The notes under the pieces are model-generated. The model did no database searches. It saw nothing but the letters and a program-made list of their open reading frames with translations, and had not been told where the DNA came from. Positions 1 through 64,000 of a stretch of 64,000 nt of DNA are shown in pieces; position 1 is the first letter of the stretch; every line of letters starts with the position of its first letter. This DNA comes from Arenicola marina (lineage: Eukaryota > Annelida > Polychaeta > Arenicolidae), in assembly GCA_964019135.1 (NCBI GenBank), contig OZ025248.1, positions 31,613,670 through 31,677,669 of the forward strand. Reading direction: 5' to 3'. A program made the position numbers and the translations under genes.

Positions 1-3000
1 TTGATAAATTAACACGATCAAAGATAAGTACAAGTCAAGCCCCAAACGTAATTCAAATGCGGAATATACTGCGCCCTATTTTTCATACAGCGGTCAAATA
101 TTAAGGTTACTAACAGGGGCAAAATGACCCACGCTGCTTCGGGCAAAATGACTCAGTGGGCCGTTTTACCCACATCCAATTTAATATGTATACTCTAACA
201 GAAACGATTATCCTTAGCAAACTGGATGATATGTCCACTGAATCGGAACATCTTTGATGATCATGGATGTGCTTGAAGAAGAAAACGATGTGCGTCACAG
301 GGAGCTTGAAGAAGGGAGAGTTGTGCGCCCCTGGGAGGCGGAAGCGTTGATGGAGGCAGACCCAGGCGGCACGCGACATCGTGTCTCCATTCGATACATA
401 CAGCTCGTCAGGATAAAATGCAGATAGGGAGGGGTGGGGGCCTATTATACAAATCTGGTGGGGGGGGGGGGGGTTCCGCGGGTGCCTTGATGCCTGAGAG
501 AGCGGATATTTGTGATAAAAAATATACCCCAATAGAGCGGACATCTATGATGAAAAAGATACCCATATAGAGCGGACATTTATGATGAAGATACCAATAT
601 AGAGCGAATATTTTTAAACTTGCGATCGTGGGGGGGGGGGGGGCTTTGAAAATGTGCGTTCATAGAGCGGATTTCGGCGGTTGAAAAGGGAGCCCCCAAA
701 CCCAGCAATGTATTTTTTTATCCCCCCACCCCCTCCCTAAATCCGGGGGGCCGGTTTCAGGGTCGGATCCAGATATGCTGGATATGGGGCCGGTAAATGG
801 TATAAATTACATTTCCGCCCTAAAAGGGGGGGCCGGGGCCGGGTCGTCCCCCCCCCCCTGGATCCGCTCCTACCCCGGGTCTGTTCAACAGTAGGACTTC
901 GCATGAAAGCTGAGTTCCGCGCCTCAGATGGCCTAAATTTTGCACTGAAAAATGGCAAAAAGTGGGGGAAGGGGGTGTCCCCCCAGCCCGATCCGCCTCT
1001 GCTGACGTAAACGTTTTTTGGAATTCCTGTGTGTGGTCTTTCTGGGTCAAACTGTTCCAGACATTTAGGAGTTTGCCTTCTTAGGCTGTTCAGTTCACTC
1101 ATTAACATGCTGAAATAATGTGCTGACCATTTTGCCCCATTAGGGGAGCAAAATGACCCACTGTGACATAAAACATGTTTTTTTGTGCTAGTAAAAATTT
1201 TGTTCGTGTCACTCGCATGTACCCAAACTATGTTATTCACAATACTACTGTTGTCAGTTTACCAAAAGTTGGCTCTTTTTATAGCACTGCTTGTCCTCCA
1301 AAAAATACAAAGAAAGTTAAGGGAGTCATTTTGCCCATGTCCCCCTACATTACATTAATTCTGACAAGTGTGCGTCATATATGACGTCGAAGTTAACGTG
1401 ACTTACGAAATCCCTGGAATTACATAATTTTTGTAGTCCTCACACTTCCTTGTTTGAAAAAATGAAGAAATAAAACTTGTACTAGTAACGGTCGTATTAA
1501 TCCTAATCGTCACTGTGACGCCATACTAAATTTTAAAAAAATCCTATCTCCATTAACAATCAAATCAGAGAATCGTCCTTGCTGTCACGGATCAAAAATG
1601 GTCACAAAAATGACAAAAATGCCTCGGTCATGATGATTTATATAGGCATTGTATTGTCAAAATGCACTTGGTCTTGAGTCCTGGTTGACAGATCGAGATG
1701 CGACTGAGGGAAAAGGACGCAGAAAAGCTAACTCTTACGTAAATCTGTCTATAAAACTGGTGTGAGCTTGGAGGCTTGATTGGCCGCCACTCCTGATTGG
1801 CCGCCACTCTTCTTGGCGTCTTCTAACGATGAATCTACGGTCCTGGAATAGACCGACGACGGCTTAATCATTGTAGAAAAAAAACTACTGACGTACTTTG
1901 TACCAAATAGTTCTAAGTAGCCTGTCGGAAAACTGGCCTAGCGGGCCAGCAAAAACAGATTTGATTCATAACAGACGCTACGGGTCGCGGTTCCATCTGA
2001 TCACAGGTGAAAGACTGTGCGAGAGACGTAAGATTGTTTTTACTGACCCATTGAGCCAGGTATTGAGAGACGAGATACAAATTTAATAACAATGCTCCAA
2101 CCGAGAACATTTGTACCGTACGAGGGAGGCTATACGTACAATGGCGCTGGAGTAGTAGATGCTGATGATTATACGCGTAGCAATACCATCGACGTACCTC
2201 GTCACACCAGTACTCCCAAAATAATTACTTCCACAAAAAATAACAGCATACTTTGGGACCTTTGCCAGGCAGTTCTGACCACAGTATCCATGGGAGGGGG
2301 GGGGGGGTGGGGGTGGGGGCGGATGATCGGTGGAACCCTCACTTTGACGAACCGTTACCAGATGAAGGTAAGAAGTAAGTCTTAAATAACGGGGCAATGA
2401 GTTTTCCGGTCTGTAAAACAAAGGTTGCGTTTATATTAGGCCTGCACGGCAAATGTCCGTAGATGATACTTGAAACATATAACGCAGACTCAGATCAATC
2501 TAATACTATATACACGAGTTGTCACGATGTTGTCGGTGTCGATAAAGACAGCTAGGTCTTTCAGTTCCCCAACTGATCTTGGCAGTCGTTTCGACTGTTT
2601 CTCAGATGTAGAAACTCCCAAAGTCAATAATAAAGAACGATTTAACCGGCAAGTAGCATTTATTGGAAATCCATTGGAATACAATTCATGCTGTTTTGAA
2701 ACATCTTTCCGTGAAGCAAATAAGATCATTTCATACAGACACGACCTGAATGTGCATAACTGGAATGTAGTGCCTCATTGGTTGGCCAACGGGGAACGGA
2801 ATGGGAGGCTCAGCAACATAATGCCAACCAGACTAAATTCACTAACTAGAGTCGAGTAGGGGAATTTTGGTACGGGCGTAAATATTCGCAGTCGCATTTA
2901 CGCAGCAAGATAAGGCACCGGTAACTTTAAATATCCAACTTATGAAGTACCCGGCAGAGGGGGCGCTGCTGGCCATGTTTCTCTTCGTCTCCCCTGCGAT

Positions 3001-3558
3001 CAAATAAACACACGGCTTTTTGTGCACCGTGTTGAGTAATCGGAAACGCCAATATTAATCGAGACAAATTGTCAGGCTTGACTATAGCTAGAACCGAATG
3101 CCGACGCTCAGGAATAAATATGGCGTATAACCAGTGCATTTTCTACACGCTAGTCAGGCTAGTTAAAGCAAGATATAAATAAAATAATTCATAACTGTCG
3201 ATGAATAAATAGAATGTAACTCTCAATCATCTTAATATCAACTAAAAGAACTCAGCGAAATGGAATCTCAAAAAGTGCCATACGCAAGCACAAAGTATAA
3301 GAGAATGCAGGGATAAAACAAGTATGGAATGACTCAAATAAAAAATCCCGTGTGTGGAATTAAGATCAACAGGAATGCTGACATATGCATATATAAATAT
3401 CAGGAAGTGGGTGTTGGTTATTACAGGTTCATGAAGACAACATGCACACACGGCATAACCCTGATACCAGTCTTGATGCAGGGTAAAAAGTCGTCCTAAA
3501 TCACATCCGGGTACCTTAGTACCAAGTGGCTTTCAATAGTTACATAATAATGCCCTCT
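1..3558. other. No gene recognised; AT-rich flank with G tracts
   Basis: I see no supportable exon here. The stretch carries two 14-base G runs (460-473 and 630-643), a G-rich patch near 2290-2320, and a short direct repeat of gattggccgccactc near 1775-1810. An open frame on the plus strand at 2470-2859 (129 codons) has no recognisable motif and no splice context that I trust, so it is not called as a gene. Confidence 0.5.
836..1010. repeat. Dispersed repeat fragment, related copy near the right end
   Basis: This piece contains cctcagatggcct and a C-rich block followed by ggatccgctcct. The same words, cctcagatggcct and ggatccgcccctg after a C run, recur at about 63760-63950. The shared words with different spacing suggest two diverged copies of one interspersed element. 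No coding capacity is visible. Confidence 0.35.
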
Positions 3559-3975
3559 GGCGTTCACGTCATACTGCAGATACATGTACTCCAGTGATTG
3601 GCGTTCACGTCATACTGCAGAAACATGTACTCCAGTGATTGGCGTTCACGTCATACTACAGATACATGTACTCTAGTGATTGGCGTTCACGTCATACCGC
3701 AGATACATGTACTCCAGTGATTGGCGTTCACGTCATACTGCAAATACATTTACGCCAGTGATTGGTGTTCACGTCATATTGCAGATACATGTGCTCCAGT
3801 GATTGGTGTTTATGTCATAGTGCAGATACATGTACTCCAGTGATGGGCGTTCACGTCATACCGCAGATACATATACTCCAGTGATTGGTGTTCACGTCAT
3901 ATTGCAGATACATGTGCTCCAGTGATTGTCGTTCACGTCACATTGCAGATACATTGTACTCCAATGATTCGCGTA
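3559..3975. repeat. 41-bp minisatellite, about 10 copies
   Basis: A unit of the form gcgttcacgtcatactgcag followed by atacatgtactccagtgattg repeats head to tail about ten times with scattered substitutions. It lies about 1.5 kb downstream of the minus-strand PH-actin gene. Unlike the arrays inside that gene, I could not tie its unit to an exon boundary. Confidence 0.9.
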
Positions 3976-4554
3976 ATTTCGATGTGCAGAACCAGAACCA
4001 GGACAATTTATTCATTGTCGCCAACATTATCCTCACCGTCTTGTCTGTCTTTTCATTACATATATATATAAAACATGTACAAACCTAGATTAAATAGCAC
4101 CAACGGATGAAAACGATGAAACTACTTAGGAAAGTTTTTACTCCAATTAAACATAAAAAAACTTATTTTCGTTTGTTTGACCCATGCTCCGGTTGTATAC
4201 CTTACAACAGCAGAATATCATTTATATAACTGATCACCAGCAGTCGGGGAAGGACTTAAATTAGGTCACTCGACCCCAAGGAGCTCATCCGTAGCTCGTA
4301 GCTCTGGCCGAAGATAGAACTAGTATATGACCATGAGTGCACCCCTCGCTCGATCACCACGTGGCCGCATTATGCCCTAGAAACAACCCCTCCCCCGCCC
4401 CACATTCAACTCCTGTCTCTTACATCTTGCATAGCTACCGGGGCAAATATAAGCAAACATAAGTTGGCAGACTACTCCAGACAGGGACACACGTAATCGT
4501 AGGACACGATGGGTCATAGATGGCTGTTATGAGTGGCGGATTTCACGAACGCAC

Positions 4555-4640
4555 TTTAGCCGACAACGGGGCTTAGTCGGCTAAAGTTTCCATGTAAATG
4601 ATGGGCGATGTTAGCCGGCTAAGCCCCGTAGCCGGCTAAA
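4555..4640. repeat. Foldback (imperfect inverted repeat)
   Basis: Two arms of about 30 bases, 4555-4585 and 4611-4640, are imperfect reverse complements around a roughly 25-base loop. Each arm is itself partly palindromic, beginning and ending with variants of tttagccggctaaa around a cggggctta core. It could be a short MITE or its solo terminal repeats. No clear target-site duplication was seen. Confidence 0.6.
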
Positions 4641-5517
4641 CTGTGTAAGTGAAATAGGCCACAGTAGGGAGAACACGCGTTAGAAGACAATCAGAGGAAG
4701 AAGTGTGGCAGTATGCTGCCAATGACATGTGTTCACCGACAGGTTCAGATAATACAGATACACCATCGACATCAGTGAATTCTTCAAAGGTTAAATCCAC
4801 TAACCAGTCTGAACCGACATGTCATACAGATGCGCAGAATCAATCTAATTCTAACCAATTGTTCTCATACTTTATGCCATTGATACAGGAGGGCTTCATC
4901 AACGGCCCTGTCTTTCAGAAAAATACTAATTATATAAAACCAAATAAAAACTCCCTCCCGTCATTGAATCCCCAAATCCTTAATTATAACTTATGGTTAT
5001 ACTTTACATAGATTGGCATTAAAAAAATCCTATGGATATCAAGAACTGAAGTTCGCAGATATTTGTGGGTGTCATACGTTACCATGGTAATCGCTATGTT
5101 ATTGGTTGCCATGATACGAATTCACACATTTAGTGTTTTTATATAATTAGTATGCAGGTCGTATCAACAGCTTAAACTCGGTATTTAGTACAACTCGTCT
5201 CTAACACGTCAACTGACTTGACTCCCGCCAAGGACGCAGCAAATCGATTATTTTGCATACATTAATTAAATTAACTGCCATGCAACATTTTCTTACGAAA
5301 CCTTAACGCGCTTACATACAGTACAAAAGACCAGAGACTCCTCGTACCCAAGTACTTCATCATCATTGGCACGCGTTGTACTAGCGGTATCCATGGATAC
5401 GTCACTTCGACCAAACTACCTTGAACATTGCGCGACACCGGCAGGTTTGTATCGTATTCAGGACCACAAAGTCTCCACGCTCCTCCCATCAGGTTCAAGC
5501 TGCACTGGAGGTCAAGG

Positions 5518-5664
5518 TCAGTACATGTTCCACCTCTGCAGGACGCTGGTTCCAGATGTGAGCCACTCGTCGCTGGTAATACACGATTGTTCGAAGGCCG
5601 CCATGTTGGCTAACGTGCAGGCGCCCACGAACGCCGCGTGGTACCGCTGGGGGGACGCGTGCAC
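5518..5664 (-). CDS. PH-actin gene, exon 13 (actin-like C-terminus, stop)
   Basis: The acceptor ggttgcag precedes GTGCACGCG. The exon encodes residues 1059-1106, VHASPQRYHAAFVGACTLAN and onward to LQRWNMY, then a TGA at 5518-5520. It aligns with the last 48 or so residues of actin (APPERKYSVWIGGSILASL region). The usual actin C-terminal RKCF is replaced by RWNMY. Confidence 0.88.
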   Translation of the reverse strand: MHASPQRYHAAFVGACTLANMAAFEQSCITSDEWLTSGTSVLQRWNMY

Positions 5665-8600
5665 CTGCAACCACAACACAATTGGTACAGCTCCTTTCCT
5701 CTTTATTTTCCATCCTTTTGACAGTAGAATTAATTATCACACTGTGACCAGCACCTGAATTAATAAAGTAGCTGCATATCGCCAAAAAAAAAAGTTACCT
5801 TGGCTAGCATCGGCCATGCTGAAATTAAAGCGATTCCTTACTATAAACTGGGCGTTTCGTTTCATCCATTGTGAACAAGAACCGTGACGATGATTTACCT
5901 GGACGACGATAGAGGGCGGCACGAGTTTGGTGAGTTCGGCCGTCAGTTTCTCGGCGAAGCCCGGCAGAGCGGTGGCGCCGCCGCTGAGGTAGACGCTGCG
6001 CCACATCTCGCGGCGAGTGTCCATGGGGCAGGCTTGCACCGCCTTCTGGACCAGGCTCTGCAGCGAAGGGTTGTCCATACCCCACACATCCGGGTTAAAC
6101 AGCCCCTCCGGCGCGTTGAAGCGACCCAGTTCACTGGTCACCGATCTAATGGAACACAGTTAGATATACAGGAGGTAAATATATATATATCTATAGACAG
6201 GCAGCTAGATATATAGGCTATAAATATATATGAATGTATATGAGCCAATTAAATCTATACTTAATATAAGAATTTGATGAAAACAATTCCGCTTAGACAT
6301 TTTGTTCCTATGTGAGACGCGGTTAAATATATACATTATACAAGACCTATCCCAAGAGTTTCAGTTTAAAGGATAATAATTTGGTTTCTGTGACGTCGCT
6401 GTGACGTCACACCCGCGGAGGGGTCCTGGATCGATCTGGATCCAGACAGCCAACTCACGAGAAGGATCCGGCCGGGATCTGGTACTTTTCCAGGTCTGCG
6501 CTCTTCTGGAAACATCCGGGCTCCTGTCGGGAACGCTTGCAGGCCGCCTCGTGATCCACCGCCAGGAAACACATCTGGAGGGTCAGACCAATCCAGGGAG
6601 TTGAAAGCATTCCAGCGACCACATGGTCTGTATGTACATGCAATCACGCATATATTACCATGTCAATAACAAACACGTATCGCAGTGAGCAATATGACAT
6701 ACAGAGAGCCTCACCGGCAAACTCCCTATATCCTTCATGCACATTCCCGCATCGAAATCATTCGTGAAAATGAGAAGCCAATAGGTCCGACTAGCTCACA
6801 TATCGCTCTAACCTAGACGTATTATAGACATATAGGTTGAGCTTTGGCCCTCTTCACAATACTCAACCGCACAGCCGTAATAATAGTAATACATCCTAGC
6901 ACAAATTTTGATCTCCCAATAGCTCACATATTACTCAAACTCTGATCATAATGGCGGAGCACGGACCTTCTCCATGGCGAAGCGGACGATCTGGAATTCC
7001 ACGTCGGTAAAGAAGGAGTACTTGTGTTCTGTGAGGTCTGCGTTGAAGGCCTCTGCCACCCGGTGGCCGCCGTAGGGCTGTCTCGTCATGCCGCCCTCCA
7101 CGATGTAACCTGCGGGCCACGGGAAATGGGGGGTTAGTCTCTGAATGGGGGAACCGGCCACATCTGCTGTGGCGCGGCGCCGCGTACCGGCGAAGATTGT
7201 TCTCAGGCACCGCAAGATGAAGGCGGCATTGGTTCGAGCGAGAGATGTGTTATAGATGTACATATCCCCAATATCCCTGACTATAGGAGATTTATGCCAG
7301 GGCTCTAATGCCATCAAGGAATAAGCTATACATACACAACTGTTTAGGCTTTGAACAAGAGACTTTGGAGGGTAATTTAGATGAAAGCAAATGTTAAAAT
7401 CATGCGGTAAAGTTGCGTCACCCAATCACAAGCGGCGCAAGAAACGACTTTAAAATTAACTCCTAGCATCTAAATCCTGCAATGACGTCACACCTTCCCG
7501 GCATGCCACTGACCGTCGGTGACGGGAACGATCTCCAGCCGGTCGCCGATGTCGACGACGATTCCCGACTTGGCGCTGTAGGAGTACAGAGAGAGGACCG
7601 TCTGGTTGGCGATGTTGACCCCCTTCACGCCCAGCTCTCGCACAAACACGTCCATAAACTGCTCCTTGAACTTGTCGCTTAGGCTGGCGGGGGCGCTGAA
7701 CATCACCTGGAGTTCATTTATAGCGTGGTTCCTTATGTTAACCAACTGCTTTTATGTTGGTTGGTTGGTTGTATATTCAGGACGCTTTAATCTATTTTGG
7801 TCATATCGCGTTAATGGGAGAAGGTAGGGAGAGCGGAGCCACGTCCCCGGGGCTAACCCCCTACTCTTTGCGAAGAAGGACATGGGATCATTATTCTGCG
7901 ACCACACAGACATGGCCACAGCATGGCTCGAACCATCGATCCACGTGCCGTTAGGCACTCAGGTGGCCAGAGCAGTCAAGGCGAGCGCTCTAACCCACTG
8001 TGCTATCGAGGAGGCCTCTGCTTGTATGTTAACCAAGCAAGTCTCTATGTGTAAGTTAATGTACGAAGTGGGTATAAGGCCATTTGGGATAATATGTATT
8101 GGGGTTTCTCCTATTGTCGCAGCAGGTATATATATATATATATGAGTGGCACAAACATCATTTGGAACCATTGATATCGTGTTTTTGCCGCGTTTGTTCT
8201 AGAGTTGGTTCAACTATACGGGGACCGAAATCATTTGACCTTACATCACGTGGTTTCTCTTAACTGTTATCTCGACTTTTCTAAATACACATCTTCGGAT
8301 TTCCGTGATACATAATGGATAGATGAGGACCACGTGGTCTGTCTTCTTCTAGACGACGTCACTTGTAAGAGCAATGATGTCACGTAGGTCAGTACAGAGC
8401 TGGACACACCAGGGACACATTATCTTACCCAGTGCTCCCGCGGGTCCACCTTTAGTTCGTGGAACACTTTTCTCATCAGGTCGGGCATAACACTCATGTC
8501 CAGAGAAAACTGAAACAACAAGAAAAAAATACGATACTAACACTTCCGACAATCGCAGAAAATTACATGAAATACTGTGGTGTATACGAGGGTAGGTTAC

Positions 8601-11600
8601 ATATTGTGTGAACAATCTTTCAGAACCTATACATTTTAGTAATGACGCTCTTTGGGAGCCACCAAGTCACATCTTTTGGGCCTACATAATAGATAGATTA
8701 CGTTTTGGAAAGTCATGAAACCGATTGAAACAATATTTCATGTGGTATGTGAACGCACCCTGTCGACTCGCACGCTGGGTAGCACGGGGTATTTCATGTG
8801 TTAGAGGTCAGTGAACGCACCTTGTCGACTCGTACGCTGGGTAGCACGGGGTATTTCATGTGTTAGAGGTCAGTGAACGCACCCTGTCGACTCGCACGCT
8901 GGGTAGCACGGGGTATTTCATGTGTCAGGGGTCAGTGAACGCACCTTGTCGACTCGCACGCTGGGTAGCACGGGGTATTTCATGTGTTAGAGGTCAGTGA
9001 ACGTACCTTGTCGACTCGTACGCTGGGTAGCACGGGGTATTTCATGTGTCAGGGGTCAGTGAACGCACCTTGTCGACTCGTACGGTGGGTAGCACGGGGT
9101 ATTTCATGTGTCAGGGGTCTGTGAACGCACCTTGTCGACTCGCACGGTGGGTAGCACGGGGTATTTCATGTGCGAGTTTCCTCTGACTTCCGGGCTCCAG
9201 GCGTCGAAGCCGAATCGGCGTTCCCCGGTTTCCTTGTGGGTGGCCACGATGGTCGGGAAGAACACCTCGGGGAGGGCCGCTGCCATGGCAACCGGTGGAA
9301 GAAACACGTGGCGACGTTACATTTGCTATCAGTCCGGAGCATTCCATACAGACAATTACAGCGGTCGAAGAAATCATCTTACCAGAGAAATATAGTGAAC
9401 ACTTCAAGGATTTTTAATTGAATGTACATGTAGGAAATGCATTTTTCTAAATTAGGACTGGCTAACTATAACTCAGGCTGAACAAAATAAACATTTTATG
9501 ACGCAAAGAAAAAACCAGCACTGCACAGGATATAATAGACATATGTATCTATTTGTAACAATCAGTTGAGGTAACACTCACGTCTGTCTCCCAGAATTCC
9601 TGCTCGAACTGAACAACTCCCCAAGTCTATGACTACCACGCTCTGGAAATAAAAACATATCGTTGTTCACGAATGAAATAATTTTGAGCTTACCCTGGTA
9701 TATAAAAAAAGTTTAAGGTAACAATGAATGAATTAAACAATAAAATGGCATTCAGTCACTGAACAACACATACAATAGTACTGAAAGGTGACCATTAAAC
9801 TTCACCAGTCATATCCCGACAAGGTGGTAATGATAGATAGGTGTCATGTCTCCGGTCCTAACTTCAAAGGTGTGGATAGCCATCGAATATTTAACAATAG
9901 AGGCTGATATAGACAGGACATGGCACAGACACGTGTAGACGTCCCAGCGGACACCACGTGGTCTGCGGACACCAACCTTGTTGGGGTTGGTGAGCGCCCT
10001 CAGATCAGGCTTAATGTAGGTGGCGCGGATGTTGCCGACAGTCTGCGACTCGAGCGCCCTCTTCCAGTCGTTAAACTCCTGGTCGGTCGGGCAGCGAGTG
10101 ATCAGGTAATGTCCACGCTGCGACACACAGACAGACATATGGACATTGTTATATTGGTTGTCCACGCTGCGACACACAGACAGACATATGGACATTGTTA
10201 TATTGGTTGTCCACGCTGCGACACAGACAGACATATGGACATTGTTATATTGGTTGTCCACGCTGCGACACACAGACAGACATATGGACATTGTTATATT
10301 GATTGTCCACGCTGCGACACACAGACAGACATATGGACATTGTTATATTGATTGTCCATGCTGCGACACACAGACAGACATATGGAGATTGTTATATTGG
10401 TTGTCCACGCTGCGACACACAGACAGACATATGGAGATTGTTATATTGGTTGTCCACGCTGCGACACACTGACAGACATATGGACATTGTTATATTGGTT
10501 GTCCACGCTGCGACACACAGACAGACATATGGCCATTGTTATACAGGTCAACAGGTTAACGTCAGATAAATATCTCAATTGCACGACCTGTGACTTTCTT
10601 TAATATTGATGTGAGGTTTCGTGTTATTGCGTACATTAGTATTTTGGTCTTCGAAAAGTTGAAGACATCCCAATGTTTCCACACGTTATTATTTCTAATT
10701 CAGTATTAACTAACAAATTAAGCGTCCCCATCGATATCAGCGACTTTACTTCACCAGCCCCCAACCCCCACCCTGGCGTCTACCCCAAAGCGCACTATAA
10801 TGATGACAAGCTCGGACAGCTCCCCATCGGCGTCTACCTCAAACCCCACTCTAATGACAGGTTCTGACAGCCCCCTCCCCCACCACCACGGCGTCTACCC
10901 CAAACCCTACTTTAATGACAGATTCTGACTGCACCGCGGTATAGTACTCACCCCGACATCGACGCCCAGCATGCGGCTGCCCAGGTCCTCGATGACACCC
11001 CCCATCAGCTGGAAGACGGCGCTGGCCCGGTCATCGCCCCCCCCCCCTGCCCCGCGGTATAGTACTCACCCCGTCATCGACGCCCAGCATGCGGCTGCCC
11101 AGCTCCTCGATGACACCCCCCATCAGCTGGAAGACGGCGCTGGCCCGGTCATCGCCCCCACCCCCTGCCCCGTGGTACAGTACTCACCCCGTCATCGACG
11201 CCCAGCATGCGGCTGCCCAGCTCCTCGATGACACCCCCCATCAGCTGGAAGACGGCGCTGGCCCGGTCATCGCCCCCCCACCCTGCCCCGTGGTACAGTA
11301 CTCACCCCGTCATCGACGCCCAGCATGCGGCTGCCCAGCTCCTCGATGACACCCCCCATCAGCTGGAAGACGGCGCTGGCCCGGTCATCGCCCCCCCCCC
11401 CCTGCCCCGTGGTACAGTACTCACCCCGTCATCGACGCCCAGCATGCGGCTGCCCAGCTCCTCGATGACACCCCCCATCAGCTGGAAGACGGCGCTGGCC
11501 CGGTCATCGCCCCCCCCCCCCTGCCCCGTGGTACAGTACTCACCCCGTCATCGACGCCCAGCATGCGGCTGCCCAGCTCCTCGATGACACCCCCCATCAG

Positions 11601-14600
11601 CTGGAAGACGGCGCTGGCCCGGTCATCGCCCCCACCCCCTGCCCCGTGGTACAGTACTCACCCCGTCATCGACGCCCAGCACGCGGCTGCCCAACTCCTC
11701 GATGACACCCCCCATCAGCTGGAAGACGGCGCTGGCCCGGTCATCGCCCCCCCCCCTGCCCCGTGGTACAGTACTCACCCCGTCATCGACGCCCAGCATG
11801 CCGCTGCCCAGGTCCTCGGTGACACCCCCCATCAGCTGGAAGACGGCGCTGGCCCGGTCATCGCCCCCCCCCCCCCTGCCCCGTGGTACAGTACTCACCC
11901 CGTCATCGACGCCCAGCATGCGGCTGCCCAGCTCCTCGATGACACCCCCCATCAGCTGGAAGACGGCGCTGGCCCGGTCATCGCCCCCACCCCCTGCCCC
12001 GTGGTATAGTACTCACCCCGTCCTCGACGCCCAGCATGCGGCTGCCCAGGTCCTCGATGACACCCCCCATCAGCTGGAAGACGGCGCTGGCCCGGTCATC
12101 GCCCCCACCCCCTGCCCCGCGGTATAGTACTCACCCCGTCATCGACGCCCAGCATGCGGCTGCCCAGGTCCTCGATGACACCCCCCATCAGCTGGAAGAC
12201 GGCGCTGGCCCGGTCATCGCCCCCCCACCCTGCCCCGTGGTACAGTACTCACCCCGTCATCGACGCCCAGCATGCGGCTGCCCAGGTCCTCGGTGACACC
12301 CCCCATCAGCTGGAAGACGGCGCTGGCCCGGTCATCGCCCCCCCCCCCCTGCCCCGTGGTACAGTACTCACCCCGTCATCGACGCCCAGCATGCGGCTGC
12401 CCAGCTCCTCGGTGACACCCCCCATCAGCTGGAAGACGGCGCTGGCCCGGTCATCGCCCCCACCCCCTGCCCCATGGTACAGTACTCACCCCGTCATCGA
12501 CGCCCAGCATGCGGCTGCCCAGCTCCTCGATGACACCCCCCATCAGCTGGAAGACGGCGCTGGCCCGGTCATCGCCCCCACCCCCTGCCCCGTGGTACAG
12601 TACTCACCCCGTCATCGACGCCCAGCATGCGGCTGCCCAGGTCCTCGATGACACCCCCCATCAGCTGGAAGACGGCGCTGGCCCGGTCATCGCCCCGACC
12701 CCCTGCCCCGTGGTACAGTACTCACCCCGTCATCGACGCCCAGCATGCGGCTGCCCAGGTCCTCGATGACACCCCCCATCAGCTGGAAGACGGCGCTGGC
12801 CCGGTCATCGCCCTCGGCACTGCTCTGTGGGCACACACAAAGCCATGACGTCAGTCACAAACCACTGAGGACGTCACACACAGTGATGACGTCAGTCTCA
12901 AACCACGGAGGACGTCACACACGAGCTATGACGTCACACATAAATCACTGAGGCCGTCACACAAAATGAGGACTGGTTACTTTTAACGTGACACGCAACA
13001 TCGGATGCTGATGTCAAGCACAACATACTAATGACGTCACCGGGCTGACGTCAGACACTATAAGTGTTGACGTGGCACAGGACGGCGCCGGTTTCATTAC
13101 TTTACATATAGTTATCTTTCATAAAATAGTCGTTTCACGTCGAGATGGAATTGATCAAAATCGGCAGTTCATGAAATCACGGAGACATTTAATATTGACG
13201 GCGACATAAAGAAACTGAGAAACCAAGGAGGCTATAGTTCTTTCCATATGATAATATAGAAGCTGCCGAAGCCGTATGTTATTTTCCGTGCAACCATATT
13301 CCAAATGTGTGACCATTTCTATAGAAATAATGCAGAAAAAACGTTAAGTAATGCTATATAAAGTAAACTTTGTAAATTAAAATAAGGTGCCCAAAATGTA
13401 AAAAAAGAAATAAAGAAAAGAAGAAAAACTTGAAGAAAACAAAGCAATAACAGCACACAGCAGAAAGACAGACATGAAATGAAATAAAAACACTGAACAT
13501 ACACCAGTGACACGCGGATAAAACAACGAAAAAAATGTGCTAAAACTGTTTTCCTGGTTTCTCGATAAACTATTCTAAGTCTGACAAAATAGTGCGGGCC
13601 AAGTCGGGAATGGCCGATCCACGGTTGTGTGTGTATATGTCACGTTATGACGAATATCCGACATTACAATCATGGTGCAACAGCCGAGACCAACCAGGAA
13701 AGCTACCTTACGCGCTAAAAAATAATAACATTATTAAATACCAAAAATAGAATGAGTAGTAAAGACCATCAACCCGAGATACATCCTATTCAGTCCTGCT
13801 TGACCTGGCGACAATATTCCTGTGTTTAATCCCCATTTCGGAAGTCAAAACACTTTACAAAGTCTTGTTAATGAAGCTTTGCAAAGGATGGTTCCTAATC
13901 AAACACGAAGCAGTCGAAGTCGCAACTGTTTCTGCAGGACTGACTCACGGTTACCGTACTTAAGTATAACAAAAGTTAAAAACAAACAACGACATCTAGT
14001 GAGGAGCACACAAACTATTCCTCAGACGATACCTGGTATACGTCACTTCCGGTTGACGGGCCACCTGGCGATGTGTTCTGATAAACCATCCGGAGAGAAT
14101 GAATAGAAGGCCAACACTGAGTCAACGCTGAATCAGCCCGTGGTCAACAGAGTCAACTCATGGTCAATATTGAGTCAACTCATGGTCAATATTGAGTCAA
14201 CTCATGGTCAACATTGAGTCAACGCATGTTCAACAGTTAACTCATGGTCAACAGTCAACTCATGGTCAATACTGAGTCAACCCATGGTCAACACTGAGTC
14301 AACCCATGGTCAACACTGAGTCAACTCATGGTCAACATTGAGTCAACCCATGGTCAACTTATGGTCCACACTGAGTCAACTCATGGTCAACACTGAGTCA
14401 ACCCATGGTTAACACTGAGTCAACCCATGGTCAACTTATGGTCCACACTGAGTCAACTCATGGTCAACACTGAGTCAACTCATGGTCAACATTGAGTCAA
14501 CCAACCTATAGTGTCCTTGGGTTGTATATATATAACCAAACCTATTACTGAGGCATACCATTTCATATGTCTATCATACACATGTCTATCATACACAATA

Positions 14601-17600
14601 AAGGCCTACAGGGAAGGGTAAAAACAGATATATTATATGTTAACTACGTTTCAATGATGCGGAACATCACGGGGAACATGCTACGGCTGCCTGAATGAAA
14701 CCGTTTCAAGCGGCGCGACCCACACCGGCCATCCATTATGACGTCACAATGAGACCTGTGTCCCGTTGTGACGTAACGCACCTCGTAGTAGTAGAGGTTT
14801 CCCTCGCTGGCCCTGAAGTATCTTCTCTTCCAGGTTTTGAGCAGCGTGGCCTTCTTCTTGTTGGTGGGCAGCTTCTCCATGTAGCCCTCCATGTTGATGT
14901 AGGACGAGGCCTCCTCCGTCTGCAGCCACCGAACACCACCAAGACCCAGAGAATGATCACAGATAACACACAACATTGGCTACATTGGCTTACACATTAC
15001 ATTGACTACATTGGCTCACACATTACATTAGCAAATGCTCTCTCTAGCGCAAGGCGTCTTGCGTCCTTTTATGATCAGTAGCCGCGCATATGTATAAATC
15101 AACCAACTTCGGGGCAGACAGTGGACGAGATGGGAGCAGCTCATGTATAATGTGACATCATGAACTAATGCTTCAAAGACGTTACGATTGACTGAGTGTT
15201 TTCACATTTAAGTTATACAAAGATAAGAAAAAATGAGCAGCTGGAACACAGTAATGACTATTGCATGTTCGTCATATACAAGTACAACAAATACAACTTA
15301 GATATGGTTTAACCACTGGATCAAATACTAATATTTCGTAACTTATAACTAAATATAAGCAAATATGTTTATAATTAACAGGGCACGATACAGCCTTGTA
15401 GATACAGGAGTGTCGTTAAACCCCAATTGCATTAAATTATAATTAGCAGATTTGTAGAGTTGCACAAGACATGATCTTACATCAGTTTGCAGCTCTAGTC
15501 GATAGAGATCCTTCAACAGCAACGTCTGGAAAGTCGTAACGAAACATTATGACAGTAACTTCACAGTTAATCTAATAATTAAGGTCGTAAGCAAGAGGGA
15601 TTTGTATGTTTCCTAATTGCAAAATAAAATATGTCTAAACCAATTAAGATCTTAATCCTTCTGGAAAAATGGAGGCATTCATCACTTATGATAACACAGA
15701 CACATAAGCAGTGGAAGGCTATTGCCACGTTTCTTAAAGCGGCTCAGACAGTATTTTTGACATGAGAAACATTTAAAATGCGCTATAGGGTACAAAAACT
15801 AGAAAAAGAAAGATACTTTTAGATACATTTTCTGTCAGATTAGTACAGGTAGGTACACGGAAAACAGGCGTTCTTGTATCGTAAGCTGTCAAACTTTGGG
15901 CATTCCTTACGTCTGTTGCCACTTAAACTCAAGATGCTTACAGGATCCCAGCTCTTCAAGGTGACCTTGTCCTTGACCTTGTCCTCAGTCGTAAAGCCCT
16001 CGCTGCGACTAACTATGGGAGTCGTCGACGTAAAGGTGACATCATTCTTGCGCGGCAGCTCTGTGAGCCCATTGGATACCCCACTCGATGACGTCACGCC
16101 ATTTGAGGCGCTAGCAGTTACCCGAGAGCCATCTGCCGGACTACCGCCGCCCTGGTCTGAAAGATATATATACGAAAAAACCCATGACTAGCGTGATACT
16201 ACATTCTGGAGGATGCCCTAGTAAGGGAGTGTGGCACACAGTCACAGGAGCAGTGAGTTAATATCCTGGAATAGGCAAATCCATAGGCTTTTTGCCCAAA
16301 GAGCTGATGAGGCGCTGGTCAAGCACAAGGAAGGCAAGAGGCTCTTACCACCCTACATAAGACAACGGATCCATTACTATGTACAGGAAAGCTTGCCGAT
16401 GGTCATTGGATATGCCAGGCGTAATACTTCAATCTCAGAGAAGACCGAACCGAAAATAGTTGTGGACAGCAAGCTGAGCATTGGTACACGGTGAATACGA
16501 AGGCGATGTCTCCAGGGACGCCAGTGCCTGGGAGTCAACCAGCTCCTCATTGGTTTCCGTGGAGACGAGGGAAGTTTTGAAAAATTAATTATGTTTGCAC
16601 TGACTGATCAGTAAATGGTATAAATGCTATAACTATTTACAGTGGCATGACGTTAGCGGGGGAAAAACTGTTAAATACCTTCAACCACTAAGCACCACGG
16701 ACAAAAACAGCAGCGGTGAAAATCTCCAATACAATGGCGATAATAATACCAGTAACATACCACACAAGTCCAGGACCAGTTTCAGACAGGGGAAGAAGGG
16801 TGCAAGAAGGTGGATGGGGAAGAATTCTGGGTGTGAGCTCGGGTCAGTGAGTCCTAACCCCGTGCCCCAAGACATCACGCGAGCAGTACCTCCCCCATGC
16901 CCCAAGACATCATGCGAGCAGTACCTCCCCTATGCCCCAAGACTTCACGCGCGCAGTACCTCCCCTATGCCCCAAGACTTCACGCGCGCAGTACCTTCCC
17001 CATGCCCCAAGACTTCACGCGCGCAGTACCTCCCCTATGCCCCAAGACTTCACGCGCGCAGTACCTCCCCCATGCCCCAAGACTTCAAGCGCGCAGTACC
17101 TCCCCCATGCCCCAAGACTTCAAGCGCGCAGTACCTCCCCCATGCCCCAAGACTTCACGCGCGCAGTACCTCCCCCATGCCCCAAGACATCACGCGCGCA
17201 GTACCTCCCCTATGCCCCAAGACTTCACGCGCGCAGTACCTCCCCCATGCCCCAAGACTTCAAGCGCGCAGTACCTCCCCCATGCCCCAAGACTTCACGC
17301 GCGCAGTACCTCCTCCATGCCCCAAGACTTCAAGCGCGCAGTACCTCCCCCATCAGCCTCGTCCTCTGTCGCGGACCCAGCAGCTCCACGTCCCTGATCT
17401 CCGGTGGGCAGATCGACGGCCACGTGGCCGGTCTCGCCTTTCTCCTGGCGTCCCTTGGGGGTCAGCGGGCTGCCCATCTCTTCGGTGATGGGCGGGGCTT
17501 CCCGCACCCCGGCCAGCACGACCCTCCCCGTCCTCGTCCCCGCGGCGCCCTCCCCGAGACCCGGGCCGCCTGCACCCCCCGCCGGCCCCTTCCTCCTCGG

Positions 17601-18935
17601 CATCGGGGTGGATGGTTTGCCCCCCGCCGCTCGCTTCAGCAACGTGCCGAAGAAACCCTTCTTGGCCGGGCGGTGGAACTTGTAGACTGTGTCCCGCGTC
17701 TTCCCCTTATCAGCCCTGCCTCGTGTCTGCCGCTGCTGCTGCTGCTGCTGGTGGGGGTAGTGGTGCTGCTGTTGCCATGGATTCACCAGCTCGGCCTCCA
17801 TCCCGGGCAGGGCTCGCCTCGCCGCGGGAGTCCGGCATGACGGATCCGGGTCATCCAGACGAACCTGATTGGTGCAGCGGATCCCTGGATCTCGATCCGG
17901 AACCTTAGCGTCAGCCATCGAATGGCCCTCCTCGAGGTCCTCGCACGGCTCCCGACGCCTCTGCCCCTCGGCCATCAGCTCATCTAGCTCGGAGCAGCTA
18001 CGGGAGAACTCCTTGTAATTGGTGAACTTGACACGGATGCCTTTGCCGGGGGCGGGTCCCCCCAAACCACCCCCGGGCTTATTCGGCCCGGCCGCCGATT
18101 TACCGTTGACGTTGGCGCTTCCATGGTGCCCGGCGGCGGTGAATTTACTGTGGAGCTGCTGCTGGACAGCCTTGGATCTCTCCGACGCGCACTTGGCCTC
18201 GAATCGACTCCGGATGGTCTGTAGGCGCTGGGAGAAGACCGTCGTCCACCGGGGCTTGCTGACCCGCGAGCTGTCCTTGGACAGCACCCCGTCCTCATCC
18301 TCGCTCTCCCCCTCCTTCTGCAGGGCGTCCCCTTGCCCCTCCCCTGGCATCCCCGGGGTGACATCGCCGCTATCCTCTGGGTCCAACGACGATAGCGAAC
18401 GCCACTTCTTGAGGTGGTCGCCCTTGTCGGCCTTCTGGTGACCTTTACCCCACCACTTAGGCTTAGCGGTCGGCTTGGAGGCTGCGGAGGCGGCGCCCGC
18501 CCCGTGTCCGAACAGCGCGAACCGGCCCTGCACCTTCCCCTTGCCCTTGGGCTTGGTCGTCATGTGCTCGAAGGCCTTTATCTTAGCCTGGAAGGGCGAC
18601 TCTTCCCCGGGACCTCCGGCCGTGGCGCGATGGCCATCCCCACCACACGCCTTCTCCACGTCTTTAAACAGCTCCAGCTTTTCCTTCACGAGGGATTTCC
18701 CGCCGGAGATTCCCTCCGCATCTTCCCTCCGATCGCCATAAGAGAGTGCCGCCTGGTGCCCGCGACTACTCCCATCGCCTGGTTCCCCGTATGGCTCAAT
18801 GACGGCGCCATCTCGTGACGTGGCTGGGGACGAGAGAGACTTCCCATCGGAAACGGAAGTGACGTCTTCACGGGAGTCAAATAGCTGCCGGCGCCGCAGG
18901 ACAAATCCAGAAGTTTCGGGTGTCTCCTCGGCCAT
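5518..18935 (-). CDS. PH domain-actin-like fusion protein, 13 coding exons (gene model)
   Basis: Thirteen minus-strand exons, 17345-18935 down to 5518-5664, join in consistent phase across all 12 GT-AG introns to give 1,106 codons. Residues 1-602 are low-complexity and basic. Residues about 611-707 form a PH domain, from EGYMEKLPTNKKKATLLKTW to the closing helix EFNDWKRALES. Residues about 729-1106 match actin along its whole length: phosphate-1 loop IDLGSCSVRAGILGD, ANQTVLSLYS with the equivalent of Gln137, phosphate-2 loop VVDIGDRLEIVPVTDG, and adenosine motif LSGGATALPGF. The actin DNase loop is shortened and the His161 position is not histidine. The likely role is membrane phosphoinositide binding coupled to an actin-related module, but this is inference. 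The start ATG (gccATGG context) follows an in-frame stop at 18978-18980. I do not recognise this architecture as a named family. It may be joined to the exons upstream at 21.9-38.4 kb. Confidence 0.85.
5899..6145 (-). CDS. PH-actin gene, exon 12 (adenosine motif)
   Basis: The exon runs from acceptor ccattag to donor CAG|GTAAATC and encodes residues 976-1058. It holds FNAPEGLFNPDVWGMDNPSL, the counterpart of actin FRCPEALFQPSFLGME, and YLSGGATALPGFAEKL, the counterpart of VLSGGTTMYPGIADRM. This is the most strongly conserved part of the gene. Confidence 0.93.
6459..6574 (-). CDS. PH-actin gene, exon 11
   Basis: The exon runs from acceptor accctccag to donor TC|GTGAGT and encodes residues 938-975 plus two bases. 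MCFLAVDHEAACKRS matches the actin segment LCYVALDFEQEM, and YQIPAGSF matches the actin segment YELPDGQV. Confidence 0.88.
6967..7109 (-). CDS. PH-actin gene, exon 10
   Basis: The exon runs from acceptor gcccgcag to donor AAG|GTCCGT and encodes residues 890-937, starting by completing the Gly of the phosphate-2 loop (VTDG|YIVEGG). It corresponds to actin subdomain 4. The GG-R pattern of actin LAGRDLT appears as YGGHRVAEAF. Confidence 0.88.
7514..7706 (-). CDS. PH-actin gene, exon 9 (phosphate-2 loop)
   Basis: The exon runs from acceptor aactccag to donor GACG|GTCAGT and encodes residues 826-889 plus one base. It holds VMFSAPASLSDKFKEQF (actin LLTEAPLNPKANREKM), ANQTVLSLYS, in which the catalytic-type Gln is kept, and GIVVDIGDRLEIVPVTDG. 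The catalytic-type His of actin (THTVP) is missing and the loop is one residue shorter. Confidence 0.93.
7757..8017 (-). mobile_element. tRNA-derived SINE, copy 1 (intronic)
   Basis: On the minus strand this begins with a tRNA-like head: A box GATAGCACAGTGGGTTAGAG and B box GGTTCGAGCCA, about 60 bases apart. A conserved body follows (CCATGTCCTTCTTCGCAAAG, CCCCGGGGACGTGGCTCCGC), then the tail TTAAAGCGTCCTGAATATAC and an (AACC)n run. It lies inside the intron between exons 8 and 9. A close relative sits at 36434-36684. Confidence 0.8.
8429..8509 (-). CDS. PH-actin gene, exon 8
   Basis: The exon runs from acceptor ttgtttcag to donor TGG|GTAAGA and encodes residues 799-825. VMPDLMRKVFHELKVDPREH corresponds to actin [22 protein letters not shown], which helps fix the frame. 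Confidence 0.9.
8749..9130 (-). repeat. 62-bp minisatellite made of exon-7 donor junctions
   Basis: Six extra copies of a 62-bp unit follow the true exon 7 end without a gap. Each unit contains, on the minus strand, the last 40 or so exon bases (ACATGAAATACCCCGTGCTA and onward to GAGTCGACAAG) and the donor GTGCGTTCAC. The intron is 621 bases and the array fills about 60% of it. Reading through past the first donor meets a TGA within about ten codons. Confidence 0.9.
9131..9279 (-). CDS. PH-actin gene, exon 7 (actin subdomain 2)
   Basis: The exon runs from acceptor ccatggcag to donor AAG|GTGCGT and encodes residues 749-798. ALPEVFFPTIVATHKETGER matches actin RAVFPSIVGRPRHQG. The actin DNase-binding loop is replaced by a shorter segment. 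MKYPVLPTVRVDK resembles actin LKYPIEHGIVT. The 3' end is the seed of the adjoining 62-bp array. Confidence 0.9.
9582..9642 (-). CDS. PH-actin gene, exon 6 (phosphate-1 loop)
   Basis: This 61-base exon runs from acceptor tatttccag-like tttccag to donor C|GTGAGT. It encodes SVVVIDLGSCSVRAGILGDR (residues 729-748), the actin DNGSGMVKAGFAGD motif. It is short but certain because of the motif and the phase fit on both sides. Confidence 0.92.
9977..10117 (-). CDS. PH-actin gene, exon 5 (PH domain C-terminal half)
   Basis: The exon runs from acceptor tgtgtcgcag to donor AAG|GTTGGT and encodes residues 682-728. RGHYLITRCPTDQEFNDWKR gives the last PH strands and the C-terminal helix with its conserved Trp. 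A linker then leads to the actin-like part. The acceptor region is the seed of the neighbouring 49-bp array. Confidence 0.9.
10118..10545 (-). repeat. 49-bp minisatellite made of exon-5 acceptor junctions
   Basis: Counting the true junction there are nine copies of a 49-bp unit. On the minus strand each carries ATGTCTGTCTGTGTGTCGCAG followed by CGTGGAC, that is the polypyrimidine tract, the AG and the first seven exon bases. Every copy is therefore a potential acceptor. The real exon uses the copy nearest the coding sequence (cut at 10117/10118). Confidence 0.9.
10546..10934. other. Unique intron spacer between acceptor and donor arrays
   Basis: This is the only stretch of more than 300 bases in the 2.6-kb intron (10118-12725) that is not array. 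It is partly C-rich, with a weak repeat of cgtctaccccaaa near 10778, 10830 and 10890. No exon is seen. Confidence 0.5.
10935..12725 (-). repeat. 118-bp minisatellite made of exon-4 donor junctions
   Basis: Sixteen copies of the block containing CATCAGCTGGAAGACGG (plus-strand reading) are present, fifteen of them beyond the true exon. On the minus strand each copy repeats about 85 bases of exon 4 (DDRASAVFQLMGGVIEELGS) plus the donor GACGGG|GTGAGTACTG, followed by about 33 intron bases including a G-run of variable length. Copies alternate between GAGGAGCTG and GAGGACCTG at one codon. They lack the pyrimidine tract and cccacag acceptor of the real exon, so they look donor-competent but acceptor-poor. 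Confidence 0.92.
12726..12824 (-). CDS. PH-actin gene, exon 4 (PH domain loop)
   Basis: The exon runs from acceptor tgcccacag to donor GGG|GTGAGT and encodes the 33 residues 649-681, starting SSAEGDDRASAVFQLMGGVI. This is the copy of the 118-bp block that has a proper acceptor. The segment lies between PH strands and is probably a long loop or helix insertion. Confidence 0.85.
12844..13065. promoter_or_regulatory. Cluster of TGACGTCA (CRE-like) palindromes in an intron
   Basis: At least five tgacgtca words and several one-base variants (ggacgtcac, tgatgtca) lie within 220 bases, in a loose repeat of aaaccactgaggacgtcaca. This is the canonical CREB/ATF site, but the clustering could simply reflect the local tandem structure. 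No function can be claimed from sequence. Confidence 0.3.
13066..14100. other. Intron sequence, nothing recognised
   Basis: This is AT-rich sequence within the intron between exons 3 and 4. No splice-bounded open frame, element ends or structured repeat could be supported. Confidence 0.4.
14110..14505. repeat. About 22-bp minisatellite (gtcaactcatg type)
   Basis: Short units of the form actgagtcaacccatggtcaac repeat with many variants (attgagtcaactcatggtcaa). It is in the intron between exons 3 and 4, about 280 bases from exon 3. It contains no splice signal and no exon sequence, so it is a plain minisatellite. Confidence 0.85.
14782..14919 (-). CDS. PH-actin gene, exon 3 (PH domain N-terminal half)
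   Basis: The exon runs from acceptor gtggctgcag to donor GAG|GTGCGT and encodes residues 603-648. EGYMEKLPTNKKKATLLKTW, then KRRYFRASEGNLYYYE, is a textbook start of a PH domain: strand 1, a basic loop able to contact phosphoinositide, the KxWKRRYF strand and the next strand. Confidence 0.93.
15942..16156 (-). CDS. PH-actin gene, exon 2
   Basis: The exon runs from acceptor atctttcag to donor CCT|GTAAGC and encodes residues 531-602. It completes Asp from the exon 1 leftover G, then GGGSPADGSRVTASASNG and KVKDKVTLKSWDP. It is Ser/Thr-rich and probably disordered, ending just before the PH domain. Support comes from perfect phase on both sides. Confidence 0.8.
16860..17344 (-). repeat. 35-bp minisatellite made of exon-1 donor junctions
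   Basis: Thirteen extra copies of a 35-bp unit follow the true exon end directly. On the minus strand each contains CATGGGGGAG|GTACTGCGCG, repeating the last few exon bases (GATGGGGGAG) and the donor. Because 35 is not a multiple of three, using a later donor would change frame. The frame from exon 1 stops within two units. Confidence 0.88.
17345..18935 (-). CDS. PH-actin gene, exon 1 (start codon, low-complexity N-terminus)
   Basis: This 1,591-base exon encodes residues 1-530 from MAEETPETSGFVLRRRQLFD to EDEADGG, with donor GGAG|GTACTG in phase 1. Visible features are IKAFEHMTTKPKGKGK, NYKEFSRSCSELDELMAEG, a Gln/His-rich tract near residues 385-405, and the basic segment YKFHRPAKKGFFGTLLKRA. 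The frame is long, GC-rich and open on this strand, and its leftover G joins exon 2 cleanly. No named domain was recognised. Confidence 0.85.
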
Positions 18936-20446
18936 GGCGATAATTGATGAAAAAGACTGATGAAGACGTCTCCTTGACTAATACTCCGTCCGGGTTTCGA
19001 ATATCAGTCACGCACATTTGCGCAACAACAATTCATCAATTATGTAAGCGACTAGCCACGTGCACTAAGGAACGAACACCAATAATTCAATATAAAAACC
19101 GCCAAAATTTGTTTTAAAATAATCCGTTGTCGTTCACATAGAAATCCTTTTCCGTTTAAGTTCTGCGGTGAAGCATTGAAGTCACCACTTGTCAGTATGA
19201 CATTCTGGTACAGACATGAGACGGCGCATTCCGAACCATGAGACAAGTAATACTATTAGTCGATATATTTACATTTACGTAAAGAAGCAGGCCTCCGGCT
19301 TCCTATTTCCACCTTCGGACTCCGCAGTCTCTCCGGCCTGATTGACTAGCGACCGTATAGCACACATCCACCAACCCCAGGTAGACCAGCAGTCGGCGGG
19401 TAGACAACGCAGACGGCAGGTAGACCACCGCCTCGTGAAGAAACCAACGCCGCTGTCGCAACCGCCCCGCCCAGTTCACAATGAATTGTCCATCGCAACA
19501 GCCTGCCCGCCGGTCAGTGGCCACCTTACCCCTACCTACTCGTGGCTTCCGTGTCGTCAGCCCCCCACCCCCTCCGTCACCTAGTTGTCCTGTATCCACG
19601 TTCGTTCCCCCCGCCCCGCACCCACCCTCTCTCTCTCGCTCTTCCTCAGGTGTCGGACACTGCAGCCGGTGCAGCGGACATACCGGAACGCTAACCCGGT
19701 GGTCCTCACTGCGTCCAGATGGTAAACTCAGGCTCTCTTTTTATCGCTTCTCAACGAAGTGTCTTCCGACGGCGGTCTGTTCAGAATTCTTCTACTGCAA
19801 ACGACACTTAATTTTGCAATGCTATTTATTAACTTTGGTTTAGAAGCAAGCGCTCTTTCTCACAATAATCACACTCGCAAAACACAAAATATGCAGAACA
19901 TCCCCAGAAAGACGACCACCTGCATAAGACGGCCGTCCACCAAAACACCGCATAACTAATAAAACGGGTTTGGCTACGAAAGGGGTACACTTCCGTAGCG
20001 CGTTCCCGTTGGCTACTGAGATGAGTATTTTCTTCCCGCGACAATTCACTTCGCACGATAAGACTAGGAAAGTGGTGTACCGAAGTGGCCTGAACTTTTA
20101 CACGCATTGAAATACACATACAATCAACCACAAGCGATAATATGTCATATTTCAAGTTAATACTTCTTAAATTTATGAGTAATTACCGTAAAGACAAGTA
20201 GAAAAGTGACAAAACTAGCATTGGAATAGAACTTGTTCAAGACAAAACAAACGTGAAAGAAACTGTAAAATAATAAATTGCTAAAAGGAGAGTCCGTCGC
20301 CAGAGATGCTATCACACAACATAACATGCAATACTAACGATAGAGTAGATTAAAATTCTCGCCGCATGCGCGAAATATATCATAGTTAATAAATAACCTT
20401 CTGCGATAAGGATGTAATGACACGAGACAAAAGTCTCCAGACCGAC
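18936..20446. other. Upstream region of the PH-actin gene
   Basis: The sequence 5' of the start codon contains an in-frame TAG at 18978-18980, then AT-rich DNA and a C-rich patch at 19340-19680. Two weak acceptors (tattag, catcag) lie between the stop and the ATG, so an upstream non-coding or linking exon is possible. No TATA box was convincingly placed. Confidence 0.35.
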
Positions 20447-20509
20447 CTCTGTCAGCCCCGGGAGTGAACGGCGATGGTGACCGAGCGGAGCGGTACGAGA
20501 GCTCTCCGG
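20447..20509 (-). CDS. Candidate small exon (63 nt), gene assignment uncertain
   Basis: An isolated GC-rich patch reads GELSYRSARSPSPFTPGAD on the minus strand between acceptor-like catctttaag and donor-like GAG|GTCGGT. It is phase 1 in and phase 1 out. It could follow the phase-1 exon ending at 21906 or the candidate exon at 20893-21004. Support is only composition and phase. The plus strand is also open here. Confidence 0.3.
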
Positions 20510-20892
20510 CTTAAAGATGTACGAGACAGGTATGGACCGATGATGGGGGGTATGTAGCCATAATCACACATGATCATGTTATTACAACTATTAAAAAGGT
20601 TTATCGTGCATCCCCCCCCCGCCCCCCCCCCCCCCTACCCCACCCTCACAATATCAAAGACAGGTTGGGGTGGGGAGGGGGGGGGGAGGGTGTTTGGCAA
20701 TGCTGTTAGTAATAAATAAGACAGCCCCCCCCTCCCCCCACATTCAAGAGGATGTCCCAATTACCATGTATATGACTATATGTCTAAACGACCTGATTAA
20801 TCAAGGTTGCGCTCGCATGCGCATGGACTCTACCCGCCCACACCACTCTTCCCGTTACCCCCCCCCCACCCCTCACCCAGCCTCCTACTCAC

Positions 20893-21004
20893 CACGCTCC
20901 AACTTCACCTCCACTCCGCACCACGGTGTGTTAACCAGAGGCCATGGGCGCACACCGATGTATGGGAGGCGAGTTGGTAATGAAGTACCGTCCGCCGCGT
21001 GGCG
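20893..21004 (-). CDS. Candidate small exon (112 nt), gene assignment uncertain
   Basis: Acceptor tttgcttgcag and the strong donor GTG|GTGAGTAGG bound a frame reading RHAADGTSLPTRLPYIGVRP and on to GVEVKLER (phase 0 in, phase 1 out). The out-phase fits the candidate at 20447-20509. The in-phase does not fit the exon ending at 21906, so an exon between them would be needed. Confidence 0.3.
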
Positions 21005-21905
21005 CTGCAAGCAAACCACGTGCTACTGACGGCTGATGAGGTCTAAGCGTGACAGCTTGCCGCGTCATCAGTGACGTCATCATCATTCGTCATCGGTCCA
21101 GCCATAACTCCCTCCCCCCCACCCCCACCGCCAACGCCACCCCAGGCACCCGCAAACCCGTGTTCCTAATATAAGTGTGGGTCCGTCTCAGTGGAAATAC
21201 GACATAAATAACGGGACAAATTCGATGCAGCGCCCTCTTCGGAAAGCGCTGGAGCTATCAATTGAGAGTGTCAGATAATGGCGTAGAAGGAATACGCACA
21301 AATAAGCATGACAAGGGATCAAGGCCAGTTTTGCTCTGGATCGAAGAGCCGTCTGGGTTATGGATCCTTGTGAACACGTCAGGATCTGGCGCTAGCCAAT
21401 ACATGCACTACAATCCACCCTATTAAGGTGGTCTGTCAGTGAGCGTGATAACCAATCGGGGTCTGCCAAGGTACACTGAAATAACCGAAATACGTGTCGT
21501 GCACGCCAAGGTAGTAACAGAGCAGTGGATCGAACATAATCGACAAACAATGTTGACAAACAGAAAACAGGTCGCTAAGCAACTGATAGTTTGAACAAAT
21601 AATAGTTAGTAGTATTAGTTTACCGTTGTAACTTTTTTTGACAATGCCAATAAGTTCGGCATTTATGGAGCCCACGAAATGGATTATTGTAAATAAATGG
21701 TGCATCAGTCAATGGAAGTAAATAGATAGCTGAGATGAGTACGCTGAAAGGATGGTTCGCCCTTATACGGAAGAACTGAACATTTTTCAGTGTGATCTAA
21801 TATGCTTCGTATTATACAGCGACTCGACAGCTCAAGGAGTATAGAGTATAAGTTGAGCAGATAATTCCAAATGGCGACCATGTGCCGACCACGTAGCGAA
21901 CTCAC

Positions 21906-23250
21906 CTTTCTGCTTGGAGACGTAGGCCGCTTGGACCTCTGCGAGGAGAGCCGTCCGGGTGTCAGGCTGGGCGGGGCCCTTAACGACGGGACTAGTGGGG
22001 CCGGGGGGGCTGAGTGGGGGCGCCTTGGGGGGCGCCACGCTCTGTGACGCTCCCCAGGTTACCGTCTTATTATTACTAGTAGTCGCCACGTTCTGCGGCG
22101 CTGGTCGTTGGGACTGAGGCACGGAACCAGGCACTTTGGCTGGCTGGGAACCAGCTTGTGATGAGGATAAAACTACCGTGGTACCGCCTCGCTGGGGATT
22201 CGAACCCGCGCTTGATTTAGAAGTAGTGGATACCGGGGACTGCGGCCCGTTTGTGGCTGACTTGGATGACGTCACTTCCCCCTGGGTCGCCTTGGAACCG
22301 TAGAATGTGGACGTGGAGCTGCGCTTCTTGATCTCAAAGTTGCGCCCGGATCCGCCGTTGGCTTCGAACAAACCCCGAGCGCTGGAGAAGTCTATACGCT
22401 CAGCCCCCTGCGCCTGATCACCGGCCTCCTTACTGACCCTTGTGAGTGTAGCGGCGGCCCCGGTGGTGGCGCCATTGCTAACAGGCGCTGGCGCCCCCTT
22501 CTGGCCGTACTTGTGGCCTCGGGGAAGCGTCTGCGTGGAGGTCGAACCGCCGCCCACAACAGGTGGCGCTGTCTGACCCGCAGCAGCGCCACCTACAGGT
22601 GGGGCGACCTGCGGGGTGGAAACGGAAGTCCCTTGCGAGGTCTTCGATTGGTAGACCCCCCATTCCGGGATCGTGTCCTGTCGGATCACAGACTTCGTCG
22701 TTGACGTTGTCGGCGCCGAGCCCGAGTTTGGTGCGCCGCTAGCAGGGGGCGCCCCGGGGCCTTTCTTGTGCCAGGGGAATAGCTTGGTGTAGGAAGACGC
22801 CGAGGGCTTCTTCCAGTTCGGCCCGGCAGCTGGGGTTTCGGACGCCATTGCTGTGACGTCACCGTTGAGTCTACGCCCGATGGGGGGAACGCTCCTTGTA
22901 TCCGAGGGAGACTTTAACTGAGTGATATCCTGAGTGGGCGATGTGGGTGCCGGAGCAGTACGTATAATACCCGCTTGAAGGTTACTGCCGGGTAACGCAG
23001 GCGTTGGACTGTCGGGATTAGGAATTCGTAACTTCAACTGGTTAGTATGCGCGGCCCCTCCATTCTTAACTACGGACGCCGCCTTATCATAACGCTTATC
23101 AACAGTGACTGAGTCGCTTATCACACTACCGGCAGGCGGGCCGCTGATTGGTTGACTAGATCCCGCCGCTTTCTGATTGGCTGCGCTGCTTGGTGACGTC
23201 ACAGGTGCATTCGCGTTTGCCGAAAGCTCCTTGTTTTCAAGCGCCGCTTG
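21906..23250 (-). CDS. Second gene, exon 3 (long disordered exon)
   Basis: This 1,345-base exon begins with QAALENKELSANANAPVTSP after acceptor ggtttcag and ends SKQK with leftover G at donor AAAG|GTGAGT. The frame is open throughout and rich in Ser, Thr, Pro, Gly and Ala. The entering phase 0 matches the previous exon, whose last residue is Gln followed by this Gln. There is no domain I can name. Confidence 0.82.
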
Positions 23251-26200
23251 CTGAAACCAAAAAAAATATCGGTGTATCGGTAAATAAGCAGTGCTGAGAT
23301 GATGTAAGCCATGCCACACAGCTAAATGGAGAATAAGGAATCCCTCAGTTCTTAGTCATTGATGAACCCCAAGCGTTTTCGCTCGGTAACCCATTAACTT
23401 GTCATGTCTGTACAGAGGTTCGTTAACCACACATTCGACCCGGGTACATACCTCTGAGTCTGACCGTTCAAGTTACAGTAAAAGGGAGATACCGGGCACG
23501 TTATGACTGACAAGTGTTGTCTCACCTCACCACACGTCAACGTCTCTAACGTTCCTGTTTCACGAATCCCGGGAGGTCAAATTGTGGAGCCAACCCAACC
23601 ACCAGATACCGCTATTATCACGGATTTCAGATTTGCAGCACCGAACTTACGTCGCACACACGTAACTTAACGACTCTTCGGTAAACCGGTACCATATGTC
23701 AAACGGGAGTGTTTCGTCAATACACCAACGCTTCGACTGACTCCCAGCTCACGACTGACACAACCATGATGAGACAAATGAACCGGCTGTCATTGCCTCT
23801 GTAAGTTTTAGACCAATCCTTAATAAGTGAATGCTCAGAATATCGATCGAGCCACCATGATAAACACCACTTGCAGGCGTGCCAGCGTTGTACGCGTCAC
23901 CGCAGCAGCAGACAGACAACAATATGAACACCTGTCCAAAGTCTCTGCACTTCGGCTAAGTCCCTCTTTACCAGAACATTCCGTCAAGATAATACTGAAA
24001 GTGACACTCGCGCTTCAGGCATCGATAAGTAGGATATAAATAGTAGGCTATATAAAATCATCAACTCATGTTTTTGTTGTCATGTTTATGGACAACAAAG
24101 CCGATGTTAGTGCCGAAATCATACCACTACTACCTACAGCAAGATTATATACTAAATGCACTACAGCGGGCATATATACTACGGGCTATCCGGGACATAT
24201 TTACAATATAACCTCGACGCCCCCCCCCCCTACCCCAACGCCCATGACATTACCTATATGGTCCTTGATAAATTGAGGTTACCTCGTGGATTACACTTCA
24301 TAAGCTAATAAAATCAGTCCAGTGTGCAGCTCGGGCTGGACTATATATAGGGGTCTGGAAGAGGGTACAGGTGTGCTGTGACGAGTTTTCTAAATTCTCA
24401 GTGTTGAATATCGTTTTTTAACGACGTTCCGTGTCGCTTTTCGGGCTAATTTCAGTATCTGGGTCGATGTCGTTTTTTCAGATCATCAGTGTCGGAATTT
24501 CGGGGCCAATGTCGAATGTCGATTTTTCAAATATGCCTGTGTCACGTGTCGCCACTTACCCATGCCTGACCCCTATACGCCCATATGAGGCCACCTTACT
24601 CGACGGTGATCTATGTCACACGGGAACCTCGTCACGGCAATGAGGTTAATTTAGATTAAAGATCCAATTTATGACAGAATCCGTAATAATTCTGTCGGTA
24701 TTATACTGCATATTAATAGGTCGTATGTTCCTACTTACATTCTATGGTGAAGAATATGTGAATATGTACACTCCACTCAGTTATTGTTCAGAAGTATACG
24801 GCGGCACTGTTGACATTATAAATGATATCATCTGCACGGTCGTCAACCACTAAACACGTACATACGTGCATGACTACATCTAGAACAATGCCCAAAATAA
24901 TGCAGGGCTTGTCCACGGCAGGACGTAGCATACGATATGTAACAGGCTACATAAGATGTCATGACCCACTCTCGTGAAGCCAGCACCACCTGGCGAGAGA
25001 GAGAGAGCATTTTATTTGGAGACCGCGCCCATCCCACCGGAAGGGGGTGTGTCATGGAAACCCAGCACCTGGCCACCTCGCTACCCCCCCCCCCCACCCC
25101 CCTCCTCCACCTACACCACCCCGCTACCCCCCACCACCTTCACCACCCCGCTACCCCACCAACTTCACCACCCCGTTACCCCCACCACAATTCACTAACC
25201 CGCTGGTAATCCGTGGTACCTGAGTACCCCAGCCTTCAAGACGAGCCACACCCATCCATCCATCCACCCCCCTCCCTTCCCCTCCCGCCCCTGTCGTGAA
25301 TCTCTCAACGTTGTTAATTAGGCTTTGGTCGCCAAGGCAACCTTACGGCCTGGGCTTAACCAGATATGGGTCTATGCATCCGATTACACCAAAGAAATAT
25401 ATTCATAGAGATCGATATATCTATACACAATTAAAATTTTTGCTTATTTATGTCCCTACACCAATCACTTCCTGGCCGCAGGGTGTCACCCCTACAAATC
25501 CATATGGTACCCCCTCCACGCCCCATCGGCCATTCAATGATAAACGGACCAGCAGTTTTATGACCTAACGGTCTTTTATAACTAAAGACGTTTCCGCCCT
25601 GGGTGGGTGTTCCCTAGCCCTGAAACATGCCTCTCTAGGCACGCTCGGTAAACCGGTTTACCGAGCGTGCCCAGAGAGGCATGTTTCAGGGCTAGGTGTT
25701 CCCTGCCCCCAGTGGTATATGTACGGGTGTACCCACAGAGTATGCTAGCCTGCGCGCCCATGTACTATGTAGTGAGGGCCCCATCAATACAATACAGCGA
25801 CACAGCACTACGCAGCAGCTACACGGATATTTGTCAACACAAGCATGTCTGTCGCTGCGTTTATCCCATCTCTGTAGACGGCCACTGTCTCCTTCCTACC
25901 TACCTTTCCCGTCCAATGGATGATGATCCAGCCGTCTGTAGCGAATAGAATACTGGAGCAGTGCAGTGGTAGACACAACAACGCTGACACCGGCAACACG
26001 ACGCGGTGACAAGACCGCTATCGCTGCTCACACCCTCCCTCACGTCTCTCTCTCTCGCTCTCTCTCGTTCTGCTACTGACACAAACGCATCGCGTGCGGC
26101 AATAACAATGGTAGTGCCGGTTATTGAATTATTTTACAATAAACTACCACGCCCGCGCCCTGCTGACCTGACCTCGTTTGACCTCACATGGGATGGGTGA

Positions 26201-29200
26201 GGGAGGGGGCGAGGGAAGGGGGTGGTGGTGGTTGGCGGGGTGTGGGGGTTGGTCAATCGGCACATCAAAGCGGACCACAACAACACCCACCTCTGCTACA
26301 GCGGAATCACCTCAGTGCATATCCCAGGACGAATAGCCATAGGTAATAAAATCCAACTCACGCCTGAACGGATAGCGCCTGTAGTAGTTCTATCAAACTT
26401 GGTGGCCAATGTACGGGGGTCGTGTGCGTCGAACAATCTCTCCTCACCGCAGGTGCTGTGTCGGTCCTCAGATATATGTAATATAGGTAAGTTATCCTCC
26501 ATACAGATGTGTAAGGTGTAAGGTTCACGGACCCTCGTGTACAGTTATAGCCAGCCAGCCAGTAAGTCCGCACAGGACAGGCGAAGCTCACCGGTAATGG
26601 TTACGCCGTCTCGCCCCCCTCTCCACCACACACACACTTGTTCAGCCAGCGTTCAACCCCCCCGCTCCTTCTTTCCATCGAGTATCTCTATTCATCAGCA
26701 GGGCTGGCTGGCTATCAGTCAGTCCACGGAGAGGCTGGGGGTGAGGGGGTAGAGGGGTAGGGAGAGCTGACCTTGTGGGCCGACTGGGACGCAGAAAAGG
26801 CGGTGGAGGTGGTGGGTGGGGGGAGGGGTAGTATGAGGGGTAGTGAGGGTAGTGGGGGGTGGGTGGTGGTGGGAGGGGTAGTATGTGGGGATAGTGAGGG
26901 GTGGTGGTGGGTAGACGGTACAAACCGCCATGGACGATGGCAACAAGGCCAAATACAGTGTGCAGCGCGTTACTGCACCGATCAACCTGCCCATGCCTAC
27001 CTTACCGACCTACCTACCTGAGAGTGAGTGAGTGCCCCAAGGCCTAAAGCGGGTAATGCCGTATGTATTTATACTCCGATGACTGCCTCAATCGTGCCGT
27101 GCTGGCTATGTAGCAGTTACACCGCCTTTATTTCACCTGCGGGCGGCACTGTCTCACGAAATGTACCGCCCACCTGTCCTCTACCCCCATCCCCACCCTC
27201 CTCCCCTGGCTACATGTCCACCCACCTTCACACTGAATCATTAACAACACCTTCTGTCCCCGTTACAATAGCGACGGCCTCCCACGCCCCCCTCTCCCCC
27301 CCGCCCCCTACTCGTTGGTCTGCCATGTCACCTTCATTCCCCTCGATCTCTTCCATATCTCAGTAACGCAGTACCTCGCTGATTGTCTCTCGATCCGCAC
27401 CTTGTCCTTGTGACCATCATCACCGTACCCCCCCCCCCCCCCTCATACTCCTCCACCCTCCTCAGTGTTCACCAGCTATCGACCATCTTCGTTTTGTCCC
27501 ATTTATTAGTGTGAATCGTCCTCAACATTGTAGTACAGTGTAACCATCATTTATTCGATTGTTATACTATAATATTACCCCCTGTCCTCTGTGTCTAAAC
27601 CAGCTTTTACTTTGGCCGTATAACCAAAACCATCATGTACTTTTACAGTATTTGGCCTGTCCCTGCCAGCTGCTCTCAATTAATAGAATAAAACCATTAG
27701 TTACTGTTATATTATTAACCCCTCCTCCACGGAGTTACCCTCCCTATCCCTGCCCCGACGTCTATTCCACCGCCCGGGCACTCACCTTGTGACGACCTCG
27801 CTCTCCCCGCTGTATCTGCCCGTGTATAGTCCTGTAAAGTCATGTACGTCCTTCCTCTCCACACACCTGCCACTGCCCGTATGCCGTCTCCCTGTGTCCC
27901 CGTCGCTTTCACACGCAAGGTCCTCTTCTCCCTATGACTGTGACCGACACCACCAGAGAGCCACCCCTCATAACGGTCACCCGCCTTTCATATAAATGAT
28001 AAACCTCCCAGTAACCCACCCCGAGCTATTACACCCCCAGATAACAGCCGGTGAACCGCCACTGACACAAGGCACTCTCCTCACACACACACCGCCCCAC
28101 CTCCTAATCCACCCTCCTCCCTCACCATGTCACCTTGATATCGTCACGACTGCCCCACCTGAGAGCGGCATCACCCCACGACCCCATATGCTGCGCCCCT
28201 GCCCCGCCCTGTCACCTTGATATCGCTGGAGGACTGCTGGCCTTACCTGAGAGAGTCATCACTGTCTAATATCACTTCCGACAACGGTGACTCACCTATA
28301 CGGCGGAAACGGAAAGGGACAAAGGGGGATACACGCGCACTGAGACCGGCGCACTACGCTGTGACCGGCCGGTGTGAAAGTCCCAAGCGACTCACGGGTC
28401 TCCATACGGATGGGAATATTAATACCGGTTTTGTTCGGTAGACGTTCAGCGCGCAGTGTCACCATGGCTACCCAAGCGAAACGACACGCGCGCGCGCCAC
28501 GTCATAGTGTAAAGCACATAACAACAGCTAGGCGGCACCGTGCTAGTCTGTATGTGGTGCAGAAATTACAAGTTCGTTGATGTAGTATAAAAATAGGGCT
28601 AGGAGAGCCCAGACCGCACCTTCCCCGTGAAAAAGATACCAGACAAAACTTGGTCATTTGTTATAACACAGACATCAGCCCAGACCGCACCTTCCCTGTG
28701 ATAAAGATACCAGACAAAACTTGGTCATTTATTACAACACAGACATCAGCCCAGACTGCACCTTCCCTGTGATAAAGATATCAGACAAAACTGGGTCATT
28801 TTGTAGAACACAGACATCAGCCCAGACCGCACCTTCCCTATGATAAAGATACCAGACAAAACTGGGTCATTTTGTATAAATACTGACCTCAGCCCAGACC
28901 GCACCTTCCCTGTGATAAGGATACCAGACAGAGCTGGGTCATTTTGTATAAATACTGACCTCAGCCCAGACCGCACCTTCCCTATGATACAGATACCAGA
29001 CAAAACTAGGTCATTTTGTATAAATACAGACATCAGCCCAGACCGCACCTTCCCTATGATAAAGATACCAGACAAAACTCAGGTCATTTTGTATAAATAC
29101 AGACACCAGCCCAGACCGCACCTTCCCTGTGATAAAGATACCAGACAAAACTAGGTCATTTTGTATAAATACAGACATCAGCCCAGACCGTAGATTCACT

Positions 29201-32200
29201 GTGGTAAAGACATTATGCAGATCTGGGACATTTGGTAGAAGTACATAACTTGGCCCATAAAAGACATATAATTATGTAATTTTGCATGTATAGACCAGTC
29301 CAGACAGCACCTTCCCTGATCAATTAATTGATAACAAAATTGCATCTGATATGAGTTCTACAGGGATTTCTTACATAAGCTACGCACACATACGGGGTTC
29401 TTCAACAACCTTGAGCCACACGTGATTTCTAACACCAAGTGATACAGGAACGTCAAGCGGTAGGATATCCATGGTAACCATTACAGTTAGTCATTAGCTA
29501 AGAGTCATCTGGCCATAGAAAACCTTTTTTTTTTATTTGCGAGTGCAACTACACACTTAACTGTCGGGGGCGCAGTCTAAGTTTTTCTGTTTTTACGGGG
29601 GCGGTGGGTGGGGAACCGGCATGACCTCTGATAACGGGGGAGGCATTCCACTGGGGCATACTGTTGGGGAGGGGGGGGGGGGGGGTACTGCGTCAAAAAT
29701 GCCCCCGCTTCTTATTGGATTCGCCTATATGACTGAACATATCACAACATACCGTTCAAGTTATTATATCGGAAAACATCTCGCACAGCCCCAAGAAACC
29801 ACATTTCTATAACAGTAAACAAAACAGAAATAACGCATTAATTTTCGCATGTTAATATTCGCACTTAACAGTTTATTAACTAAGTTTACCACACTATCGA
29901 AGGAACCAACAATTTCAGATCACTGAGAAGTAGTCATACAAGTATTGAACGTTTAAATTCAGCTATAAACCATGTTAATCCATGGCCCTCACTGGAATGA
30001 CTGATCGACTGGCCGTCCCGGACAGACATAATGCATTGTGTCCTCGCCTCAGTCACATATTTCTCACCGATCGGCGCCCACAGACGGCAGAGCATCAGAT
30101 GGTACACACGTGAGAATTAAATCGATAAGCCCCGGTAACCGCGGGAGGAAAAGGCGGCCTGGCCCCGCCTGGCTTCACTAAAATGTGTCCACGCGATTAA
30201 AGGCGTTTGGCGACACATCAGCCGCACTAACGCACAAACCCTGGCTGTGTCTGCCGCATAAGGTAATCGGGTCACACAAGGAGGGCAAAATGACCTGTGT
30301 TTTTTTTTTTTGGGGGGGGGGGGGGGGGGTCAGCGGCCGCCACAATAACTGGTTGATATGGCCATAGAATAAAAAATATTGGTACATTATATTTTGGTGT
30401 TAGTGGTGGTCGTAGTGGTAGTAGTATCAATAGTAACATAAGTAGATAGAACCGAGGTCGTAGTAGCAATTTAACAGTAGCAGTAGTAGTAGTAGCTGTA
30501 GTAATAACAGCAACAGTTGCAACATTAATTGTAGTGGCAGTATCAGTAGCATACACCAAGCCCTCTTTCGATGAGAGTACCAATGCTCGCACTTGGCTCC
30601 GTCCCCCTCCTCTGTTCTCCCAACAAGGCGTTTCCGGCCACCTTTGAGTACACAAAGGGAAACCAAGCCACTCATCCTGACGACGCAAAAGGCCTTAACG
30701 CCGCACAAGAAGTAGATAAAACACATAAGAAACTGTCGATATATACAGGTTATATATAAATATAGTCCACCACTGTCTTCCTTATCTCGTGGGGAGTCAG
30801 TTTTTGCGCCACCTCTTGAACCGGGCGATCAAACAATGCGATTTGTTTGACTGCGTTGACAAGTATGTCCCAGTGACGTCATCATAACAGTCGTATCGGC
30901 ACGGGGCCAGTCAGTCCAGTGTCACACAAAAACAACACGCGGAGGCAGAAGCCAACATGGCGAGATGAAAGACCCGGGACATGACCAGAGCCCTGGCGCA
31001 AGTGTTAACCTGGCTCTGGGCTAAACTCCACGCAGCTGCGAAGGGGGTGGGCTGATCGGTGGAGAGTGGGGGTGTGGGGTGGGTTGGGGGGGGGGAGGGG
31101 AGCGGCGCGTGCTAGCCCTTGGCGCAGTGTAAGGGGGAGCTGTGAAGGTAGAGGTGTCAAAAGGAGGTTCAGGGGTCGTGGTCGAAGTACCGTCAACGTA
31201 ATAGCCAAAAGCAATGGACATTGTAACTGTAACTTTGACTAGCAAGAACAAGAATGGTAATAATTGATATAGAGGGCGTTTACTATAGACTACATGCTTG
31301 GGAAATAATTCACTATATAGCGTCATGTGAGAAAGTATCCGATCGCATTCTGTCTCTGATCTTCTGAATATCGGGATCTCTCGCAAAGAGTATGCGTACG
31401 CATCATTGCAGTTTGAATACAATGCTTTATTTCGCAAAGTGTTTGCATATATATCAGACCAGAATGACATTCATTGAATCAGATGTTTCAGGCCGTTGGG
31501 TACACATAAGGGCTAAACGAGCCAAGGAATCTCCCGGGGCGACGAACGGGGAATGGAGGAAACATGCCTAAGATCAGGTGCCATCGTCCGGGATTCGAAC
31601 CCACGACCGTCTGTCGTAAAGAACAACGGTATTCATGCACATCAGACCAGTTTTTATTAACACAGCCTTCGATCCGGTGGCCGGCTTTATATCCCTGCGA
31701 CTGTTCGCTGTTCGGTATTTTGTGTGTGATGTCGACCGCGGCTCGCTATCACGTCCGCGCGCGATGTAAATAAACCGCGCAGTTTTATGTTTAAATTGTT
31801 GTTTTACAGACTCTCAGAGACATAAAACGTATACGCATCATAATTTTGAGATACTTTTAGTCTTGATTCTAAAAAGTAAAAAATCTAAGATGGCTCATGT
31901 AAGTATATTGCTTTAAATAGCTTACCAGTTTTCAATAACGATTTCTCTCTGCCTCTAGTTCCCGTAAAGAACGCTCGCAAACTAAGACCAATTGTAATGG
32001 TATCAACATCTCGCAAAGAGCAGATTACACCTTTTTTGGGATTGAGTGACCTTCCTCTCATTTCTCAAAAAGAGTAGACCCATGCATATACGAGACACCA
32101 CAACTCGGCCAGCTGCCAAGACTCGCAGTATGACCTTCACACGCGTCCCATATCAAAGAATAGCAAACAATAAACCTGGGCTAACAGAGAGAGAGAACGA

Positions 32201-35200
32201 CTAACGACCAAACCATTGCCTCCGACATCACAGGTCACGTGTCATATAACTGGGACCTTGACTATGAGAGGACGATATTTAAAGAGTTCGACCTTGGCCC
32301 CTGGGCTAAGGTCGCCGGCGCATGGCGAGAAATGGCGCATGGCGCACGTGTTCCCAATCTGGCGCCAAGCTGTGTTCTCCATTTGATTTGAAACGGTGCG
32401 ATAAGCGTAAATGAAAAACACTTTTCTGTGTCGTTATTATAAAGTCAAATACCAATTTAGGGAAACCTGACCATAAATACGAGGCATTATTTCGTTATAA
32501 CAGCAGAGACGACGTTCCATCGCAAACATTCCATTTATATAACGTTGTACTATGAAATAATAACCTACAACCGAAATGGCGCCCCAGGCAGTCAGAGGTG
32601 ACCTGGCACCCCCATTAACCTGAGTGAAGCACTTCGTGTTTCTCGCCATCAGCATGGCCAGCCGTGTCTGGCACCCTACTAACCTGAGTGAAGCACTTCA
32701 TGTTTCTCGCCATCAGCATGGCCAGCCGTGTCTGGCACCCTACTAACCTGAGTGAAGCACTTCATGTTCCTCGCCATCAGCATGGCCAGTCTTGTCTTGG
32801 ACCTACTAACCTGAGTGAAGCACTTCATGTTCCTCGCCATCAGCATGGCCAGCCGTGTCTGGTACCCGCCACTAACCAGAGTGAAGCACTTCATGTTCCT
32901 CGCCATCAGCATGGCCAACCGTGTCTGGCACCTTACTAACCTGAGTGAAGCACTTCATGTTTCTCGCCATCAGCATGGCCAGCCGTGTCTGGCACCCTAC
33001 TAACCTGAGTGAAGCACTTCATGTTTCTCGCCATCAGCATGGCCAGCCGTGTCTGGCACCCTACTAACCTGAGTGAAGCACTTCATGTTCCTCGCCATCA
33101 GCATGGCCAACCGTGTCTGGCACCTTACTAACCTGAGTGAAGCACTTCATGTTCCTCGCCATCAGCATGGCCAACCGTGTCTGGCACCTTACTAACCTGA
33201 GTGAAGCACTTCATGTTCCTCGCCATCAGCATGGCCAGCCGTGTCTGGCACCTACTAACCTGAGTGAAGCACTTCATGTTCCTCGCCATCAGCATGGCCA
33301 ACCGTGTCTGGCACCTACTAACCTGAGTGAAGCACTTCATGTTCCTCGCCATCAGCATGGCCAGCCGTGTCTGGTACCCGCCACTAACCAGAGTGAAGCA
33401 CTTCATGTTTCTCGCCATCAGCATGGCCAGCCGTGTCTGGCACCCTACTAACCTGAGTGAAGCACTTCATGTTTCTCGCCATCAGCATGGCCAACCGTGT
33501 CTGGCACCTACTAACCTGAGTGAAGCACTTCATGTTCCTCGCCATCAGCATGGCCAGCCGTGTCTGGCACCTACTAACCTGAGTGAAGCACTTCATGTTC
33601 CTCGCCATCAGCATGGCCAACCGTGTCTGGCACCTACTAACCTGAGTGAAGCACTTCATGTTCCTCGCCATCAGCATGGCCAGCTGTGTCTGGTACCCGC
33701 CACTAACCTGAGTGAAGCACTTCGTGTTTCTCGCCATCAGCATGGCCAATCGTGTCTGGCACCCGCCACTTACCTGAGTGAAGCACTTCATGTTCCTCGC
33801 CATCAGCATGGCCAGCCGTGTCTGGCACCCGCCACTAACCTGAGTGAAGCACTTCATGTTCCTCGCCATCAGCATGGCCAACCGTGTCTGGCACCTTACT
33901 AACCTGAGTGAAGCACTTCATGTTCCTCGCCATCAGCATGGCCAGCCGTGTCTGGCACCCGCCACTAACCTGAGTGAAGCACTTCATGTTCCTCGCCATC
34001 AGCATGGCCAACCGTGTCTGGCACCTACTAACCTGAGTGAAGCACTTCATGTTCCTCGCCGTCAGCATGACCAGCCGTGTCTGGCACCTACTAACCTGAG
34101 TGAAGCACTTCATGTTCCTCGCCATCAGCATGACCAGCCGTGTCTGGCACCTACTAACCTGAGTGAAGCACTTCATGTTCCTCGCCATCAGCATGGCCAG
34201 CCGTGTCTGGCACCCGCCACTAACCTGAGTGAAGCACTTCATGTTCCTGGCCATCAGCATGGCCAACCGTGTCTGGCACCTACTAACCTGAGTGAAGCAC
34301 TTCATGTTCCTCGCCATCAGCATGGCCAGCCGTGTCTGGCACCCGCCACTAACCTGAGTGAAGCACTTCATGTTCCTCGCCATCAGCATGGCCAATCGTG
34401 TCTGGCACCCGCCACTAACCTGAGTGAAGCACTTCATGTTCCTCGCCATCAGCATGGCCAATCGTGTCTGGCACCCGCCACTAACCTGAGTGAAGCACTT
34501 CATGTTCCTGGCCATCAGCATGGCCAGCTGTGTCTGGCACCCGCCACTAACCTGAGTGAAGCACTTCGTGTTTCTCGCCATCAGCATGGCCAGCCGTGTC
34601 TGGCACCTACTAACCTGAGTGAAGCACTTCATGTTCCTCGCCATCAGCATGGCCAGCCGTGTCTGGCACCTACTAACCTGAGTGAAGCACTTCATGTTCC
34701 TCGCCATCAGCATGGCCAGCCGTGTCTGGTACCCGCCACTAACCTGAGTGAAGCACTTCATGTTCCTCGCCATCAGCATGGCCAACCGTGTCTGGCACCT
34801 ACTAACCTGAGTGAAGCACTTCATGTTCCTCGCCATCAGCATGGCCAGCTGTGTCTGGTACCCGCCACTAACCTGAGTGAAGCACTTCGTGTTTCTCGCC
34901 ATCAGCATGGCCAATCGTGTCTGGCACCCGCCACTAACCTGAGTGAAGCACTTCATGTTCCTCGCCATCAGCATGGCCAGCCGTGTCTGGCACCCGCCAC
35001 TAACCTGAGTGAAGCACTTCATGTTCCTCGCCATCAGCATGGCCAACCGTGTCTGGCACCTTACTAACCTGAGTGAAGCACTTCATGTTCCTCGCCATCA
35101 GCATGGCCAGCCGTGTCTGGCACCCGCCACTAACCTGAGTGAAGCACTTCATGTTCCTCGCCATCAGCATGGCCAACCGTGTCTGGCACCTACTAACCTG

Positions 35201-38200
35201 AGTGAAGCACTTCATGTTCCTCGCCGTCAGCATGACCAGCCGTGTCTGGCACCTACTAACCTGAGTGAAGCACTTCATGTTCCTCGCCATCAGCATGACC
35301 AGCCGTGTCTGGCACCTACTAACCTGAGTGAAGCACTTCATGTTCCTCGCCATCAGCATGGCCAGCCGTGTCTGGCACCCGCCACTAACCTGAGTGAAGC
35401 ACTTCATGTTCCTGGCCATCAGCATGGCCAACCGCGTCTGGCACCTACTAACCTGAGTGAAGCACTTCATGTTCCTCGCCATCAGCATGGCCAGCCGTGT
35501 CTGGCACCCGCCACTAACCTGAGTGAAGCACTTCATGTTCCTCGCCATCAGCATGGCCAATCGTGTCTGGCACCCGCCACTAACCTGAGTGAAGCACTTC
35601 ATGTTCCTCGCCATCAGCATGGCCAATCGTGTCTGGCACCCGCCACTAACCTGAGTGAAGCACTTCATGTTCCTGGCCATCAGCATGGCCAGCTGTGTCT
35701 GGCACCCGCCACTAACCTGAGTGAAGCACTTCGTGTTTCTCGCCATCAGCATGGCCAGCCGTGTCTGGCACCTACTAACCTGAGTGAAGCACTTCATGTT
35801 CCTCGCCATCAGCATGGCCAGCCGTGTCTGGCACCTACTAACCTGAGTGAAGCACTTCATGTTCCTCGCCATCAGCATGGCCAGCCGTGTCTGGTACCCG
35901 CCACTAACCTGAGTGAAGCACTTCATGTTCCTCGCCATCAGCATGGCCAATCGTGTCTGGCACCCGCCACTAACCTGAGTGAAGCACTTCATGTTCCTGG
36001 CCATCAGCATGGCCAGTCTTGTCTGACACTGCATCATCTGCTGGGAAAGCTCATCGGGGGTAGGGATGCCGTGTTGGAGCTGGCCCCCGAGGGTGTCGAA
36101 CCGCCGCTGTTCCTCTGCCATGGCGCGCTGCAGGTCGGCCACAGTGATAAGCAACCCCTGGGTGTGGAGAAACACCAGCAGCGGGCTAGACAAGAGTTAC
36201 ACCATCTTAGAATGTGTTCCATTTACTCCCGGCTTGGATTCGTGCTTTAGGTCACCTATGGGCACACACTGGCTAGGAAAGGCCAGGGAACCTTCTGAGA
36301 CTAGGGGATTAGTTATATGCCAAACAGTCCATAATCGGATGCCGAGTCTGATAATCGACGGTCGAAACAGAGTCTGAAACTCAGTACGGCACCAACCGAG
36401 CTATGTAGGTCGTAGTATTACCAACTTGGGCATGGTCGTTGGGTGTATATTCAAGACGCTTTAACCAATTTTTGTCTTAGCGCGTCAATGGGAAGGCAAA
36501 AGCGGAGCCATGTCCCCGGGGTGACCCCCTACTCTTTGCGAATAAGGACATGGGATCTTTATCCTACGACCAAACAGACATGACCACAGCGGGGCTAGAA
36601 CCACCGAGCCACGTGGCGTTAGGCTCTCAGATGGCCAGAGCCCTCAATGCGAGCGATCTAACCCACTGAGCTATCGGGGCGGCCCTAAAATTGGGCATGA
36701 ACTGATATACATGTATACCGAAAATACGCCGAGCGGCAAAATTATAGAGAAGGATCATATACCAGAATGAATAAATAATAAGTATAAGTATATATGCTTT
36801 ATACAACAGCTTAAACCATCCGGCTTATAACGAGTCAATGACATTATTATAACTAAACATCAAGCTTTTTTAAATCTTTTAAACTAAAACTCGCAAATTT
36901 TTATTTCACCTGTGATCTCGTTCACCAAACATTTGTAAGGTAGTTTACTATAATTACACAAATATTGGTTGCTGGAACCTTGAAAGAGAAATAAATAGTA
37001 AACCGGGTTCAACGGACAAAATCGGAGCGAACGATGTCCAAAGCCCATTCTTTACAAAAGAGGATATGTAACTGCGCTATTTAGCCTTGTTAAGAGTGCA
37101 GTGAATGACGCACAATATATTCAGAGATTACACACACACTACTCTGAATGTAATAAAGCATATACGGTGGTATCAAGACGATACCGATAAGACTTTATGC
37201 GAAGACTCATTACTGATAAGTCATGGTGAGTTAGTGTTATTGACAGATCAGTGAGATTAACGTTTCATTTGGTGATTAAGACTACATAGCGTGAGTGGTA
37301 AACAGTCGTATACAACCAACTCCGCTATCGCGCTGGTTGTTTACAACTTCAAGGACAAATTGGGTTAAGAAGCTCCCCGGGGACAATGACAGGTGTATAG
37401 GTAAAACATGCCCCAGCGGCAGATGTCAGGGCGCGAACCCGTGACCCGTGACTCTGCCGCTCAGCCCGTTCACAAACCGAGGCTAGCGTAGGGAGACGCC
37501 CCAATGCCTGGTGGTAACGTACTGCTGTGGGTCGCACTGCCGCAGTATGAGGCCAATCATAACGTGCTCTAGCAGTGTAGTGAATAACGAGCTGCGAAAC
37601 CTCAGTACAGTTTACCCCTATATAAAGGGTAATGCACAAGTGGTATACTTAAGGTTATCAGGGGTGTAACCAGTCGGTACAGTTATAGGGCAGAGTGCGG
37701 TTTCAAGGTTGACAAAGATTAACACGATAAAACACGGTCGCACTTGGGATTAATCTTTCTGATGGTTCAGTTGCGTGCCAAAAGTCACTCGATGTACGAT
37801 AGTTGTATTAACCATCACAAGCATATTTACCATCGGGTCACAATTTATAATGGCTATATAGAAGTCGTCGTGAAGCTGCTCTTCCATATCACGGCGATCC
37901 AATGAGTGGCATATTTTTTTCTGGCATTTCCCTCTGTTCCATCTATTCAACATTCCATCATAGCCGCAAGCTTGTTCCTCACGATTAACGCCAAAAGTGA
38001 GAAAGGTGACTAGAGAAAGTATGATTTGGAAAAGTTTAACTGAGAAAGTCCGGGAAACCTAAATGAGAATGTCCATCTGGAAAAGTTACTGAGAATGTCC
38101 ATCTGGAAAAGTTACTGAGAAAATAACTGGGAAAGTTACAGAGAATGTCTCTCTGGGAACTTGAGAGGGAAAGCCTAATGGGGAAAACCTGAATGGGAAA

Positions 38201-38389
38201 GTCTGTCTGGGAATGTGATTGGGAAAGCCTGATTGGGAGAGTGAGATTAGGGAATATCTGAAACCACGTGTCGTCGTGTTCGATGGTCACAGAGAGCGTT
38301 ACCTCTGAATTCATCAGCTCGATCTCTCTGTCAAAAGCCTCGTCGTTGGAAGACTGGACATTAGCGCCGTCCGCTCCGGGAGCCGCCAT
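21906..38389 (-). CDS. Second minus-strand gene, three 5' coding exons (partial model)
   Basis: Exons 38303-38389, 35975-36157 and 21906-23250 join in phase 0, 0, then 1, giving 538 readable residues. Residues 1-90 are acidic then heptad-like (EAFDREIELMNSE joined to GLLITVADLQRAMAEEQRRF), suggesting a short coiled coil. Residues 91-538 are Ser/Thr/Pro/Gly-rich and probably disordered, with WKKPSASSYTKLFPWHKKGP and IKKRSSTSTFYGSK. The last residues, TRTALLAEVQAAYVSKQK, are an amphipathic helix with a loose WH2-like look. I do not recognise the protein. The 3' exons are unresolved. It may end upstream of 19 kb or continue into the PH-actin gene, which would need linking exons in the right phase. 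Confidence 0.65.
23251..28600. other. Large intron, no exon recognised
   Basis: This is part of the 12.7-kb intron between exons 2 and 3 of the second gene. It mixes AT-rich DNA with pyrimidine-rich patches (ccaccccgctacccc repeats near 25090-25190, G/T-rich DNA at 26200-26900, C-rich DNA at 27150-27450). Near 28130 and 28205 the words tgtcaccttgatatcg are repeated. No gene-like exon could be supported. Confidence 0.45.
25606..25703. mobile_element. 80-bp palindromic foldback element with 9-bp flanking repeats
   Basis: Positions 25615-25694 form a palindrome with 40-base arms, one mismatch and no loop, centred on aaaccggttt. The arms start TAGCCCTGAAACATGCC. The element is bracketed by identical direct repeats ggtgttccc at 25606-25614 and 25695-25703, which look like a target-site duplication. 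A size of 8-10 bp would fit hAT- or Mutator-like insertion. It has no coding capacity and could form a hairpin or cruciform. Confidence 0.75.
28600..29215. repeat. About 72-bp minisatellite, 9 copies
   Basis: The unit is cagcccagaccgcaccttcc, a gataaagataccagac stretch, then a cattttgtataaatacagac stretch. There are nine copies with point changes. It lies in the large intron of the second gene. No exon or splice-site seed was recognised. Confidence 0.9.
29216..32600. other. Intron sequence with homopolymer junction and SINE fragment
   Basis: No exon is seen. A run of T (30298-30311) passes straight into 18 G (30312-30329), a gta trinucleotide-rich patch lies at 30400-30510, and a tRNA-like fragment is listed separately at 31500-31625. 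A short frame at 30935-30985 with catggcgag was considered and not called. Confidence 0.4.
31500..31625 (-). mobile_element. tRNA-like SINE fragment (second family)
   Basis: On the minus strand GTGGGTTCGAATCCCGG is a good B box, followed by a body ending CGCCCCGGGAGATTCC. A related piece at 37360-37480 has GGGTTCGCGCCC and GTCCCCGGGGAGCTTC at similar spacing. No clear A box remains here, and it does not fold as an intact tRNA. Confidence 0.4.
32610..35974 (-). repeat. 63/66-bp minisatellite made of exon-2 donor junctions, 53 copies
   Basis: I counted 53 copies of the tract gaagcacttcatgtt (with cgtgtt variants), the one nearest 35986 being the true exon 2. On the minus strand each unit encodes QTRLAMLMARNMKCFTQ and ends CAG|GTTAGT, a strong donor. 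After the donor comes VSRC (63-bp units) or VSGGC (66-bp units). Most units keep the reading frame of exon 2, which stays open through about 15 units until a 64-bp unit near 35060 shifts it. Both strands therefore show long frames of about 400 codons, which are artefacts of the repeat. Confidence 0.95.
35975..36157 (-). CDS. Second gene, exon 2 (coiled-coil-like, donor seed of array)
   Basis: This 183-base exon encodes residues 30-90, from GLLITVADLQRAMAEEQRRF to ARNMKCFTQ, between acceptor ccacacccag and donor CAG|GTTAGT (phase 0 both sides). Its unique 5' part and the phase fit show that this copy is the real exon, and that the 52 downstream copies derive from its last 50 or so bases. Confidence 0.85.
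36434..36684 (-). mobile_element. tRNA-derived SINE, copy 2 (intronic)
   Basis: This is the same family as 7757-8017. The A box is GATAGCTCAGTGGGTTAGAT and the B box is GGTTCTAGCCC. The body CCATGTCCTTATTCGCAAAG is followed by CCCCGGGGACATGGCTCCGC and the tail GCGTCTTGAATATACACCCA. It lies in intron 1 of the second gene, on the same strand as the gene. Confidence 0.8.
36685..38302. other. Intron 1 of the second gene, no further exon
   Basis: This stretch is AT-rich, with a tRNA-like SINE fragment at about 37360-37480 (minus strand; B box GGTTCGCGCCC) and a degenerate purine-rich repeat at 38030-38240 built on gagaatgtccatctggaaaag. Nothing else is supported. Confidence 0.45.
38303..38389 (-). 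CDS. Second gene, exon 1 (start codon)
   Basis: The exon encodes 29 residues, MAAPGADGANVQSSNDEAFD and on to ELMNSE, ending at donor GAG|GTAACG in phase 0. The start lies in AAGATGGCGGC, which is both a good initiation context and the exact YY1-type motif often found over start codons of TATA-less genes. The join to exon 2 gives a continuous helical-looking segment. Confidence 0.75.
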
Positions 38390-38403
38390 CTTGGTCACGT
38401 GAC
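38378..38403 (-). promoter_or_regulatory. Possible TATA-less promoter core: YY1-like motif plus GTCACGTGAC E-box
   Basis: AAGATGGCGGC overlaps the start codon. A perfect 10-base palindrome GTCACGTGAC (38394-38403), the extended E-box bound by USF/MiT-type bHLH factors, lies 5 bases upstream of the ATG. Both are exact matches to known animal motifs. That they act as a promoter is inference. Confidence 0.4.
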
Positions 38404-38569
38404 TAGAACTACTGGAGGCTCGGCGACGATTCCTGGAAGGCGAAAGACAAATGTTCATCTCGAGTCCATGTAGTATTAAATATATGGCATCTGGACTTGG
38501 TGGTTGGTAATTTATCTGTGATATGAGTCACACAAATACAGAGAATGCTATTTAGACAAGACCAGAATA

Positions 38570-38830
38570 CCTGATAACAAGGCCAGAGTACTTGACAAAG
38601 ACATTCAGAGAAGAGTACTTGATAGACACCTTTAGAGCACAGTACTTGATATACCTTTAGAGTAGAGTACTTGATAGACACCACTTAGAGCAGAGGGCTC
38701 GATAAGACACCTTTAGAGCAGAGTACTTGATAGACACCACTTAGAGCAGAGTACTTGATAGACACCTTTAGAGCAGAGTACTCGATGAATATCTTCAGAT
38801 TGGAGTACTCGATACAGTTACACCATCAAG
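38570..38830. repeat. About 37-bp minisatellite (agagtacttgatagacacc)
   Basis: Units built from gcagagtacttgatagacac and ctttagagcagagtac repeat about seven times with variation, just upstream of exon 1 of the second gene. No splice signal was found in the unit. Confidence 0.8.
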
Positions 38831-40640
38831 ACTATTGCACCCACTAAACAGCTTCAGACCAGAATATTGGAGAAACACAGACCAGCGTACCCTACCCCCG
38901 TCCCCCGTCCCCCGTGAGGGCTCAATGCCGAAATGAAGGCATCAGATTAACCTGGACATATAATAAGTGCGATGTAAACAGAAATCATCGCCACTTCCCT
39001 TCAGGCTTTATACCAGCAACGCGATTTGATTAAATGCATGCATAAAACGCGTTTCTTCTCACCTCTTGCGTTGAATGCAACAGACCAACTTGGAGAAAAA
39101 ATGATCCCATAACGCATCGCACTCCATGCTCAACTTGAATGTGACGAATTACTTTACAGCCTCAAAGAACACTACATCCATTTACAAGCCAGATGTGTGT
39201 GTCGCCCTGTGATTGAACCGCTGGTCGATGCCCTGGTGCTGAACAACTCCCGAGTCTCTGACAATGATAACTGTACAATGTCCTGTTATTCTTCCGCCTT
39301 GGTGCAGACCGGAAATCGCACATGTCAGATGGCCCATTAGAACCCCCCGGTCGGTCTAACAAATAACAGGCCCGTCATTTGTGACGGGCGTCCGCTATGA
39401 ACGCTGGTCTCTAGCAGTGGAACTTAACAATGTAGGGGTATGGTAGCAATGTACCATAATGCAACAGGGGGCACGGGTGTGGTGAGCGGGGTGGGCGTAT
39501 GATAGCAGTCATACCGCTGTTTAATGGTAAAAAAAGATATTTGGTGAGGGGGGTCATTGCCTTGCTTATCATAACACAACAAAAATTACGGATGTATATC
39601 CTCATATGGTATATTCTGCTTAATCCAAACCAAGTCCGTTTACCCGTAGGAGATTGAAAATACCGGCCAGTAGACTAATTCATCTCTCATCATTGTATAA
39701 GATCTACCACTTTTTTTCCGTAATTAAGAAAACCGACAGACAATATGTTTGAAATATTTAGTTTATTCCAATAGTAGGTGTGGCTTACTAACAATCTAGT
39801 CTCATACATCGTTCGGTACAGGACACTACCGATCGCCATCACGGTCTGATCGGCAGAGTGAAGTCACCGGCGGTCGTCAAACAACCCATCAAAATGGCGG
39901 AGCGAGGCCACGCGACCGATTACCATGGCACCGGAAACAACCAATCACGATGTCGATTTCACGTAATCCACTGACTTTTATCACTTAAACGTCACTCAGC
40001 TTAGTTGTGGATCGTGTAACGCTATGTCGTAGTTGGCATAACGCTTTAGTATTAAATATATGGCGGATGAAAGATGCATAAAAGGTATAAAGGATAGGTC
40101 ATTAAAGGATGATCTGTTCTCAGATTACATTAAAACATCCACACATTCCTCAGCAATTATCTGACCAAACCCGGCTATCTACATAACTATTATTATTATA
40201 ATAATGGATTGTGGTTATTTACACTACTCGTTCACTATTATCAACTTTTTTAATACCGTACTTCGTCCAAATTGAAGATAATTGTGTTTACTACCCTCAT
40301 AATATTATAGCAATAAGCTGTTCGGCAATAATCACAATTAGTCAACGAAGATGAACTTGTTTATAGCCACAAATCGCGATCATGAAGCAATATAGCCAAT
40401 ATTTACCCAATGAACAATTCAACCCGATTAAAACGTTCGTACTAGAACAGTGGAACCCTCAGCCTACGGGAAGCTCGGCATCTCTTGGCTTCCTTCACCC
40501 GGCTAGAGCGGCGAACGAGACACGTGAAAGAAACCCTACAAACACAATACATCTTGTAGTTAAATCTCACGCCGGTTGTATTTATTCCCGAGTGATTGCG
40601 ATTCTGCTACTAGGATCAGCGCTTCGACGCCCTGGAATCT
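38831..40640. other. No gene recognised
   Basis: This is mostly AT-rich. A CpG-containing patch near 39880-39960 has aaaatggcggagcgagg and a ccaatca word, resembling a promoter/start region on the plus strand, but the frame from that ATG stops after about 22 codons and no donor was trusted. An open frame at 40382-40741 runs into the following array and is not called. Confidence 0.4.
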
Positions 40641-41602
40641 TGACCACGCTAAATCAAGGCGAAGACAACTGTACATGCCACACACCAATGAGACGTGATA
40701 TCAAGGCGAAGACAACTTCTGTACATATTTCACACCAATGAGACGTGATATCAAGGCGAAGACAACTCCTGTACATGCCACACACCAATGAGACGTGATA
40801 TCAAGGCGAAGACAACTTTTGTACATATTTCACACCAATGAGACGTGATATCAAGGCGGAGACAACTCCTGTACATACCTCACACCAATGAGACGTGATA
40901 TCAAGGCGAAGACAACTTCTGTACATATTTCACACCAATGAGACGTGATATCAAGGCGGAGACAACTCCTGTACATACCTCACACCAATGAGACGTGATA
41001 TCACGGCGAAGACAACTCCTGTACATACCTCACACAACTGAGACGTGATATCAAGGCGAAGACAACTCCTGTACATACCTCACACAACTGAGACGTGATA
41101 TCAAGGCGAAGGCAACTCCTGTACATACCTCATACAACTGAGACGTGATATCAAGGCGAAGACAACTCCTGTACATACCTCACACAACTGAGACGTGATA
41201 TCAAGGCGAAGACAACTCCTGTACATACCTCATACAACTGAGACGTGATATCAAGGTGAAGACAACTCCTGTACATACCTCACACCAATGAGACGTGATA
41301 TCAAGGCGGAGACAACTCCTGTACATACCTCACTCCAATGAGACGTGATATCAAGGCGAAGACAACTCCTGTACATACCTCACACAACTGAGACGTGATA
41401 TCAAGGCGAAGACAACTCCTGTACATACCTCATACAACTGAGACGTGATATCAAGGTGAAGACAACTCCTGTACATACCTCACACCAATGAGACGTGATA
41501 TCAAGGCGGAGACAACTCCTGTACATACCTCACTCCAATGAGACGTGATATCAAGGCGAAGACAACTCCTGTACATACCTCACTCCAATGAGACGTGATA
41601 TC
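40641..41602. repeat. 50-bp minisatellite, about 19 copies
   Basis: The unit is gagacgtgatatcaaggcga, then agacaactcctgtacatacc, then tcacaccaat. Read on the minus strand each copy holds GTGTGAG|GTATGTACAGG, a good match to an animal splice donor. Given the other arrays, this may mark an unseen 5' exon of the second gene, but no coding seed was identified. Confidence 0.92.
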
Positions 41603-42775
41603 CTTCTTAAGCGTCCCAAGGGATGATTCCACCCTAGTGCATCCAGTGATCAGTTAAACGCCATCCTCCCATCATATTCTCTCCATATGGGGCCGTTCCA
41701 CAACCCGCAGACTGATCCAATGGTTTGATATTAATGCTATTATCGATCTGGATCACCACCCGCCAATTGATTTCGATCGCGAATGGATTCCGATCGCCAA
41801 AGCAGCAGTAACGTTAATTGTGTCGGTCGTTCTTATTGGCGGGTCGAGCAGACTGGCCCCCACTGGCCAGTCACGGGGTTATGAATTCCTCCTGCTTTGG
41901 TACGTGAATAACAGGGGCCTAAAGTCACAGACCACTAGGGTGGCTAAAATATGAGAGGGCTGGGGGGGAGGGGGCGTGTTTTATATACTCCAACCCGACA
42001 TTAACCTTGCACTTACCCTTTCAACAGGTGTCAAGCGAGTTAAATAGGAGAACAAACAGGCAAAAGATCACCCAATGAAAAATACCGCTCCTGTGTAAAG
42101 TCCAGGTTTTGCTCTTTCACTACTATGTTGGGACCGCATACACGATCGGAAGAATGCCAGGGTCAAGTTCCACCTACCACCGAGCCGTGGTGGCCCTGAA
42201 AGCCGAGCAAGAGCGTGGGGTAGCGAGGAAGGGTAGGGGGGGGGGTGAAGTTGAGTATGGGGACTCCTTACCTTCAACCCCCGACCGGCCCTAAGCGCCA
42301 CCCATACCCATAATACCACGCCTCAATGAATCCACCTCTAGTCCCTATACGTGCCCTGACGATGGATCGATGTGGCTCAGGGTTTGACGGCTTGGTTTTC
42401 TCAGTAGGTCCATATTAGGCCAAGGTCATATTAGAGGGCTAAACCTCATAATGTGGAATTCTTAAGGCATGGGGTACAAAAACAACGAAGGCCGTGTAAG
42501 TTAGAGAATGGGTGCGTGAGCAAATAAAAATGGTCCTGTACAAATTCAATGGGCAATCAATCGGTACATATGTAATAAGTCAACCAATCGTATCCATGGC
42601 TATCAGTGGATTGTGTCCTGGTGAACCCTAGTGGCGCGCCTTACACGGCAGTGGCAGAGCTAGCAGCGACAATCGTATATTAAACCCGTCCCACTTGGAA
42701 CCCTACATTATCAAAAAGAACCCTATAGCAAAATCTGGTGCGCCCCGCCTGACCATGCTGATGTGTATCGCGAAT
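41603..42775. other. No gene recognised
   Basis: This stretch holds unremarkable mixed-composition DNA with a G-rich tract near 41960-41975 and another at 42230-42245. No exon, element end or RNA gene could be supported. Confidence 0.45.
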
Positions 42776-44600
42776 TATTGGCGCTAGCCATCTGGAGGCA
42801 GAGTTAGGCACTCACTGCGTCTGCGGAGCCAAGCCACCTAGAGGCAGAGTTAGACACTCACTGCGTCTGCGGAGACGCCAAGTCACCTGGAGGCAGAGTT
42901 AGGCACTCACTGCGTCTGCGGAGACACCAAGCCACCTAGAGGCAGAGTTAGGCACTCACTGCGTCTGCGGAGACGCCAAGCCACCTAGAGGCAGAGTTAG
43001 GCACTCACTGCGTCTGCGGAGACACCAAGCCACCTGGAGGCAGAGTTAGGCACTCACTGCGTCTGCGGAGACACCAAGCCACCTGGAGGCAGAGTTAGGC
43101 ACTCACTGCGTCTGCGGAGCCAAGCCACCTAGAGGCAGAGTTAGGCACTCACTGCGTCTGCGGAGACGCCAAGTCACCTGGAGGCAGAGTTAGGCACTCA
43201 CTGCGTCTGCGGAGACGCCAAGCCACTTGGAGGCAGAGTTAGGCACTCACTGCGTCTGCGGAGACGCCAAGCCACCTAGAGGCAGAGTTAGGTACTCACT
43301 GCGTCTGCGGAGACGCCAAGTCACCTGGAGGCAGAGTTAGGCACTCACTGCGTCTGCGGAGACACCAAGCCACCTGGAGGCAGAGTTAGGCACTCACTGC
43401 GTCTGCGGAGACGCCAAGCCACCTAGAGGCAGAGTTAGGCACTCACTGCGTCTGCGGAGACACCAAGCCACCTGGAGGCAGAGTTAGGCACTCACTGCGT
43501 CTGCGGAGACACCAAGCCACCTGGAGGCAGAGTTAGGCACTCACTGCGTCTGCGGAGCCAAGCCACCTAGAGGCAGAGTTAGGCACTCACTGCGTCTGCG
43601 GAGACGCCAAGTCACCTGGAGGCAGAGTTAGGCACTCACTGCGTCTGCGGAGACGCCAAGCCACCTGGAGGCAGAGTTAGGCACTCACTGCGTCTGCGGA
43701 GACGCCAAGCCACCTAGAGGCAGAGTTAGGCACTCACTGCGTCTGCGGAGACGCCAAGCCACCTAGAGGCAGAGTTAGGCACTCATTGCGTCTGCGGAGA
43801 CGCCAAGCCACCTGGAGGCAGAGTTAGGCACTCACTGCGTCTGCGGAGACGCCAAGCCACCTAGAAGCAGAGTTAGGCACACACTGCGTCTGCGGAGACG
43901 CCAAGCCACCTAGAAGCAGAGTTAGGCACTCACTGCGTCTGCGGAGACGCCAAGTCACCCGGAGGCAGAGTTAGGCACTCACTGCGTCTGCGGAGATGCC
44001 AAGCCACCTAGAGGCAGAGTTAGGCACTCACTGCGTCTGCGGAGACGCCAAGCCACATAGAGGCAGAGTTAGGCACTCACTGCGTCTGCGGAGACGCCAA
44101 GCCACCTAGAGGCAGAGTTAGGCACTCACTGCGTCTGCGGAGACGCCAAGCCACCTAGAGGCAGAGTTAGGCACTCACTGCGTCTGCGGAGACGCCAAGT
44201 CACCTGGAGGCAGAGTTAGGCACTCACTGCGTCTGCGGAGACGCCAAGCCACCTAGAGGCAGAGTTTGGCACTCACTGCGTCTGCGGAGACGCCAAGCCA
44301 CCTAGAGGCAGAGTTAGGCACTCACTGCGTCTGCGGAGACGCCAAGCCACCTAGAGGCAGAGTTAGGCACTCACTGCGTCTGCGGAGACGCCAAGTCACC
44401 TGGAGGCAGAGTTAGGCACTCACTGCGTCTGCGGAGACGCCAAGCCACCTAGAGGCAGAGTTAGGCACTCACTGCGTCTGCGGAGACGCCAAGCCACCTA
44501 GAGGCAGAGTTAGGCACTCACTGCGTCTGCGGAGACGCCAAGTCACCTGGAGGCAGAGTTAGGCACTCACTGCGTCTGCGGAGATGCCAAGCCACCTGAA
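42776..44600. repeat. 49-bp minisatellite, about 37 copies
   Basis: The unit is gaggcagagttaggcactca, then ctgcgtctgcggagacgcca, then agccaccta. Several units lack four bases (gcggagccaag). The copies are very uniform over 1.8 kb, which points to recent expansion. On the minus strand the unit contains GACGCA|GTGAGTGCC, a weaker donor-like word. No adjoining exon was found. The copy number is estimated from length. Confidence 0.92.
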
Positions 44601-45030
44601 CACGTGGCATGATACAACGTATACGATATCTACCGAACGGGTTCAATGGGATACAATGAACACGATATCCATCAAACGGGTTCAAAGGTAATACGATACA
44701 ATGAACACGATATACACCGAACCGGTTCAATACGAATGGGTTCAAAGTTAATACGATACGATGAACAGGTTCAATGGAAATACAATACTGGAAACACGAC
44801 ATGCACCTAACGGTTCAACGTTAATACAACACAATGAACACTATATCCATCGAACGGGTTCAATACGAACGGGTTCAAAGTTATACGATACCATGAACAC
44901 TGTATCCATCGAACAGGTTCAAAGGTAATACGATACGATGAACAAGATATCCACCAAACGGGTTCAATATCAATACGATACAATGAACACTATATGCACT
45001 GAATGGATTCAACGTCAATGATAGTGGAGC
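44601..45030. repeat. Degenerate repeat (cgaacgggttcaa / acgatacaatgaacac)
   Basis: About ten loosely related units combine gaacgggttcaa with aatacgatacaatgaacacg and atatccatc. They end at an 18-base C run (45035-45052). It directly continues the previous array but shares no unit with it. Confidence 0.75.
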
Positions 45031-45052
45031 CCCGCCCCCCCCCCCCCCCCCC

Positions 45053-46855
45053 ATAGTATGTACCCGGTGCAACCCAGGAGTTGGGTCACATCATTGACGC
45101 GCATAATTATGTGGATTACCCGTTTCAATAAATACCAACACCCATTCCCCACATCGCTGAGCTATCAAACCACATACCAACGATCAGTATCAACGGCAGC
45201 TTCAACCAAAACGCTACGAAACCTTGTTCACAATCAATAGAAACGTTAATACCACCAAATGGTCCGCCCGTGAAAATGATAATAGGCTCAATGGAGAACT
45301 GGGATTTATTAAGTTGTACACGTCACCGACAGCGACCACTTCTATACCTGTACCCATAAATTGACAGGCCTACTGTGCATAAATGTGTATGAGAGAGATA
45401 CTGAACTACAACGAGCAGTACTTGAGCACAAGCTTTTTTAACGGAGTCTGAGCAGGAATGGGTTCACACACTTTGGCATTGTTTAATTTGAATAAAATAT
45501 TAATGTGCTTCGCGTTATTGACCTTCAAGTGTAATCAGTCATGTAGTAGGCATTAGGCACAAGCAGGCAGTCTCAACATTGACATGAGTGCAGTCTTTGG
45601 GATGCGGCCTCGGAGGGAGGGACGGCTCTTTGTAAAAAGGTGGCCTTTACATACCAGACTACCCTTACCGCATTTAGACGACCATCTCCCTAAGACGTCA
45701 ACACAAATATAACGGTGAAAAAACATTATAATTGTCCATGAAATACATAATGGTGGTGGTTGTGGTTGGCATCGGTCCGTCTGCCTTGGACGATGGATAT
45801 GCAGCTAATGTTTAAGTATTCCGACATGTGTGCTTATGCCTGAATAAGCCTATCTGAGACCGGCAGTGCTTGTCATCATATGGATACCCTGCCTGTTGGT
45901 TAGTTGGACTCGTACTGAGTTTCACGTTTCACGTGTATATAAGGAGGTGTCGTTTGCAGAGGAGTGGTCTTTGTAAAGAGATAACTGTAATAGAGAGGTA
46001 GCTCATGCGGGGGGAGGCTTCTATATAGAGGTGGCGTCCGTGTAGTAATGGTCACTTTAACGTGCTTCTTCTTGCAGTGCCCCTCCATAGCTGCTTTAGG
46101 TGGTACCGGTCGACAGATGGCCTTCGTACAGATGTGGTCCATTATTAGTAGGTGGGCTATGCGGAGGTAGCCCTGAACCAAGAGGAACATGCAAATTATA
46201 CATGGGACATTATATGTGCAACAATGTCCACTATAGAGGTGTAGCACAAACTCTCTCACAGCTGCTATAGAGTTTAATTGAAATGGGGTTTCAGTGTTCG
46301 CCGCAGAGCGCGGCCTTGCGCCATCGTTCCCCTGATAAAGAAAATGTCACGTACAACTGCGACACATTTATGGAAGTCCCCGTGTCCCGCTACAGTCAGC
46401 ACATGTAAATAAATACAATATGATCACTGTATAGGGATTGATTGCAGTTAGATTTGCCTGCGTCCTTACATACCCTACAGATGTATAATTGCACTGACAA
46501 TGGAATGACGTCACAACGAAAAAAAGATCAAGAATCTTTTGTCACTGGGTTGCCAGAGTACTTTCATCACCTGTTCGCGTCGTGCTTTTGAAGGACGTCA
46601 CAAAGTATAAAACAATTTCAACTGCGTGGGGGGAGGGGGGGGGGTAGCTTTGGTGGCATCCTTATATTATGCATATATCCCATCTGAGGGTAGGGAGTCT
46701 GCGGGTGACTTTCCAGCTTGCACGCAGCGTGTGTGATACTTGCGATTTCGCCTTCGCGTTCTCGCGATTTCGCCCTCGCCATCTCGCCCTCGCGATTCTG
46801 TCCTGGCGTTCTCGCGATCTTGCCCTCGCAATCTCGAGCTTGCGTTCTTGCTTCC
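45053..46855. other. No gene recognised
   Basis: This is AT-rich, with some GTGG-type simple sequence near 45750 and short degenerate repeats of gaggtggt near 45940-46050. Near 46735-46855 a pyrimidine-rich repeat of ctcgcgatctcgccctcg begins, which leads into the next array. Confidence 0.45.
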
Positions 46856-47400
46856 AGACGCTGGGCTATGACTCTGGGCGCCGGGCTAAGACTCTGGGCG
46901 CTAGACTATGGCTCTGTGCGCTGCACTATGGCTCGGTGCGCTGGACTATGGCTCGGTGCGCTGGACTATGGCTCGGTACGCTGGACTATGGCTCGGTACG
47001 CTGGACTATGGCTCAGTGCGCTGCACTATGGCTGGGTGCGCTGGATTATAGCTACGCGCGCTGCACTATGGCTCGATGCGCTGGACTATGGATCTGGGCG
47101 CTGGACTATGGCTCTGTGCGCTGGACTATGGCTCAATGCGCTGTACTATGGCTCGGTGCGCTGCCTTATGGCATGTTTGCGGGACTGGCTATGTGCGCTG
47201 CGCTATGGCTCGATGCGCTGGACTATGGGTCTGGGCGCTGCACTATGGCTCGATGCGCTGGACTATGGGTCTGGGCGCTGCACTATGGCTCGGTGCGCTG
47301 GATTATGGCCCTGTGCGCTGTACTATGGTTTGATGCGCTGGACTATGGGTCTAGGCGCTCGACTATGGCGCCGTGCTCTGCACTATGGCTCCATGTGCCA
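46856..47400. repeat. 20-bp minisatellite (ctggactatggctcggtgcg), about 26 copies
   Basis: The unit alternates ctggactatggctcggtgcg, ctgcactatggctcgatgcg and similar. Because 20 is not a multiple of three, all frames pass through the same peptide flavours (ALDYGSVRWTM and relatives), which creates long but meaningless open frames. Confidence 0.92.
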
Positions 47401-48810
47401 GTCGTAAACTGCGTTATAACTGCCTTATGACTGCCACATGAAACCGGCTCTTGCTGTGTACAACAGCCGCCAGAGCTTTGACAGGTCCCCCTATTATCTA
47501 AAACGTCCCCCAATATTTCAGTGCAGGACACAATGTCCCCATTTAAAAACTTTTAGGGCAATCACTGGAGTTTTATAGAGAAGGGATCCTTCTACAAAGT
47601 GGCACAATCTCTGTGGATGTGAGGTTTCTATACAGTCTCTGTAAGAGATTGCCTCTTTGGGTCAGTTAGGAAGATTTCTATTTAGATTTGGTCTCTGCAG
47701 GCCTGTAGCTGAGCTTTCTACAGAGAGGTGATCTTTGTGGGTCAGTGGTAGAGGTTTCTGTAAACATTGTAAAGAGGTAGTCTCTGGGCCTGCGGCAGCA
47801 GTTTCTATAGAGAGGTGGTCTCTGCGGGCCTATGGTGGAGGTGTTCATAGAGAGATGGTCTCCGGGCATTGAATGAAAGGCATTGTCAGACTGTAGTGCA
47901 TGGTATTATTTGACCAATAAAAGCTCTCTGGCTATATCTAGTGGCATTATCAGACAGTATAGCTAGTAGTATTATCAGACAGTAGCTAGTGGCATTATCT
48001 GACTGTAGCAAGTAATATCTATAAATTATACCCTGTGGCAGTTATAATGCAGCAAGAGGTATTTTCAGACAATAGCTGGTGATATTCCTGGACTATCACT
48101 GAAATCAAATTCACCATGGCACTGCCATTCACAGCTGTTACTGTCAAAGTTTTTGTGAAAAACAATTGTGATTATAAACACAATCATTTATTTATGTAAA
48201 TATCTCATGAGGTAAAAGTATGTAAGCTTATGCCAAACTTTAGATAATACCCAAAAGAATTGATTATCAAAACAAGGCAAGTATTGATTGCCTTAATTAT
48301 GATTGTTCTTGCTTCCTGCAGCCTGTGCATAAATAGTTATATAGGCATAGGCTAGTAAGGAGACATGTTTGCACTTACCCATCTTGAACTGGCATGGTCA
48401 TGGCCTCCCATTTACCTATAGCACAGGGTCAGGGATGGGCCCGTACACCCTTGGCTCAAGTAATGCCAGATCGACAAGCCCCTTTCTTTTAAGCTAATAA
48501 AAGTGAGGCTTGTCTGTATGTACTTGCGCCAAAGCAAGGTAAGTTTATGGAGCACTTGTTAATAACCATAATAGCCATTCCCTTCTATGACCATATCCCT
48601 GAGTATACCCATTCTAAATGGAGAATGTTAACATTATCTGATACCATAGCCCTTGCCAGAGCAGGAAAATTGTCATATAACACAAGTCATGTTACCAGAA
48701 CAGGATTACTGGTTATACCAGTTTACATACCAAATAATTTTTACACTGAACCATTACATTTACTTTAGTTTAGGCTGCTTAGCTTAGGGGACACTAGATC
48801 TATAAAATTA
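47401..48810. other. No gene recognised; degenerate short repeats
   Basis: At 47590-47880 loosely repeated words such as tttctatagagaggtggtct occur, and at 47930-48060 ggcattatcagacagtagct recurs about five times. The rest is AT-rich with no supportable exon. Confidence 0.45.
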
Positions 48811-49687
48811 CAGCTTGTCAGGCAGTAGCGGATCACTTTTGTGTAAGGCTTGATTGAGAAGGTTTTCTAAGAAGTGGGTGCATCATCTTAGGCTCATTCT
48901 TTTCAGAAATGAAGGCTCTGTTCATGTGTAATGAACTTGCTGATTCTCCGGCAACGATCTGTCTAAAAATGGTCCATGTAGCAGGGTACTGTAGTAGTAG
49001 CAGTAACGGATCATTTTAGGCAGTAGCGGAAAACGCCATCTAGCGGCCTGTTTTGACAGTGAAGCAGATATCTCAATGCAAGGACTGTCTCAAAAATCTA
49101 AAAGTAGGTTGTCGACGATTTAATATTGCACATATTTTATAGTGTGATATAATAATTCACAGCTTATTTTGATATTTTCGGAGTACCGCTACTGATATTG
49201 GGCCAATGATTGATGCCATGCCACCTGGTGGTAAAACTTGGCGTTAAAGCTTGGCGGCAAAGACGAGCGTCACTGATCTACTACTGCCGAGAAAGCGGCG
49301 AATGCAATTTGGATGACAACAGCAATTTTGCTTCACGGAGAGATCTGATTATTTTCTTCAAGGTTCAAGATATATACAGCTATCTAAAAATTACCTCAGT
49401 TATGCACAGATGTATTCACTTTAACAAGAGTGGCCTGTTGAAATAAAAGTTGCTGTTTCCCACGAGTACGCTCAGAGCAAAGAGCTCGCTACCGGAAGTG
49501 CATTTGAGGTAAAAAAGAGTAAACATTGGCAGAACCTCACGTTTTTGGACTTATTTTAAGTCAGTGGTCAATTATCTTTGAAATGAATCCTAATTTATTA
49601 CATTTAGTAGCTTTTAATAGAAACGATTCATTGGTAAACATGAAGTGATCCGCTACTGCCTGTGATCCGTTACTGCCCGACAAGCTG
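48811..49687. mobile_element. TA-flanked inverted-repeat element (MITE-like), 877 bp
   Basis: The termini CAGCTTGTCAGGCAGTAGCG...  and its near reverse complement, ending CGTTACTGCCCGACAAGCTG, match over about 26 bases with two differences. The element is flanked by TA on both sides, the target site of Tc1/mariner-type transposases. Sub-terminal copies of the gcagtagcgga word occur inside. No transposase frame is visible, so it is non-autonomous. Confidence 0.7.
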
Positions 49688-50048
49688 TATGTGTCAAAAT
49701 AAATATTGCAACTTTCATAAAATTCTATAGACCTCTATTACTTTTTGGCTACGTTCAATTTCCTTATTTTTCTAAAATGCAACTATCTGTGTCGACATCA
49801 CTTTTTCAGATCCTCAGTGTCAGAATTTGAGGGTCAATGCTGCATGTTGATGCCTGTTATGTTTCACCATTGAAAGCTTGCCATTTACCCCTTGCTATTC
49901 CAGACCCCTCTCAAACTCAAAGCTATTTAAAGTTCATGGACATGGCCATATTCCCTTCCATAACCATGTGCCTTCACGCACAGGTAAACCCAAACTCCAC
50001 AGGAAAAAGCGATCCCATACCATAGTCCATACTTCATATACCATGCTA

Positions 50049-50353
50049 GCTCTGACATCAAAACCACCACCAAGGTGAAGGTTTTGAACAGCACAACACT
50101 GTTTTGTGTAGAGTTCTTTCGAACGCTCCCGGCGCTAAATGTGTCAACAAATTTTTAAAATATTGGCATTTTTGCAACCTACAAACTGTATTCTTACTCC
50201 CGGCGCCTTTACTGAAGTCGAAAGCCGGCAAAATATCTGAAATATAAGCCATTTAAGAGTGCAGTTCGCGCACGCTGCCATGCTTGTTTTCTACATCAAA
50301 AAGTGTTGTGCTATTCAAAACCTTCACCTTGGTGGCGGTTTTGATGTCAGAGC
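50049..50353. mobile_element. TA-flanked inverted-repeat element (MITE), 305 bp
   Basis: Terminal inverted repeats of about 50 bases (GCTCTGACATCAAAACCACC at the left and its reverse complement at the right, with two differences) enclose about 200 bases and are bracketed by TA. It is short, non-coding and foldback-like, and adjoins another hairpin at 50375-50435. Confidence 0.78.
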
Positions 50354-50374
50354 TAATCCCATGCCAGTGTATAC

Positions 50375-50435
50375 CCTGAAAATCAGACGTTAATGTTGTG
50401 ACTGTCTGTCACGACATTAACGTCTGATTTTCAGG
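50375..50435. repeat. Hairpin, 28-base arms
   Basis: The arm cctgaaaatcagacgttaat and its continuation pair with the downstream sequence with one mismatch, around a loop of about five bases. It lies 20 bases beyond the MITE at 50049-50353 and may be part of a nested insertion. Confidence 0.7.
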
Positions 50436-51010
50436 CTAATGCCTGTGGGGAACACATGTCAGGACTGACTCATGTTACCAGGGTTACCGGTTACATCGCC
50501 ACCGGCCCGGGTTGCGTGCCGAAATCGTCTCGGTGTTTTTAGTTTTACACCGACATATTCAACTTGAATTTGCAAGCACACTTGAAATCGGCTAGCCATC
50601 TCTATATGCAGGGTCAATTCTGCTACCACAGTCTACAAAAAGATAGTATATAATGACACTTTGTAAGCAGAAGTACCTTGACAAGAGGCTTTTTGTTGAC
50701 TGAATTTTGACACTTAACGCAACTTGGAAACACCCGCCATGCTGGAATGTTATGATCTCGCGCGAGCCATGAAATGGAATGTTCCAAAAAAGGGGTTACG
50801 CCTCTATGACATCAGATGTTAACACAATAAATTAGATATTTCTAATCACGTTTTAACTTAACAGTAACCTAATACCATTTTACATGTTAATATCTTGTGA
50901 ACCTAAGGTAAGATAGCATCAAAAGGGGCCAACAATCATTTATGCAGTTACACTTTGATATACTACCATCAGACATTGACTACCCCCCCTTTTGCATAAA
51001 ATAGATAGAA

Positions 51011-51050
51011 CCGGAAGTGACGTCTCATCTCGGGAGATTGCCGCCATAGA
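51011..51050 (+). promoter_or_regulatory. ETS-CRE-YY1 type core promoter of PPP4R2
   Basis: CCGGAAGTGACGTC (51011-51024) fuses an ETS site to a CRE, a combination well known in housekeeping promoters. gccgccat (51040-51047 region) is a YY1 core on the other strand. They lie 60-95 bases upstream of the start codon. No TATA box is present. The motifs are exact; activity is inference. Confidence 0.55.
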
Positions 51051-51105
51051 TCTCGTGTATTTTGGGAGCAGTGTCTTTGTTGAGTTTTTCGAATTTACCG
51101 CTAAA

Positions 51106-51142
51106 ATGCCTAGCAAAGATGAATTTCTGGAGGCTCTTGATG
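51106..51142 (+). CDS. PPP4R2 exon 1
   Basis: The exon encodes [12 protein letters not shown], then leftover G at donor ATG|GTGAGG. With exon 2 this gives LEALDDFGHK, matching human LQEALKDFEKR, so this start is preferred over upstream in-frame codons. Confidence 0.85.
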
Positions 51143-54100
51143 GTGAGGCGATAAGCAAGAAAATGTGCTTTGATGTGACTGACGACAGATGTAATTAGTA
51201 CCTTACTTTCCTCAATATCCTCAGGCGGAGGTCGAAATTAAATTCGCTGTGCGGTCGGCCCGTCGGCGTTGCCGACTCTGTCTCACTCTCACTAAGTCTC
51301 AGCCCAGCGACACCGACAGGCGACCGACAGCGTGGAGTGTGGTTGGCGAGACGAAATTGAGTCACACTATGGGTTTTATGGCTAAAATTCACAAAAAGCT
51401 TAATTATGTCATGTATTTATCCCCTAAATATGAATACCTGCCTAACTGTAAACCCTTTTATCACAAAAAAAAGACATTTTCGTGAAAACAGCCTAGATTC
51501 TACCCAGTCAAAAGTGTCCAATTTTAGTGGCCCCACTCTGCATATCATATGCAGTCTTCAATTGCCTGCTTTTAGGCTGGTGAAAACATTTTCGTGGCTA
51601 TCTTGATTTTCAAGAAATATGAAAACAGCAACAACGTTCACTGGCAAGAAAGCTGGTGTCTGCTGCCACTTTAGTACAAGCCAGTGAGTGATTAAGTGGC
51701 CTGTCATAAAGAGAGTACCGTCATTTATGTATGTTTTGGAACACCAAAAACGTCTCTATGCTTTGGAACACCCATAATTGTGGAAAAAATTATAATTTTT
51801 TGTGGCTGTATGTTTTAGTACACTACAGATGGTGGGTAATTTTTTTGTGTTTAATACTTGTGGGTAATATGTTTAATACACCCTAATTTTCCAGAAATAG
51901 ATCTATTTACTTAGGTCGCGGCCATGAAGATATAAGACATCTAACATTGAAATCGGTCTCAATAAGGGAGTATCCATCTCCGATCCAGCACCTTCCCAAC
52001 TTTTAAGCATTAGTTCCCACGCTTACCACCCATCCAATATCACTTAAGCTACTCAAATGGGTAATATTGTAAAGGAGTTGTGTTCTTTTTGGGGCATATC
52101 AAATGTCAGTCAAAACTTACAGTGGTACCCGCACGTTCATTGTATATATGTCTGCGCTGCCTGACTGACCGCCTCTCCCTGTACCCCCTTCCACCCCCCT
52201 CCCCCCGACTCGCATACATTGTTTTATTTCTGCGCTGCCTGACTACTCTGTCTGCACCACCCTCCATCCCTGCCTAGCCATGTGACGTACATTTCTCCGC
52301 TTCTCTTCTCTCCATCAAAGCTGGTTGACCGACAGTAATCCCCATTCCAACCGCTGCCCACCCCACCCCCGTTGTCAGAGGAGGGCCGTTCCTCTCAGCT
52401 CGCCAAGTGCCTGCGGTGACGAAGAGGCTAAGTTTGTGACACCTCCCCCCTCCCCCTCCTTCTCGACTGATTCCTTTACACTCGTGCCAGGCTTTGTTTG
52501 ACAGGAAGCAAGTAAGCCAAATACTGTGTGCTGACCTTACCCGAACCTGCCCCTTACACGCATCCTGTGGTGGCTACGGCTACGTAAGCTTTTGGTCTGA
52601 CTGACCGTACAAGCCCCCTACCCTTTACCACCCCCCACCCCCCCGCCTAACCCCCCCAAAAAAGTATCAAAGTTTTGGAACAGCTGCAAAATTAATTAAT
52701 TTTTTTGACTATGTTTTGGAACACCCAGGTTTGTAATTATTTTTCTGGCGTTCCAAAACATACGTAAATGACGGTAGTCAATCAGTGCTGTGGAGGGGGA
52801 TAGGGGGTAGCCCCCCAGCAGGGTATTAACCAGAATTTTCTTTTTGCCAGCCCAAATTTTGGATGGTAAGAAAAAAGTATTCTGTGTATATACACAATAT
52901 GGCGCCAGCTGATCAGGTCTCATTTTGAGCTTGCAATTTACAATTCTATAAACAAAAATAGTTTTTGATATTATAAAATTGTGAGCTCTATGATTTTCTT
53001 CTGAACCTACTGACAAAAAGACTCTTTTTGGGCTGGTAAACAGCACCTGAGTTCCTGCCAAATTATAAATCTGCCCACCAAACTTGAAACAGGGCGTGCA
53101 GGGGGGTCTCTGGCTAATACCTGCATATATGTTTTTTTGTTTTGTTTGGTAAGCCCTAAGGCAACCAGCTACCATTATAACCACTTGTTCAGTGCTGAAT
53201 TAAAAAAATTCTGGTATGTGGTATTGTGTGTAGATCATAACATTTTGGAGTATCACATGACCTAGATATGAAATTATATTTTATGCCATATTTTCTATTA
53301 CAATGGACTGAATTTTATATTCTTAATTTTTTTTATTAAAGGTATAATGTATGATATTATCTTTATAAAATGTTGATATATTTTCAGACTTCGGTCACAA
53401 GCCTGCAGATACAATTCCTCGTGTACTAGAGCTCTACCTTCAACAGGTAGCCATGACAGGGGAAACTATGTGAGTTTTGACAAATGATGGTAGGAAATTA
53501 TAAGTAAAACTGAAATATTGTTCATATTTTGAAATAGGTCTAAATCTGCTTTGTTTTGGCCACATGTGTATTGGTTGGTGTTTGACATTATCTTTATGTT
53601 ATCTATAAAAGATGCTTTTATCCATATCCATCTTTCATATCACTCTTTAGCATACATTTTTTTGCCATGTACTTGTACATGTGCAACGAAATAGCTTGAT
53701 TTTGCTGTAAACTTATTATTAGTGCATGAAGTATAATGGCTCTAAGGTAATAAATTATATGCACTGTGTATCGTTGGGTCCCTGTTCAAAGTTGTTGCCT
53801 AAGCAAATGTTTAACAGTATAAAAAGTGGCATATTAGTTTCGCTGTTTGGCAAGGTGAGATTGTGGTTAAATTACCGGTATGCTGGCATTTGTCCGTTTT
53901 CCGAAGTTGTCTTATAATATGCTTAGTTTAATATGTGTATACAGTTTAACCTATAACCTTTATTTGATAAAACTTTCATCTGATGTGTTCTTTGTCCTCA
54001 GGTTTCCCTGGTCAAAGGTAAAGCCTTTGTTTTACACCAAGTTGGACAATGTGCTGAAGGAATTCCATGAGCAGGTACCGACGGACCACTTCCCGCCCAG

Positions 54101-57063
54101 TCCAAATGTGGAAAATATCAACTTTGATGACATGCGAAAACGCCTTCTGGACTATGTAGAAACGTTTACAGGGTAAGTATTGTTGCTTTATGCACCGACA
54201 ATAGTTCTGTATATTGTAATTTGCGTACTGTTAAAACTATGTCCTTTCATTGAAAGATGTGGAGAAGATAAACGTTTGAATTCTGCAGCCATTATTTAAA
54301 GGCTGTTCTGCATACAGTCGCCCTGAAGTTTATACACGCTAGAAATAAACAGGGTCTTTTTTATTGACCACCTTGACCATAAAATACACAGGGAGTTAAT
54401 TTGTGTTTTATTTGCTCATGTTGTACATTATGCATTTCAGGGCTCCATTCACAATACAACGGTTGTGTGAGCTGCTTACAGAACCGATGAAACACTACAA
54501 GCGGTCTGACAAATTCATGCGTGGTATTGAGAAGGTAAATGTAATATTTTACCACCGCCAAAGTATGTTGTATAGCTTTTACAACTGAGTTAAGAATGTT
54601 TACTCCAGATGTGAACTGAATGAATAAGCTTTAGTTTTAATATTCAGCAGTTACTGTATGTACATGTATGTTATTGCTGCCACTCGTGCTTTATATAGCG
54701 ATTTCCTCTTTTTGTTATCTTTTGTGAATCTAATGCACCGATACCTTTATTTGGCTGCAGAATATCCAGGTTGTCAGCGCTGTGGATCCCCGTGGAAAGT
54801 AAGCACATGCATCTTGGTTACTTTCTATGAAAGTCTTACAAAATGTTATTTAATGTGTGTGTTCTTTCTGTCGGATAAATGAAGTTATCTCGCATGAATA
54901 ACTGGATTATTTATTTAAATTCAAGGAGCAGTAACTGATGATGAATTCAGTACTATATTTTATTACGCTGTAAAGATTAGCTTTCTTCAAAAATTCAAAG
55001 TGCTTTTTTGGGGGGTTTCAGCAAAATCGTAAGCGAAGCAAAGTTGCTGGTCAATGGCCTGGACGCCAATGGCTTGCAGCAGGGGGCGGGAGGTCTGGCT
55101 CAGCAGGTGGCCAGCCCCTTCCTGCCCCCGCCCCCGACCAACTCCCCGGCTGGCGGGGGCTGGCCGGGGCGGGGCGCGAGGGGAGCCACTCCGGACTCCC
55201 CCGCCATCGGCGCCTCCGTGGCTGCCACGTGGCCGCACGGGGGTGGGGAGGCAATGGCGGAGGAGGCCGATAGCCCCGGCCAGGACGACAGCCCGGCGAA
55301 AGCCTCGCCCCTGGCCCAGCCTGACTGGGACTTGGCTGCCGACGAGGGAAAGGACCATGGCGAACCGGCGCCCATGGTGGAAGCCCCGGCAGGAGACGAC
55401 ACGGCCAAAAACGGCGGTGATGGTGCCACGTCAGCCGCCACGTGGCCCACATCCTCTAGCGGTGCGGCCGATAGCCAATCAGAATCCAGCAAACAGTCGG
55501 AAGCGGCGCCCCGTGACGAGCAGGAGCCCGCCAATAAAGAGGACACCGCGAAACCCTCATCGGCAACTGATCAAACTCCGGTTCCGGATAGTGACCTTGA
55601 GAACAAGGAGTCTGGATCTGCGATCAGTACGAGTCCCGTGGCGACTGATCCGGACGCGGCCCCTGGGAGCAGCAGTGACTCCTCCTCGTCCTCGCTATCC
55701 TCCTCGGCCTCGCCGGTATCGGACGGGGAGGGCGACAAGGCGGCCCCGTCTGCCGCCGAACCCACCGTCCGGACCTCCCTGCGGCGGAACCTGGATGAGG
55801 AGGACTCGGCCAGCCCCGTGGCGGAGAAGAGGATCCGGCTTGATGCGGTGGACGAGGCTATGGATTCCTCCGACTCGCAGCAGTCTGGGCATAGCAGCGG
55901 TAAGATCTTGCTCCATGGGCTGGCTTTACGCGTTATTCGTGATATCATGTTAGTGTGTTTACTGCAGCTATTGTTATAAGGACCCCCCCCCCCCCCGCTT
56001 GCCGGTAATATTAAAGCTGCTCATACGACATTTCTCTCTGAAAGTGAAATTCATATTTGATCGTAGAAGTTAAATGGGCCCAGTAGTCAATCTTAGCGTT
56101 GTAAGTAGCTGTAAGCCTTAACTATGTTTAATGTCGCCACGTACTTAGCTATCATTGACAATCTAAATGAAAATACCTTCTTGGCCATCTTAACAGTGTT
56201 TGTTGCATCGTAAGAATGACGAATATATGCTCATCGTCAGCGTATTATTTGTTGGGTATACATCACTTAGTTAATTCCCACACACTTTACTCTGTGACCC
56301 AGATGACTCACTTTCGCGGAGCGACTCTGGTGGCTTTGAGACCAGCTCCCAGGCGGAAGAAACCAAAGCCGAACCCCTGGAAGGTGGCGACACCTGCCGG
56401 GTCGTGTCCTCCTCCTGCAGCACGGTGACGTCATCGACGGCCCCAACGACCACCACGTGCACGACGGACGGCATAAAGTCTGATGTTGACGTTACATCCG
56501 GAGTTACGTCATCGCAGACGGAGCAGGCGGTCGGCGCAGATTCGTCGGTGTCTGCGATCTCTGACTCAGTCTCGACGGCCTCTGACTCGGTCTCTGACTC
56601 GGTCTCGACGGTCTCTGACTCTGTTTCAACGGTCTCTGACCCTGTCTCGACGGTCTCTGACCCTGTCTCGACGGTCTCAGGCCCTGTCGAGGACAGTTCG
56701 GAAGTCGATATGCCGGACGACGGCTCTAAAGCGAGTGCCAGCGACACTAAAATCGAGTCGGGGCCGGACAGCTCGTCATCGGCGGAAGCGGAAATGGCGG
56801 CGGACGACGGAAACGGAAACCAGTGCAGTTCGGCTGGCGACAATCTCCAAGCGGATGGCGCCCCGTCGCTAGAGGGCAGGACCTCCTCGCCAGGGCCCAA
56901 TACCGGCGCTTCGGACGGCGTCTCTTCGGCCAGCCAATCAGAGGACGCGGAGGCTGCTCCCTCCGGCGACGTGGCAGACTCGAACACATCGGCGGCGCCT
57001 TCGGGATCCGCCGGGGACGCCACTCCGGACGAGGGGGACCATGAGCCTATGGATGTGGATTGA
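51106..57063 (+). CDS. Serine/threonine-protein phosphatase 4 regulatory subunit 2 (gene model)
   Basis: Seven exons join in phase to 686 codons. Residues 1 to about 140 align with the conserved PPP4R2 domain: [40 protein letters not shown] and [20 protein letters not shown] are close to the vertebrate protein ([43 protein letters not shown]). The family subunit links the PP4 catalytic subunit to PPP4R3 and acts in the nucleus and at centrosomes in DNA repair and spliceosome assembly. Residues about 150-686 are a Ser/Glu/Asp-rich disordered tail, about 270 residues longer than in the 417-residue human protein, ending EPMDVD (human EPMEQD). Intron 1 carries an MITE. Confidence 0.95.
51718..52774. 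mobile_element. TA-flanked inverted-repeat element, about 1.06 kb, in PPP4R2 intron 1
   Basis: The termini are CCGTCATTTATGTATGTTTT and onward to ggaacacc, with the near reverse complement at 52747-52774. Both ends adjoin TA. Internal words related to the ends (atgttttggaacaccca) occur near 51755 and 52710. The middle holds C-rich DNA at 52170-52210, 52440-52465 and 52615-52660. No transposase frame is present. Confidence 0.7.
52775..53387. other. Remainder of PPP4R2 intron 1
   Basis: This is AT-rich intron. A minus-strand frame of 162 codons (52696-53184) crosses the transposon end and shows no recognisable motif, so no gene is called. Confidence 0.5.
53388..53469 (+). CDS. PPP4R2 exon 2
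   Basis: The exon runs from acceptor atattttcag to donor AT|GTGAGT and encodes residues 13-39, [20 protein letters not shown] then VAMTGET. The VAxTGETM motif is a hallmark of the family. Confidence 0.93.
53470..54001. other. PPP4R2 intron 2
   Basis: AT-rich intron, nothing recognised. Confidence 0.6.
54002..54172 (+). CDS. PPP4R2 exon 3
   Basis: The exon runs from acceptor gtcctcag to donor GG|GTAAGT and encodes residues 40-96, [20 protein letters not shown] through [20 protein letters not shown]. Confidence 0.95.
54441..54534 (+). CDS. PPP4R2 exon 4
   Basis: The exon runs from acceptor gcatttcag to donor AAG|GTAAAT and encodes residues 97-128, with [16 protein letters not shown] and [13 protein letters not shown]. 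This is the most conserved stretch of the family. Confidence 0.95.
54761..54798 (+). CDS. PPP4R2 exon 5
   Basis: A 38-base exon from acceptor ggctgcag to donor AA|GTAAGC encodes [12 protein letters not shown], matching human NVMVVSCVYPS. It is small but required for the domain. Confidence 0.88.
55022..55899 (+). CDS. PPP4R2 exon 6 (acidic disordered region)
   Basis: The exon runs from acceptor gggtttcag to donor GCG|GTAAGA and encodes residues 141-433, starting [15 protein letters not shown]. It is rich in Ser, Ala, Glu, Asp and Pro, with a serine run ([19 protein letters not shown]) near residues 360-385 and [16 protein letters not shown] near the end, where the vertebrate protein has VKRLRFD. 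It is strongly GC-rich compared with its introns. Confidence 0.9.
56303..57063 (+). CDS. PPP4R2 exon 7 (C-terminus, stop)
   Basis: The exon runs from acceptor gtgacccag and encodes residues 434-686, [20 protein letters not shown] to EPMDVD, then TGA. It includes an internal short repeat of [12 protein letters not shown] units near residues 525-560, probably from local duplication. The ending matches the acidic C-terminus of vertebrate PPP4R2. Confidence 0.9.
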
Positions 57064-57164
57064 TGGTCGACGTAGATTTCTCTTGTCACTGCTAGGATAA
57101 TTTCATCGTTCACTTGAACCAACCGCCCGCGCTGCATCGTCGGGGCCACTTCACCAGCACTTAC

Positions 57165-57870
57165 CAAGGCTCGTGTATGAGGGGCTCCCATCTACCAAGG
57201 CCCGTGTATGAGGGGCTCCCATCTACCAAGGCCCGTGTATGAGGGGCTCCCATCTACCAAGGCCCGTGTATCAGGGGCTCCCATCAACCAAGGCCCGTGC
57301 AGGAGGGGCTCTCATCAACCAAGGCCCGTGTATGAGGGGCTCCCATCTACCAAGGCCCGTGTATCAGGGGCTCCCATCAACCAAGGCCCGTGCAGGAGGG
57401 GCTCTCATCAACCAAGGCCCGTGTATGAGGGGCTCCCATCAACCAATGCCCGTGTATGAGGGGCTCCCATCTACCAAGGCCCGTGTATGTGGGGCTCCCA
57501 TCAACCAAGGCCCGTGCATGGGGGGCTCCCATCAACCAAGGCCCGTGTATGAGGGGCTCCCATCTACCAAGGCCCGTGTATGTGGGGCTCCCATCAACCA
57601 AGGCCCGTGCATGAGGGGCTCCCATCAACCAAGACCCGTGTATGAGGGGCTCCCATCAACCAAGGCCCGTGTATCAGGGGCTCCCATCAACCAATGCCCG
57701 TGTATGAGGGGCTCCCATCAACCAAGGCCCGTGCATGAGGGGCTCCCATCAACCAAGGCCCGTGTATGAGGGGCTCCCATCTACCAAGGCCCGTGTTTGA
57801 GGGGCTCCCATCTACCAAGGCCCGTGTATCAGGAGCTCCCATCAACCAAGACCCGTGTATGAGGGAGAAT
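57165..57870. repeat. 31-bp minisatellite, about 22 copies, just after PPP4R2
   Basis: The unit is ccgtgtatgaggggctccca then tcaaccaaggc, with variants (tctaccaagg, gtgcaggagg). It begins about 100 bases after the PPP4R2 stop and may lie in the 3' UTR. 31 is not a multiple of three, so all frames are open over long stretches without meaning. Confidence 0.92.
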
Positions 57871-58437
57871 CGCCGGGATTAAGACGCGGAGTTAACAACA
57901 AGAGGCCAAGAGGGGGGAATCTGTGTTATATAACCATCGATATCTTATCATCAGGCGTTGACAGGATCAGATCACTGCAGCTCATGACTAGAATAAGTCC
58001 CGTCATATAGTTAGGATGCCATTCCCGGGCGGGTTTTTATCGCCTAACCCGGGCAGGCATGGGCGGAGTCGTGCTTACCATTGGCCGGAGCGTACCCACC
58101 CTCACTGTTGTCTTCACCCTCCGGTAGGTGGTGCTTCGTCGCCGTGGTTTCATCCTCTCGACTACAGGCAGCTCCATCTCGTGAATGTGCGATGATCGTC
58201 TTGTAACATATATAGATATTTCAGTTTTTACCATTGTCTCTGTTGGTCCCTTTTTTTTTAATTTAGATAAATTTATTATCGTCATCATTGTTGATTAGCG
58301 TAAATTGTCGTGTTAGTTCGATTGACACTGATGTTTCTATTGGTCGGTTATACCATTGAGTTTGTATGCGCGCGTGACGGGCGCTATGCGTTTTATCAAA
58401 GTCTCGTTAAAGCTCCACGAGTGGGAAAAACTCTGTG
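57871..58437. other. No gene recognised
   Basis: The stretch following the 31-bp array contains no exon or element that I can support. Confidence 0.45.
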
Positions 58438-58605
58438 TCAGTAAACATGTGAATGGTTGTCTTTTAAGTTGATAGCGTACGACGTTGGCATTGGTGCAAG
58501 CTTTGTGGCAGCCTTTTCGAATACTTGTGACATTCGCCAGGTTGAGTGAATGGTAATATTGTCTCTATTAACAATGGAAGGCGCTTTCACTGGGAAGTCA
58601 ACCAC
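58438..58605 (-). CDS. Candidate terminal exon of the type-3-repeat gene
   Basis: After acceptor cgattacag the minus strand reads VVDFPVKAPSIVNRDNITIH, then TWRMSQVFEKAATKLAPMPT and a stop (56 codons). The entering phase 0 agrees with the phase-0 donor at 60949. The composition is protein-like but no family is recognised, so this is a weak proposal. Confidence 0.3.
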   Translation of the reverse strand: MVDFPVKAPSIVNRDNITIHSTWRMSQVFEKAATKLAPMPTSYAINLKDNHSHVY

Positions 58606-59129
58606 CTGTAATCGATGTCTTGACAATTTTTTTTATAGAACTCTGCAATAAAACGCGTATTTATCTAATCAGCTGAAGGGACAATATTTGTACACTATAA
58701 TAACTTGGTGATCCGTCGACTTTTCGCAGTTTAAGCTATACATATAATTTCAGTTCCTTGATAGGTTTTTATCATCATGGTCCTAACTTTTAACCGTTTT
58801 TTTATTTGCGCAGAAGTTAATTAATTGTTTTCTCTTTTGCGAACGATTTGGGTTGACCTGTAATTCAGTCGGTCTTCATTTTCGAACTCCTATTAGGCGG
58901 GAAGAACAACTAGGGTCTTGGATTGTGCAGACAGTGTTAAGAGACTGCGGCCTGGTCTCTGCCTTTGGGTTAAGCAGCGTCAGTGAGAGAATCCTGGCTG
59001 TTGATATGACGCTCATTACTTTGTGGTGTGGTCAATCTGGTATTTGTGCCCCATGCTAACGCGCTGGCCGGAAAATAAACTTGTTGGTGGTTCGTGTGGC
59101 AAGACAGGAGCACCGACTGATGTGTGTGG

Positions 59130-59600
59130 GGCGGATGCCGCTGTTACAAGGCGGATACCGCTGTTACTAGGCGGATGCCGCTGTTACAAGGCGGATGCCG
59201 CTGTTACAAGGCGGATGCCGCTGTTACTAGGCGGATGCCGCTGTTACAAGGCGGCTGATGCTCCTGTTAAATGGTGGCTGATCCCGCTGTTACATGGCGG
59301 CTGATTGGCGGATCCCGCTGTTATATGGCGACTGATTGGCGGATCCCGCTGTTACATGGTGGGTGATTGGCGGATCCCGTTGTTATATGGCGGCTGATTG
59401 GCGAATCCCGCTGTTATATGGCGGCTGATGGGCGGATCGCGGCTGATTGGCGGATCCCACTGTTACATGGTGGGTGATTGGCTGATCCCGCTGTTACATC
59501 GCGCCTGATTGGCGGATCCCGCTGTTACATGGTGGGTGATTAGCTGATCCCGCTGTTACATGGCGCCTGATTGGCGGATCCCGCTGTTATATTGTGATGG
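59130..59600. repeat. Two-stage minisatellite (gcggatgccgctgttacaag; gattggcggatcccgctg)
   Basis: Six 20-bp units of gcggatgccgctgttacaag lead into about ten longer, more variable units of gattggcggatcccgctgtt plus acatggtggg. It grades into unrelated DNA near 59600-59790 with further weak copies of ctgattggcggatcccgct. Confidence 0.85.
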
Positions 59601-60948
59601 GTAAATGTGCGATTGGTGGATTATTCTGTTATATGGTGTCTGATTGGTGAAGTCCGCTATTATATAGTGATTGATACCCGTCTCTGATCCGTGTATTATA
59701 TGGCAACTGATAAAAGTGTCTGATTGGTGTGAGTGACGATTCCGCTATTATCTAATGATGGATCCGGTGTCTGATTGGCGGCTCCCGCTCATGCCAGACA
59801 GACTGCGAGTGTTAGGTGTGACGTCATATGTGTCCGTGTGATCTCACTGTGTTGGAATGATGACGTCATCACAGCGAATGTGGCGTGACTGCATTGGTGT
59901 ATGTATCGAATCAATAAAATATATTCCACATAGATGTACTATTTTGACTAGTTATTTCGTCGTTCCTGCCTTTTCGCAACCACAGGCCACTGGCCTGGTC
60001 TCGGCTGTAATTTCTTATGATGTAATCTACTACTGGTCTATTTCGGCTAAGCATTGTCGGCTATTTGATGCTGCCTTATAAGTATCTTTCTCTCTGTAAC
60101 ACTGCCCGCAATACGATTCAAATTAGTGTACAATTGAAGCGTTTAATGAATCAAATATAAACACGGAAAAACGCGGCACGTTTGGTCGTACTGTACATGT
60201 ACCGAAAAGGCTTATTCAGCTAACGAGCAACCCATTTGATCCATGGTTCACGCTTATTCTGTATAAAATATATAATCACATGGTGTTCTGTAAGCGTGAA
60301 CCTCAATCACACAATATAATACTATTAATCTATAACAAAACCGAAATCTCGAACATTTTAATATCTGATTAAAATCTCAACGATTCTCTATATATACAAT
60401 AGTCGGTGCACTAAAGTATTGCTAACAATTCACCTTTATACATACACAGTGTCAATCCTAAAAGTTATTAACAACTCACAACCCCCAAAGTGCGAGTCAC
60501 TGGCGACATTGGTGCGATTTTATCGTCATGGAAACGGACATCCGCGAGAGTTGAAAAGTTGAAAGCCACCAGTCGTCTGCTTTCTGCTCAGATGACCGCG
60601 CACCGGTCGTCTGCTTCTTGCTCCGATGACTACGTTATGATGTGTCTAATGTTTAATGATAAAACAGCTCTGCCTTCACAGATCTTCACAGCTCTTCCTG
60701 TAAAAAGACGAATTTTGTCAGCTCATAAAAACTCCAATTACGTCGACGTTGTGTATTTGGAAGACATGAAAACTGCATATAATTATGGTGAATATCCCGA
60801 AGATGAGAGAGAAAGATTACGGTCCATTTACTCGATTTTCACTTGACAGATTGATCAGCTTAAGTAATGTTAAAGACAAGTTTAATATCCCTGGTTACAA
60901 CTAATTAGGCGAACGGCATTTGTCAGCGGATGGCGTGTTGGAACTTAC
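59601..60948. other. Mostly no gene recognised; one orphan frame
   Basis: This is AT-rich. A plus-strand frame at 60490-60846 (118 codons, including NYVDVVYLEDMKTAYNYGEY and PEDERERLRSIYS) looks protein-like in composition, but it has no recognised family or splice context. It may be a relic of a mobile element or chance. Confidence 0.35.
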
Positions 60949-62600
60949 CCTCTTTGGTTTATCTGGATCCACGTCGTCCGGAATTCCATCTCCGTCATCG
61001 TCATCATCCTCAGCATCCGGAATGCCATCGTTATCATCATCGTCATCTAACCAATCCGGAATTCCATCACCATCAGTATCTCTCGCATCCGGATCTAAGT
61101 AATCTGGAATTCCATCACCATCATCGTCATCATCCTCAGCATCCGGAATGCCATCGTTATCATCATCGTCATCTAACCAATCCGGAATTCCATCACCATC
61201 AGTATCTCTCGCATCCGGATCTAAGTAATCTGGAATTCCATCACCATCATTGTCATCATCCTCAGCATCCGGAATGCCATCGTTATCATCATCGTCATCT
61301 AACCAATCCGGAATTCCATCACCATCAGTATCTCTCGCATCCGGATCTAAGTAATCTGGAATTCCATCACCATCATCGTCATCATCCTCAGCATCCGGAA
61401 TGCCATCGTTATCATCATCGTCATCTAACCAATCCGGAATCCCATCACCATCAGTATCTCTCGCATCCGGATCTAAGTAATCTGGAATTCCATCACCATC
61501 ATCGTCATCATCCTCAGCGTCCGGAATGCCATCGTTATCATCATCGTCATCTAACCAATCCGGAATTCCATCACCATCAGTATCTCTCGCATCCGGATCT
61601 AAGTAATCTGGAATTCCATCACCATCATCGTCATCATCCTCAGCATCCGGAATGCCATCGTTATCATCATCGTCATCTAACCAATCCGGAATTCCATCAC
61701 CATCAGTATCTCTCGCATCCGGATCTAAGTAATCTGGAATTCCATCACCATCATCGTCATCATCCTCAGCGTCCGGAATGCCATCGTTATCATCATCGTC
61801 ATCTAACCAATCCGGAATTCCATCACCATCAGTATCTCTCGCATCCGGATCTAAGTAATCTGGAATTCCATCACCATCATCGTCATCATCCTCAGCATCC
61901 GGAATGCCATCGTTATCATCATCGTCATCTAACCAATCCGGAATTCCATCACCATCAGTATCTCTCGCATCCGGATCTAAGTAATCTGGAATTCCATCAC
62001 CATCATCGTCATCATCCTCAGCATCCGGAATGCCATCATTATCATCATCGTCATCTAACCAATCCGGAATTCCATCACCATCAGTATCTCTCGCATCCGG
62101 ATCTAGGTAATCTGGAATTCTATCACCATCATCGTCATCATCCTCAGCATCCGGAATGCCATCGTTATCATCATCGTCATCTAACCAATCCGGAATTCCA
62201 TCACCATCAGTATCTCTCGCATCCGGATCTAAGTAATCTGGAATTCCATCACCATCATCGTCATCATCCTCAGCATCCGGAATACCATCGTCATCATCAT
62301 CGTCATCTAACCAATCCGGAATTCCATCACCATCAGTATCTCTCGCATCCGGATCTAAGTAATCTGGAATTCCATCACCATCATCGTCATCATCCTCAGC
62401 ATCCGGAATACCATCGTTATCATCATCGTCATCTAACCAATCCGGAATTCCATCCCCGTCAGTATCCTTGCGATCGGGATCAACGTGGTCCGGGATGCCA
62501 TCGCCATCGGCATCATTGTCATCCTTGTCCGGGATTCCGTCGCTATCGTCGTCATCGTCCAGACGATCCGGCACGCCGTCTCCGTCGGTGTCTGTGCCGT
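60949..62600 (-). CDS. Thrombospondin type-3-like calcium-binding repeat exon, 13 repeats
   Basis: A 1,652-base exon lies between acceptor ttgttcacag and donor AGG|GTAAGT (phase 1 in, phase 0 out). It encodes thirteen 42-residue units. The first is divergent (DTDGDGVPDRLDDDDDSDGI); the others follow DTDGDGIPDWLDDDDDNDGI, PDAEDDDDDGDGIPDYLDPD, then AR. DxDxDGxxD motifs of this kind bind calcium in thrombospondin type-3 and related bacterial and animal repeats, usually extracellularly. The units are almost identical at the DNA level (126 bp), which suggests recent tandem expansion. The flanking exons, signal peptide and any other domains are not in view, so the gene cannot be named. It probably starts beyond 62.6 kb, perhaps outside the window. 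Confidence 0.85.
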
Positions 62601-64000
62601 CTGTGAACAAAATACAGGCCACTCACTATACCATACCAACTCGTTATATATAATCAACTGTCAACAATGCGACGCTTTTAGGCCAGACAGTGGGCTATAA
62701 AACAGTTACCACACTCACACTACCGCTTGACAGTATGCAGGGGAAGTACGTAGAATTCCCGAGGATTGATACCACGCAAGCCCCCCCCCCCCCCCCCCAC
62801 TCCATCCATCCCCGTATCTATACAATATATTTGAGATACTATTTTGTTTGACTCATGCTATGTTTGCTTACCAGACCTGAAGTAACTCTATTTTGTCGGT
62901 TTTTAACGCCAATTAAGCTACATATGCACCTTGTGCTATCGCAGGCCTACATTTATCAGCCATAACTTGCCCCCTCGTATGTCAATATCGATAATTGACA
63001 AGACGCATAATGTGCTATAACTATGGAAGTTCAGTGACGTCATTGTAACAATCAAGTGCCATAGAAACTAACGCATGGTGTATGAAGAAAGCCTTACACG
63101 GACCCTTATATATGCGTGAACCCCCTTTGTAGGGGGGGGGGGGGGCGGGGGGGCAAGGGGCGATCGTGTTCCCAGATCACGAACAAAAGATTCCCAGTTC
63201 ACGAAGAATCAAACTCCCCGCATAAAAAGGAAGGGCGGATAGATAAGATAAATTATTTTCCTCATTCCCAGTTAACGGTGAAATGAAAAGCCTATTCTCA
63301 AGGAACGGAAACACCTCTTGCGCCCTCCTCCCCCCCCCCCCTCCACCCTTTGTCTCCACCACAGTCCACTGCTACCACCTGGCGCGCTCACTTGGATTAG
63401 GTCTGTAAACGGTTAAAATCAGTCAGGAATTTTGTACACTGACGTCACAGAATCCCATGATTCTCCGCGGTAAAGATGGCGAGAACAACCATTCCGCTAC
63501 AATCTTCTGGCATCAAGAAAGTGTGTCAACAGTAGGTTTTTTCGGTTATACTTTCGCGAAGAAATGTTGGAGCACACGACTGTTAAAATGTCCTCACCTT
63601 GGAGATTCGATATTGCTCTCGTTAATTCTTGGGGATTCGCGATTCAGAGGGGGTATCCCCCCCCCACCCACATTACACAGACTGTGATGGTGACATAGGC
63701 TAACTGACAACTTTCGGGCTGTACAGTCACTACGGGATCTGATCCGAGACCTCACAAGACAAGTCTACTCTTCGACCGCCTCAGATGGCCTTGATTTCGC
63801 ATAGAATGTATAGAACGACAGCTTTCTTCCTAAAAAAAAACAATGAAAATATGTCGACTTTAACACTCCTTAACATCCCCTCGCTTGAAGATGGCGGGTT
63901 TAACCCCCCCCCCCCCCCCACCCCACCCCTTGCTTGGATCCGCCCCTGATGATATTATCTTCCAAGTGTCTATGTACACAAGCATGTGCAGATATAAACA
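62601..64000. other. Right flank: homopolymer tracts, no firm gene
   Basis: C and G runs lie at 62781-62798, 63132-63145 and about 63906-63920. A related dispersed repeat copy lies at about 63760-63950. No exon of the type-3-repeat gene was recognised here. Confidence 0.4.
63440..63535 (+). promoter_or_regulatory. Possible promoter and first exon start (CRE plus aagATGGCG)
   Basis: A perfect TGACGTCA (63440-63447) is followed 29 bases later by AAGATGGCG. The frame from the ATG at 63476 reads MARTTIPLQSSGIKK before a possible donor AAA|GTGTGT, then VCQQ and a stop if unspliced. This resembles the TATA-less starts of the other genes here, but no downstream exon is in the window. Confidence 0.25.

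Follow-up and report, generated by a model that had tools for sequence, protein, structure and literature searches.

Minisatellites of the kind called mirages, known from amphioxus, occur in a distant animal group, here represented by Arenicola marina, where a number of unrelated genes carry them, in most cases at the start of an intron. We think it probable that such arrays are mirage-type minisatellites for which 5' splice junctions are the preferred seeding sites and which are tolerated within the intron, in a genome rich in minisatellites.

In the window, i.e., the whole 64-kb stretch of DNA analysed, all five arrays reside in one gene for a PH-domain and actin-like protein (Pfam domains PH and Actin; hereafter PH-actin). 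The gene model was built from open frames, GT-AG rules and homology; all introns of the model are GT-AG, and the reading frame is intact with the exon-proximal sites. The initial annotation had assigned the arrays to two neighbouring genes, yet one Lingula protein aligns with the 36157 exon as well as with the PH-actin exons, showing that the two parts are one gene. The nearest named homologues of the protein are those of Lingula and Owenia (52%), and it clusters with spiralian sequences, apart from hemichordate and echinoderm sequences (support 100/98). The genes of the window are as follows.

5518..38389, minus strand: PH-actin gene, host of all five arrays
38389-38303, 36157-35975, 23250-21906, minus strand: PH-actin coding exons, 5' part, with an open frame through all junctions
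18935-17345, minus strand: putative alternative first exon of PH-actin, suggested by its own ATG and matching phase
16156-15942, 15525-15481, 14919-14782, 12824-12726, minus strand: PH-actin coding exons, open frame
10117-9977, 9642-9582, 9279-9131, 8509-8429, 7745-7514, minus strand: PH-actin coding exons, open frame
7109-6967, 6574-6459, 6145-5899, 5664-5518, minus strand: PH-actin coding exons, open frame
51106..57063, plus strand: PPP4R2, a neighbouring control gene of 7 coding exons and 12 coding junctions

The arrays were detected with TRF, from which their coordinates, unit lengths and copy numbers are taken; a slash marks the splice boundary.

8749..9172, minus strand: array 1, donor; 62-bp unit (42 bp exon end, 20 bp intron), 6.8 copies; exon end 9131, AAG/GTGCGT
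10110..10543, minus strand: array 2, acceptor; 49-bp unit (41 bp intron end, 8 bp exon start), 8.9 copies; exon start 10117, GTCGCAG/CGTGGACA
10929..12813, minus strand: array 3, donor; 118-bp unit (88 bp exon, 30 bp intron), 15.9 copies; exon end 12726, GGG/GTGAGT
16858..17353, minus strand: array 4, donor; 35-bp unit (9 bp exon, 26 bp intron), 14.2 copies; exon end 17345, GAG/GTACTG, a weak site
32603..36029, minus strand: array 5, donor; 63-66 bp unit (about 52-55 bp exon end, plus donor), 53.1 copies; exon end 35975, CAG/GTTAGT

The gene model puts the exon edges at the same five positions that the initial annotation had named, and splice-site scoring together with the aligned copies bears out its statement that the units repeat the edge, at four donors and one acceptor. 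Thus the observation of junction repeats in the window holds. The arrays do not begin exactly at the edge, as had been claimed, but extend 42, 8, 88, 9 and 55 bp into the exon (arrays 1 to 5), in each case by less than one unit; the remainder of each array is intronic and occupies only part of its intron. Arrays 2 and 3 are located at opposite ends of the same intron, 12725-10118, and their units differ (49 vs 118 bp).

Three further arrays, to which the model attaches no exon, carry splice-like sites on the gene strand.

28606..29210, minus strand: candidate array, 72-bp unit with a CACAG acceptor and an AAG/GTGCGG donor 5 bp apart
40653..41602, minus strand: candidate array, 50-bp unit, GAG/GTATGT
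42786..44597, minus strand: candidate array, 49-bp unit with donor-like and acceptor-like sites

The donor of the 40653 array scores 8.6 bits (p 0.04 vs random stretches) and is strong on the gene strand only, the plus strand reaching 1.2 bits; downstream of the array, at 38433, is a site that is probably a 5'UTR acceptor. The 42786 array exhibits a donor of 6.0 bits (p 0.12) and an acceptor of 7.8 bits (p 0.06), compared to 1.8 and 0.2 bits on the plus strand, and at 28606 acceptor and donor score 8.1 bits each (p 0.08 each), with 1.5 and 4.3 bits on the plus strand. As marks of hidden exons or of the 5' extent of the gene, these three arrays are only suggestive.

A simpler account, which we consider rather unlikely, is that these are ordinary minisatellites in a very minisatellite-rich genome, the share that spans junctions being tolerated without any special seeding. 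Tandem arrays of any kind cover 29.5% of the sampled intronic flanks of myosin genes and 14.4% of those of chaperonin (CCT) genes, as this account would have it. In a post hoc test of 17 arrays, hand-picked from TRF rows with at least 5 copies, against the 43 coding junctions of the window, plain overlap was not unusual (4.2 expected, P=0.41; within PH-actin 2.6 expected, P=0.065). When the exon inside the array was limited to one unit, 5 cases were observed vs 0.80 expected (P=0.0006), and within PH-actin 5 of 8 vs 0.48 expected (0/20,000 trials). Adding the qualifying row 38167-38238 gives 0.82 expected and P=0.0004 with the limit, and 4.2 and P=0.42 without it. None of the 12 coding junctions of the PPP4R2 control gene has an array.

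The enrichment at splice sites that the initial annotation proposed to look for was examined in a sample of myosin and CCT exons elsewhere in the host genome (867 Mb), comprising 24 gene clusters, where it appeared for donors and not for acceptors. Of the 74 donor junctions, nine are the first copy of a tandem array that repeats the junction, vs 1.9% of intronic control positions (p=9.9e-6), whereas acceptors are at background (2/67), the latter again as expected of ordinary minisatellites. The contrast between donors and acceptors gives p=0.06 in the genome sample and p=0.018 with the window added. The sample is small and clustered, the nine donors falling in 6 of the 24 clusters, and bootstrapping over the clusters gives a 6.4-fold excess (2.8 to 11.6; P(<=1)=0.0016). 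These counts follow inspection of the sequences, by which a scripted count of 11 donors and 3 acceptors was reduced to 9 and 2: at donors C8:22405017 and C4:2728577 and at acceptor C17:26069812 a copy within the array had been mistaken for the exon edge. Myosin alone, analysed by TRF, is not significant (4 vs 2.6 expected). Among kinesin donors chosen blind to arrays, 2 of 10 have one, at a high control rate for these genes (38/772). Junction arrays of equal structure are present in myosin (e.g., at C12:10144302), CCT (e.g., at C8:22399647) and kinesin genes besides PH-actin, and across the whole genome three spaced copies of AGGTGAGT occur 11,485 times, vs 3,578 for the motif in reverse reading.

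Array frequency peaks around the donor in a profile that includes the later-dropped cases. Donor-like GT sites off exons show no enrichment (1/83 with an array). Tested against the GC-rich control rate, the p of the donor excess rises to 0.001, and 13 of 33 GC-rich donors have arrays vs 3.4% of GC-rich intronic positions, a count that includes the window and a few of the cases later dropped. Part of the GC richness on the intron side comes from the array itself. The exon share of the 15 junction-array units ranges from 0.26 to 0.83, so the breakpoints have no set position with respect to the junction. Against ordinary minisatellites stands the rate of first copies at donors, which is several-fold higher than the intronic rate, GC-rich positions included; tolerance alone could only reduce the rate at junctions and cannot raise it above background.

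It is very unlikely, in our judgement, that selection favours the copies, the extra donors acting as binding platforms for U1, through which exon definition would be reinforced or premature polyadenylation in long introns held back. The donor bias would fit, as would the good donors kept in most copies of arrays 1, 3 and 5. Scoring of every copy, which the initial annotation had envisaged, was performed at a threshold of at least 4 bits within the arrays and 60 bp around them, and the sites found are mostly the junction itself in arrays 1 (7/7), 2 (9/10), 3 (16/26) and 5 (53/58); in array 4 a single copy passes, because its junction scores just 3.6 bits. All aligned copies retain the GT (or AG). 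Nevertheless, a hand count on a cyclic alignment of the four donor arrays found 6 of 36 splice-site columns (-3..+6) variable vs 37 of 242 others, so that the splice-site bases are no better conserved than the other positions. As they drift like their surroundings, which ordinary minisatellites would also do, there is no sign of selection for redundant sites; nor are donors with arrays weaker than those without (p=0.2, in a composition comparison that keeps the dropped cases). An apparent five-fold lower variability (~5x) of the exon-derived parts of intronic copies proved to be an artefact of wrong unit cutting and gaps. In the cyclic alignment arrays 1, 3 and 5 lean towards less variable exon parts (p 0.38, 0.049 and 0.45) and array 4 leans the opposite way (p 0.055); the difference is not consistent across arrays. 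The variable exon columns of array 5 have no third-position excess (hand count).

Least probable is that the arrays are relics of intron birth, in which an exonic AG/GT stretch was tandemly duplicated into a new intron and later grew as an array, as proposed for amphioxus globins (PMC3087553) and some human paralogues (PMC2812944), since the introns are longer than the arrays in them and the equal unit predicted at both intron ends is not what intron 12725-10118 contains.

We therefore return to preferential seeding at 5' splice junctions. Of the two causes that the initial annotation offered, a process seeding at junctions gains from the donor excess in the sample, and redundant sites being favoured loses, given that splice bases vary like the rest. 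We propose that a short stretch straddling the junction would be tandemly duplicated; the copy nearest the exon would stay coding, and the others would land in the intron and multiply there by unequal exchange or slippage. The array would accordingly grow only into the intron, which would be why it is tolerated. Splicing presumably uses the exon-proximal site and leaves the others as decoys. Seeds would arise at donor junctions at several times the rate of other intronic positions, mostly in GC- and G-rich contexts, perhaps through a stall or lesion linked to the 5' splice junction as it is transcribed. A bolder version, possible but short of likely, is that a transcription- or splicing-coupled process duplicates transcribed 5' splice junctions and has separate origins in amphioxus and this spiralian; its trigger could be, for example, R-loops or stalling at donors followed by a G-rich intron start.

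With these arrays, mirages become a recurrent animal phenomenon rather than an amphioxus oddity, and the arrays offer a setting in which conversion into new introns or exons can be tested. If the donor excess holds genome-wide, the birth of minisatellites does depend on gene structure, with the 5' splice junction as a hotspot of mutation, and the genome contains many natural tests of how the spliceosome chooses among dozens of near-identical sites. Should duplication be coupled to transcription or splicing, gene structure itself would shape where minisatellites arise.

The minisatellite of human IFI6/G1P3 (6-16), reportedly described by Turri et al. in 1995 as providing multiple splice donor sites, likewise consists of repeats that supply donors; it is a single human locus, whereas many genes are involved here, in which the extra copies are presumably decoys. 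De Grassi and Ciccarelli (2009) reported variable internal tandem repeats, of minisatellite type, at exon-intron boundaries in segmentally duplicated human genes and proposed them as a source of new introns; those repeats were identified by comparing human paralogues and average about four 30-bp units, and an enrichment at junctions like the one measured here is absent from the accessible part of that report (PMC2812944). Intron gain at AG/GT proto-splice sites, as outlined in part of another report, also begins with duplication across a splice-like site (PMC3087553), but unlike introns gained in this manner the arrays here lack an equal unit at both intron ends.

The closest match is a named one, although the initial annotation knew of none: the mirages of amphioxus, minisatellites spanning exon/intron boundaries in Adh3, the globins BflGb6/BflGb9, troponin C and PGBD5, which reportedly leave regular splicing undisturbed (PMC3087553, PMC3902484). 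No spiralian report of junction arrays was found in the literature searched, whose coverage leaves out most subscription journals. Judged from the available portions of the two mirage reports, the tandem unit in both systems holds the last or first exon bases and the splice site, donor and acceptor boundaries are both affected (here 4 and 1 in the window, 9 and 2 in the sample), and several unrelated genes per genome are involved (here PH-actin, myosin, CCT and kinesin); amphioxus units measure tens to about 160 bp. For mirages undisturbed splicing and length instability, both between haplotypes and in the soma, are described, whereas the arrays here are known from the sequence of one assembly. 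That the host is a spiralian rather than a cephalochordate concerns host range, not the defining structure. Beyond what those portions describe, the present arrays exhibit a donor excess that the donor motif alone does not produce, extend over several sampled gene families and, in the window, run to as many as some 53 copies.

The five minisatellites named in the initial annotation were recovered by TRF on the window, and all of them lie on the minus-strand gene, whose product carries PH and actin domains. The model of this PH-actin gene has 13 exons with an intact frame and GT-AG introns, to which a further exon of 45 bp (15525-15481) was added. It yields the same five exon edges from which the arrays had been said to start exactly, but the arrays extend into the exon by 8-88 bp, each by less than one unit, the remainder being intronic.

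Junction arrays of the PH-actin gene (coordinates, strand, type, reach into the exon)
8749-9172, minus strand, donor array, 42 bp
10110-10543, minus strand, acceptor array, 8 bp
10929-12813, minus strand, donor array, 88 bp
16858-17353, minus strand, donor array, 9 bp
32603-36029, minus strand, donor array, 55 bp

Intron 12725-10118 bears arrays at both ends, with different units. None of the 12 coding junctions of the plus-strand neighbour PPP4R2, homologues of which were identified, carries an array. Because the exon at 36157 and the PH-actin exons are matched by the same Lingula protein (E 1e-9 for the former), as well as by one Potamilus protein (E 3e-6 for the exon at 36157 among the matches listed; 48% identity over 95% for the PH-actin part in a database search), the arrays previously assigned to two neighbouring genes belong to a single one. 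Exon 18935-17345 may serve as an alternative first exon, judging from its end phase, which equals that of exon 23250-21906. Among the best 120 of 135 protein matches, the closest named homologues are from Lingula and Owenia (52%), followed by molluscs and nemerteans and, lower, hemichordates and echinoderms; no row named as amphioxus is found there, many rows carrying no name. In a 33-row protein tree the window protein groups with four others (100/98) within the spiralian rows (100/98).

Other repeats are present in the window. In three large arrays at 28606-29210, 40653-41602 and 42786-44597, strong splice-like sites occur only on the PH-actin strand; these arrays could point to 5'UTR or alternative exons that have not been annotated. 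A 31-bp minisatellite of ~23 copies (57163-57865) begins ~100 bp past the end of the PPP4R2 coding sequence and lacks strong splice-like sites. On the minus strand, 60904-62622 is a 573-codon open frame in which a 126-bp repeat (DTDGDGIPDWLDDDDDNDGIPDAED...), kept in frame, accounts for most of the length; this coding minisatellite resembles thrombospondin type 3 calcium-binding repeats. By eye, 7800-8010 and 36450-36690 have long stretches in common and represent the same dispersed SINE-like repeat.

Placing 17 hand-picked TRF arrays at random against the 43 coding junctions, with no more than one unit's length of exon permitted within an array, gave 0.80 expected junction arrays in the window compared to 5 observed (P=0.0006), in a test that is post hoc since the window had been flagged for such arrays. 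Under the same limit 0.48 of the 8 arrays in the PH-actin gene were expected at junctions and 5 were observed, a number reached in 0 of 20,000 trials. Plain overlap without the limit was unremarkable both in the window (4.2 expected, P=0.41) and in the PH-actin gene (2.6 expected, P=0.065). One further qualifying TRF row changed the window values little (P=0.0004 and 0.42, respectively).

The assembly of the window's genome, G000 (867 Mb, 762 contigs), was sampled with Pfam profiles, yielding 77 myosin head and 49 Cpn60/TCP1 exon matches, of which 84 of 126 (39 and 45, respectively) were tested and 79 had sequence context. Usable edges numbered 74 donors and 67 acceptors, 5 donors and 12 acceptors being excluded for a short flank or lack of a confident site. 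A junction was scored when its 18-mer (8 exon and 10 intron bases) recurred at least twice, allowing up to 3 mismatches, within the 600 bp of intron that follow; for the control, intronic positions of these flanks (60-800 bp away) were scored in the same way as first copies of a repeat of this type. The sample covers one assembly and few genes, its exon edges were predicted from profile matches and splice scores, and the long stretches L068-L075 joined it only once the first loci were known.

The automated count gave 11/74 donors compared to 202/10,880 control positions (1.9%), and 3/67 acceptors compared to 241/9,559 (2.5%). Two donors and one acceptor were removed, as sequence reading showed a misplaced exon edge. 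The enrichment at splice sites for which the initial annotation had proposed a genome-wide test held in the sample for donors (9/74, p=9.9e-6 against the intronic control; p=0.001 when GC-rich intronic positions set the rate) but not for acceptors (2/67, p=0.5). To allow for the non-independence of controls that fall in the same array, we resampled 24 clusters (defined by contig and megabase as a proxy for genes) by bootstrap, obtaining a donor/control ratio of 6.4 (2.8-11.6, 95% range; P(ratio<=1)=0.0016), with donor cases in 6 of the 24. TRF on 60 loci alone placed arrays at 7/56 donors and 0/52 acceptors; three more overlaps were set aside because the array extended more than one unit beyond the called edge. 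By this method CCT exceeded expectation (3 compared to 0.48), and myosin alone was not significant (4 compared to 2.6). A kinesin replicate of ten donors, taken in table order blind to arrays and leaving out matches that lay on small contigs, contained stops or ran to the end of the profile, showed arrays at 2/10 (control 38/772), bringing the pooled strict donors to 11/84 (p=1.3e-6). With removed cases included, the first-copy fraction was 10-11% from -20 to +40 of the donor, falling to ~1.5% by +120, and 4-6.5% near acceptors over a background near 3%. Genome-wide, the spaced triple AGGTGAGT occurs 11,485 times compared to 3,578 for the backwards-read motif, a rough measure since matches overlap within arrays.

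Further loci with arrays, read by eye
L015, myosin exon end ...LLEK/GTAGGC, 62-bp units x25
L060, CCT exon end ...TTSVIILG/GTAAGT, about 29-35 bp units x40
L051, ...NNAIEDG/GTACGT, 57-bp units
L042, 82-bp units
L080, kinesin exon ...GKTG/GTAGGG, about 73-bp units

In a CCT gene (L070, G000:C17:26057001-26067000) 72% of a 10-kb stretch is tandem array, one array having 140 copies of 36 bp. Upstream of a CCT exon (L057, G000:C17:26069812) an array links the end of the intron to part of the exon, with ~30 bp of exon sequence skipped between the two, so that its unit looks like a junction copy with an internal deletion. In a myosin heavy chain gene (G000:C4:367768-384767) the profile is matched several times over at positions about 110-154, and likewise at about 590-640, as expected for mutually exclusive exons. 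Long, intron-free kinesin matches with in-frame TAA and TAG on the small contigs C390, C504 and C536 suggest contaminants from an organism reading these codons as amino acids, e.g. a ciliate.

Array-bearing donors are richer in G over intron bases 7-66 (0.35 compared to 0.22, p=0.003) and GC-richer there; in contexts of GC>=0.55, 13/33 donors carry arrays (window included, removed cases kept) compared to 3.4% of GC-rich intronic controls. Donor strength did not differ between donors with and without arrays (p=0.2), and donor-like GT sites within introns showed no enrichment (1/83 positions, 5-base grid). As the exon share across 15 units (0.26 to 0.83) is compatible with a uniform spread (p=0.14), the breakpoints have no set position with respect to the junction; a lesion or stall close to the junction, repaired with variable arms, would fit such breakpoints. 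Of the earlier suggestion that redundant splice sites are tolerated or favoured, the first half gains support and the second does not, since in the four donor arrays splice-site columns vary (6/36) as other columns do (37/242) and the exon-derived parts of the units show no consistent extra conservation over the intron-derived ones.

The human 6-16 minisatellite reportedly carries multiple donor sites. Where the initial annotation knew of no named system, an amphioxus globin paper already names the same structures 'mirages', cites Adh3 and other loci, describes regular splicing as seemingly undisturbed and puts forward an intron-gain model (PMC3087553). A further paper adds PGBD5 and mentions troponin C (PMC3902484), and human segmentally duplicated genes are described as having minisatellite-type repeats, some at exon-intron boundaries (PMC2812944). 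No earlier report of a donor excess was found in the literature searched. The window arrays belong to the known mirage kind, here in a new animal group.
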